Source: Phytoseiulus persimilis (lineage: Eukaryota > Arthropoda > Arachnida > Mesostigmata > Phytoseiidae). Taken from it: 64,000 nucleotides of DNA. Location of the stretch: assembly GCA_037576195.1 (NCBI GenBank), contig CM075104.1, positions 17,128,211-17,192,210 on the forward strand, written 5' to 3'. Made by a program: the position numbers and the translations under genes. Within the stretch, counting starts at the first letter, position 1. The number at the start of each line of letters is the position of its first letter. This document shows, one piece after another, positions 1 to 64,000 of this stretch. Below the pieces are notes generated by a model. That model ran no database searches, was not told the DNA's origin, and was given only the letters and a program-made list of their open reading frames with translations.

Positions 1-3000
1 CGAAGTCCGTGGCCATCACCTTGGACTCAATGCCACTGAAGTCAACCTCGTTCACTCGATTGACTTCGACGGCGGACGGCGCATCAACTTCGTTTGATGC
101 TCCTTGGCTAGATCATGGGGCTCGCGGTCCGACCCCTTATGCATGGGAGGCGCGATCCTTGGACGTTCTCAGACATGTCTGAAATTCGAAAAGCCATATT
201 CCGATATCCGACGTTGATTGCGCCGACAGTACCGGCGTTGCCGGCGGCCGCGGCGACTGCCGTATTTGAATAGCGTTCTTCTGGATTGTCAATGTTACCA
301 GCCGACTCGCTGGCACCATGGCCTCGGGATGCTATTTTTGTTTGGTGTCGTTATGCAGAAGTCGTTATTGGGCTTCATTAAATCCCCTGCTAACGAAAAA
401 TTTCGTCTCGTATAATTGTTCCCAGGTATGATGGACAGACACAGCAAGTGACCAACCACACCTTGGCAGAATCTTTTCCACATTCGGTCCGCACGCGATT
501 CCGTTGGAAGTTCTCCCATATATTGGCGTTTGCTCGCGTCGAGCGTGAGAAGAGCCTTGAGTCGCTGTCCTCAATGCATGGGATGGATCCGTAGTTCGGT
601 TCCATGCGACACGGTAGTGGGTTCTTGGTCGGTCTGTACGATGCTCGCTTGATGGTTAGTCGCGCGCTTCCGTGTCCACAGAACACTATGGTAAACATGA
701 AGATTTCCAGGACAGCTTTCGGTGCTCGAGCCAGGGACGAGTGGTATCTTCTTCCTATGGAAGTAGATTTGACCTCAGCGCCTCTTGTGTCTATGCGCAG
801 AAATCCACGCACTTTCTCCATCGGCGTCTCGGCCCGTCTGCTGCCACCGCTGATGATTCTGCCTTGGCTGCAAATCTAACGGTTCTGGTTGTAGCCGTCG
901 CTGCGCGTCTAGTATGCGATAGAAGGGAGCTTTCATTCGGCGACTGGAGCGGCAAACGCTTCAGCGTCGGCGACCCAGTTGAAGCCGCTCGTTGAAGAAG
1001 CGAAAGTGGGACACATGTGCCCGACGCGCTGCCGAAGACGGATTGTCTGCAGATGAGACTTCCCTCTTTCCCGAGTACCATCGAAAGCGGCCGCCGAAAG
1101 ACTCGACGGCGACGACAAACTAACGGGAAAAGGAACGAGCCGCCGGGGGGCCGACCAAGATGGCTCAGTGGCACAGCTTTCACTTACACAGTACCTGGCC
1201 GCTGGAAATCGGGGAAAGGTCAATACATGAACAGAGAGCTGGCGAGCAAGCGCTCCGCGAGGAAGATTCGATATCGTCTTATTTAGCGGCCGCTACAATG
1301 TAGCGCGTCCCGATGAAGTCGATCGCCTTGCGAGCTAAGCGAACACTGACACGCTTCGTGCCCACGATCGGCTCGCTAACGGCTTGTATATATCTATGAG
1401 TGACAAGCTGACAGATTCTAGATTGCGACTCTCTTCCTCTTCAACAGTAATCTTCGGAGGAAAATGTCCGCGACCGAGTACTACCGGCGACCAACGGCGT
1501 TCCGCAGACAGTGTGTCGACGGAATGTGCTTCAAATATTCTGCATTTCACGCTGATGCTGATGATGACGTCAGTCTACGAAAACAAAACCAAACAAAACA
1601 GGAAGCGCCTTGAATAAGTAATGGAGGTGTTGGTCGTCATACCGCTGCCGCCAACGTTGCTGCCGTGATTCCGCTGCAATACGCGTCGCTCCAACATATC
1701 TACCGGAGCAAGGTCTGACCAACGCCTCCCGCGTTCTCAGCTACCTGAATTCAATGCAGGGGTGTCAGGCCGTGAACGGGTGACGTTGTCGCGCACTCCA
1801 ATTTATAACACGAGGGAACGTTCAGAGAACGCATGCGCTACCTCCACGAGGGCCGACAACCTCCGGATTGAGTCATGACCTCAGCGAGGGTCCATGACCT
1901 TCACTTCCGCTGACTGTATAGGCTACACTTTACCGGACTACAGTTTGATTGAACCACCGCCCGTGACACCCTCCTCGTGCGCATGAAACCCCAACGAACT
2001 CGCCGAGCCTTTCCGCCTTCTCTCGCGGCACGGGCAGAGGAATATTCTTTACCTGTCGCAGAAAGTTGGTCCTGGTGATTCAGACACTATTAGCTGACGC
2101 GTCCGATATAATTCATTCCTGTCGAGGACAATGCATCAGTTGTCGGAGTTCAATCAGAAAAAATGAACTGGAATCAAGTAAAACGCTCGAGAACTTATTC
2201 TGGTCGTGCGCCGATCAATCGAACAGCTTATCTCAGACATATCGCAGCTCAATTAGGAACGTTGCCCGGACGTAATCGAAAGTGAGGTTTCCGTATACGA
2301 TTTGAGATCTATACCTCCATCCGGGTGAACAACCTTCTTAGTTCCCATTCGCCTACAGAACGAAATCCTCCATTCAGCTGTGTAGGACACATTCCCCACG
2401 ACGACGATAATGGCGACAAGTAGAAGAGGAACAAGATGGCTTCCCGACGGGGGGCGGGGAGGGGGGAGCATGCAGGGAAACTGAGAACAAATATAGAACT
2501 TCAAAAGATTTGTTCCGAGTTGTGTGAGCTCGAGAGGAACCGAGGCTCGTCTGAGTCTTCCTCGACAACGTTTCCGTCCTCAGAGCTCGGGAATCGGTTC
2601 GTATGTCCCCCCCCCCCCCTTCCCCCTAGAAGTGATCGAAACGCTCGTGTTCTCTCGGAGTGAGCTCTGTGTGTACGTAGAATATCTTTGGATGCCGTCA
2701 CTCATGCGCTGCCGTCTCTCGGGTCAACGGCTTCACGTTCAATGCTGAACTCGAGTTTTTGGTCTGGTTTAGTGAAGCAAACCAGTCATAAAAACAATTA
2801 TTCCTGCTGTTCGTATTGTTTATGAGATGGTCGCGGCCCGCCAGCGAACGGCCAGAGGAAGGAGAAGCATTTCTTCAAACATTGGTCGCGTCCAGAAACA
2901 AGAGCGGCCAGAAGCTGCTGAAAGTTTCCCTGGACGTCCCGAGCATCGTTTTTCGTCGTCCGGCTCGCGCTCGTTCGGAATCTCTCCGGCGATCTATGCG

Positions 3001-4422
3001 ATGTTGCTCTGGATTTATTTACCTGTCTATCGATCCGTTTACTGGTCTTAGAGGGTGACGAGCAGAGCGTTTTTCCTCCCTCGAACATTGAGCTAAGCAA
3101 TGCAGTTGAAAGTATCGATGACCACTACTTTCATCAGGGTTCAGCTCGTCATTGTATACACAAATCATTCAGTCGTTGGCTCTGAGGTTAACGACCCCGG
3201 CCTGTCGAGCGTATCCTGCAATGTGCAGGAGCAGAACGGGCTACCGTCTGTCAAGAATATTTGAGAACGGTCTTCTGAGTTTGCCTTATGCGCTTCGGCA
3301 GGATGGAGCTGTTGCTCGAGGCGCGCACACACTCACACAAAACGTTTATCGATGATCTTCCGCGGTTGTGTCGTGCAGTTCCTGGTTGCTTTGGTCACTC
3401 GCGCAGGCCCACCCGCTTGCACGTTACGGAGTGAGTGGCGCACGGGGTGAATGACCTCTATCGAGCAGTGTGCTCTCTGCTACCTGGCGAACGGTGCTCG
3501 GCCACCGACCTCACTCTTCGTGCCCGCAACGAGAGCCGGACGTATGTACGCAAACGGCAGTTGGCTGTGCACGTGGGTGGTACTCGATCTGGTGCCTCTC
3601 ACGAATTCTTCGTTCTGTGCTGTGAGTTGTGTTTGGAGTGCAGTTTGGAAACCTTTCATGGGAGGTGACCGATCGTTTGAGTCGCAAGGCGCGGGAGTTG
3701 ACATTTGGCGCTTTTGGATGATTCAGTGAGTTCGTTGACGACAGTCGTGAGTATTTCCCCACCGCTGTCATGGAAGAAATTCATGACGGAACCATCAATC
3801 TATCCATCGATCCGCGGGATAGGCTACTGCATAGGAGATTCCGTTTCGTCGAGCAGTCCAAAGCTCAGACTTTCGGAATGAATGATTTTAAGCCGCAGTC
3901 TCAGTCAACTCCACCAAATTTTCACGACCGTTATCTTCACGATGCCAAGGAGCTGAATGTCGAGCTCAGGGAAATGCTCAACCTTCGGAAAGCTTGTTGC
4001 GGAATTTTCCGCAGCATGAACCTTTTAATGAAATTATGAGAGATTCAACAGCTGACATGTGTTCCGGGAGAACAGCGAAGTCATCTCGTTCCCTCATCCA
4101 TAGAAAGTTCCGCTATCGGCTGCAAGATACGTCTCGATGTTTTCCGTGCTCATCACTCTCAGGGAATTAATCCGTCTCCGGCCATTCCAGGTGACTCGTT
4201 CCCAGACCCGTTTGAGCATTTGTTGAACTTCTATCGACGGCCGCGAAAATTGGTAAAACTTCGGAACTGAGCAATTATTCCTCCAAGTCTGCATATTCAT
4301 GAGAGTAAATCGTCCCGATCCGCGAAATCTCGCTCTGTTGATGCCATCGGTTCTAACTTCCCGCGCCGAAAATTGTTTACAGCCGGATACGTTTCGATTG
4401 TACTGCCCTTCGAATGAAGATG
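1..4422. other. Upstream / possible leader region, no recognisable gene
   Basis: I see no protein family, tRNA or rRNA here on either strand. The open frames are short and carry no recognisable motifs. Visible items are a run of 13 C at 2607-2619, an ecdysone-response-element-like palindrome at 1888-1900, and a small ATG-initiated frame at 3770-4039 (89 codons) with no recognised family. The region lies directly 5' of the E74A coding start, so it should contain the E74A promoter and/or 5' untranslated exons. I could not find an initiator with a correctly placed DPE or TATA box that I would trust, so the transcription start is not assigned. Confidence 0.6.
1888..1900. promoter_or_regulatory. 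Candidate ecdysone response element (IR1)
   Basis: The sequence GGGTCC-A-TGACCT is an inverted repeat of nuclear-receptor half-sites with a 1-bp spacer. It differs at one base from the EcR/USP consensus RGKTCA-N-TGAMCY. A second inverted pair, GAGTCA directly abutting TGACCT, lies at 1870-1881, so two identical TGACCT half-sites sit 19 bp apart. E74 is a direct ecdysone target in flies, and this site is about 3 kb 5' of the E74A start codon. That makes it plausible, but single sites of this quality also arise by chance. Confidence 0.35.
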
Positions 4423-4904
4423 TCACCTTTATCCATCGATTCGCGGAACCCTCGTCTCAATTGCTCCAAAAGCCCCAGTCCGATTTGGGCGGAACCAGCC
4501 TTCCTGGCTTCATAACGCGCTCGCATCTAGGATTTTCCAACTTCTCGAAGAGAACTTTGTTATCCGTTGCTAGCTCAAAGCAGGTTTATTGTTTGAGTTA
4601 CTGCTACTGCTACTACTACTACAACTGTTATCCCAAGCGTCAAGACTACAGCGTCCCGATTTCGCGACTCTCAACGATTCTGCGTTCGTTACATTGAGCC
4701 ACATCAGTTAAACAGCACATACACAAGCGAACAATACCAGTTCAAATCTCAGTATCGTGTGAAATCATCGCAACTGCACAGGGAGGAGAGGATATTTGTT
4801 GAAGAATAGTAATAAGTGAGATACAATCCAAATTCGACGCGTCCGCAGTCAATAACCTCTCATCGCAACATCGCCAAGAGCAACCGTCTCTGACGTGCTC
4901 GAAA
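4423..4904 (+). promoter_or_regulatory. Probable E74A 5' leader, free of ATG
   Basis: No ATG occurs on the + strand in the 482 nt before the E74A start codon. The last upstream ATGs are at 4414 and 4420. About seven would be expected in random sequence of this length, so the depletion suggests transcribed leader under selection for scanning to the start at 4905. An initiator-like TCAGTT lies at 4704-4709, but no DPE or TATA box stands at the right distance. The upstream limit is not a mapped start site. An upstream untranslated exon remains possible. Confidence 0.45.
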
Positions 4905-5309
4905 ATGCCTTTCATCGACGACGATCTTATCTGGTGTCAGGAGCAAGGCAAGACCATGACCGAGCTGACAAACCTCTCGTGCTTGGATACAACGATAACA
5001 TTGGTATCACCCCAACCGACACCTGTCGAGGGCACCCTCACAGAACTTAGCCACACGGATCTGACCGGGCTCGCGCCAGCCCCCGAAGCCGAGGAATCAG
5101 AGGATCTCCTTCGATCACTGAACGATTCGCATCTCGACAACATTGAGTCGATTTTCGCTGATCTGGAGCCGCAAGGCAAGAATCTTGAGAATCTTACCAT
5201 ACTCGGAGACTTACCGCCTCGACGGAGGAAACGGAGGAAAAGTGCGGACAGCACGTCACATCTGACGCCTACAATCGCGCCGCTACACGCCGAGGATTCT
5301 TTCCAAAAT
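4905..5309 (+). CDS. Eip74EF: E74A isoform, coding exon 1 (ETS transcription factor)
   Basis: This exon encodes the first 135 residues of the A isoform of the ecdysone-induced ETS factor E74, a nuclear DNA-binding regulator of the moulting cascade. The start MPFIDDDLIWC matches the characteristic E74A amino terminus of insects and crustaceans as I know it. Residues about 66-88 (EDLLRSLNDSHLDNIESIFADL) correspond to the conserved fly block beginning DELFRSFSES. Residues 59-101 are acidic. PRRRKRRK at 105-112 is a basic cluster that looks like a nuclear localisation signal. The start codon follows an ATG-free leader with A at -3. The exon ends in phase 0 before the donor GTAAGA at 5310, and exon 2 follows after a 134-nt intron. 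Homology is clear; expression and hormone response are inferred from the family. Confidence 0.93.
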
Positions 5310-5443
5310 GTAAGACCGGATTCCACGATGCGCTCCTTTGAATAATTTCACGAGTCCACGTTCAAGCCGAAATCGTTCGACTTGATCGGAACATGCTCAA
5401 GGTTTGGGTTGAAATTTTATTCACTGCAAAATTTCCTCTCAAG
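5310..5443 (+). other. E74A intron 1 (134 nt)
   Basis: The intron starts GTAAGA and ends in TTTCCTCTCAAG, and is phase 0. Reading on without splicing would meet an in-frame TAA at 5343-5345, so removal is required to reach the conserved exon 2. Confidence 0.85.
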
Positions 5444-5549
5444 GTGCAAGTGAAAGTGGAACCTGGTGATTTGGATGGGCTCGACGTGTACATCAAACAG
5501 GAGCCGAACAATAAGGCTTCGGCCGACAACGGGGACCTCAGCGATATAC
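5444..5549 (+). CDS. Eip74EF: E74A isoform, exon 2 with paired SUMO-consensus motifs
   Basis: This small exon encodes residues 136-170 of E74A and leaves one base (C) for the next codon. It starts VQVKVEP; the VKVE core is also present in fly E74A at the corresponding place, just after the conserved acidic block. The exon contains two psi-K-x-E motifs followed by proline: V138-K139-V-E141-P142 and I152-K153-Q-E155-P156. Such paired motifs resemble the synergy-control motifs through which SUMO dampens transcription factors. That function is inferred here. The acceptor is CTCTCAAG at 5443 and the donor is GTGAGT at 5550. The phase-1 donor fits common exon 3, some 54.7 kb downstream, giving codon CTT (Leu171). 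No conserved exon was recognised between the two. Confidence 0.9.
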
Positions 5550-6507
5550 GTGAGTAACTTTTCGAGAGCGACTTTCGTCTTGGAAACAAGAGGCTGACTG
5601 GTCGGGGTGCCCAGGTAGCACCCCGAAACAGCTTGATGCTGTGGATCGTCAAAATCCACAATGCCGTCATCGGTGACTGAGACTTTCTTGCGTGGTTTTC
5701 TACAACCGCTCGAGCCGCGGCTCAAATTGATCATCTCATTGGTGTATACTCTTACCGGAAATGAGGGATGAATTGATCATCTTCGATAAATGTCCCTTCT
5801 CTCGATTCCGACTCTGCACGATGAATCGAGAACTCCGACTTTATACTCTTCGTTTCAAGATTTGTCATCAGATTCAGCGGGACCTTCCATCGAGCCCCAA
5901 ACTTGTTCCGGAAGAGCTATTCTCCCGCCGAAAGCAGGCATAAATGCACCGAGACTCGATTCGGGAGCCTCCTGCGAGCTGATCTCGAATCTCATTGTGA
6001 TATGACTCTGATGTCAGAGGAAAGAACCCGAGAGAGCGAAGCTTGTGACAAGGGTCGCCTTCCACCGATTACGGGGTTCCACTTCCCGATTGTCAGTGAC
6101 AACGACAAAAACATTGTTCACGAATGGCCACTCGGCATCGTTCATGAGATCTGTGCTCTGCGACGCACATTGCTGAGTAATCTTCTCCTCTGGTGGATCC
6201 CAACAGCTGATGTAACATTTCGTTACGCGACGATCCGGTGGGCTGTCCTGGGCTTCGCAATTCCACTTCCTTCCTGCCTACGTTGATTGGAATGGGGTCA
6301 GCTTCGACGTGTATACGTAGCGATGGACATCGCTTTCGTATCGGGCAAGACAGTCGTTGTAAAGGAATCCGGTTCGGGAAATCACTTTTATCAAGAAGTG
6401 CGTCGCCGCCATTGCCAAGCGTGCCACCACAAGCAAACCAATCAAAGTGGAGAATCGCAATCGAAGACACTCTTGTCGACTTTATCCGCCGCGTCGAGAG
6501 TTTTCTC

Positions 6508-6513
6508 TTTATT
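6508..6513 (-). terminator. Candidate AK6 polyadenylation signal
   Basis: AATAAA on the - strand (TTTATT on +) lies 242 nt beyond the AK6 stop codon, a reasonable 3' UTR length. The cleavage site cannot be seen from sequence alone. Confidence 0.45.
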
Positions 6514-6754
6514 GATGTCTCTCACTCAGCCACCCACTCTTAAGGTATTTAAATAACAAATACTATCGTCGGAAGAAGTCATCGTCATCAATCAAGGGAT
6601 CCATTGATGGTAGACTCGAAATTTGATAGATGGCAGACTATTGATGAATCGATCGATCGATGATAAGACAACTTCGGTGCTCCTCCCATGAACATGTTTA
6701 TGTACACTGGCTCCAAACGGAATCTTACGCGAGTGATAGTTGCCTGATCTATCG

Positions 6755-7288
6755 CTATTGCGTCGCGTTTCTCCACGCTTCGACCCACTTGCAGATCTTT
6801 TCCAAATTGTCTTCAAGCTGTTCGGGGGTGTCGCTGATGAGTTCGTGCACGATCTCTTCGTCGTACGAGGATCGAGCTTCGTCGAGGAGACTCTGGAAAA
6901 TTTCACATTGGACGTTGTCCTCGAGTTTCTTGCCCTCGTAGCCTCGATTGGCCAGTCGGTCGTACAGCAGCTTCGTATTGGTACGCAGAACGAACACGGC
7001 GTCGAACCAGCGTTTCGGGAAGAATTCGCAACCGTGGTAATCGACCATTTTGCCGCCTATTTCATCGTTCATCTTGTCTTCGATTTCGTCCATGAGCTTC
7101 TCTTCGTCAAGAACATGGCACTTGTATTGGTCGTCGAACGATTCGAAGCAGTTGTTCTGCTTGGCGACCTCTCCTACGTTGATCCATTCGAGACACATGG
7201 TCCGCGTTTCAAGTTCGGAACATAGGGTGGACTTCCCAGTTCCGGGAGTGCCCGTCACGAGGATGTTGGGAATCTTCCGACGAAACAT
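6755..7288 (-). CDS. AK6: Adenylate kinase isoenzyme 6 (AK6 / hCINAP / Fap7 family)
   Basis: This is a full-length nuclear adenylate kinase/ATPase of 177 residues; human AK6 has 172. The family transfers phosphate between ATP and AMP. Through its Fap7 role it acts in late maturation of the small ribosomal subunit. Residues 13-21 (GTPGTGKST) form the Walker A loop. The NMP-binding part includes the family-typical VDYHGCEFFPKRWFDAVFVLRT near 80-101. The LID segment is RLANRGYEGKKLEDNVQCEIF at about 108-128, and the carboxy end is the usual KICKWVEAW. The start is the ATG at 7286-7288; the frame is open 13 codons further but only from a GTG. The stop is TAG. The gene has no intron in its coding part and lies antisense within E74A intron 2, 1.2 kb past exon 2. 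No TAF9-like sequence, its partner locus in vertebrates, is visible nearby. Confidence 0.95.
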   Translation of the reverse strand: MFRRKIPNILVTGTPGTGKSTLCSELETRTMCLEWINVGEVAKQNNCFESFDDQYKCHVLDEEKLMDEIEDKMNDEIGGKMVDYHGCEFFPKRWFDAVFVLRTNTKLLYDRLANRGYEGKKLEDNVQCEIFQSLLDEARSSYDEEIVHELISDTPEQLEDNLEKICKWVEAWRNATQ

Positions 7289-10217
7289 TTGAGTGAACTT
7301 GACGCTCCAACGTCTCTTCCGAACCACAGAACAACACCGCTCTCGGAAAGCTCGGATCTCACCAAATTACGGAGAGCCGCCACGTGGGTCTCGTTGTCCT
7401 ATGTGCGTATTGCAAGTGTTCGAATCCGCCATATTTGTTTGGGAGGAGCTGGCTGCTTGGTATTTCTCTCTCTTTTTCCGGTGTGTCAGCGCCCTACGTG
7501 AGTATACCCGCAACTAATTTTGAAGGTGCACCGGCATCTTTCAACTTCCGCCACAGATGGCGCCACCGACATCGAACCAGAATTTCCGCTTTGAGCGCGA
7601 CTCCCAGTGGGCCACAGCCGCGTGCCGCGGCAATGAAGCCCGGGGCTGTCGGAGTCACCGAGGCATTCGAGAAAAGGAGGGAAACGCCTATCAGGGAACT
7701 TTATCCCGGTTCCCAACTCTCTCTCGAGGTTCCCAACCAGGTCAAGGGTTCACAGGGCACAGGTTTGTGTAGGGTTCGAGCAGGACGTGAACACCGCAAG
7801 GGCGCCTGCTGATTTCCGAATATGCCGTGCGCTCCCCGGGGCCCAGGGCTGTTCCCGCTAATCGCAGCATCGATCCACGGGCAGAGTGTGACGAACCTCT
7901 TGCGGCTACCCGGCGTCTTCCTCGAGGGCTCCGCCGAACGACGGAACCAATTCCTAGTTGCCCAGTGGGCGGGCCCATCATCCCGACACTAGGTAGCCGC
8001 TGGTAGAATCCGTCGACGTGACTGTCCTCGTCGACAAAGTACAAGATAGAGTGGAAGAAAACAGCCTAACCATCGAGTTGGTTTTGTCTAGACATGCAGA
8101 CATAGGCCAGCTTGTCTAATGCTGCTGTCGCTTCTTCTTCTTCTCCCCTGTTCAAGGCCATGTTGTGGCTTGAGACTCCTGCGACACCAGCAGCACTCGT
8201 GGTTGCAACAGCAGCAGGCAAGAGCTTGTAGCGGCCGCGACGCATAGATGCAAACAGTGTGAAAAGCAAGTCGTTTCCCTGTTTGCCCCTACTCATATCA
8301 GGTGCTCAAGTATTCAAAAACAGCTACTCGATCCAACGTCAACGACCCAGAGGACGAAAACAATTTGCTTGGAAACACGAGATGTTTTCGTGCTCCATTC
8401 CCGACTCCATTTCCTTATTTTACCAGAGCCAACAAGAGTTCAGAGAACTGCGATTACGGACTCCTAGGGATACTTCGGAACGAAAACAGATACGGACTAT
8501 TCCAAGATCTGTTCGTTTATCACAGAAACTCTGATTTAGGGACTGAAGCCCATCTGGATGAATTTGACCTGGGAGTGAACTTCTTCGAGCTCTTGTCACG
8601 CTCCGTAATCTGCTTCAATCCACAGTCGTGTCCCCGCGAATCGGAGCTGGGGACAGCACGATAGCGGTTGCCTGTCCTTCTCTGGTTGGGGATTGTCCGA
8701 AAACCCGAAAGCCTTGCTGGGCTGAACGCTGCGCTGTAAAAACTGTGCAGATCGCATCGCCAGATGAATAACCGAGGCAAGAAACAATGCCTCCGTTTGG
8801 TTTTCCTATGAGCTGAGTCGGCATCACTGATTGCGAGAAAAGTCTCCTTTCGGTGCCAATTGACTCAGGCGTCGGAACATTAATGTCGGCCAGCAACTTT
8901 TTTGCCCCCATTGTCAAGGCCGTCATACCACTCATGCGCGTACGGCTTCTGCTTATCAGCATAGGCGGCATATGAGAAAAATTGCCTGACGGGTTCTCAT
9001 GGCTGCGCCGAGGAACAATGTTTCGAACGTCACCCGATTCCCTCGTGTCGTGCCGCTAGTGACGATGAGCAGAAGGGCTTTCAACTTGAGTGCGAAGTGT
9101 CGCGCGAGGCGCATGCACTGCCTCGCCAACATCATGATTCATGAGCTCTGAAATCGTGCGAGAAATCTCTGATCAACAACGCGATATGGAAAACCTTCTG
9201 GTTTTGTGTTGCTGTTCGCGCGCCCATCGCAGTGTCATGATCGTATCTGAGTCCGACTGCCTGTCTGTACCTCTGAAGCGTATCCAAGTCGTTCCGCGAC
9301 TTGCCCGCGGAACCCAACGCTGAACGGTTCCCTGAGCTTTGCTGACCGCGATCACGACCTCGGAACATCTTTCCGGAGCTCCTCCCGACCGGGAAGCGAG
9401 GAGTTTCTGATCGCAGCCCTCGTCTCCCGTCGGACTCAATGCTTCGTAGGACATAGTGGTACATTGTGCATGGACCTAATCCGAAATGTTGGTTGGGCGT
9501 TCCAAAATCCGATATGATGTTCAATTATGAGAAGTGTTTAGATCGGTACGAGTTCCCGGCAGCCGGTGTACTGAACGGTCCGTCCGAGAACTGAAATGTT
9601 GTAGTTATAGGGTTGTCGGGACCGGTAGCGAGCGAAGCGGTGGTGGCGGCGGCAGCGGCAGCTATCCATGATCGCCTCTCAAGAGACCGACCACCATCTG
9701 GTCGCATGAATGTCTCAATCTTCACTCGTGTTCAAGAATAGCTGAGCTGTAAGCAAGCTAGCCAGCAGCCAGTTCCTATTGAGAAGGAGTTAGCGAAGAA
9801 TTGTGGTTGGTTTGCATGCCTGTCGCGGTGCCACAATGCTTCAGATTTCCCATGCTTTCTCTGAACATCTCGTTTCGCTCACTCGACTACTGTCGCTCGC
9901 TTGATCTCGGAGATACATCACTCGAGACTCCCCCCATCATCCCCTCCATCCATGAGAGTGACCAATGATGTAATCAGCTCTCGAACTCCAGTTTGTTTCA
10001 GGAGTTCCGAACTTCTCTCTTTCTTCTAGAGCCGCGGTCGGGATCTCCCTGCGACCTGATGTCTGCGGATCCGATGCGGCTCCTCGTATCGAACAATTGT
10101 CTCCAGAACGAGAGTGAGAGCGAAAGGTTATTTGGCTATTTTCGCTTGATGTGCTTTTCGATAGCCAGACGTCTCGTGTGGGGGCGTTGAGGCCGCTGGC
10201 CGAACGAAGGATCGTTT

Positions 10218-10226
10218 TCAAGGTCA
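10218..10226 (+). promoter_or_regulatory. Candidate FTZ-F1 / E75-type monomer site
   Basis: TCAAGGTCA is a perfect extended half-site (YCAAGGYCR) of the type bound by FTZ-F1, E75, HR3 and ERR family receptors. Beta-FTZ-F1 is a competence factor for E74 induction in flies. A nine-base site alone is weak evidence. Confidence 0.3.
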
Positions 10227-10888
10227 AATGATCATCTGCTATTTTGTCGTGTGCTCTGCATTGGAGGGTTCAGCGGGCTTCTGTTCCAGTGCCTTTGACT
10301 CCGGTTTGGTCGTTTGGCTCTTTGCGAGCTCGCTGTTTTGTGAATGTTCCTTTCCCTCGAAGCGCTCGTTTATCTTTCCCCGGCCAGAAATGGTCAATGA
10401 CTCGTTGTCCTTGGATACGTTCTTTTCAATCGGTGATGGAAGGCGTCCGGGAAGATTACCACACTTCGGTCTTGTTTCCTTGGTGCAGCAACTTCTTTCC
10501 GACGCTTTCTCGTGTGGCCACGATCGGCGTTTCGGTCGGGCACGCGCAGCTCTCTTAACTGCTGAGGACGCGCGATCCAAAAACCCGAAATATTCCCGAG
10601 GAATCGTCTCGCAACGGAAAACTACCGATAGATCACGATCTCTGGGATCGGAGTGAGACAGATTGAGCGGGGACTGTCTGAGGATCTCCTTTTTTCTGAG
10701 ATCGATAGTCGAAGGAGTTGATCCTGTGTGACGGTATGTAGTCGTTGCGTAAGATATTTTGCACGCTCCGCTACAAGGTTCCCTTCCTTGGATCTCCTCC
10801 GATGCATAGTCATCCCACCCTGTTTAATTTGTCGGCGTGAAGATGAGGCCGAACCGGACCCTCGTTGAAGGTTGAGCTGTGAGGAAGT

Positions 10889-10897
10889 TCAAGGTCG
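10889..10897 (+). promoter_or_regulatory. Second FTZ-F1 / E75-type monomer site
   Basis: TCAAGGTCG matches YCAAGGYCR and lies 671 bp from the first site in the same orientation. Binding is not shown. Confidence 0.22.
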
Positions 10898-12618
10898 GAC
10901 GATAGGGATGGAAGCTCCTCGTTGGCTAGTTAGTCAGTCAGTCGGTCGCTGGGTCGGTGCACGGGTGGGAGGACAGCAGAAGGGAAAGTCTGCTGGCGGA
11001 TTTTTAACCTAAACCAAGCAGAGAGAAAAAAGTCGAAGTGAAGGGCGTGGTCATCCAACTGCGCGCGTGAGTCCGTTCGCTCGCCTGCCTTGTCTGCTCC
11101 ATGGGTCGTGTATTCTTGTGCATTTGTCACGCTCCTCCTGGACAAAGTATAGTCGTGTGTTCTAGCGGAGCACCAGCTCCAGAATCCAGAATGGTGATCG
11201 CTTCGAAAGAGGAGAATCAGTCTAGCTCGCCAAGGAAAAGGGTAGTGACCAGACGGTCCTCGAGCTCTGAGTGGCCAACACGATGCCCAACACGGGTTGG
11301 GTGGGACAGCCGAGACGACGGCGACTAACGCAGACATTGATCATAACGGCATGTGCGCCATATGAATGAATAACCAACTCTTGACCGAGCAGACAGAAGG
11401 CCTCCGGCGCAGCGGCCGCTTCGAAAGGGTGCGATGTCCGCCTCTTCCCGAAACGCGTCTCAGTTTCATATTTTCCCCTCTATGATAGTTCACTTCCTTG
11501 ATCGACTTCCCAGACTCCAGCCCGCTCTCCGATCCCGGGCTCACGATTGGAACTCTTTAGTTTCGTGAACTTCCGCGCTTTCCATTCCTCGCGACGGACC
11601 CCAGTTCATTCGTCCTGCGGCCCGGGTCTCGTCTCGTCAGTGAATCTTGTCTGTCGGGGCTTAGACTCGCCGATCTTTCGTGCATCAGCACTGCCGTCAA
11701 TGCCCTGATGTCAAACACTCTCGTCTCGCGTACAGGTCATTGTCTCGTGCCGGGTGTCAAGGCTGATTCTTGGACGTCTCTATTGTATGAAGCGTTTCGA
11801 CATCGCATGCATCTCTCGCTTCGAGTAATTATAGCCGGTCGTCAGAACGGACGTTGAGCCGAAATGCTCTGGTCGAGCCGGCCACGCAATGCGTGGCATT
11901 GTGTGAGTTCCGCGAACTTTACAAGTTGCCGGATTCTCCTGCGCCGCTGAAGATCTATAAACAAGCCTGCAGGAATCGCTCGCTGGAAACTCCGCTCGTG
12001 GAGGATCGTCTCCGCTGAATGATATTCTTAGTTAACGAGACAGCGGACCGAGGGAAAGTAAAGGGGAGTACGCTTGGTTAGTTCGACAGCGTTCCCCCTT
12101 CTAGCACGCTCACGGGGGCCCTGGCTCGTACCGATCGAGGGGTACCGACCTGAATGAACAGAAGGCAACCCTTACACAACCCATCTAAATTTCCTCCTGG
12201 AAGACCAACTGGCGTGCCGACGACTGGATGTTTGGTTGGCAGGCCGGCCAGCCAGCAGGCCGAACATCCATTTAATCGGCGATAGCTACATCTTTGGTGA
12301 CACCGTGCAGCAGGATATCCGTCTGGATGGAAGACAACAGACGAGCTATCGGCGTATTCTTGGGTTTTGCAGAGATTCCGCTTCCTCTACTCGGAAGGAG
12401 TCCTTCGGTTCCGATGTGTACCGGTCACTGCCGAACGGGGACTTTTTCTTTTCGTTTGGTGTCCCCTCGACGGTTCTGCAGCGAGAGGTGTCGAGTTCGC
12501 TCCGAATATCAAACTTTCTCCGCTGCAAACATCCCCACCCCCGCCCGTCGGTTGGCTTTCATTTTTGCTCGCGAGAGAAAGCGCGAAATTTTTGAATAAA
12601 TCTCCCCCGGCTCTGTAA

Positions 12619-12654
12619 TTCGTTCGTTCGTTCGGTCGGTCGGTCGGTCGGTCG
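12619..12654. repeat. Compound tetranucleotide repeat (TTCG)4(GTCG)5
   Basis: Four TTCG units pass without a break into five GTCG units. Degenerate GGCC/GGCA/AGCA-type units follow up to about 12698. This is the clearest example of the drifting tetranucleotide islands seen throughout the intron. Confidence 0.9.
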
Positions 12655-15600
12655 TTGTCTGGCTGACAGGCCGGTCGGCAGGCAGGCAAGCAGGCACGCG
12701 ACTTATGTTCAACATTGGCTAGTGCACCGGATTCCCAAGCATCGAGCGCATTATGCTCCTCGTATCCGGACCGCGAGCCTCGTTTCGAGCCTCGCCGATC
12801 CCTGGTCTGTCCGTCAGTCGGCCGAACCGGCGGAGTCCAGGTGACATGCTGACCTCGAAACTCCGTTGCTGACCCCTCGATGTCTAACGGAGCCTCGGAC
12901 CGGAGGCCTCGACTCTCAAATGCGCAACGATGCAAAAAGCCCTGTCTTGAAACACTCGCAGTCGGTCACCAGACCGGATTTGGAGTAGAGATCTGTGGAC
13001 GAACGGAGTCTTCACGCGAAGTCTTCTTCGGCTGCGGCTCCTGTCGCAGATATCCTCCTCCAGCTGTTGTCTCTCGCTCTCTCTCTCTCGCTCGCGTCCC
13101 CGACGTCTCCGGCGAAAGAGCTCGACTATCTGTCATAACTAAGAATTTATGCTAACACGCGAACTTCGGAATCCTCTGTTCACGCTCAATATTTGTGGCC
13201 GGTGTTGAAGCGAACACTGACGACGCCATCCTACAAACACACGTTCGCCGATCATATCCACAAACCAGATGACTTCATCGAGACGAATCGCGGAATATTT
13301 GTTTGCGAGGCTTAAGAAACCGCCACTGCTGCTGCGAGTCTGGAATTAATATACTAAGCAGCGGTCACATGCTTGATCTATGACAAAATCATCCGTCTGT
13401 CCGCGTGAACTCCTTCCTTCCGGCTGTGAAGCGGTCATTCCGCCGTCGTCAGACGAAGCGGTTTGAGGTTTTTGGATTCAACGAAAGCCCGCTGAACGTT
13501 GAAGAAGCTCCGGAGTTTGCTTGCGGTGAGCTTCTGGCTCAACGAGATTCGGGATTAGACCAAGCGACATTCTAGGCACGCGGTATGCGTATCCGACCCG
13601 ATCGCGGTCGACCGTTATGTCGACGGAAATCGATCGGAGCGATAGTCTGCCCGAAATGCAGTCAGTCCATCCATCCATCCATTCGTCGTGCACACTGTAC
13701 TGCTCTTGTTTTGACTCGGAAGGAATGTTCCGCCGGATGGATGCATGACTACACTCGCGCCGAGTCGCTCGCTTGAACCCCTCCAACCCTTCCGTTGACC
13801 CTTGTTCTTCCCGTTACTCGGACACTGCCGCTGACGATCAGCGTCGTCGGCGGCTAAGAGGACGATGACCGCTTCCGGTGTTTCCGGTGACCGGAGGCGG
13901 AACCTGTTGCCGGACTGTGGCTCCGACTTCGAGTTCCGTTTTTCGATCATCAATCGCTCTTTGAGGAATCATCGCCGGTCTGTTCGGTCATAGCCGCAGA
14001 CCAGGCTACCCTGCTCGACTACCTTCCTGCAGAACGAGAGTTGGACAACAGGCATTTTCTCAACTGTCGGATGAACATGCAACAATTTTTGCTTTTTTGA
14101 GCCAGCGCTCCGGTCGGGAGTCGCGGGACTATTGTGGCCAGTGGGACTGGTTCCCCTCTTCTTTTCATGACGAGTCCGCTCTGCATTGCAACGGTCATCG
14201 CGATCGGGAACACGAGAGCAAGATGCCGTGACGCGATTTGCGACAATAAAATCCTAGAACACTCGGATTTTTTGGGTTGAATGACAGTGAATTTGAAATG
14301 TACGATTGGGCCGATTCGCTTTCGTTCAGTGAATTCCTCCTCCTCTGTTGGATCCAATGCAGGAGTTCTCCATCTCACGAGTTCTTCCCCCGGGGCCGGG
14401 ACTTTGGCGATCCTGATTCGGACTCACTTGTGAAAACCAACTTCTAAAACCCCTGCTGTCTTGGTCGAGAGACCGACCGCTGGTGTCCGCTACTCGGAAG
14501 CGGCCATAAAAAAAACTCAGGTGTTTCCGACAACTTCGAGAGACTTCGGAGCTCGAAGCGGAGCGTTCGATGAGGTGTCAGACCATTGGTCAGTGAGGGG
14601 TGATCTCGTCGATGGTTAACGGGACCGCCGGATGCAAGAGAGAGAACTTCCGATTCGAATCGTAACGGCACACTCGGGCTAACATTTGACCGGTTCAACG
14701 AACTCGCGAACAGCGCTCTCATGGATTCCGGAGCTCGGGATAAGAGTGGAAAACGACCTCCGGTGCGTGTTTCGTGGGATTCCCACGTCGTCCAACACCG
14801 ACGATTGAATGATTCGTGTAAAAACTTGGTTTCCGCGAGCCGATCCATAGTGTTACGACGCGCGGTCCGGTGTCCCGAAGGTCGCGGAAGAGGAAATATC
14901 GAACCGGTCATTCTTCTTCAGACCGCCATTCCCGATCGAGCCAGATCTGATTATCGGAGGTCATTGTGAGATCACACCCTAAGTCCCATTCTCACTTCAA
15001 CAAAACAACTTGTTCAAGGCCCGTAAGAAACCTTGAAGTTATTTCAGTATCTGTTGATGGTGGAGCGCTTCTGGGGTAGCAGCGCCCCTTGGAGAAGCTC
15101 TGAGACTCGTGATCGCAGACGGAGGATCCGGTTCACGCTGCTCAGAGATCCGAGTTATGAGTTGTCACGTTCAGAAGTGACCTCGGAACTGGGAGCATGT
15201 TTCAAAAGGTTTCGAATTTCGATTGTGTGTTCATTTCGAGAAAACATTAATAACGTGCGATGACCTCGACTCGATTGCGCGGCTCGCCGGCGTCAGTCTG
15301 CCTTGTCCTAACGAGATTGTTTAGCGTCCAGCGGAACTAAAACGACGATTGTGATTACTGCCGGTTTCCGATCAGCGGCAGCTTCCGAACTTCCCTCGAA
15401 CTAACGCATCCGTCCATGGACACGGGGAACTCATCTCGGGGTAGCTCGGCTTTCAACGGCGCGCCGCGATTCCCGACAGTCGGAAAGTCGCGATACGGTT
15501 GCACGACACCCGGTACGTTGCCCGGGAACCAACGATCTTCGCGTCTCGTGTCGTCGTTGCTGGAGTCGCATGACGACACCTGGAAGATTCTGTCCACTCC

Positions 15601-16623
15601 AGAACATAATTGGAGTGCTTTCGGATCCCATTCGACGGGTTTCCGGGTTCGGAATGCGACGAAAAACGTCCGTCAGACCCCCGTTTCTGGAGAGTTCAGC
15701 TTCTCTTCTACGAGGCGCAACGACGGAATGCGACAAACGAATCAAGTACGGTCGTCTCGATTGCTTTGTGTTCGAGAATCCGGTTGAGCTCGAAAGGTGG
15801 ATCGTTATCACTTCTTGAAACAGATCTCGGGGAACCGTTCGATGAGGCTCGAAGTCTTCCGAACGAAAGTCTTGTTTTTGTGTCGTATTGTTCTAAAAAA
15901 TCCGGGGGAATTTTGAGCGGCAAAATTCGGCTTGCTCTCTTCGGAGCGAAAACCCCACAAAAAAAAAGCATTCGTTCATTTGTAAAGGAAATTCGCCGAA
16001 GCTCTCAAGGCGTTTCCTAGTAACCCAATACAGCCGCCTCGCCACCAGCAAAAGGGTTAGATAGGCCTGATGGTCCGCAAACGAGGTGACAATGTTTTTG
16101 TGAATCGACTCCATTCGGTTTTCAGCCCTCAGAAAAAAAATACGAGGTGAATTCATGTTTGAATCGAGTCGAAACACCACTCGAAATTCGCAATCCCGCC
16201 CAAGGTTGCGGCTTGTTCTCGGAACTTGTACTTGTACTTAGCCGCGGAGCTCGAGCTTTTGGACTCAAAAACTACGCTTCTTGATTTTTGTCGCCTTTTT
16301 TGCGACTCTGATGCAAGCAGCGCTTAAGTTACATAAGGGTTGTGTAACCGGGAGAAGCACGAAGTTCCCAAAGTGGCAATCGATCGGAACAGTCGCCAGA
16401 CTCCCGGCTCCTCTTCCTGGCTCCAAGGCCAGAAAGCCGCTGGGTAGAAGTAGTTCCTCCCTGGTCTCTCCGGTGATGTTCATCAGCCACCCGGCCAGTC
16501 TCTGCCCCAACCAAGGACATCGTTCACGAGGCTCCGTGTCAAGCCTCTCCGCGGCTGACTAGAGAAGAATCTGCGCTGAGGAATGACCGACCGAGGAACT
16601 CGAGCCGCGGTTCATTCCTGAGC

Positions 16624-16691
16624 CGAGGAGCTCCAACTCTGAGCTCCTCGAAAGGGCTTTTCCGGACTCCCGGGCGCTTCGGGAGTGCCGG
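16624..16691. repeat. Two consecutive perfect hairpins with 7-nt loops
   Basis: CGAGGAGCTC (16624-16633) is an exact inverted repeat of GAGCTCCTCG (16641-16650) around a 7-nt loop. Eleven nucleotides later CCGGACTCCCG (16662-16672) pairs with CGGGAGT-g-CCGG (16680-16691), again around a 7-nt loop and with a single bulged G. Function is unknown; a structured intronic RNA is one possibility. Confidence 0.7.
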
Positions 16692-17038
16692 ACTTTCTTG
16701 CCGCTCCACCTGAAGCTCGTATGGCGTGAATACAACCTATTCCTTCTTCCCGGAGCCGTTCTCCATTCCCGCTGCGGGACTTGCCCGGGTCGTCGCTCAT
16801 ATTCCGGAATAGGACAGAAAAGGCTAGAAAGGTCGATGGAGTCAAGGCCGTCTATTTCCGGTAGCGAGCTTGCCGAACCCGCCGGGCCCGGAAGACACAC
16901 GTTGGGCCAGTGAGAGGTCTTGAACTGACTTGGATGACGGAATGGCGCCTCCAGCAGTTCTGCAAAAGAGTTTCAAGAATAAGCTCGAAAAGATGTAGCG
17001 GGGGCTCCTTCATCGGTTGGGGTCTGAGTGGATGGGAT

Positions 17039-17141
17039 CTGTTCCGGAGAGTTGATTTTGCGGAGGACGAAAATCCGGTCTGTGTCGGCTTTCGACGCTG
17101 TACAATGTTGCTGCCAAGTTATAGTGGCAGCTCCGGAACAG
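17039..17141. repeat. Nested inverted repeats (11-bp outer stem)
   Basis: CTGTTCCGGAG at 17039-17049 is the exact reverse complement of CTCCGGAACAG at 17131-17141. Inside lie CTGCCA (17111-17116) pairing with TGGCAG (17125-17130) around 8 nt, and GATTTT (17054-17059) pairing with AAAATC (17070-17075). Together these could fold as a multibranched element about 350 nt from the two hairpins at 16.6 kb. Confidence 0.6.
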
Positions 17142-18759
17142 GGTTTACAGCCCGAGTTCTACTTGTGACCATCCCTCTCAAAGAACCTCAATAACCTTGA
17201 ATGCACGCGCCGATCTCTCCGCTAGTCTTGCCCAGCCTGAGTCGTTGTACCCGTTCACTGACCCCCTCCCAAGCCCCTCTGGCCATGACCTGATCCTTCC
17301 CTTCGCCACGGGGAGAGGACTTTACGTCTACGGCGGCTTGGTAGCGAGTGACGTGGAACACGCCCAGGCTCCCAGGAGAACGTCGAGAGTTGACGCAACA
17401 GAACGAGGACTTCCTTCGAGCTTATCGAACTCGATCGATTCTAGACGAGACTCCTCACGGAGGCTTAGTTTCCGAATCGAGAGTTTTGTCACGGCTCCGC
17501 CACACCCCGCAGAAGACGTCTAGCCGTCAACAGGAAGTTGTGAGAGAGGGAACTCCGACTTGCGCAGGACACGTATCCTGTCTAGGCGGCCTTGGCTCCA
17601 AGGACGGTCGTCGGGGCAAGCGACCCCTTCCCTCTCTGTATAACATTTCCCCTCGATGCGATCTTCGGCTCAAAGCTCAGTTCTCCTGAGTCTATTTTTA
17701 TTCGTCCGACTGTTCCGTGTGCATTTAGCCACGTCGACCGATTTCATTACAATAACTCGTTCCTCCAGACAGAAAGCAAACCTTCCTATGTTGATCTCTC
17801 TGAGCGTACAGTCTCCGAGTCGGATTGATTGAGTTCCGCCGGAAATTCAGCGTCGGCTCCGGAGCTCTGGGAAAAGTTGCCAAGCTCTGTCGTCTTGGAG
17901 GACGCCCCCGAGAGGAACGAGAATTTCTGAGGCGACAAAAACAGAAACGCTCCTGGTGTTCGTGGTTCGGGCCCTCCAGGGTCTCGGAATCTGACAAGCT
18001 CGTTGCCATCAGATTGATCCCCGGCCGCAAGGTCCACTTCGAGAATGAAATACGGCACGACTCGCCTCAACTCGGCTCTGCCGCTTCATGATCTGCGCGG
18101 CCAGAGCATAAAGCCTCACTCTGTCTGTCGGTTGGCATACCCGAGCGCGTGGCCGTCCGTCTGTCGCCTAGGCTAAAGTATATAGTGATAGATACTTCCC
18201 TATAGCATCGTGCAAGAAGAATAGTCTCGGGAAATCTCGCAGTAAGAAGGCAGGCGGTCAAGCAGGCGTTCTATCTTTCTTTGGTGTTACGATAAGTAAA
18301 GAGGAGGGGGCCTGGCCGAGTGTCGGCCTGCCCGCTACGCCGTCTTCCTGTACGGAGATAAATGAAGCACGATGAGTAGAGGAAACGCGTCTCGAGGTCT
18401 GCCGTGAGCCTGACCGATAGCAGACGGTGGCAGCAGCCTTGCGAGCAATTTCTACGTCTTCGAGCCGAGTCAGGCTATTTGAGCTGCTTGCGCTGCTGCC
18501 GCTAACAGTGGCGGTGTTAGCGGTGGCGGCACGACCATCATCAGGATGGGCATCATCGGTAGTCGCTTGCCCCGACTGAGCAAGCGTCCTCTCGAAGGCC
18601 GAGTGAGTGTTTGAGGCAGAGCTTAATTGCGGAGACGCGATCGCATGGTTCCGGTCCACATGCTGACGAGCCGGTAATGTATTGTGGTCAGAGCTTCCAA
18701 ACACCTCGCCGACTGCCATTTGTCTATACTAAGTATATTGTAGACAGAGCCAGAACAAG

Positions 18760-18775
18760 CAAACAAACAAACAAA
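18760..18775. repeat. (CAAA)4 tetranucleotide repeat
   Basis: Four exact CAAA units, seen directly. Confidence 0.85.
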
Positions 18776-21700
18776 CACAGGGAAGCATGGACGCGCACAA
18801 CATGCTCACAAGTTGTCTTCGGTGCCGCAGTGCCAGTCGGCACGGTTTCGCGACACGGGTTCTTCTCGATGAGTTCTCGGAGGACAGTCGGGATCGGAGA
18901 CAACCATCAGCCAACCCGATCCGTGATAACCGGCGTCAAAGATTAACGGGCTCGCTCAGCCGATGGTCGTACCAACGGGAAAGTCGAAGGACCTTTTGTC
19001 GATTGTAGGAGTGCTCATCAATTCTAACCGTTCCTTCCTTTCCAGGTAAGTAGCAAACGAAGCCGACGACAAAAGCATCTGAGAGAAAATCGTGCCTGAG
19101 CTTGATGTATGAGGCGTTCAATGTAAGTGCTGCCTTCGCCGACTCTCTCGGTGTCCGTCGCTCGCGGAGATCAACGCGTTCCGAACTCTGTTCGAGCTAG
19201 CTGTAGCCGCTTCGTGCGATATCCGCGTCAGAGCAGTGACACTAAACGGACAGAGGAGACCGTTCGTCTTTTGGGAGCTCACTTTGAGCGAAATGAAATG
19301 GCTCTCAAATCTCAATTCATCAACGCGATGAATAAGTTCGGTGCTTTGAGAGCTCAAGGCTTTGTGCGGTCCCGTGCCAAGTCACTGCTTCGAGGCTGCG
19401 ATTCAGCCCGAGTTCGATACTTCAGAAAGCGAAGGCCGAGCCACGTCTTTACTTTGGTCCCAACCACTCGGTCGAATAAATAACTTCCACTCAGTTCGAC
19501 TGTCAGTCGGTGGCTCGTTCGTTTGAACGACGACGGCCGGCCAGAACATACGACCAAACAAGCAACTGTGACACAGTTCCAGCTCGAGTTGCGTGCATTT
19601 ATCGGAGACCGAATTCATCGGTCGGCTGTTGTGCAAGTAGCCTCCAGCCTTTGCGATGGCTCGAATCGACCCCATAGAATCGGTTGGCACCGCTGTATAC
19701 GTTCGCATCGATCCACCTGCGCCATATTTCGTCGGCCGGGTACGCGACAGCAAGCAACTGTGTCAAAAATGACGGCCCCGAGGATATGGACCTGGAGTTC
19801 GTCGTCAGGAATCGACCCGAACGGCGACTCACAAACGAGACGTTCAGCTGATCTTTCTCGAGTTGTTTAGTGCGGAGAACTCGGAAAAGCGAGCGAAGCC
19901 TCGATGCGGAGAGATGGATCGCGCAAGGAGGGAGCAGCAGTCACGCGTCGCGGTGGCAACGTAGCGGAAGTGTACCCTGCTCTAGGATGGAGATAGCGGA
20001 TACGCTCGCTCGCCGTGACGCGTTTTTGGAACGAGACTTTCCTTCCTGTTGAGATTTTGGCGACGAGTTGAGCCTCGTGAGCGACTGCCCGGAGACGGAA
20101 AAACGTTGACAGCAGCCGGCGAGGACGGCTGACATCAGGATTTTTGAATCTAATAATCCCAGAGGAAAATAGGTTGGATCTTCTCCCGCATGCACATGAC
20201 TAGAGGAAATCGGGGCAACCCCGGTGAGACGGGGGGAGCCCTATCCCGAAATCGATCTCGATATCAGAGTGTAGGAATATGAATCCGCTCTGATTTCACT
20301 TTCGAACAGCTCGAAAACGGTCTCTAGTCGATTGGGGCTTTCGCTCGCCGCTCGAGTCGAATCGGAGAAACATTGCCGATAGACGCGTCCACCTCCAAAA
20401 CTCCCTGCAGCTCTCTTGACCATCCAAATTGAATACGCAACGTCGATATCCCCGCGATATCATTCGGATACATTCAAATTCCCTCGAAGATCGAGGCGGG
20501 GATCGCATCATGTAGTGGCCGGTGTTTATGAAGTACCTCGGTCGGACGCTCGGTTGGGTGCTGGTGGGTTGTTGGTTGGGTTTTACAACCTCCGTTTTCA
20601 TGCATTGTGGTCTTTTCGGCTACTTAAGATTGCACAAGGCCCGCTCTCGAAGCAATCAGTTGAAATATCGGCTCGAGTTTTTTTCTGAGCGCCGCGACGT
20701 TTCTCCCAACCAGTTAAGTGAACCGATCAATCGAATGCCGAAGCAGTGTGTGTGTGTGTGCAGCAGGCTGGATATGGCGCCACCAATATCCGCATAACAG
20801 TCATAACCCGACGGTCACCCGACGGTGAAACCGCAGAAGAATTCGCCGGAGAGAGACATGGTGGAACACGAAGGTTGTAAAAATTCCTTAAGCGCGGGCG
20901 CATCAAGGATCTTCCCTCGTGTGCCGAATCACTAACAACCATCTATCTGATTATCGCTCCCTCTATTCAAATCGCTCTCGGTTTCGCTTCGTTTTCCGCT
21001 TTCATCCGTTCAGTATCGGGCAAATCGGGTCCGCCCCGGCCCCGTCGGTGGCGCCTGGAAGCGGGATGGATTCTTCTTGAAATATCGAGCGGCGGACACC
21101 GAGCCCCTAGGAGTCGTGCGGCAGGTGTCTGTTTCGTTTGCTAAACGATGTTCGAAATTGTTAACAAGACGAATCATCCAAATGAGATGCAAACAAGTTC
21201 GCTGTGTCTGATCCGCCATCTCTATTGATACGAGATTACGCCGTGACGGCAGCTTTGCGCCTTGAATTCTGTTTACCGTTCCAAAACAAAGAATCCCACC
21301 GCTTTATAGCCGCCGCGGGAGGACCCGCAGATAAATCGAAGTGGTGTTCCTCCACACCTCGCCTAATAGGGATGGACGAGTCTAGTCAGCTCCTCATTCC
21401 GTCTCGTTTTCCATTGCGCCTCGTTCAGCTTCCCGTGATCGCTCTGGTATGAGCGGCGCGGAGAGAAAAAAACGACTCTGACGAACTTGAACGATATCGA
21501 CGGCGGAGTACATTTGGACTCGGAGGGCTCGTCATATTGGTGGTCGTTGCTTCAATATTACAATGATTCAACGGCGCGATCGCCATGGCAGCGAGCACAA
21601 CACTGTCTGTCAGCTTTCGGGTCCTGTTTGATTCTCGTTTAAATACTCGATCGGCCGCCATCAGAGGTCAGGTTGCAAACGATACATATCTGCAGCTCAC

Positions 21701-24700
21701 ACTGTGCCCTACTACTGTTTCCCTTATTTTTCATTTTTCCTACTATCATTCATCACGACACGTGGCGGAAGCCGCGGTATTCGATAGCAAAACATGTTCG
21801 AAAACGCTGCCGCAGCCGTTCAGCATACGTACGGATGTGGACTTTCGGCTTTCTCGGATGAAAACTCAGCAAGTTGAGGTTTTGTTTTCAACCCGTGCTA
21901 GCGGAACACCTCCAACGTTACTTGGGGTCAAGGTGTGGCAGGCGGGAGGGCTCTGAGAAAGTGGATCTCAGTGGCGAGGTAGCCGGATGTAGCTGTAGTT
22001 TGCCGGAATCGGAAAGCTCCGGCCATGATCGACTCCTGACTTCCTACAATATTTGAGCGTTCAGAAAGCCTGGACTCTACCACGGAATGATCATACCGTC
22101 CGTTCGTACTCGTTCGAGACTCTGCTTATTTTGTAGAACGCACGCGACGATTAGCTCCGAGTGCATTCGTTCAGTTTCGAGAGAGTGGATGGAAGCAGTG
22201 ATCATATCTGAACAGGAAAGATCTAGCATCATCCGAATCGAAGCGGGGCGAATCCATTGGCGAAAACTGCCTTTGGCCGACTGACTCTGGCTCCACGTGG
22301 TTGCGGAACCTAGGGTCAGTATCGATTACAGTCCGCTTTCGGACGCACGTAATCATTCCATGAGCTTGTGGACATCCGCCGGAATTCTGGTCCTGAGATG
22401 CCGCTTCCAGCAAGAGCAAAAAACGACAGGGAAATCGATGATTTTCGCGCCGACTCAGGGAACGCGAGCCGGCAGCTCGGTGCTCCCTCTGTCACCTTGG
22501 CGAAGTAGGTTCTCTACTACGGGAGAGAACTATTTTCTGCGAGGTTTCGATGACTACTCGACTCGTTACAGACAAGGAAATTCGGTGAGCTTTGTTGACA
22601 TTCCTCGCCGAGATGCTTATTCATTTCAAAGTCCGTTGGGGCCAACAAGCCAGCGTCCGGCGGATGCCTCCATTTATTACAGAAGCCCTTCTTCCGGCGG
22701 AAATTTGTTGGGGGTGGATTCACAGATTCGGTCCGCTGCATTTTTCTGGCGACTCGGCTCCTTCCCTCGGGTGGAGCCGTACGGAGTCGCGTCAGGCGAG
22801 CACGACACCGAGCTTCCCGGATGCGTGATGCACGCGCCGCCGATGTAGGTGACGAAGCGGCCTGCGCAGCGGAAGAGAAGAGCTATCACGGCGAGCATGG
22901 TCGACGTTCTACACTGTGAAAGTTCCGCGGAGCGAGCGGAACTCGAAAGCACGAAAAAACCGGCTTGGATACGCTCGGGCTCGATCTGCGACAAGAGTTC
23001 GGAAAAAAAACATCGGCTGCACCCGAACACGTACAAGATGTATCCTAGATCTGTGGTTTGAGTGGAATAACGGAGACTGAAAAAAGAAAAAAAAACGCGA
23101 AGAATCATGAGCTTGGATTGCTGCATTCGGGCTACGTAGGTGGAAACGATCGTAGAGCCGCTCTCGCCATCCGCTCCGCTGAATTCCGTGTTCTATTTCC
23201 CTCCGTCGGAGCATTTGTAGCAGGCCTTGAGCCTTCACTTCCTGCCACGCGCCGAACTCGTCCTTGGAGTTGAATCGGCCTGGAACCTGGCCTCGAAACG
23301 GACAGCCGGGCAGGAGCAAACTCTATCCGCAGTGCTACGCTTTCCAGCAGATGAGAGGAGGATCTCGAATGCCAGCCGGCGAGCCGCTGGCAGCCAGATA
23401 GCACATTAGCCTAGTCGAGCGAACTCGATGGAATGACGACGAGCGTACCAACCTTTCCCTGCGCGTAAGAACAAAACAGAGAAGACAACCTCAGGCACGT
23501 CGGGCATGATCGTGAGACACGCCGCGGCTCCGACGCAGGCGCTGCTTCGAGCTCGGTAACGAATCATGCTCGACAGCTCTTTCGAGAATAGCAGAAACAG
23601 CTCCATAAAGCCTGGGGGTGGTCTTCGACAGGTAAATGAGTTCTGGTTCATTCGACATTCACGATGAAGTGGTCGATCGTGGGCGACGGTTGCGTTTTCT
23701 GGGACCGCCGTGTCCCTTTTGACCGATCGCTGACGCGGTCGAGGATACTTTGGACGATATTTCTTTCGATCTGGGATGACGGTCAACGCGCGAGGGTCGA
23801 CGGCAGTGAACCCGAATTAACAACAAGCGCGACACGGCGACCACCACGGGAACTAAGACGACATTGACCCCGAGCAGCCCTATAACGTAAACAGAGCTGC
23901 GCTCGAGCGGCCCGCTTCCGGGTTCAGGCGCTTGTTGTTGTGAGTTCGTTGCAGTCAGGAGGATAGAGCCAGGGACGGAAAAAAACACGCCTAGCGAGCG
24001 GACGGGTTCAAGCGACGTGTGTGCCATCGCAGCCGCGACCTATCCGTCGAGAAGGGTAACATCAACTCGCTCCGCTGCCTCGCCGGGTGGTTGGTAACTT
24101 GGCGAGCCTAGCAGGCGGCCAGACTGCCCGCTTGCTTGCTCTCCTGCTCCCGTGCCATTGACATTGAGTAGATGTTGTTCAGCCAAAGTTGTTTACGGAA
24201 GTGAACTCGGAGCTCGCGTATGGCGACCGGTCGACTCTTTTAGAACGATATTGCGATATTGCGAAGCGTCAGCGAGTTGAATGCCGATTCGGGGCTCGAG
24301 CGGGCTTCCGACATTCAGGGGAATCGATCATCCCATCTCTCACGGCTCCTGTCGCACCGACCGAGGGAGAAACGAGATGGAAACCCCGCTTCGATGGCTC
24401 ATGGAGCTTCCACCAACGATCCAGAAGATTACCCAATGGCATCGTTCCTCGAGCGCTGGAAATCAGCTCGCCGAACCATCCTCCGAATCGAGATATCGGG
24501 TCGCGGGGGCTTCTTTCCAGACTCGAAACGACTCCACCAGCTCTTCCGCGGAGTCGGGTGGAAAGGATCCGTTACAGTTTGAGTACCTCTCCAGATCCGG
24601 TTTCGAGTGGCGCAAGAGGCGGCTTTGACTGCAGCCCTGCTCGTCTTTAGTGCGAATTGCATGAATTATTGACAGCTATCGTCGGCTGTCGCATCTAGAG

Positions 24701-27700
24701 GAGGTAGATTGGTGGAAGCTTTCGGAGAAGCTTGAGTAACTGGGCAGACAGCTTTGCTTTATAGACGGCCTCAGCATTCTAGAAAACCCGAAGAGTGCGC
24801 AGTCGGCCCACTCTGGCCAAGGTGGAGACCTTGAGCAAATGACTCGGAGTGACGAGACACTACGAAACAACTGTCGCCCGGAGGGCGGACTTCAGGGCGC
24901 ACTGAAATCAGCGCAGTTTCATATTTTCGTTTCTCACCCGGTTCTTCCCTGCAATCCGTTTGCTCTGAGCGAGAAAATCTTTCTCTAGACTGGTCTCCCG
25001 TCAGGAAACGAATATCAGTTATGTCTGAGAGTTTTTCGCCCATCGGTTCCGACGGCTGATACTGTTTCTCGGAAGCTCGCGGACTCTAGCGGTTCTAACG
25101 CTCGCCCGTGATCGGTCGGCTTCGGTGCTAACTGGCCTCAAGATGCTGCTCCTATTCGGTCGGTCCAGACTCTCCGTTCGAAGCGATGTCGCGATTCTGC
25201 AGCGCGTTCCTGAGGATCTTTGCCGGATTCCAGCTAAGAAATGAATGAAGTCGTGCTCCGATGGCTGGTAATGCGCATTCTCCTGTCTTTCCTGTTACAC
25301 TTCCGCTGCAAAATCGACGTTGGCTCCCAATTTCCGTTTCCTGCCTACCATGGTACGGTGTGTCGGTTGGAGGCAGCGAGGGGTGGTCGCCGAAGACTTG
25401 GCTGGCTGGTTCAGAGGAGACAGAGAGAGCGAGAGCTGAAGGGGAGAGCGAGAGAGAGAGAAACAGTTTGCCGCTATGGACGGCATCAGCAGTCCCGTGG
25501 ATGCTCTTCAACTCACTCTTGGAGCGCACTCCGATTGGATCTCCCCGGGGCGATCAACGAGCCCGCTCGAATCCGCCGGATGACAATGCGTTTCCCGATC
25601 GCTTATTACAGAACGGATCCCCTCCCCAATTACCCAACTAAGAGTGTTGAACTATGCGTTAACTACGAAAATCGAATACATACGAGCCGAACGGGATCGT
25701 GGAAGAGCCGCTCGTCGGGAGGGGGCCTTCAGCGAACGTCAGTTACGCATATCGGTTCATCCATCTATTGTTTCGTCCTTACTCGCGGCAGCCGCTCCCA
25801 ACGCTGTTTTCCTCTGCTGTGCCCCTGTTCTCGGCTTTTGTCGCAGGTCCTTATTCTAGCTCGGGTCCAATTAGAAGACGACGACGTCGAAAACGGTGGC
25901 GACGACGGCGGCCTTCGGAGGTTATTTTGTCCAGTGACCATGAACCCGTAAGCTTTCGCTAGGCCGTCTCGTAATGCTGCCGACGAACCCCGTTGGCCTT
26001 TAGACGGTCAGGCCGGTCACTCTCTCGTGTGTGAGACTCCCCCTTCCTCCCAGCGGCTTCTCAGTCCCTCGGCCCTGACTCACGCTCACCAGCAGAACAA
26101 CGACGTCGGTCTAGTTCGTTGAGGGTGCGTGGGGGGCAACCACTGGCGGGCGGGCGACCAGACGGGATGGGTTGTCGACTACTTGGTCGAAGCCTCTAGA
26201 CGGGTTCAAGGTCTTCGAGGAGCGACCGACTGGGAGAGGGAAATAAGCAACTGGACAAAGCAGGGCTGCATAGAAAACAGAATATGGATAACGGCGTCCC
26301 TCGCTGGAAAATCGGCGACGGCGGCGGCACCCTCGAACAAAGCGGCTGCGTCCACCGGTCTTTTCAGCGGATACGCAGCGGTTGCGCTAGGAAAGATCAT
26401 CATTGTACGCTGTTGTATGATCGTCTCGGCTAGCTGGATGTGAGATATCGTTCTTACGGCTGCAGCAAACATCACTATTTTGAGCACGGACAAGAACATG
26501 GACATTAGCATCGTGGGCACAAGCTTGATGAGCCGCGGCTGCGGCACAAGGAAAACGCATCAAAGCGATATGATATCATATTATGGAGAAGTCGCTTGCC
26601 GATCGGCTTCAAGGAAGAGGAACATCCGTGCTTCGAGCCGACAGTTGAACTTCGTCCAGATGCCTCGGGTTAGCAACGTGCAGTGATCGGATACTTGGCG
26701 AAATTCGCGAGGCTACGCAAGGGTGGATGGATCTGGAACTCGACGAGCTTGCTCTTGCCACCGACATTCATTCCTTCATGTTCATGTACTTTATTCAGCT
26801 AACGTACGTGTGCCTGCATACCCGGTCGACGTCGACCTGGGAGCTGTTCACTACAGTAGCTGCTCGATGTAGGCGCTGTCGTCTGGTAGCGGCGCTCGTG
26901 CCCGGGCCTTTCGCTGCAACGGTGGGAACGCCAGACCGGGAACTAGGCGTTTAATAGAAGCTACCGAAGAATGCTGCTCGATGAATCAGTCGATGTGCCT
27001 GCTGGTCAGAAGCGAACGCGCGAGCAGGCCGGCTGAATCGCTGGTTGGCATCGAGAGTGAGCCACCATGAGTTCACTGTCCTAATGGGCCTTGAAGGCAA
27101 TCTCGAATCTCTGGCAGACAACTCGGCGACATTACTTGGAACTCGAGCGAGCTGTCGTAAGAGAGGAAGCTCACCACGCGGAGCGGCTCGGCTGTGGAAC
27201 ACCGGTAAAGCCCCTCCGGTTTCTGAGAGAGATCCGGAAAGCAAACGCTCGGGAAACAGCCGGAACAATTCGCTCGTAAAACCCTATGAAGACCGGGCGC
27301 CGGACGAGAACAGACTCACGGTCGCGGCGCTTGTCCTGCGGACAACTCTCGGCCCACGCGGAGTCACACCGGGTCTGTCCCGGCAATCGGACGTCAGCGC
27401 CGGACCTCGCCGCTACTGCAGAGTACGAGCGACGGCCTTGACTTTGTCTTCTGGCTCGCTCGAACTCGTGTTCTTGTTCTCCTCCTCCTCCTCCTTCTTC
27501 TTGGAAGGTTTTTACCTTCAGTTCTTGGCTGGCACGTTGGCTAGCAATATAGCTAGCTAGACCCGCTCAACGGCCAAGCAACCGGTCAGCCAGCTACACC
27601 GGCGGCCAACTAGCTCAAAGACTCACCTAGTCTGCTCTCGGGCTTCGAGACCTCCTGGCGACTCTACGCGGAAAACTCGATTGGATGACGTGCCGTGAAC

Positions 27701-30700
27701 TCATCGGCGGCGGCGGCCGAAACAACATCAGCAACTCATCGTTTCCGAGTCGACTCCCGAGCGAACTGGCAACGAGTCAGGTGGCCAGTTGCGACTGCAC
27801 TTGAAACGGCAGCGTGGGAAGAGCTCGAGTTTCGAGAACAAGTCGGAACTCAAAACGGTGTCATGACCGTAGAAGTCCAGGACCCGGAGCAGTGGATTCC
27901 CCGATATGGATTCATGAGATCGGGACCCGATACAGGCGTTGGCAAATCGGTCAAGATTGAGGGAGTGTTCGAGAAAGGCATAAGGATGCGATAACAGGCG
28001 CGCAGGAAGCCGCCTCGAACTCCTATCTACTCCTGAGCAAGGGCGCTGCTTGCATGAACTCTCGAGAATCCTCATTCGGCTCGTAGAGGCTCCTAATGAT
28101 GGATTTGTGTGCTGATGAAGGCGTCGAGTGTTTTTTGCTGGTGATCGTCTTCGCGATGCCCCCACGTTACGTTTCTTGATTCCTCCTCAGCTCTAAATAT
28201 AGCTCGTATCTCCGCCTACGTTGTTGCTGCTGTGGCGGCGGCGGTTGTAGTGTTCGCCGTCGTCGTGGAGGCAGAAGCTTTTGTTTCCATTCGCCTAATT
28301 CGCAGGCCGCTCAAGTTTCGATCCACCTAATAAATAAAAGTCTCCATGACGGAGTCGCCCGAACAAGCTCGACTCGATCGGCTGAGCTCCGCCGGGTATC
28401 GCCGCCTCGAATCAGGTTTGCAGATTATAAGAATTGCGTTCGAGCACTCGTGCTCGGTCTGTTCCGAGGAGGTAATCTCAAAAAACCTCCTGCGTTGGAA
28501 GCAACCAAATGTAAAAAACCAAACGTCGCTCGTGTGTTCGAAGTTATCGATGGTTTTGCCATGACCTGTGCACATTCGGAACTCCTCTTCCTCCAAGATG
28601 TTTGGAGCGAGATCGGGGCGAGCCTCATCAACGGCGAGCTGGAGAATGTAAAAACCGCCCGGTCCAGAGCTGAGCCTCTCTTTCTGATCTGATCCATTCG
28701 AGCGATTCGGAGTCGAAGATCTAGAGCCTCAGAAACGAAGATCAATGGAGGTGTTACATAAGACTCGAATGAAGAATTGAGTCTCAAGGCGGTCGGCGGA
28801 CCTCAAGACGTAGCAAAAACTCTTCTTGAGCATGAAGCTCTATTGGACGCACCTGCGAAGCCAGCTGCAAGCAACCAGAAGAGGACAAGAAGGGTTAGTT
28901 GAGGTTCAATCTCCTCGCAGCGGCGAAATCCACTCCGCCCGCCCTCCTGCCAGCCAGCCAGCTCGCCGTTCGGTCCGCCGAAGATGGTTGGCTGGACACA
29001 GCCAACCGGTGCCAGCTGGTATGCCAAACGATCGACCAGCGAACACCGAATGGAGGAACCGAAGAGCAAGTCGTGCAGGCCTGCGGGCCGGCCGGTCGGC
29101 CGGCAGACATGCATCGGGGGGTTCGCGTATGCTCCGCAAGATGTAACTTGTTTTTGCTTCGAACGGCTTTGGATCGTTCATTGTTACTAACAGCGCCGCG
29201 AGGGGTCTGAGCCGCCGATCTTCGGACTCCCTCTCGGCAGACATTCTTATGCAAGAGCATTATGATCACTCGTTTAATGAAACGTCCCGCGAACAAAACC
29301 CGAGTGGGCCCAAGCCTTCGGTAACTGAGCTCCTCAATGGCAGCGAGGAGAGCGATAACGACGACGACGACAACGGTTTGATCGCCCGAATGGCAACGTA
29401 CAATGACGCTTTCCGGAGTGCGCGGACGCAGTTCGGCGGCGGATTCGCATGCGCGGGCGCACGTGACGCTAATGAGCTCGAGGTTTCGATCACGTGCGGT
29501 ACGGGGTGCGAACGAGCTGGCCAACCGCTCGGATCACTCCGACCCTCGTTGTGGAGTTTGTTGTTGTTTCTGTATTGTACCGTTGCCGGTGCCTCTTGGG
29601 GCTTTTTCTGTCGGCCGGGCTACCTGCCTTTCTGGCTGATCGTTCTTTAGACGCACCTGTTCCACGTTGTCACGTTGCTCGCCGGCCGGAGCGCCCCCCG
29701 GCTTCAGTCACTTTCTCCGCTTCCGTGCCGTCGTCGTCGACGTCGTGTCTTTCCTGTCTGTATAGGGCTACGGTGGGGCCCCTGAGGAATGCACAGATGG
29801 GCAGACGAGCGACGCTTTACGTTAAGTCTCCCCTCGTCGCCTTTCGTTAACGGAACCTTATCTGGCAGAAGCCAGCAGCAGAAGAAGAAGAGAAAAGACA
29901 CAAAAGGGAGAGTCCGCAACGACTGCCTCGCAACCTACGCAGTCCACGTTTGGTCCGACTCCAAGAAGCTCATCGCGGCATTTTCTCGGAGGAGGATGGC
30001 TCCCCTGAACATCGCGTTCTATCAAGAGCTCAGCGAATTTCAGGGAGACGGGCGAAAGTATTGATCGCCGGAAGCTGTTGGCGAGGAACGCGCACCCCCT
30101 CCCCTCCCTCCCTCCAAGCAGCGTCTCCTCCCGCACAGGTTTGCTCCTCGGCAGAGCAAAGCGTTATTTCTGAGAGTCGGAGTGACCTGGGCATGACAAC
30201 GCTGGAAAGAGATCACTGGGTCAGAGCTCGGTCGGTCCGCTCCTCCGCGATAGGTTCGGAAAACTATTCTTAACCGTGGTTTCCATTCCACTTGCGTTTA
30301 CTCTTCGATGCTTTTTATTCGTACGCCGTTTCCGCTGTGCATCGGAGCTGCTCGCGGCGATGCGCTTTCATGTGTTGCCAGAGACGAGTCACGACTTCGA
30401 AGAGGGTGCCATGCCCGCAGACGGCCGGCACGATTTCCCTCCAGGAAGGATGTCGGAACTCAGGTCGAACCGAGCTCCTGGCGACTTGCACCGAAGCGCG
30501 CCGCCGAGTCTTCGGGACTTCTGCCTCGGGATCGATCGATCGCGAAATCGATCCTCGCCGAAATTCGCGCTCCGTCCCTCTGAAACCGTACTCGGCGTGA
30601 ACGTATTCCGGACGGTTGGGTTCACGAACAACGCGAGCGCGGGGTCGATAGTGCCCCACTGACATGAGCGATCGATGACCCGCGGCTCGGTCGTCCGCCC

Positions 30701-33348
30701 CAGGGAACGAGACGAGACGCGAAGAGTCTCCGCTCGCTGCGCCCTCCTCGAACGCGTTTTTCCTCCTCGTTCCAGAGACCCACCGGAACTACCTCCGGTT
30801 GGTGTCTCGAGTTTTTCGTCGGCAATGATTATTCTACCCTAGCGGATAGATAGGTCGGTCCGACAAAGCGACGATGATTCCAGTTGCGTAACCTATTCCT
30901 CTCGAGAAGAACATCGGGTGGAACGGCAGGACCACAAAAAATACGACGGCGTCGACGACGACGATGAGAAGTAGTAAGCCGAGACCGAGTTTTGCCGAAA
31001 GGGAGCTGAGACACTGCTGACCTAGAGAGCTTGTTGATGCATCCGGCCGTGTAAATTCACGGTTGAATCGAGACCTGTCGACGAGCGGAAAACTGTAACA
31101 CTTCAGCTCCTCCCGTGCCACGGGATGCGGCATGACGCGATCTCGTCGTTCTGCACGGATCTCGCCCAAACAACAGCCACGCAAATACGCGACGTTAAAG
31201 GCTTCTTGAAAGGGGAAAGATCTGCCGCCGCGGCTTGGTATCTCTCAATGCCGGCGGACTCCAACATCTACATTCGCTGGCCCTTCGACCGTAGTCCGCA
31301 TGGTTCATGGGTCTCCGCATGCGCGCGGAGTCTTTCTTCCAACCTGGGTCTAGTTCAAGGCGATTGAAAACCGTGAGCCGCGGATGACTTTGTCGACACG
31401 GGTTCCGAACGTTCCTGTTGTTATTTATAAACAGATCGCGGCCCGACGCTCATTGAAAACCGCACCTGACTCGGCGTCATCTGTTTGAGTCGAAACACAT
31501 GCTAAACGACTCTCACTCGATTCGACTCTCGAAGAGAAAATGCCAAAGATATCAGCCAACGAGGCGAGCTCGAGTAAAAAGTACCACCTTAGCGACAATG
31601 ATCGAAAAATAGAATGGATCCTCGTAATGCTGGTTGTGACGGCTCGTATCGGAGTCAGTAGAAGGACCGAGCTGTAACGGAAACTCATAAAAAGCTCAGA
31701 AGGACAAAAAGCACGCCGTCAATAATTGCTTGAAGATCCTCCGGAACTCCGCAGCCAGTGCAGAACTGGGTCAGGTTCACATTCACGTTTCGGTTTCGCT
31801 CACAATCGTCGGAAAGAATGGGTCTACGAGAACAGGACAAAAAACCAAATCTATTTCAATGTCTCATCGGGAACCTTGAAAAATGTTTTTTGCTTAACTT
31901 TGCTTGTCTACCTCCCGGTCTCTCCCGGGTCGAGGGAGAAGTGTGGCTACAGTTTTGGGAAAACTGGCCGTTTACGAAACGAGTACCGGAATGCTTTGAC
32001 GATTCCAGTCGACGATTCCGATCGACTGCTGGCGAAGATGCGGAGCAGAACCAACAGACTCATTTCGAAACAAACTCAATCCGAAATTTCCCTCTTTCCA
32101 GGTGAGTACTTCTCGACAAGTGCGCAGCCTCGAAGAACCCTCGCTAACATTTGCTTCGTAGTTCGGGGCGACTTCAACGAAACGCCGGAACGAGCTGCCG
32201 CTCGCCCGGTGATTTTTGAAGATCGGCATCAATGCAAGAAGGAGAAGAACGTCGTCACGCACCTCACTCGCGTTCGGTTGCCAAGTTTGTTTAGCGACTG
32301 AATCAGGATTTGGTCTGAGCGGTGGCGGCGCCTGCTTCTGGCATCAGAGGTGCGCGTTCCGACGGCGGGCGGTTCTGTAGTTGTGATGCCGGAGCAAAAT
32401 CACAATGTCCGCACCGAACGAAATCCTCTGCCGCCGCTGGTGTCTTGTATCATCCTTGAAGGGTCAGTCACTTCTCGGTGACGTCGCCGGCGGCCGCCGC
32501 TGCGGCCCTGACAGCGTGCGCATGCCCGATCCGGCGCCCACGGCATTCAGAACAGAAAGCGGCGCACAGACTTTGCACTTCCTCCTATTGGGGAAACGAA
32601 TCCGCCGCGGCCGCCACCATCATTGTCGTTGTTGAAGTCGTCGTTGCTGCTCTGGTCGGTGCTGGAGCTGCGACGGCCTAGCAGTGGAATTACGTTTTAA
32701 CTCCTTCTGACGAGCGAGCATTGAACTTTCGTGATGAAGCGCTCCGCAAACAGAAGAAACGTTCGATTCTGAAGAGCTCCGGAAATGACCCGAAAGAACG
32801 CTCACATCGCGACCGCGGAGCGGAATCACTCCTGAAGTCGTCGAGTTCGGGAATGAATCAATCGCGGATCCCGATGAAAATTTTCGTTGGTCGATAAAAC
32901 ATTGTCACTCTCGGTCAGCCATTGATATCTTGAAACGGGTGTATTATTTGCCGCAGGAAGCGGTCACGAGTCCGAGCAGTGTCTAAAACCAGAGCTTTGT
33001 GAGCCGGAGCAGTTCACGTTGGAGAGCTCTTTGGTCACGTTGGACTAAGATGGTTTCGCACGTGACTCACCTCAACGTCCGTGGGCTGTCCCTTCAAGAC
33101 GTCATCGCGGCACGTTTGGCTCCTCCTCGCTCGAGCGCACGGCTACACTCGCGTGACGAACGCCTCAGCTTCTTGTTCTCCATCTATCCCACTCTGAGAG
33201 GATCGATTGGAAGCCTTCTCAAATCAGTCTCTACCGCATCAGCCAGTCGCAAGTCCACTTGTCGTAGGTGTGATGGGCCGGGAGCCGATTTGCTTTTCCA
33301 TTCATCACTCAAGCGCTGAATGATCCGCTCTCCGTCGACCAGTCAATC

Positions 33349-33409
33349 ACAGGCGATAGATAAGGGGATCCTCGACTGAAAATTTCAAGCGCGTTGATCT
33401 ATCGCCTGT
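33349..33409. repeat. Perfect 13-bp inverted repeat, 35-nt spacer
   Basis: ACAGGCGATAGAT at 33349-33361 is the exact reverse complement of ATCTATCGCCTGT at 33397-33409. The arms could form a stem-loop in either strand's RNA, or be the ends of a very small insertion. The spacer contains no coding sequence. Confidence 0.7.
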
Positions 33410-35109
33410 ATCCAAGTTCAGAATCTGCACACTCGTCAATTCAAGCTCTTTCCTCCGAGCGGTTGGCTAACCTGCGCTGGATTGTTTGAAACCACCGCAG
33501 AATTGAGCGACGTCGCTGGGATTCGATGATGGGGACGCGATTGTTAGTTTCGCCGGAGTTCTCTGCGTCTCCTGCGAACCGCTTTTGAGATTGCGCTTGT
33601 TATAATCGTATGAATGGTCTCGAACGGGAAATTCGAGCACCGGCTGCTTGCTCGACTATTTCTCAGAAGGTCGCAACAGTTGATTCGTCCAACTGACCGC
33701 GAGTCCAACAGCTCGGTCATAAAACCGGAAGTTCGAAAGAGAGATGAATCGTCATCCACAATTTCGGATGTTCTGTCTCATCCTCCATATCCGGCCCGTA
33801 TTCCCGCCCCAGCACGTCAGGTGAGAGCTTGGAATAGGTTTCAAGGGCATCGGTGTCGGGGCTCTTGAACCCTACTTGATGACTCGTTAAGGGAAGCTGC
33901 TCTTGCCGAGTTGCCTTCGGTCGCTTACCTGCCCGCCTCTCTGTCTGTTGAGCGGGCAGCGTTCGTCGCGCGCGTCGCTGACCCAGAAAAACAGCAACGC
34001 TTCTGGATAGCAGTCTAACGAGCAGCGACTTTATGGTGAAGCTGCCGAGGACGCGACTACGCGCCGGATTCGTTGGTCGGTTGCCTACATCCTTCGCTGA
34101 ATGTGAGGATCGAAGCGGGGGGAGAACAATCGAATCATGTCTCAGATGCCACGGCAGAAATACTCATTTCGGAAACAACGGACCGCCGCCATAAGGCGAT
34201 TCAGCCGAACGGCTAGGCCACTCAATTGCTCGGATCGCTCCCGGTATCGTTCTCCCGGAGTCTGCGAGTTCCCCGACGCCGCCTTCCCGCAAACCAACTG
34301 TCCAATAGAGGTAAAAACTCCATTGGGTCCAAACTAGTCCCGGTATTCTGCATTCCCGGAACCTCGCAGAAAACTCTCTAGAAACCCGAAGTCGATCGAT
34401 TCCACCACGCAGAGCCGCTCGCGCGGATGGGACCCCAACGCCAAACCGACGGCGTCGGTGGCAACGAACGTCGGAAAGGCCACGCCAGTGTGTCAGTCAG
34501 TAAGGCAGTCAGTCAAGCCGGCGGGCAGACGGGCGTCGGCCGGGCAAGTCGCTATTTTCGTGAACATGATTCCAGCCGAATCGATGTCTCGATCGAATTT
34601 CCAGTTCGCAGAGGAAGTGTGGCGTCTACAAGGCGCCGCCGGCGGCAGGCGACCAGCGGCGGAGCCGGAGGAGGACGTCGTCGTCGAAGTCACCGAATAT
34701 CTTCCTGTAAAGCGAGCGTTCCCATTCAGAATGGAGGCATGGAAGTCGAGATTTAACCACGAGGAGAGACAAGATGCGAACAGCTTATCGCTCCTCTGCC
34801 CTCGCTGGACCTATCTGAAATCCGAACGGCGAAATTTGAGTGCGGTTTCTCCGTTTCGACATCGAGGAAACGTCCCGTTGCCGGGATCCTCCGACTCTGG
34901 TAATCCAAACCGGAATCCGCCGCGTCGCAGGCGAGCTTCACCTACGCGGACGGCTTTGCAAGCATCCCGGGAGCCTTTGGCGGGCTCATGGCGTCTTCAA
35001 CGCGTGATCCCCGCGGAAGTCGGGGGTTCTGCCGCCGAGATCGTCACCGGTCGCGGTTGCCATCGTCCGTGATCTGAGTTTCTGTTGCTGCGGGCCGAAA
35101 TTCCCGCAG

Positions 35110-35355
35110 TCAGTCGCCCAGGCCGCCCTCCGGTACCATGACCGCCACCGCCGCGAAGTTTCGGCGGCTTAGCGGTTCCGGTGGCTTTATTCGCGGCGAC
35201 TTGAAAAATCCGTCATTGCGTAGCTCTTTTTGGATCGTTCGCCATGACATCACTCGCGAAATCGCCGCGGTTTCGGGCAGAATGTTGCTTACGCAGCCGC
35301 ACTGACAGACGAACATCTTACGAGGGCGATCCTTTCGGTTATTTTTTTTTGACAA
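35110..35355 (-). pseudogene. Possible transposase helix-turn-helix fragment
   Basis: The - strand frame contains a stretch around SWRTIQKELRNDGFF followed by KPPEPLSRRN. Its layout resembles the second helix-turn-helix of Tc1/mariner-type transposases (R-T-x-x-x-x-L, then G, then K-P and L-S-x-R-N). The frame has no ATG start, ends within 40 residues of this motif, and shows no DDE/D catalytic part or terminal repeats. If real, it is a decayed fragment. Chance similarity is quite possible. Confidence 0.22.
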
Positions 35356-38300
35356 TAGCAGCGGTGCGGCTAACTAGAGTGATATCTGAGCTCAGCATCG
35401 AATGTAAATAATATCGGATGTCTCTCGGCCGTTCCGGCGATGGTGCAACATCCACCGAACTGATCAACGAACATCACACGAATTCCACGGCGGTCAGAGC
35501 AGCAATCAAACAGGCCAGATACAATCGAAGAAGAGTCCGTTGGGCCTTCTGGCAAAATGAGGTCGCTCAGAGTTTTTGGATCGAACGAACAAACGAACGC
35601 ACCTGACGCACTCGGGGCTCTTTTTTCTCTGGCACTCTCTCCGCTTGTCTTTGGAGTTTCTGAGCTTCAGCTGGCTGTCGTTCGTTCGCTCGCTCGCTCC
35701 CTATCGGCGTTGAGACTAGGTCGTTTCGTTAGCTCGCGTGGAGGTCGCGTGGATGGAGGATCCAGTTGGCGAGCGGCCTTCGAATCTCCTTGGAACGAAG
35801 ATCTCTGTCACCGGCCGGCGCAGGTGAAGCCTCCCGCTAGTTGAAGGCTACGGCTCGAGCGAGTGCGCGCGCGCGACCGAGCGAACTCCTCGATGAACCG
35901 TTAGTCCACGTCTGGGTGCACCTTGTTTCATCTCTAACGAATTCAAATACGGTCTCCAGTCCCGCACGACCTCGGGCGCGCTCTCCAATCAGCCTTTCCA
36001 TCATCCGATTTGCAATCGTTGTGAGGTTGCCACGCCAGTCTAATCGTGACCGCACTCTCAGGACCGGAGCTCTCATCGAGGGCTGGAACGCTCGCGATCA
36101 TCGGCTCGGTGAGATACCGAAGTGTGTCTTTCCGAAAATTGTTCAGAGTATCCATAGCCATCATTGTTCCGGCAGCGGACAACGAGCGCGTGGCGCACCG
36201 AAAATTCCAGCCAGGCGAACCAGCAAGAGTTTCCTCAGGAGCTTTCGCAATCAATTAATCTCCTAAATGCGTGTGGAATCGCCAACCCATTCTCGTCCGG
36301 TTCGGCAGGAGTGCCGATCCCGGAGTTGGACACCGAGCCGGGTCTGGAATAGGCACCGTTCGGAGTCTCACTCAATCGAGTCGAAAGTCCTAAAGGCATC
36401 TCCGTGCTGACGTGAGCCCGGGCGGGTGAGGAAGTCCGAGGAGTCGCGACTTTGAGTACACTGCGTGCCCCCGAGTCCGCGGTGAACGACTCTGCCGTGG
36501 ATCGTGCACCCCCTCCCTCGCCGATAAATACTCTTTCGATGAATGGATGGATGGATGGCACAGAAGCTGGGTCAGCAGACTGAGTGAATGAACGAAGGAT
36601 CGAACGAACGAAAGAGCGAACGAACGAACACCTTGCTACCCTCCCCTGCGAGAGCTGCTGAACATTCACTCGTTCGGCTACCAGCTGTAGTGAAAGTAGT
36701 CCAGATGATCGAATGATCTAACTGTACCTCAACTCTTAACGACCTGCAGCTGGAGCAGGCACAAAGTTCAGCAGGCACGCGAACTCGTCCTTGGCTTGCG
36801 TGGGGACGTTCGGTTGGTTCGATCGCTCGTTGGTCGCGCTACGACATACTTCGGGCGGCTGGACCCCGCGCCGAATTCCAACTCCTGCTGCCGAGTCCGA
36901 GTTGAGTTTGGAATCCGGTTCGGAATGGAAAGCTCCTCCCATTTGTTCTAAGCAGCTAATCTGGAGCTGACTCGGCGCCTCCAGCTCAGATGGCGGCTGA
37001 GCACGGCTCGAACAAAAGAGTCAGATCGGCGCGGGGGACGATGAATCGGGATGACCGGGTTTTGGAGTACGTCTACTGAGGTCTGTCCGGTCACCCAGTT
37101 GATTGGCGCGCTTGATCGTTCGCTGGTTGGCTGGCCAGCTAGCTAGCGGGTTCTTGAGCCTCCCATCCCCCAGCTGTGCGTCCCTCACTGTAATTGAGAC
37201 AGACCACCACCACTGCTGCCGCTGCCGTTGGAGTAATTCCACTCCTCCGCAGAGAAGAACAAGAGACGCTGAAACCGAACTTGACGGGTTCCGACAGTGG
37301 TTTGGTACGCGCGGCGCTGAGCCGATTCATTCGTCTGAAAGTTTCTCTTGTACATCTTGCGAAGTACTCGAGCTCGGTCGTGGCTTCGGATCTTCGACTA
37401 GCTGGCGGACTTGAACCCTACAGGGAAGTGGTAGGAGGAGGAGGAGGCTCGTTCCGTTGAGACTCGTAGACAGGAAACGGCATACGCGTGTCGGTTTGTG
37501 GGCTGCTCTCGGCCAGCATCCGTCCCACTGAACTACAGAGCAGCTAAAAAAAAGTTCAGAAAACGCGAGCAGGGATTCCGCCCTGAGTTTTTACCCCAAA
37601 CTCCCTCGCAACCTTGAGAAGCATTGAGCTCAAAGGGGTACTCCCACAGTCCTGGCGGGTGTCGGGCCCGTGAGCACTTCAACTGCCTCAGTAGCTTCTC
37701 GTCGAGCGTTCCCGCTCCCGAGACTTCTCTCGGATCCCGAGTTCGGCCTCCATGTGAGATCCAGTTCGAATCGAAATTCGATCCTATGCTCGGTCAGCGC
37801 GAGAGTTCCAGAGAACAGGGAGCCGTAGATGGAGCCGCTTGACGGAGTTTTCCTCGGTGAATGATTCATTCGGCTTCGACTTTCCTCTCCGTATTTCGCA
37901 TGAGTCAGTGAAGTCACAGGAAAAAAATGAGGAAGTGCGCTGTCGCGCCAGCGATGAATCTCGTGATCGAACGCGCTTTCCGAGACTTCCGGGGAAACGC
38001 GGAAAGACTCATAACAGCGTTTTTCATCCAATCGCGCCCGTGAACTCGGCGGCGTCGTTCTCCGAGGGACTCGTTCCTCCCGAGCTCGAGCACGGCTCGA
38101 GGCACATCAGAGCGAACGAGCGGGCGGCAGGCAGGCAGGCGGGTGGGCTGGCATGCTCGCTCGCTCGCTCGCGGCAGACCTTGATCCACTCGAGGACTTT
38201 TCGGGGTTTTCACCAGTTTTGGAGGAAATTGAGGGTGTTTTAATTGTGATTCGGCTCCCCCTATAGCCGAGCTCTGTTTCCGAGAGCAAAAAAGGGTTTC

Positions 38301-41300
38301 TAGTCCACGAGAGGACTAGAGCCTCCTGTCCCGTCTCGGCTTTCTCTCGAGCATCCGCATTTTTCGGCCTGTCGGTTCTGTCGGAATCGATCGCTCTCGA
38401 AAATTCTGCTCAGGGATGTCCTGATCCCTTGAATGATCGGGAAACCGCGATCGCTAAAGGGATTCTCCCGACGAGGAAGTTCGGAATGGTTACCGGGCAG
38501 ATAGGGAAAATCTGTGGACTCGGAATCCTTGATGGAACCGAAGAGGGTCGTCGTTCGCGTCTCAACTGAGTGTGAAGATTAGGAGTGGGGAGGGATGATG
38601 TTTCGTTGAAGATTTGTGCGTCCTGGTTGACGGGGAGCAAGCGAGAAGATTGTTCGTCTAAGATTGTGGTCGATTCCTCTTCCTCGCGCCTGCGCGGTGC
38701 TCTCTTTCCTCGCCTCGGCCAGTTTCGATTGGGAATCCGGCGAGAAGATTCGCTGCGGTGTCCAGTGCCGTTAACCTCAGCCGTTGCCCCTCGACTGTCG
38801 AAGATAGAAGAGCGGATAGATGCCGACGATGAGAACGACCAACACGGAGGAGGAAGAGAAGGAGAATTCTTCTGGAATGTTCTGATCGTGTTGTTCTTCC
38901 GCTGCGCTCTTCCTCTTCGGCTGCTCAGTCAGCGGCTCGGTTCGTCTCGTCGGATAGGGAGTAGTTTGCGTACTTCACGTTGTTGCCATCGTCGTCATCA
39001 TCAAGAACGCTCCGTCGTCCACGCTCGCCTCCTTTCTCTCGTTCGCCAGAAACGGGTTGCTCGTTGGAGGAAGTGGTAGATTTTTACCGTCACGCCAGAC
39101 GAGGCTCGAGTCTTCAACTTCGTCTTCCTCGATCTTCATCGTCGTCTTTGCCATTATTTTCGGTATTTCTGGTTCTGGTGGTGGCAGCAACGCTGGCAGC
39201 AACGGCAACGTGCCACCAGAAGTAGTGGCAGTGCACCAGCATCATGAGCCGGCCGGAGGTTCAGTGACTTCTCTTTTCTGTAGCTGCGTCAGCGGCGGCG
39301 GCGGCAGCCGTCTTCGCTTACGGAGTCTTCTGCTTCGGACGAGCCGGGCGTCTTCTGTGAGCCGTGCACATGTTATTGATGTGTTCGGCAACTCGAGCAA
39401 ACCCAGAAATTGACTCTCTGATTACAACTCGACACTGACCCTATTTCGAGCAGAGTAACGCTTCCCCGAGCTTCAGGTAGATCCACCTGAGACTCTGAAC
39501 TCAAACTGAGAGATGGAACGGAGAGTTCAGGCCCGTTTTTCTCTCTCTTTCTCGGACTCTTCCTCGCGCGTGATAACTGAGAGCGCTTTCCTCAGAGAGC
39601 TTCCGGAGAGAATAATCACTTCGATTGCATGCTAGATCAAGACAGTGGTGGTTCGCGTCGCCGTCTCTATTGAAATTTTGCAATGCCTGGTCAGAAGACT
39701 GACGTGTTTCATCACGGTCGGTGGTTTCCTCTTTCGAATGAACAGGATGTGATTTTCCGTTTCTGCTGCAATATTCCCGTCGGCGCACGGGGACAGTTCC
39801 GCGACCGCTCGAGACACTCTAGAAGCCCAGCCGTCGGTCTCTGTGGAGCTTCTCGAAATCCGTCGTGGATCTCGGTGTCCCCGTTCACTGTGGAATTCCA
39901 CGTCTCTATTGATTTCACGCTTCGGAAACCGTTTCCACGCGATCGGCTTCGGGTTCCAGCCGGTCTCATCGGTCCGGCACTGCCGAGAAAACGAGAACCA
40001 GGAACTCGTCCTCGTCTCCTCCGCTCTCTACCGCATCGTGGAGGAGAGTTTCACTAATCGGAGACGGAAAAGTTGTTGTTGGCGCGGAAATGATTGTATT
40101 TGAGGAAACGAGCGGACGAATCCGAAAGGAGCGAGCGGGCCAGAAGACTTGCAGAAGCTGGCGCTCGTACAGGAACTCGTTGCATTCCTCGGCGCCGGCG
40201 AAGGAGAGTCGATCCCAAATTTTTGGCTCCGACTTGCATGTTTCGCAGAGTTATGCAACGTCGGTTTGTGCGTCTGTAGCTACTTGCTGTTTATCAATCG
40301 TAGCCAGAATCGTCGGCTCCCCGATATTTTCCCGATGATCGGCACACGAACGTGATTCTATTTCATTCGAGCCGCCCTCTCGCTCGAGACGAATATAGAT
40401 CCAACGAGTCAGGATCGTGGAGGATATCGCGGAGAGTCGCAGACGAGACACAATAGGAAGTCCGTGTCTTCCTCTTGTTCGAGGAAGATAGGAGGGCGGG
40501 CGTAACTCGTTCCGATCGAAGTTGAAGATTGAATCTCCGCCGTGCTCCACGATGGCGGCGACCACGATGATGATGATATCCGGCTCGCGACGGATTTTCC
40601 TTTTGCTCTATAGTCTCTGGAAACTCCGTCCGTTTATCGGTTCGGTCCGCCTGTTCCGTGGCGTATGTCAAGCGTCCGTAGCTGAAGCGCCCGGTTCGGT
40701 TCTCAAAGAGCGTTCCCCACGCCGCGGCGTCATCAGGCGAGTTGGTCCTTGAAAAAGGAGAACGGTCCATTCTCGTGTAAATTTTCGCTACGAGAATTCA
40801 TAGGGAACCGCCAAACCGGCGGCCGGTCTATCGCGAAACGTCTGCTAGGCTGCCAACCAACCGACCGACCGACGGCCGGCGGAGCGGAATCGCCGCGTAA
40901 CGCAAGACTCCGCGGCCACAGGTTAAGGAACTTTCAGGGCCACAGGGGCATTGAGGTGGAGAAGAAAGCGACGACGACGTCGGAGAAGCCTCGCTTGCTC
41001 TGGCTCCGGTCGTCGCCGCCGTCGGTTCAGAATAGACGCGCGTAACGAATTCTACAGAATCGTTGTCGACTGTTCTGCACTTGCACCACCGCCATCATCA
41101 GCGGCGTGGCGGCTGCGGCCCGGCACCATCATCGACGACCGGCACCGAGCGGCATCGATGGCGGGAGCGGAGCCGCTGTTTCTATGAACGGGAGAAGATA
41201 CGCAGGCCATGACGGAACAGTTTACTCTCGAGAAAGAAATAGCGAAGAGATACGAATAGGGTCGTCTGTTGTTCGTAAATCATGCCCACGAGACAAGTGA

Positions 41301-44178
41301 CTAGCACTCACTGTTGGCTTGGCCCCATTGAAGGAGCCCCCGAACTGTTTACATCGCTGGGGTACACCTTCTTATAATCTTCGAGCGGTCGATGCCAGAG
41401 CGGTGGAGGCTCGTCGGTAGCGAGTTCAGACCAGTCGGTCTCGGCTCTGGGTTTTAGCGATGGAGTCCACGATTCTCGTCGATACGGACCGCTCTCTTGA
41501 CACATCGACAAATCGAAGGATTCACTAGTGAACGTCTCGAACAGCGAGTGAATTCTGCGGGTGCGTGTCATCCCCGCACCGAGTTGGTATCAAAATTCGG
41601 GTTCAGAATTGTCGAATATGGGAAGAAATCAAGGAAATCAAGAGTTTCGGAGATTGTGTATCATGAAAGTTGGCTGATAGTCTCACTCGGATACCTCGCA
41701 TAATTACGATCATTGCTTCCGTGCAGCCCCGGGCCGAGAGCAACGAAAATGAAATGTTCCTACTGCTGCTGTTTCGAGTCGAAACCGAGGGGATTCCATC
41801 CCTGACTGGATTCTCGCATTGCCAAACTCGCAGCGGCAAAACAAACTAGGTTTTTTCAGGATTTTTCAAGTTTTTTCTCACACAACTCTCACCAATCAGC
41901 AACAACTGGTCGAGGGGCTGGTTTTCGTTCAGAACAGGTTTGAGGATAGCGGCGGCTCCAGCAACGGTGACGACGACGATGGGATGAGAAAGATCTGGGG
42001 AATTTTTTGCCATTGCTTTTGCTTTTGTTTGAATCATCGCACCTCACCTACAAAAGAACGAACAATCCAGCCAGGAACCAAACAGAGCTTTGAAACTCGA
42101 AATATCCCTCAAGCGACCGTTGGTTGTTGGTTTTGCTTTTCTCGCGATTCCTGTCGGGGCTTTGCTCTTTCTCCTCTTTTTCCCATATCCTCGAGTCGAC
42201 CCAGAGCGACTAACCTGTTCCGATTTCGGAGTTGACGGTTAAATGCTTCGCACTTGATGAGTGTCCCGATCAGGCTCTTGGAGGGCTTTTTAGTCGGGAA
42301 CCGCTGAGCGCGAGGAAGTTCTTCCGAGGAACGTTCCGAAACTTGAACTTCATGCTCGCCGTGGCTCGGTGCAGGAAAACCAACTCGCTGGATTCGACGG
42401 AATCAAGGAACAAATCCTGCTGGGACTATCACAGACATTTCTGCTTCTCAATCGAGCATACCGATCCGTCGATCGATCATCAATCCCTCGCGGCCGCTCA
42501 CCTATTCTGCATCGTGTGTTGTGTCGTCGATTCTTCCATATGTCACACCTCTCCCTTAATCTCCACGAATTTCGATTCATCAAGTTTGTTTTGCGTCCCG
42601 ATCGCCAGGGACTTTGGACTGGGGGCTCTTTCTTATCTGACAGCTCTCAACCATCCCCCTGTTTTCCCGAACGACGGCGTTCTCGGGCGTTTCGCTTGAG
42701 GAATAGCTTCATTCGGAGAAAGCGCCGGGTGCGCACGGAGGAAGCTGTCTCGAATCTCATATAACGTAAGAGCGGTGAACTCTTCATCGAGGCTGCTGCT
42801 AACGCGCACTTCGGGCATCAGCATCGAAAGATTCAACACCACCGCCCGGACCGGCGAGCATAAGAATTCAAGTTGCACAAGCGAGAACAGAAAACTCGAA
42901 TGACTTCATAGACTGCGACAGAGTTCCGATGAAATGCGTCGGCGCGGCGTGGCTCTCCGACTGGCTCAAGCGATTGCTCGAGGAACGTTCGGCGTGTTTC
43001 GCAATGCCGATCAAGACGTCTGTCGCCTGTCTGTTCCCTTGTTTTTCACGTGAACGGGAATTAACTCAAGATTGGAGGAATTCGGCGTGCGGATCCGTCG
43101 GCGTAAACGCACTCGCGTGCGGGGTGCCGCAGGCTCCCCGTAGCGATGGGCTACGTCAGGCAGCGTTAGGCAACGGATCGCAGCGGGTAGAATATAAATA
43201 GCCAAAGTAGAAGATAGCTTCATCAGTCGGGCGTATATGTCTTCGACAATAAAAGCCCCCGAATGATTCGTTCTCATCTGTTTGAGCGTCCATGGCTCCT
43301 CATCCGCCTCAGCGTTGGCCAAGGAATGAATGCGGCCTGGCGAGAGCCAAGCTCACGTGCAGTGGTTGCGGATCGCGCAAACGTCGCAAACTGTCCCAAA
43401 AGTTCGATCGGGTGCGGGATGGTTCTGAAAGAAATCATCGGATTCAAGCGAGCGGGGAAAAAGTGAGAGTAGGCGCACTTCAGGTTGTAGCAATGTCTAG
43501 AGTCGACGGCGAAGTGGGCGTCGAATCAAAAGAAAACCGCCACTCGACTACACAAAGCTCCCATCGTCGGTATTGTGACTCCATGTTGGCTCGCTGCTCC
43601 GCGCTGCTGGCAGACTGGGCGAGACGGAAAGATGGCCGAGTGCTAGTCTCGCTGGCTGGCTGGCGAGGTGTATAATTGAGAGCATGATCTGCACGGATCT
43701 CAGCAGATGCCAGCACGAGATGATGGACAGGCGTCGGCTTTCGTCACTGAAGTAGTGCTCGGCCAGACTCAGAATCCTTCCTCTAATGAGCAACAGAAAT
43801 GAAGGCGCCTCACTGTCTCGTGGCTAATTTCTCTCTGAACAAAGACGGGCACCTTCGGATTTGATCTGATTTGCCATTTCTCGCCATGCGTCTGAGAGCG
43901 GGGTACGCTTATCCGAGCCGTGCGATCTTCATCTCGGGGCTCGGGATCCTCGTGGATAGACGGACGGATGGATGAATGTCGATTCCACGATACATTTCGG
44001 AACGCTGGGGCTGCTCGCCGCATCTCAATCCTCTAGGCGGACGAGAATAGAATCGTCAAAACGTTTCGATCCGCGAGGTCACCTCTTGGAGTGGTTGTCG
44101 TTGAGTTCATAGATCATCGAATTCTCCTCCCACAAAATCAGCTCAGCTGTCATACCCGAAAACCGCGTGGTTGGGTCT

Positions 44179-44202
44179 ATGCATGCATGCATGCGTGCGT
44201 GC
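44179..44202. repeat. (ATGC)4(GTGC)2 repeat
   Basis: Direct reading. The ATGC part is self-complementary and could form a cruciform or hairpin. Confidence 0.85.
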
Positions 44203-47200
44203 TTCTGTGTCTCCTTCAATGTCCGGGTGGTGTCGTTTTCTCTAAAGTTGATCCTAAGCGGTCGGAGAGGAGGCGGCGACGCTGCTGCTGATGGGCGACA
44301 TATGTCTTGAACCCTTTGCTGCTGCTGCTACTAGAAACTGGATCACGGACCCTGCATCTTCAAGTCCTCCTTCCGCCTCTCGGTGGCTCGGTAGAGCACT
44401 TTCTCCGCGAACAGCCGAGAAGCCGAGAAGAAACCAGAAAGAGAAACTGTTTTCATTGTATTTTGTTCGAGCGAATCGACCCCCAAATCGCGGGCATGCT
44501 CGAATAGTCCTGTTTGTAGCGGTCATCATGTTCTTCGCGAGATCATGCACACATTGGCTCCAGACTCTGATCTTGAGACTGGTGTCGATCGCTCGACCGA
44601 CGATGTCATTATTCCCGGAGCAGCTCCGTGTTCCATCGTGAACTGTGGAAGATCGCGTTCGTCGTTGAGTTTCCTTCGGAGAGGTCGCCGCGGGAACTTC
44701 GGTCCGATCGCGGGAATCGTGACAGTCAGAACTCAAGTGCGCAAACTTTCGGTTTTTTTTTCTGATATCGGAGTTCGCCGAAGGAGTTCGCCCCAGAAAC
44801 CACAGACCCCGACAGCGATCGAACCACAAGAACCCTTCGGGTACTGTTCGCTGAAGTAATTTTTCAGGGGAATCCCTCCGTGACTTTCAGTCTGATTCGG
44901 TTACGTGCGCTCGAAGCTGTTGTTGCTGTCCGCGAGTGTCTCTCTCAACAAACGAAGGACTGGACGCGAAAACCCCGCTCTGAATCGATTTTCTTCCTCC
45001 GACGATGTTATCAATTCAGAATGGATCGGGCTCTTCTTCTTCACACGGGATCCTGCTGAAGATTAATGTCTGCGTCCTGCAGTCCTGTTTCAATCAGTGC
45101 TTCTTTTCATGCGATTTCAATGTCATCGGAGGAATTTTTGGGCCAACTTTCGATTTCAATGTTCTTGCTGGTCGACTACTTTCGACTGCTTCTCCATCCG
45201 GGCCAGCGGAGAGAGATAAAAAGAGGAGAAAGAACGACTAGTCCACGAGAACCTAGCGAGTTTAACCTCAAAAATTTTTACGGATCGAATCGAACAGTTT
45301 TGAAAGGTGCCATGGGGAACATTTTTGTGAGGTGACTAGACAAAGATGCTGTGCGTATGCGGAGCTCGAGGATCGAGCGGTTCGGGCCGCGCTTCGCCGG
45401 AGTGAGCGAGCGTTGTCCTGCTTCGACCAGGTATTCACTCTTTGGTGGAGCATCTACTCGCGGCAGATCCTGCACGAACCTGTTCTGGCCATGCGCCTAC
45501 ATCGATTTAAAACTTCTCCGAACGAGAACTGTCTGGAAAAAAACTAACAAGTAACCAGAAGAGCTGTGCTGCAATCGGGCCAGCGCGTGCGAGTTACCGG
45601 TTCCGCTTTTTTCGATTGGAAAAAAATATCCCCCATTCTGGCTGCTGGAGCGTGCCCGGCTCCGAAGCTGATTCTGCCCTTAGGCTCCGAGAAGCAGACG
45701 AGCTCCGGCCAACTCGGATGTCCAGGAGCAGGGAAGAGGGAACCTCCTGGGAAAAACTTGAACTTCTCGGACCTCCAGAAGTCTCGAGACCACTCGGGAG
45801 CACAGTGGACTCGAGGTGACTTACGACAGAAATCTCCGAGCTTGTGTTAGATCACAAATAATAGAGCACGGTGTCAGTGCTGACTGGCTAGCGGAAACAG
45901 CAAAAAAATGCAGCTTTCGAGCCTCGTCGACTAAGTCGGTCAGTCAGAGTCCCGGTCCTCTCTGGCTTAGGAGTGTGTCCGCTCGGAAGTAACTGGACCT
46001 CACGAGGCTCTCTCTTGGACTTGCACCAGGCCTTCTTGTTTCCTTCCGAAGGACACTCCTCTATCGATGAGACCGTGTTACGAGAAGTGAGCTTCCTCCG
46101 ATTCGCCAAAAACTACACCACGATGTAACGACTGACCAACCGAGTGAAGAATTCAGTCAGCAACTGGATGCGCGAATCTCTGGCTCGATAAGAGGGACGG
46201 ACAGAGCTCTAATCGAACTGGAACCGACTAGAAATGTGACGAGCGATCCATGGCGATGACTGCGGCGCCGCGCCGTGTGAAGTAGGCGCCGCTGTTGCAG
46301 CGAGAACATCCGAATCAGCACATCGAACACATGGAAACGAGGTGCTGAAAGTAGTTCGGTGGCCAGTCTTTTCGGATTGCGATGCGCACCGGGTTGTGCA
46401 ATCGATGTTGCGAACGTCCGCTTGTGTGGCGGCTCTGTTCCAAAAACGTCGCCGTCGTTCATTTCGCGACTCAACACGCAGCGCCAGAGAATCGCCAACT
46501 CTGAGCGGACCGACGCTTCTTGAGTTTGTCCGTCTTCGAGCTGCTAAGTGCCAAAATTTCCCCCGGGATGCACGGACAGTGTAGTTTCCGCGGCCGCACC
46601 GACCGTCGCTGACCGGTATCGAATCTGACTAATGCGGTGTCGACAGTGGTTTGTGGGAGTAGAGCGGACTGTGTATCGCAACAGCTATAGTCCGACAACT
46701 GCCGAGAGCAATCAATCATTAATTTGATGCCGTTCTGCTGTTGACCTCAATGTCCTCTGACCACACTCGTCATTAAGCCTGTTTGTCGCTCAGCGGCTGG
46801 TTTGCTAGCTGGCTGGTTCACTGACTGACCGGTTGACTCCTCGGTAGGTGCACCCTGCTGAAGTTTATGCAGTATTTGCATGATGGGACTCGCATCGTGA
46901 TGCCGACATATAGACATCGCTCCCGCTGTCTCCCACCATCCCTTGCAGCATTGCCGCTGCAGCCGCCGCCATTTCTGATCGATATCCGGTCAATGGTGGT
47001 TATTATGAAAATAAAAAAGAAGAGGAGAAAACCGCCTCGGATGTCCGACGAGAAGCAGAGGACTCCGGCGATGCCTGCTCCATCTTTTGTGGAGCGAGCG
47101 AGTGAGCCATCCGTTTGAAGCTGCGTCAAGTAAATTCTACAGCGATGCTGGTGATGATGGCCGGGCTTGACGGTCGGAAGTTCTGACACCAGCCCAGAGA

Positions 47201-47730
47201 ACATTCAGTCGCCGATAACTGTGGAGCGCCACCAATCCGAGATTTTGAGTTCTCGCGGGGTTCCGGTTTGCGAAATATGCGCAGCGCATGCTCATTCGGA
47301 ACCTTCGCAAAACCTAACTAGAAATACCGAAAATAAGAGCGTCGGTCGGGACTCGAGCCGTGCAGCATGCGCCCTTATGACAGTTGAATGCGGCCGGTGC
47401 GAGAGCAAGTTGAGCGTCATCCACTATCCTTGATAAGTTCGTTCACATTTAGACTCTCTACTTTGTCTGATTCGTCGTCGTCATTTTCTCCTCCGTCTTG
47501 TGCGCGATCCTCTTTTTCGTTTTCTCTATTTCGAGACAACGACGGCGGCGGCGGCCGGGAGAAGCTCAAGGTCGGTCAACTGAGCAGCCAGGACCGGCAG
47601 CGAGCTGAAGTAGCGAGCGCAGCCGCTCCGGGCAACGGAAATCTCCAAAAATGGCGCGCACGAAAACGTTGCCGTCGTCGCGACCGCTTCAACTGCAAAG
47701 ACGACGAAAGCAACACTGGATACTGAAAAC

Positions 47731-47754
47731 GACGACGACGACGGCGGCGGCGGC
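47731..47754. repeat. (GAC)4(GGC)4 trinucleotide repeat
   Basis: Two exact trinucleotide blocks adjoin. The underlying frames are not recognised as coding. Confidence 0.85.
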
Positions 47755-50700
47755 TTCGAGAAGAGAGAAAATATCGCGGCTGCGACTTCCACAAGGCACA
47801 GCCGAAATTTCGCCACCAAAGAGTTCCCGGCGCTCGGCCTGCTGCTGCCGCGCGGCAGTTCTGGCGGATATCTCTCGACGACCGCGTTGGGAACAGCAGC
47901 AGGGCTTTTTCGTCTTTAATGTTGTCGCTCCAAGAGCTGGAACGGTCGAATCTCGTATGTGACGTCGTCGTTGCTCGGCTGACGGTTCGTGGCGGTTTCA
48001 GACGAGGAAGGAAGCGGGCCGGCCGGCGGACCAGTCGGCTGCCCGCCAGGTAGACATTCGAAGTAGGGTTCGGAGTATGAACGGCAGAAGATGGCTCCGG
48101 TAGTGCGAGCGAAGTGGAGCCGCGCCGTGGCCCTTCCACAGAAATTCAACGAATCCCCAGTTGGCCGGCCGACGATTTCCGCCGGCAATCGAACCAACCG
48201 CAGTTCTACAATGCCCATTAGACGAACAAACCCAACCGAAGGAGAAAAACGTTTGTCGTTCCTGGCCGCGGCGCACCGAAAGTTCAGATCGAAGGGCTAG
48301 GACTTATTATTCTTGTTCGGAAGATTCGTCCGCAACGACCATGGTGTGGAGTGATCTATTTGTGGCGAGGCTTCGCGAGATACCTGTAATGAAACGTTTG
48401 GGAAATTCACACTATGGGCACTACCATCACAGCGATGATCACGATCATCGTAGTACAACTTGAAGAAACTTGCGTAACATAAACGGCGGCCATCGGTCCA
48501 GCCGTGATCGTCAACACGGACCGGATCAATCTCCAAGCTGACCGTGAATGAATTTTCAACGACTGAACTGGATTCAAGCATGAAACGGTCCTTTTTGCGA
48601 GCCGCGCACCGAATGAATACGCGACGGCAAGGTTGTGACAGCAACAGCGGGGATCGGGCGGAGCGGAATCTTCACGATCTTTCATTTTCTATTTCCGATG
48701 ATAGCTCGTCGTTGCTCGAAGTCTTCCGCTCGTTCTCAACTAAAAATAAGTCTGACTTTCTGTCGAACGAGGGTGGTGTTACACGGTTACCCAATCGAGC
48801 ACGAAACTGTCTCGATGCCGAAAGCATCGCTCTCGAGCTCAGTAGTCACAGTTTCCCCGAGGAATCAATAGCTGAAACGTGTTTTTTTCCTTCCAGGTGA
48901 GTTTTGCGGATACAAGACCGGCAACAGCCGTCTCTTCGGGGACGAAAGGCGGCGAGGAAAGGAACGATTTTGATTCCAGCTCGGAGTTTAATGCGCGAGC
49001 TTATCAAGTTTACACGATAACAATCTAACGCACAGATGCGGACAGAAAAAAGAGACTCAGCGAATTCACGTATTCGTAAAGTGGCGTTTCCTGTTGCTGC
49101 TTGCGCGCTCGAAGGGGTTGAAGCCAAGAGGATAAAAATGATTTTTATCCCCGTAAGGCGGATGTATATCCAGTTCCAGGCGTAGTAATGGCAAACGACG
49201 AAGCTGATGGCCGCTGCCGCCGTTTGTCTTGTTTGGCCTAAGGTGTTTCCTGATTACAAACACAGAGTGCGTCCGACTCTCTGCTTATCCGTTCATTGAA
49301 TGACTTCGTTCCACCTTGAAAGGAAAGACGAGCCCAGCTCCGGCTTGCCCTGGATTTTTCGGCGGGGGCCCGCTATCGATGACAAGACCCTCCGTTGAAA
49401 TCCCTCGCGGAGTTACCATGTTGCCACCTCCCTATAACCCCCCTACCCTCCCCCTGCTCTGACAAGTTTGCATACGGTCCGGTCACGTCGTCCACGATCG
49501 CAGTGCAGAACTCTTACACGAGACCAACCCTTGTTGGTTGATCATTAACGTTTGCGGGCCCGTATCGTCCCGTAGTCAAATCGTCGCAAGCAGTGTAGCG
49601 TCCGCTGACAGAATGTGGATCACTGTGACCCCGGCTCATGCAAAGACCGAGCTCACCAGCCAGCGGCTCAGTCAGTCACAAATCCGAAGGATTGTTGGAC
49701 ATCATCAATGGCTGCTCGCTCCGCTGCTGCTATTGCCGCTGCTGCTCGCTTTCTTCCACGCTGAGTTGTGCAACAATCTTGCTATTCGTACAAAAGCGAC
49801 CGGAGGAAGCGAGTGACTTGTTGTAAAAATCACCCAGCCTCAGACCTTGGCACGTCTTCCTTTTTGACGAACAAATGAACAAACGGATGGACATTCTCCC
49901 CCGTTGTCGTCGTGGTGCCGGGTGCTGGCGGTTTTCATGCCCCTCATGCCGAAGTCGCCAGGTGTCCAACCCAGCGGCCGTTCGCCCGCCCTTCCGACTG
50001 TCCACCCACCACCCTGCCGAGCGGACTGAACTAAGGGATGTATCATGAAACGAATGAGCCGATGAATGAATGCACGATGACCATGCCGTCGGATGGGACG
50101 GACGGAGAACTTGTCGAGCTCATCGCTCCCGAGGAGAGTTCCCCATCGAGCCCGTGTCGGACTTCCAGAACGGAAAGCTGACAAGAGAGGAGGAGCAGAG
50201 CCGTTCTTCTGCCGCGTTTTTGGTCAGCGCGGCCGAAACTGCAATCTGCCCTCACAGCTCGAGCTAACGATGAAACCATCGCGATGGTTCGGAACTCGTG
50301 GCGGTGGCGTCACCGGTTCACATGGTCGCGTTGCGCTACAAGGTTAGCTAACACTGAGCTAGCATCAGCCGAACCGTGAGCATCCGAGCAACCGGTAGCT
50401 TACTCCGTCGGTCTGACAGTTCGGCTGCTTGCTTGACACTTGGTTGGTAAATATAGAGAAAGATGTGCGCAAGAATATCACCGCTCTTCCCGTGCCGCTA
50501 CCATTCCACTGAGCGTCCTAAACGCATTGTTGAACTGCAACGATCATGACGACGATGACGCCAACGGCGCCGGGCGTCGCGCACGCTTCGTTCTCATGTC
50601 TGGCTGAGTGTGATGACACAGTTCCGGTTCGAACAGATTTCCTAGATGGAGATGCAGAGAGGGGAATCGCGCTCGAGGAGATCTAGCTGGAGATACGGAT

Positions 50701-53107
50701 GCCTCTGGACTCAACAAGTTGTTAGCTGCAAAAGTTCCCGAACGAAAATCAGAGAATACCGATCGATTGGCCAACGTTGTTCTGCATGCGCTGCGTGCAA
50801 TGCGAGCGGCAGTCGGTGCGGGGGACCGAACTTCCCATATCGGACGATAAACGGGTTGCCGTTGCCACCGTCGAAGAGAAGCAGATGCTGCGCGGGAGCG
50901 AAGTCGTTGGCTTTCTTTTGGCGAAGTGCCACTCACTCAGTCGTGGCTCCGACCGAAGTTCCTGGAAAAACGTCGAAGCCAAGATGAGAAATTTCTGAGC
51001 CGTTTGAAGCGAGGAAGTTCAGAATTTTTGCAACGAACAACGAGCTAACAACGGATGCCCCGACAGAAGAAAATGTTTTCGGCTGTTCAACCCTTCCCTC
51101 GGTCTTTCCGTTCGGACGAATCATCGTGAAAGACATCTTGGCTTTAATAAGAGTTGGAAACCGCCTTGGCCACGGAGGAATATTCGAGAAACGGTGAAAG
51201 TGCGTCCCAAGTCGCCAAATCCGTCTCGTAATACCTCGAATCCAGCGATGCGTTTCTGATACGTCGGCTGCAACAACACTTCCCGTTGCGCCGTTGATGC
51301 GCTCGCAAGATATGTTCGAGTGTGAATATAGAGATGAATAGATGACTGAATAGATAGATAGATGGATGGACGGGGGTACGAATTGATGCGACGCCCGCCT
51401 GTTAGCTGTTACGAGCAGCAGTGTCGATGAATGTCGGCTGACTGAGTGGCGGGCTGATTGTGACCTTGGTGGCTTCCTCTGTGATGCAACGCTTTGTCTT
51501 TCTTCGTTACCGACCAGCAACCGCCACCGATCGCGCCGCCGCCGACATCGTCGAATAGCTGGGCTACCCGTTGACTGCACAAAGCGTTCGCGAGCGTGAA
51601 AAGCCCCGCAATCCCTGTACGGTGTTCCGTGAGACCTGCTCTGTTTCGTACAACTTTGAAACACTGAGCTGGTAAAGACGCTCCGACGGCCATCGGTTGT
51701 GGTCTTAACCGCATTGCCTGCGCTTGGAACATCGAGAGGAAAAGCTCTGTCTTTGTTCCCGGAAATTTCACCTCCTTCAATCGACTCATATCGGGCTTCT
51801 CCAGCTAACTCCGAATTCACTTTGACGCGGGGCGGAACATCGTTGGGATGGATGATGGCGAATATGATGAATGGTGACTAATCTGTGGACGCGAATGAAT
51901 GCTGCTCGTTTGCTTTCAGTATATTTTTCTGGGCCAGACAGAGAACCGCGGCCAAAACAGAAGTTACGTACAATAATGGCAGACGGACGCTTTAGTCGTT
52001 TTCCTCGTTGTCGCCAACAGCGCCGTACCCGCACGCCACTGCATCGGCAGAACTGACACCAACAACGAAGGATTACGAAGCATTCGCGGCAAAGTTCGTT
52101 CACCGCACTCGCCTTGATCTCAAGGATGCCCCAAAGGAGTCAGTGCCAATAGGAAGAGTTGGCGAGCCCGCCGGTCGGTCGGTCAGCCAACTAGCCGGCC
52201 GGCCCGCCAGCCAGCCGGCGTGTTGGCCAAGAGTCCGGTCGGGAACCCAGAGCAAATATCCAGAATCCCCTCCGTCGACACCGATGCCGTCGTCGCCGCC
52301 AGCCCTCAACCGGATTATCGGAGAACCTGTGTGGCATCAAAGTCTACGACTTCCAACACTCGCTGGGTGCCGACGGCTTTTGTTCCGAAAAAATAATTCT
52401 CAGCCAGTTCGAGGGTCCGCTGATGGAGATGTCCAATGTTTTTTGATTCCGTGGGTGTCTCGTCGTTGTGGGGCAAGCCGGGAAGCGAGCGGTCGCGTCG
52501 CGCTCACACGGCAGTATCAGAGTGCCATCGGCTGCCAAGTGAACGTCCTTGACATCCAGAGAGAAATGAAGATTGCTCAATCGAGTTATGTTTGAACGAA
52601 AAGAAACAAAAAGAATACGACGAGGAAGAAGGACGATCTACAGCTCTGGAGCAAGATCTTCGCTGTCGATTAGATTAGAACACACGGCGCAAATATTCAC
52701 TCGCTCCAGAGGTCTTCTCGCGTTGGAATTCTGAGTAATTTCTCTTCGGACGTGAGCAACGGAATATGCGTATCATGATCAATGACTCTTCAATAGACGA
52801 TATTTTCGTTCGTGTGGCTTAAGCTGACTGCCAACTAGTTCGTCAGTTCAGCGTTTCGTTTTTCCAGTGGAGCAGCGAGAAGAGTTGTTGGTGCCGCCGC
52901 CGCTCCACAAATAACGATCTCATTTTTATGAGCGATGAGAGACGCAGTAACGAAAGTTGTAACAAGTATCCATCCGTCTATCTGTTCACCCGACCGTGCT
53001 GGAAGATTTGTGTATTGCTTTATCTTCAGTGACCGGCTCTGACATCACAACCGAGATCTGGCTTTACCAGAACCACTCTACGGGAGGATGTTTCGATGGG
53101 TTGACTT

Positions 53108-53131
53108 ACCGACCGACCGACCGACCGACCG
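53108..53131. repeat. (ACCG)6 tetranucleotide repeat
   Basis: Six exact units, followed by CAAA and GAGC units to about 53157. Positions 53110-53129 are a perfect reverse complement of the (GTCG)5 tract at 12635-12654 in the same intron. Confidence 0.9.
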
Positions 53132-56100
53132 GCAAACAAACGAGCGAGCGAGCGAAAGATATTTGTGTTCCAAACGATCTCGTGAACGCAATCTCGGAAT
53201 GGGTTAAAGGCTTGTGACGGACGGAATCTCGTCGTTGCTGACTTCGATTCGCTCGCACAGCCAAGACGTGGGCTGTTCATGGGAAGCTCTCTCCGACAGT
53301 CCTTCCGATCCAGACTCGCGCACGGAACTCGCTCTCGTCGGAACCCGCTCCTCGCCGAGGCTGAAAAGCCCAGTTTGTCTTCAGCAAACGCTAACCTATC
53401 GACCCACTGAGTTGGCGGAACCCGTTGAGTTCAACGGGTCTTCAAAACCGAGCGCATCCGGTTCATTGTCAATTGTAGGTGGAGCGTCAGGTGGTGGACG
53501 ACGGCATCGACCAGCGGCAGCGAAAGCAGCAGCCAGAGACATCTTGCACTCTGATCAGAATACCATGAAACAAGCGGTTCCTGGCATCGAGAATTTCGTG
53601 TAACTCCCCCGACTCGAGTCGATCACAATCCGTGTCTCGGCGAGCAGGGAAAATCGAGACCTCCTTCACCGTTTAGAGCAACTTTTTTTCTGACGAATTC
53701 CGTTTGCTCTACGGCATCTGAACGGAGATGTGGCGGTGATATATCGGAGGCACTTTTTCTCCGAGAGTTCCGTCGGTAGATATAAAATTTCGGAAATCGA
53801 AAATAGAACGCGCTATCCCGTTAACTAACGGTTTGCTCACCGCGTCAAGCCCAAGGTCGGCTGGGCTTCCCCCGTTTTCCGTTCTACATCTGTGGACAGA
53901 AAAACCTGCGAGCGAGACCTGGATACGTGCTGCCACTGGTAGCTAGAATTCGAGGGATTCGACGTCGACAAGATGAGCCAGGACGACGTCGCAGAAATTG
54001 TTTCGAAACGCGATCGGCTTGCGTACAGCATCGGAACATCATCCCAAGCCAAGATTACCGCAGACTCGCGCAAGGCTTCTCCTCCATTTGTCATTCGGGG
54101 TTTTGTTTCGGTTTATTCATCAGCTGGCTGGTTGCTCCGGGAAGATTGTGCGACCTTCTGGAGCGAGCGGAATTTCGACCTTTCAATTAGCCGAGTCCAG
54201 CTCCAATTACGCGTTGTCTCCGCTCGGGACCGCGCTCGGGGTTCATCCCATCCAGGTTCTTTTGTCGCCGCGGGAAACTGGATCAATGTCAACCGTTTCA
54301 GTCGTCAAACATTCATTCCATTGAATGGAGCGGGCGGGCGGACCATCGAGCCGAGTCTCTGTTTGGTTCGGTTGGACTTGCCGCTCGAGTGCCGTGATGA
54401 TGCTGCTGTTGTCGCCGCTCATGCAGCAGCGGCAGCAGTTGTATGAGAAGAGCGCCTACCCGTCGGTTACATAAGAGAGCAAGCGCATTGTCACGCGGCC
54501 GTCGGTCCTCTTCTTCCAGCACGCCGTTCGTTATCTACCACCACGGCGACCGTGAACCGTGATTCAGATTACCAATGAGCCGCCGCCGCCGCCGCTAACT
54601 GTGTCCGGTAAACGAGAACCTGGTGCAATCGATGACTCGAAGTGTTCAGACATGCAAAGCTCGCCCGGGAAATTCAGAGGAAAGATTTGCAGTGAGAACG
54701 GAGAATACGGCCGCGTCCGATACCGCCCGCAGTTGTCGCTTCGATGAAGCTCCGCTTGATTACTGCGTCATCGGAACGACCTCATTCGGCCGGATGCCAA
54801 CGACGAGTCAGTAATTGAAACTGTAAGATTCCCTCGTGGCCACGGATCGCTCTTCTGCTGCGGAGAACCTGCGACTCCGGCCCTGTGGGTCCGCCCTGCG
54901 CCTTCTAGGCTCGACGAGGCCAGGCTCCAAGACTCCCGAACGCTTCATCTCTGACAGGAACTCTTCTCAATTCCCATTGATGCTGTAACGCCGTAGTGCG
55001 TTATAGCGCATTATGCCAACGTCCTCGTCAGTCAAAAGTCGATCCATGCTCTTGACCCAAAAGCGGTGGACCCAAGGACCCGGCAGCCAGCAGCCGGAGA
55101 CGAAGCGGAGGTAACATCAGCGCGGGCAGCCGCATCTTATGCAACCCAAGGTCTTCGCCGTCGGTCCAAACCCATCTGCGCGTTCTCAACCGGAGAGCTA
55201 GGAACGCGGCTATCGGAAATAAGATGTTGAGTAATCGCGGAAACGAGAACCTTCGGAAAGCGGCCTTGTTCCCGGATGAGGAGTCGACGCGTCCGGCTCG
55301 ACGAGACCACCGGGTGGAGATCGTGTGCGGGAAGTCGTACGATTCGGCATCGGGGACTTGAGGGAGACGTCCCCGCCGCACAACCTAGGCTCTCGTGGAG
55401 AGGAAGCGGCGGACTCGAATCGGAATCTCGAGTGCCCCAAAAGAGCGTCACCAGCGATCCCACGGGACTGCAAGGTCAGCGAATACTGGAACAGCGGCTC
55501 GAGCCTCGTCTAGAACGCATCCAGCGCTTGGCTCCGCGTGGCTTCCCTGTGAACCGAACGCTCACCGCGTAATTGCGAGCCATCCGACGAATTGGAGGGA
55601 CGCTCGATAAGGAAAACAGCGGACGCAGGAAATGTGCTTGGAACCACAACGAGCAGAAATGGCTGCCGCGCAAGCAGGATCTTCTACATCTGCAACCGGG
55701 GCTCGAAATAAATCCACCGCTGCTCTTGACCCGCACTGCCGGCAACGTAACAGGAAAAGCCTTTCAATGAAACAACACGTCATGCGCGATCCGGCCCGCG
55801 CAGACCAGTGGACCGACATTCGGAACGACGGACTGGCCGACAGTCACGCGGTCAGCCAGTTGAGCGCGGATGGGCGCTACCGAGTCTTGCGGTGACGTCC
55901 TGAGGGAAGACCCCTGAAATTTCTGCCAAGTTCTCCCCCACAGCGCAGGAGATTCTCGAGATGGGAGAGTTCCCGGAACTTCCGGCCAGAGACGCTGTCT
56001 TCCTCCACCGAGCCTCCGCTAATCCGCCAAAGATTACCCTCAAAACGGCGGAAAACAACTCGTCATCGACCGCAATATCCCGTCATGTATCATGATTCGG

Positions 56101-56534
56101 CATTGCTGGGAAGTTTCGCTCGCGTCCCAAGGCCCAGGGTTCTCCGAAATGGGCTCCGGAATCCCGAGCTCCGCCAGGAGCGAGCGCGAGTTCCAGTGCG
56201 CGGAAAAAACGGAGCTCCAAGAGCGGAAACGCTCCATCCGGTGCCGGAACTCTGCTAAAGATCTTTCCTGTGAGGCGCATCCGTAACTGTACCGGCTACA
56301 GCGGAGTCGGACGTTAGTCCTTTGCCTGCTGCTTCTGCATCGCTGGCTACATGGCAGGCAGGCAGGCAGGCGGTCGGGCGAGAACACCGACCAGACGTGG
56401 AAAGAGCTCTTTCGGAGAGGGAGCATCCATTGGGAGAGCCGCTATGAAGCCAGTAGCAGGCGCACGAGGAACAGTCTTGTGAACGCATCCGAAACGAGCG
56501 GCCACGCTGTGCGTTGTCCGCTGATTTCCCCTTC

Positions 56535-56568
56535 TCAGTGTTCACTTGTCACCAACTTCAGTTAGTTG
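56535..56568 (+). promoter_or_regulatory. Candidate E74B core promoter (Inr + DPE)
   Basis: An initiator-like TCAGTG lies at 56535-56540, with the presumed +1 A at 56537. AGTTG at 56564-56568 sits exactly at +28 to +32 and matches the DPE consensus RGWYV. There is no TATA box near -30. The presumed transcript has no ATG before 56697, the first codon of the B-type exon, 160 nt downstream. The last base of the initiator deviates from TCAKTY; a consensus-perfect TCAGTT at 56558-56563 has no DPE at the right distance. Transcription start is inferred. Confidence 0.45.
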
Positions 56569-56696
56569 TCGTTCGCAGCGCGTCAAACAGTGTCTCCGTC
56601 GTCGACTCGGACCCCCCGCTGTTCAATAGTTCGGAGAGTCTCCGAGACAGCTCGAGTGGCAAAAGTTCAGTGTCTATCTCACGCGCCCGCGGATAA

Positions 56697-56976
56697 ATGG
56701 GTGCAGTCAGTGTGGACCTTACTCGACTACTGTTAGCCGCTACTGTGGGGAATAAATTCAGGATGACATCCGAGCAAGTGGTTCCGGATCAGAGTCCGGT
56801 GTCTGACGCCGACTCGATCATCTCTTCCGGCGAAGAAAGCGAGAACGAAGTTCTTGACCTGCACATCGACCGGTCGAGATCTCCGGCGAGTTCGCCCCCT
56901 CCGAGACGCACCGCCTCCCTAATTTCCTCCGACCCAAAGAGAACGACGTTCAAGAAATCCCTCATGAAACGATACC
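56697..56976 (+). CDS. Eip74EF: E74B-like isoform, alternative first coding exon
   Basis: This exon encodes up to 93 residues that would replace the E74A-specific amino terminus. It uses the first ATG after the candidate promoter and has an in-frame TAA just upstream. A second ATG at 56763 (M23) has A at -3, a better context than the first, and may be the main start. From M23 the sequence is acidic (DADSIISSGEESENEVLD), then Ser-Pro/Arg-rich (SRSPASSPPPRR), then basic, ending KKSLMKRY. The consensus donor GTAAGT at 56977 leaves one base, C. This is the same phase and the same base as E74A exon 2, so joining exon 3 gives MKRY-L-DGGE. Without splicing the frame stops at 57108, giving a protein lacking the ETS domain. 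The B-isoform identity rests on position, promoter, phase and the LMKRYL junction, which I recall from insect E74B but could not align. Confidence 0.75.
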
Positions 56977-59900
56977 GTAAGTCCGATAAGCAGAGCAGTG
57001 GAGCCGAATGGTGTCAAGAGATCATTCGAGTCGAGCCCGAATTCCTCAGCGGGGAAAAAAACATGAGCCGGAAGGAGGCAAGGACGACAACAAATTTTTC
57101 TCGCTCATGAGTTAGCAAACGAATAAGTGAGTGATTGTGCGTCGGAATCCTCTACCTTATTCAGAGCGAACCGCGTCACTTCCTCAGAGTAGAGGCGGAT
57201 TTCAGTCGAGAGTTCCTCTTCATGCTTGCCAACTTCCTTCCTCATACACCAACAAGGATCTGACTGTACCTGCAGCTGACGAGCCAGCTAGCTAGCCTAC
57301 TCGATTTGCTCTGGCGAGCGCTTCTCCTGTCAGACGTGGTAAACCAGAATTGCACGGACTCGAACTCTCCAAAAACCGCGATTTTTGAGAAACTGAGCAA
57401 CAGGGGCAATCGTTGGTTGCTCGGACGGTGTTGGATGTCAAGGCTCGGGGGATGCTCTGTTGGCGATTGCCTGCTTTGCGGACAGCCTTTTGGCCTGCCT
57501 TCCTGTTCTTGCGGGTAGCCTGCGAGCTAGCCGAGTATTGAGTGCCGTCATTGGCGCTCACACGCTCAGTGCTCTCTGGGTCAATGGCACGGGCTGTTTC
57601 AAGGCCAGCCTCGCGCATGCTCCAAAGGGCCAGCCACCGACCCACGCCATTGCCGTCGTCGCGGCCGCTGCTGCCACCATCACCACTACAAGCAGGAGGC
57701 GCAGCGGCACCACCAATACAACGGACTCCTCCGACACGGACGGAAAGGGCTCTATGAGTCTGCGTCCCTTCTGGTCCTGCCGCGCCCCTTCGGGGACAGA
57801 GGAGGCATTCCAAGGGAAGAACAGAGTCCGTGGGGAACGAACGAGCGGGTGAGCAAGCGAGCGAGCTGGCGGGCGGGCGGGCAAATAAGCGAACCGAGGG
57901 AAGACGGTTCCAGGAAATTTTCCTCATTCGACAACCACCCGACTTCCTAGGAACCAAGGCGGTGGCGGTGCAACGACGCCGGCAGCGCTGGCGGCGAATC
58001 GGGCCTTAGATCTCGTCCTCCGTTGCTCGCTCAGGTTCAGTCAGCTCTTCTGCGATGATGAACCAGTGGAATCTCTTGAGATGATGGCGTGAGACATTGG
58101 CCCAAGTCACGATTGATCTCTAGCAGTCCGGAAGCGAGCGAACGAAAGAAACCGTCCCTGCTCCCCGTGGGGCCCCCTTCTTGTTCACTGAAGCGACCCC
58201 CTTCCCCCAGCCGATCCCAGCACTGCTCCAGGAAGAAATTTAGCCTCGTGGCCCCTTGGAGACGACTTGACCATTCGAATGAGTGCAAGAAAGTCATCAG
58301 TTGACCAACGGAAAATGGGTCGCTCGGATCCCTGGATTCGGGAAGCGTAGGGAGAGCATCGCTGCCATTCCACGAAGAGACTTAACCAAGCATTACTCAC
58401 CTCGCATCCATCCACCTGGGTTTGGCCGGCCCGCTCATTGGCTCTCTGATCGTATCTCCCCTGCTCTTGGCTGGGCTGTTACAAATGACTTCTCTCCTTA
58501 CAACAGGAGTCACAAGAGTCCTTCTACTTCTTCTTGTCATTCTTCGACCTGAGCGATAGGAGTTCTCTTCTGCGATTTTCCGCCCGGAACCGGAGTCATT
58601 CTCGACAGAGTGTGGCTCCATCGCAACATTTCGCAGTCAAGGATCCTGCGAAGTCACCTTCTTGTTCCCTCTGGATGAATTTGATCTTCGGGATGCGGAT
58701 GGCCTCAACTTCGATCCGTTTCCTTGCTCTGAGCTCCCGAAAACAGCTTCGCTGTATCATTTGGTCGCTCTCCGCTCCGACATCCCGTTAACTCTGGTAA
58801 AGATCTGGAGCTCCGGTTCTTCTCGGGCGGCCCTGACCCATTTGAGTCTCATTTCCTTATTCCTATTTTTGTTTGTTCCATACAGTCGATTGGGAATGAT
58901 GATGAAATAACTTGTTTGGAATGAACGGTTATTATCGAATCCATGACGCTAACCAATATGAGAATCGTTGTCAAGGCCAAGAGAGAAACTTGCCAAGATG
59001 TGTGTCAAGATCACCTAACTGTCTTCCAGACTTCGGCGAATGGAGGAGCGGAAGAGTTAAATTGGCTCAGCGTTTGCTATGTGAACTAGCCAGCGCCGTA
59101 GAAGAAACGACGACGTATTTCTCTTGGCTTGGCAGCCGTATCGAGACAGTCTCGTTTTGTTGCGTTCGATGTTTCTTGTCTTACTTGGCTCGAGTTCAAT
59201 GACGGATCGAGAGCTCCTGACTTCAAAAGTGAACAGTTCTTCCAACCAATTGATAGAGAGAGAGAGAGAGAGAGAGATATTAATTCACTTGAACCATATC
59301 CGTATCTGGGCCGAATCGTGTGCGTCGCCGATCGACTATGTGTACGTTCTTCGAGCGCCAAGCCAGCGCGTAGAATACAAGTTCAGTGTAGCGATCGAAA
59401 CTCCTCGATGCGACTACAGCGACGAACCCCAAACTCCGAATGGATCTCGTACGCACTCAGGCGACGCGGAACGACGTGCGGGAGGCTCACTTCCTTCAGT
59501 GGCGACTTCACAGCGATGACACACCCCATTCTGTTGGCGCTACTGCCTCGGCGGACAAGCATAGGAACGGACGGACGGAATGGTCATTTTGATCTTGGTG
59601 AACTGAAGCAACGGACGAATCAGCCGAGAACTCCGCTTGTCTGAAAATAACACAAAGAACTTCCAACACACCAGCCAGGCATCCAGCCGGCGAGGCAAGC
59701 AGGGAGCCTGGCAGGCAGGCAGGCAGCCAGCCAGCAAAGTAACGGACAAACGCAACCCTGCCGCTTTGGGGTTGCGGAGCCACGCACTTTCATCACCGGG
59801 CTTTCGACAGACTGCTGGCCTCGCTTGCCATCATCCCAACAACGGCACCAGCAGCAGCACGGATGGCAACAACAACAACTACAACGGCATACATCGGCGG

Positions 59901-60269
59901 AGCAGAAATGGCAATCGCTGTTTAATGCGGCTCATGCTTAGTCCTCCCCCATCAATTTAAATTATCGTCATCATCTCTCCTTCGGGTCCCGCAAACCAGT
60001 GTGCATCGGGCATTTCGTGCTTCCTTCCTTTTGAGGAGCTCATCGAGAGTCACTGCCGAGGTTCAACACTCGATAAGAAGGAGTCGCTTACTTATTATAT
60101 CAAAAACTATTCAAAAACTTCCGCTTTGGTCGTACATCGCCCATTTTCATCTTCCGCGGATCCCCCTTCCGAGATCCCTGAGCTTTTATGCGTAGAGTCT
60201 CTGTCGAATTTCGCACTTTTCAGCCAGTTATGTTTGGAACCCGAACTGAATCAATTCCTGTATTTCCAG
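56977..60269 (+). other. E74B-type intron 1 (3.3 kb), no further exon recognised
   Basis: It begins with GTAAGT and ends at the acceptor shared with E74A. It contains tetranucleotide islands at 57280-57300, 57845-57890 and 59708-59736 and an (AG)n tract at 59255-59277. A frame at 58662-58910 reads protein-like at first (FPLDEFDLRDADGLNFDPF), but it begins with TTG and has no splice context I can defend. Confidence 0.6.
59255..59277. repeat. (AG)n dinucleotide repeat, 23 nt
   Basis: An uninterrupted AG tract. In flies such GAGA tracts bind the GAGA factor near developmental promoters. Here it lies 2.7 kb 3' of the candidate B promoter; function is not shown. Confidence 0.9.
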
Positions 60270-60500
60270 TTGATGGAGGCGAGCTTTCAAGAGCCCACGG
60301 CCGCCATCAGCGCCAGTCATCTGGAACTGACTCGAAGAGCGTCCTGGTACATAACCTCATGCTCCAGCAGCACTACATGAACGGAGCTCTCTCATCTCTC
60401 CCACCGTCTCCAGCTGACTCCGGGGTCTCCGATGTTGACTCTTCCTCAGGACATCTTTCCACCGACGAGGCCAAAAGCCGGCTTCACGGAGACGCATCAG
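60270..60500 (+). CDS. Eip74EF: E74 common exon 3 (conserved PPSPADSG block)
   Basis: This exon is shared by both isoforms. Its first two bases complete the split leucine codon and its last base begins a split aspartate. It encodes 76 whole codons (E74A residues 172-247). The block LPPSPADSGVSDVDSSS, at about 214-230, is nearly identical to fly E74 (FPPSPADSGVSDVDSSSS), followed by a TDEAKSRL resembling the fly ADELKARL. The run SKSVLVHNLM lies before it. The acceptor is TGTATTTCCAG at 60269 and the donor GTGAGT is at 60501. An upstream acceptor at 60227 (CAGCCAG) is also in phase and open and would add 14 residues. No DNA-binding part is encoded here; the SP and DSG residues suggest phosphorylation-dependent control, which is inferred. 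Confidence 0.92.
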
Positions 60501-63321
60501 GTGAGTTTCAGCTTCGGCTTTCGTTAAACTTCGTTCCCACCTTGAGGAAGTTGCTCGAGAAGACCAAAATCCATCTCCCTTTGGCACTCGGACAACGTAG
60601 AATATCTTCGGCGAACCTATTTTTTTCCGGCCTTTTTGCGATGGATATATTTGGTGTGTTTTCTATCGGTCTGTCCGTCGGTCTGTGGGTCGGTCGCCGT
60701 TTGGGCTGTCTGTTAGCCGGTCGGAAAAAGTTGTTGCATAACAACGCGAGCAATCCGTCGCTTGCTCGCCGCTTGTGACTTTGAACTTGGGATGCAGAAC
60801 CAGCCAACCAGCCGAGCAGGCAAGCAAGCAACCACTCGTTGGCTCACCGTCTGTTGGGCAAGAGTGATGTCGTCAGCCGAGGGAGCAGCAAGCCGGCAAC
60901 CAACCCTATAGCCAGCGATCCAAACGACAAAGGGGATAACTCGGCGGCCGCCACGGCGGCGTTACGTCAACCGGGTGCTACAAAGGAATCACTGGTATCG
61001 GGGGAGCAGAGCTTTGGTCTCTTCTTCCAAGCCGAGAAGTGTCTGCCGAGATTGGTGGCATCGGGGGACTCGCGGAGAGTGAAGGAGTCGTGGCCTCCTG
61101 TGTGAGGGTCTCATCCTGAGAGCGAGAGCCTCCAACCCCTTCCTGCATAGCATGTCCCCACATGTGTAGCGTGGTTCTTGCTCTCATTCACGGACAGACA
61201 GCCTCCCGCCCATTCCGCGAAAGCCCTTGCGAAATTCAGAGCCGGGCCAGGGGGTTGGAGAGGAAGAACAGAAGAAAAGAGACAGATATGGAGTTATTCC
61301 GAAAAAAAGAATTCTACCTGCGCCTCGGTGTTCTTGCTCTGGATTCCCTCGTGACACCACCCCTATCCCCTCCTCGACCCACGCCCTCGTACCGACCGAC
61401 TCGCCCACCCCCTCAACGTGCTCCCCGATCGCACTCTATCGCCGCATCGACTTCCATTCGGACCACCGACCCCGAATGCGAAGATTCTTTGAAGCGCGCG
61501 ACTGCCATCGGAATGAGTCACAATCGCTCCACGAGTGGACTGCATCAAAGAACCGTGTCTCCGCGCATGCGTTAGCGTTTCAAGGTTAAAGTGTCAGTGG
61601 CAGCAGCGGTCGCGGCGGCGGTCTGACGGGGGAGAAAGGACTACAACCAGGACGAGACAGGAGGATCAGGGAGGAACACGGGCAATCGAGGGAGCGACGA
61701 ACGAGGGAGGAGCCTTTGCTTAACAGACTCCATCCTTCGTTCCTTCTTCTTTGTTCAGCACTCCCAACTCGCGCTCCGTCTCTTCCCCTCTTCTATCGCC
61801 TGTCTACGAAACCTTGAACACAGTGTAACACAATGTTGCGATTAGCTAGAACTGAAGAAAACGTACGAACGAAGCATCCAGCGCGAGCGAGGACCCGAAT
61901 CCTTCGTCGAGGATGCATTCAAACCTTCCTTCCTTGGTTTTGTCCTGCCATCCATCCGGCATCCTCGAAAGCGGGGAAGTCTGGCGCTTGAGCTAGAGAG
62001 AGAGGAAAGGGTTGAGCGCTGCGTCGAGCACAGAGAGTACACGCATCTGAGAGAACGAGGAAATCCAGCATGAACTTGAACTCAAGGCGAGGAGGCCCAA
62101 CAGGTGAATCACTGTTGGTGCGGTAGGTGCATTGTTGGAATCGCTTACGACAACGGTAGCGAAAAAAGTGAGAGCAACAGTAAAGGGAGAAGAGAGAATA
62201 CGAAACAAGAAGTTGAGGAAGGGTTCATCAAGGACGCCGCATTCGCATCCTGGCTACATTCAGTGACGACAATGCGGAAAAGCTATGAGAGTCTGCTTCC
62301 TCGTTTTAGGCTGCGTACCTGCTCAGAAAGCCCGGCAGCTACAGCAGCTATCCGAGTATTCTTTGCGCAGAATGCAATGAAACAGCGGCGGAAAAGAAAA
62401 AAACCCGTAAAATGGAGAGAATACACTGAACATCTATGGGAATATCTTTCTACCTGGGATCTCGGCTTGGGAATTGATACCGTGGGTTTTATCGGAATCA
62501 AAGGAGTCTCCATCGAGTTCTGCGTGCTCTCCTCCGATGTGCCCAAAACCTCCATCGTAATCTCGGGAGTCTTGGAATGCAAAGCCGAGAACTTCAACGG
62601 GAAAAGGGATGTGCCGTCGTTATTCACGAACGGGTTCCACGGACAGATTTCTTTCATGGGAGGGAGGCGGCAGAGCAGTCTTCCTGCGAACTTCCTTCAG
62701 GCGTTTGTCCGTTGCCGTGGCGTGTATCCGCTGCTTTGCTGGCCAACCGCTTGGTTGGTTGGTCGGCTCATCGTTGTTCCGTCCATCCGGAGAGTCAAAG
62801 CACTCCCCAAGGTCTCCTGCTGCTGTGGCCGCGGCTACAGCCAGCGATGCTGCCACCTCTCCACTGTTTGTCTGGCTGGCATGCATGCAGTGCCGTAGCG
62901 TGCCGCTTTAGCTGGTGAGCCAGCGCCAGAACGAGGAAGGAAGAGAGGGAGCTCTACGTCGTCGTCGTCGACGACGACGGGGGGCCCTCTTGGTTAGTGG
63001 GTGAGCCACTGAAGCAACGACGAGTAAGGCCGTGGGCCGACTACGTTGGGCCGTCGGAACAACCGAGCGACCGAGTGAGAGACTCACAGACAGACAGAAC
63101 CTGCCTACTGGTGCCGTGGCTGCAGTGTTGTGATGTTGGCGCCCCTCTTGCTAGGAGGCCCCTCGGTCCGATCGGACGACTTAGACAACCGGGTTTCGCT
63201 TTTCCTCTTGATGACGGCTACTGGGCAACATTTGTTTCCGCGTTTCCTTCGGCCCGCACTCCACTTTGCTTTGCTCGGCTCCAAACACTAATTTCTCCGT
63301 TTTCTCTCTCTCCCCTTACAG
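60501..63321 (+). other. E74 intron 3 (2.8 kb)
   Basis: The intron runs from donor GTGAGT to a strong acceptor (TCTCTCTCTCCCCTTACAG) and is phase 1. It carries drifting tetranucleotide tracts at 60665-60725, 60795-60840 and 62730-62770 and a 20-nt perfect palindrome at 62960-62979. It also holds a 264-codon open frame at 62104-62898 (first ATG at 62272) with no recognised domain. Confidence 0.85.
62960..62979. repeat. Perfect 20-nt palindrome of CGT/ACG triplets
   Basis: CGTCGTCGTC is followed directly by GACGACGACG, giving a zero-loop inverted repeat centred at 62969/62970. Confidence 0.85.
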
Positions 63322-64000
63322 ATTCCGATCTTAGTGGCGTTTATACGGGATCCACGACACTGCCCTCTGTTCAGCAACAGTTCATGTACCGCCAGCTGAA
63401 TGGTGTTCAGATTTCGCCTTCGAACCAAGGACTGCTGTCCACGTCGCCTTCACTGCCCTCCGCTTCGACGCTCAACCATAGCTTCGGCGGTCAATACGAA
63501 GACCAGAAACCTTTCTTGCCCTTGGCGTTGACCAAAAACCTGCCAGCCTCTACATCGATCCTGCCCGCGGCGACTTCCTCATCTCCCAGCAGCCCCCCGG
63601 CAGGCTCTCCCCCGTCGACTGGCAACAGCTTCTTCCCGAACTACTACTTCCCCAACCAGCAAGGATTGAACATTCAGAGTCAGCAATACTACCACGAGGA
63701 CCTCGGCTACTATTTCGCTGAGGACCTTTCGACTGGAGGTGCTCAGAAACAGAAGAAGCCCCTCAGCCCGAAAAGGCCCTCGAAACCCTACGATCCAAGC
63801 CAGCCTCAGCCCCTGAAACGCAAAAGCCGCGAAGGATCCACCACGTACCTGTGGGAATTCCTTCTGAAGCTTCTTCAGGACCGCGATTGCTGTCCTCGCT
63901 ACATCAAATGGACCCACCGCGAGAAGGGCATCTTCAAACTGGTGGACTCCAAAGCCGTCTCAAGGCTGTGGGGTCTGCACAAGAACAAGCCAGACATGAA
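63322..64000 (+). CDS. Eip74EF: E74 common exon 4 with start of ETS domain (truncated by window edge)
   Basis: The exon begins AT after the acceptor CTTACAG and completes G|AT (Asp248). It stays open for 225 codons to the window end. The first 130 or so residues are Ser/Pro/Gln-rich. [16 protein letters not shown] followed by KQKKP resembles the fly segment SYDLSYMLELGG just ahead of its basic stretch. The basic [10 protein letters not shown] leads into the ETS winged helix from about 63837. It reads [15 protein letters not shown], then [20 protein letters not shown] and [16 protein letters not shown]. This is the E74/ELF subfamily signature; [23 protein letters not shown] is shared with vertebrate ELF1/2/4. 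The domain is cut before the recognition helix (normally MGRALRYYY). It binds GGA-core DNA sites in the nucleus. Confidence 0.97.

Follow-up and report, generated by a model that had tools for sequence, protein, structure and literature searches.

A single-copy E74 gene with distal A-specific exons and a candidate proximal E74B-type first exon in a mite

E74 is known from flies as a gene that responds to the moulting hormone. Does this locus encode two E74 isoforms started from separate promoters, as in flies, and how firmly can the second start be placed? Counterparts of the fly isoforms E74A and E74B reportedly also exist in the silkworm, judging by the title of a paper. According to the accessible text of the respective sources, the Drosophila E74A and E74B units span 60 and 20 kb (PMC8998493), E74A induces and E74B represses (PMC2040218), and the mosquito has two isoforms, AaE74A and AaE74B, homologous to those of the fly (PMC9225820).

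The 64,000-nucleotide stretch analysed here (hereafter, the window) contains nearly the whole of a single-copy E74 gene, organized as follows:

4905-5309, + strand: E74A-specific exon A1 (405 nt, 135 codons, phase 0), starting MPFIDDDLIWC, found at one place in the genome
5444-5549, + strand: E74A-specific exon A2 (106 nt, i.e. 35 codons plus C), with VQVKVEPGD...
5550-60269, + strand: long E74A intron (54.7 kb), which contains exon B
56697-56976, + strand: candidate E74B-specific exon B (280 nt, i.e. 93 codons plus C), found at one place in the genome
60270-60500, + strand: shared exon E3 (231 nt), SLPPSPADSGVSDVDSSSG
63322-64000, continuing to 64027 beyond the window, + strand: shared exon E4, which encodes the initial part of the ETS domain
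64166-64274, outside the window, + strand: exon E5, ending with the stop at 64274

All five exons, four donors (GTAAGA, GTGAGT, GTAAGT and GTGAGT) and three acceptors (CTCTCAAG, ATTTCCAG and CCTTACAG) of a preliminary description of this DNA proved exact to the base, including the phase-1 junctions of A2 and B with their leftover C. Both A2 and B joined to E3 create the same CTT codon (Leu), and E3 continues in frame into E4, as had been proposed; the E3-E4 junction gives GAT (Asp). The A and B readings are free of internal stops. An alternative in-frame acceptor for E3 is possible 42 nt further upstream, at 60228 (60228-60500). In the genome sequence past the window, E4 ends at a GTAATT donor at 64027; with this sequence included, the predicted E74A protein is 518 residues long and the predicted E74B protein 441 or 419 residues. 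The distance from ATG to stop is 59.4 kb. Genome searches with the A, E3 and B exons turned up no further copy, the one match elsewhere having an E-value of 0.415.

The assignment to E74 is well supported, as are the A-specific and the shared exons, since the ETS domain is ELF1/ELF2-like and exon A1 resembles the N-terminus of fly E74A. Among the best 60 of 67 PDB sequences, the ETS domain is nearest to ELF-2 (1.5e-55) and ELF-1 (1.5e-50), with ELK-1 next (1.2e-27), and a Pfam search with the E74A protein returned the Ets domain only (3.6e-34). The genome yielded 11 ETS matches, and only one (L007) of the eight translated loci looked ELF-like by eye; no ETS-domain relatives were found in viral_contigs. 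An N-terminus starting MPFIDD...W-C is characteristic of E74A. Compared with a fly E74A N-terminus, exon A1 scored 34.7 bits, against 27.3 for the best of 500 shuffles; no printed MPFIDD peptide was found in the open-access literature searched.

The long intron also harbours another gene:

6758-7288, - strand: single-exon adenylate kinase isoenzyme 6 (AK6/CINAP) homologue of 177 residues, nested antisense inside the E74A intron

The frame of this protein, placed by its P-loop, matches Pfam AAA_18 (4.8e-32) and human AK6 structures (7.4e-63), and the gene occurs at one place in the genome. We submitted to Pfam 117 of the 121 frames of 120 residues or more that run from stop to stop within the window. 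Eleven families were detected, each in one frame; beyond AAA_18, which corresponds to the AK6 homologue, the other ten are mostly NTPase families, with 6.6e-05 at best, plus ECSCR (0.0014). No Rfam match at gathering scores was found in the window.

We then examined exon B, whose donor can be joined in frame to the acceptor that serves the A exons, and which is thus compatible by sequence with an alternative first exon. A strict rule, requiring an ATG, 93 or more open codons, a GTRAGT donor and phase 1, retrieved B as the single candidate on the + strand of 5550-60269, and a looser one (GTRAGN donor, 70 codons) added a second phase-1 candidate at 46867-47101. However, dinucleotide-shuffled introns often yield such a candidate, which makes the phase argument weak for B: at least one was present under the strict rule in 12 of 60 shuffles and, in a second run, in 88 of 400, with a leftover C in 30 of the 400. 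The preliminary description had relied on splice phase alone to establish B, and this argument is weak on its own. Applied to 20 random loci of the genome (200 kb, both strands, three phases), the strict rule gave 19 candidates, real exons included, which corresponds to about 0.9 for each strand and phase in 54.7 kb. The start codon of B is itself ambiguous, as translation might begin at the ATG at 56697 (T at -3) or at an in-frame ATG at 56763 (A at -3), the latter leaving 71 codons plus C.

Codon bias was rejected as evidence on exon B in either direction, because E3, which is surely coding, also scores below zero (-4.2 bits, or -5.9 with the seed exons left out of the model). Exon A2 reached 12.8 bits (12.9 without the seed exons), and B scored -0.9 bits as a whole and 1.5 from the ATG at 56763. 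The B frame outscores the remaining five reading frames of that stretch, all of which contain one to three stops. A scan of the window for segments exceeding 12 bits brought up neither B nor E3.

Upstream of both starts, we identified similar promoter-like features:

4704-4709, + strand: TCAGTT, resembling an initiator (consensus match only), with a possible start of E74A transcription at 4706; ATG-free from there to 4905
56558-56563, + strand: TCAGTT, resembling an initiator (consensus match only), with a possible start of E74B transcription at 56560; ATG-free from there to 56697

A TCAGTT within 210 nt upstream and an ATG-free leader, a criterion picked post hoc with the sequence already seen, precede 13 of the 798 + strand ATGs, those at 4905 and 56697 included. 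Looser initiator forms are common (TCAGTY before 39 and TCAKTY before 70 of the 798 ATGs). The presence of the stricter motif before both putative starts helps the two-start reading. No TATA box was detected in 4300-4905 or 56000-56700, and neither putative start site has a downstream promoter element at +28 to +33. The window contains no perfect ecdysone-receptor palindrome; 13 near-matches with one mismatch are scattered along it.

We consider it probable that the locus is one E74 (Eip74EF) gene with a distal A promoter, a proximal B promoter and shared exons E3-E5. The distal promoter, near 4.7 kb, would generate E74A from A1, A2, E3, E4 and E5, and exon B, presumably transcribed from its own promoter near 56.6 kb, would be joined to the same E3-E5 to give E74B. 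The two predicted proteins would thus bind DNA through one common ELF-type ETS domain, with the N-terminus as their sole difference; by analogy with flies, A might activate and B repress. Following a hormone pulse, the A transcript, about 59.6 kb from putative start to stop, would be expected later than the B transcript, at about 7.7 kb from its own putative start to the stop.

The place of exon B in this scheme is likely, not proven, and two other accounts of it have to be weighed. It is unlikely that B is a chance open frame beside a donor-like site, with E74A as the sole isoform or another proximal start having been missed. Such a frame arises in 22% of the shuffled introns, and B shows neither coding bias nor a Pfam match above the cut-off; yet E3 fails the same codon test, and a candidate exon combined with a TCAGTY leader, again a post hoc criterion, was present in only 1 of 400 shuffles. 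A quite improbable account is that B serves as an optional cassette exon of the long transcript (56737-56976, 240 nt), included between A2 and E3 without shifting the frame. Its length is a multiple of three, it would be entered in phase 1 and its frame is open throughout. We searched for in-frame cassette exons of at least 90 nt requiring 14, 12 or 10 pyrimidines of 19 in the acceptor. The A2-E3 interval gave 0, 2 and 3 candidates, respectively, among which 7330-7497 and 32009-32101, and the E3-E4 interval gave none at any setting. The cassette form of B is one of the two candidates at 12 of 19, the count of E3's own acceptor. This acceptor is weak and is lost at 14 of 19, but those of E3 (12) and A2 (13) would be lost as well, and therefore only the two looser settings are informative; as a control, the search at 10 of 19 recovered E3 together with its 60228-60500 form. 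Against a cassette exon, the open frame of B reaches an upstream ATG, and the leader ahead of that ATG is free of other ATGs and contains the initiator-like TCAGTT. Of the two-isoform architecture put forward in the preliminary description, the E74 identity, the A exons and the shared exons stand, and B as an alternative first exon is plausible. The proposed conservation in this lineage is suggested by position, phase and leader features.

One idea is that the E74A unit is kept near 60 kb in mite and fly, despite short introns nearby, since its length acts as a clock as old as arthropods, in which the 52-kb stretch would make E74A lag behind E74B at every pulse of hormone. We regard this idea as very unlikely. 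That the likeness to the fly length is a coincidence, the intron simply holding enhancers and the nested AK6 gene with its length unselected, appears quite likely; this alternative competes with the timer reading and leaves the identity of the gene unaffected. The likeness comes from a single two-species comparison of unlike measures, 59.4 kb from ATG to stop in the mite and 59.1 kb for the fly gene (accessible text of PMC7230524). If transcription ended near the AATAAA at 67039 or 68379, the mite unit would be about 62-64 kb long. Moreover, the A-B offset is about 52 kb here and about 40 kb in the fly, because the B unit is 20 kb in the fly and about 7.7 kb to the stop in the mite. On the other side, repeats of at least 30 nt are sparse within 5550-56696, and the A2-to-B interval measures 51 kb, compared with gaps of only 68-263 nt between the coding segments of an eIF5B-like gene nearby; general DNA gain therefore does not explain the length of the intron.

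Among the open-access papers listed by the literature searches, several of which gave only their best-ranked hits, we found none that described the promoter structure of E74A/E74B for a chelicerate. If exon B is genuine, the two-promoter activator/repressor E74 pair would extend beyond insects to a further arthropod line, probably chelicerates. The likeness in length also opens to comparative testing the old proposal that the ecdysone cascade is timed by gene length. With vertebrate ELF1 and ELF2, whose ETS domains are the closest solved ones among the best 60 of 67 PDB sequences, the likeness is that of the ETS domain. The resemblance to Drosophila E74 (Eip74EF) extends to an ELF-type ETS gene with distal A exons starting MPFIDD, a candidate proximal B-type start, and common 3' exons with the ETS domain. 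The mite gene differs in its N-termini, shorter than those of the fly (170 residues for A and 93 or 71 for B), and in the AK6 gene nested in its intron. The two genes are alike in span, in the unlike measures available from the accessible text (PMC7230524), and differ in the B unit, which is much shorter in the mite than the 20 kb given for the fly in that of PMC8998493.

The ETS domain of this locus compares far better with ELF-2 (1.5e-55) and ELF-1 (1.5e-50) than with ELK-1 (1.2e-27) among PDB sequences, and the Ets domain (3.6e-34) is the sole family that Pfam returned for the whole E74A protein. Among the eight of 11 genomic ETS matches that were cut as loci and translated, this one only was ELF-like by eye. 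The E74A N-terminus scored 34.7 bits against that of fly E74A, with 27.3 bits as the best of 500 shuffles. Exons A1, A2, B and E3 (the first shared exon) each match one genomic place, with one further match elsewhere at E 0.415. The locus is thus E74, a further arthropod member of a known gene, homologues of which are reported in the ecdysozoans studied in PMC6170570. Another ETS gene, L001 (G000:C114:7140-10379), lies on a 25-kb contig and has an Asn-rich flank and a G+C of 0.525, similar to random loci of the genome.

Features of the locus (window coordinates, extended beyond 64000)
4905-5309, + strand, E74A exon A1 (splice sites, open frame)
5444-5549, + strand, E74A exon A2 (splice sites, open frame)
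6758-7288, - strand, homologue of AK6/CINAP (adenylate kinase isoenzyme 6), single exon (one genomic match)
56697-56976, + strand, candidate exon B (open frame, donor, phase)
64166-64274, + strand, E5, last coding exon (TAA stop)

The A exons and the internal exon of the preliminary description are present at these coordinates. As it had proposed, A2 and B both fit the acceptor at 60270 in equal phase: both stop one base into a codon, and the leftover C of either joins TT from E3 to give CTT (Leu). The E3-E4 junction at 63322 is also in frame, G and AT forming GAT. The four donors first named are all of GTRAG type, the three acceptors all end in AG, and direct sequence check showed the A and B frames uninterrupted over their full length. 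E3 could also start at another acceptor (60228-60500, + strand), 42 nt longer with the frame kept. Read with adjoining genome sequence, E4 runs to 64027, where its donor, GTAATT, is weaker, and is followed by a 138-nt intron and the final coding exon. E74A is 518 residues long, and E74B is predicted at 441 residues from ATG 56697 or 419 from ATG 56763. AATAAA signals lie 3' of the gene at 67039 and 68379.

The two-promoter E74 previously read from splice phase alone stands for its A exons, which are solid; for exon B, phase by itself is weak support. A strict rule (ATG, at least 93 open codons, GTRAGT donor, phase 1) returned one candidate on the + strand of the real intron (5550-60269), and none in any phase on its reverse strand. 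At least one phase-1 candidate arose in 12 of 60 shuffled introns and, in a second run, in 88 of 400, with a leftover C in 30 of 400. Twenty random loci of the genome (200 kb) held 19 candidates, counting both strands, three phases and real exons. Two more strict + strand ATG-to-GTRAGT frames, 31818-32101 and 48580-48896, are unable to join E3 in frame because they are in phase 2. A self-trained codon model, which placed B near zero, cannot decide on this exon since E3 scored negative too; the B frame scored above the five other frames of the same stretch, all containing stops.

The initiator-like motif TCAGTT with an ATG-free leader before both starts counts in favour of exon B. It lies within 210 nt upstream, without intervening ATG, of 13 of 798 + strand ATGs, including 4905 and 56697 (39 for TCAGTY, 70 for TCAKTY); a candidate exon with a TCAGTY leader occurred in 1 of 400 shuffles, this criterion having been picked post hoc with the sequence already seen. 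ATG 56763 lacks such a leader because ATG 56697 precedes it; it has A at -3, where ATG 56697 has T. The protein from ATG 56763 begins MTSEQVVPDQSPVSDADSIISSGEESENEVLDL, with an acidic start (10 Asp/Glu in the first 38 residues) and a B part in which Ser, Thr and Pro are abundant (26 of 71 residues). Counting against a clean first exon, exon B's own frame also allows a 240-nt cassette, 56737-56976, which would be an optional internal exon; its acceptor is pyrimidine-poor to the same degree as that of E3. Judged from sequence, exon B is probably real.

The A2-to-B interval spans 51 kb. The AK6 homologue, antisense inside the E74A intron ~1.2 kb past A2, is the sole other gene found there, and internal comparison for repeats of at least 30 nt revealed just one inverted pair besides two families of direct repeats. 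With few internal repeats, one recognised gene and a compact gene nearby, 5550-56696 is a candidate regulatory or timing intron. CpG observed/expected ratios in 500-bp windows range from 0.70 to 1.63 over the whole window, without depletion, which would suggest little DNA methylation.

The downstream flank is gene-dense, with four genes within the next 20 kb (L009 and L010, C4:17192001-17212000):
L009/L010, downstream of E74, UPF0113/PUA protein, presumably NIP7-like (Pfam)
L009/L010, downstream of E74, RRM protein (Pfam)
L009/L010, downstream of E74, GTPase that we take to be eIF5B-like (Pfam)
L009/L010, downstream of E74, ABC transporter membrane region, ABC_membrane_2 (Pfam)

As assembled, the eIF5B-like gene has seven consecutive coding segments, two with Pfam matches, separated by gaps of just 68-263 nt. 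The upstream flank yielded one coding-like segment, without Pfam match. The window (G000:C4:17128211-17192210) sits within a 181-Mb assembly, the bulk of which is four scaffolds of 54.7, 52.0, 38.9 and 28.1 Mb; as four is the chromosome number of phytoseiid mites, these would point to a phytoseiid-like mite. In Neoseiulus cucumeris, a predatory mite, the mean intron is 420 bp and the genome 173 Mb (PMC6902594).

In the fly, the E74A and E74B units measure 60 and 20 kb and the mRNA delay between them agrees with these lengths (PMC8998493), and targets are induced by E74A and repressed by E74B (PMC2040218). By the same logic, the B form would appear early here from a short unit and the A form late from a long one. 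From ATG to stop, the A form covers 59,370 bp and the B form, counted from ATG 56763, 7,512 bp; the fly E74 length of 59.1 kb (PMC7230524) is that of the whole gene, so the measures are not like for like, and the unit here would reach ~62-64 kb if transcription ends near either AATAAA. It is tempting to speculate, by analogy within one species pair, that gene length itself may be under selection. The main interest of the locus is as a comparative test of this timer idea.
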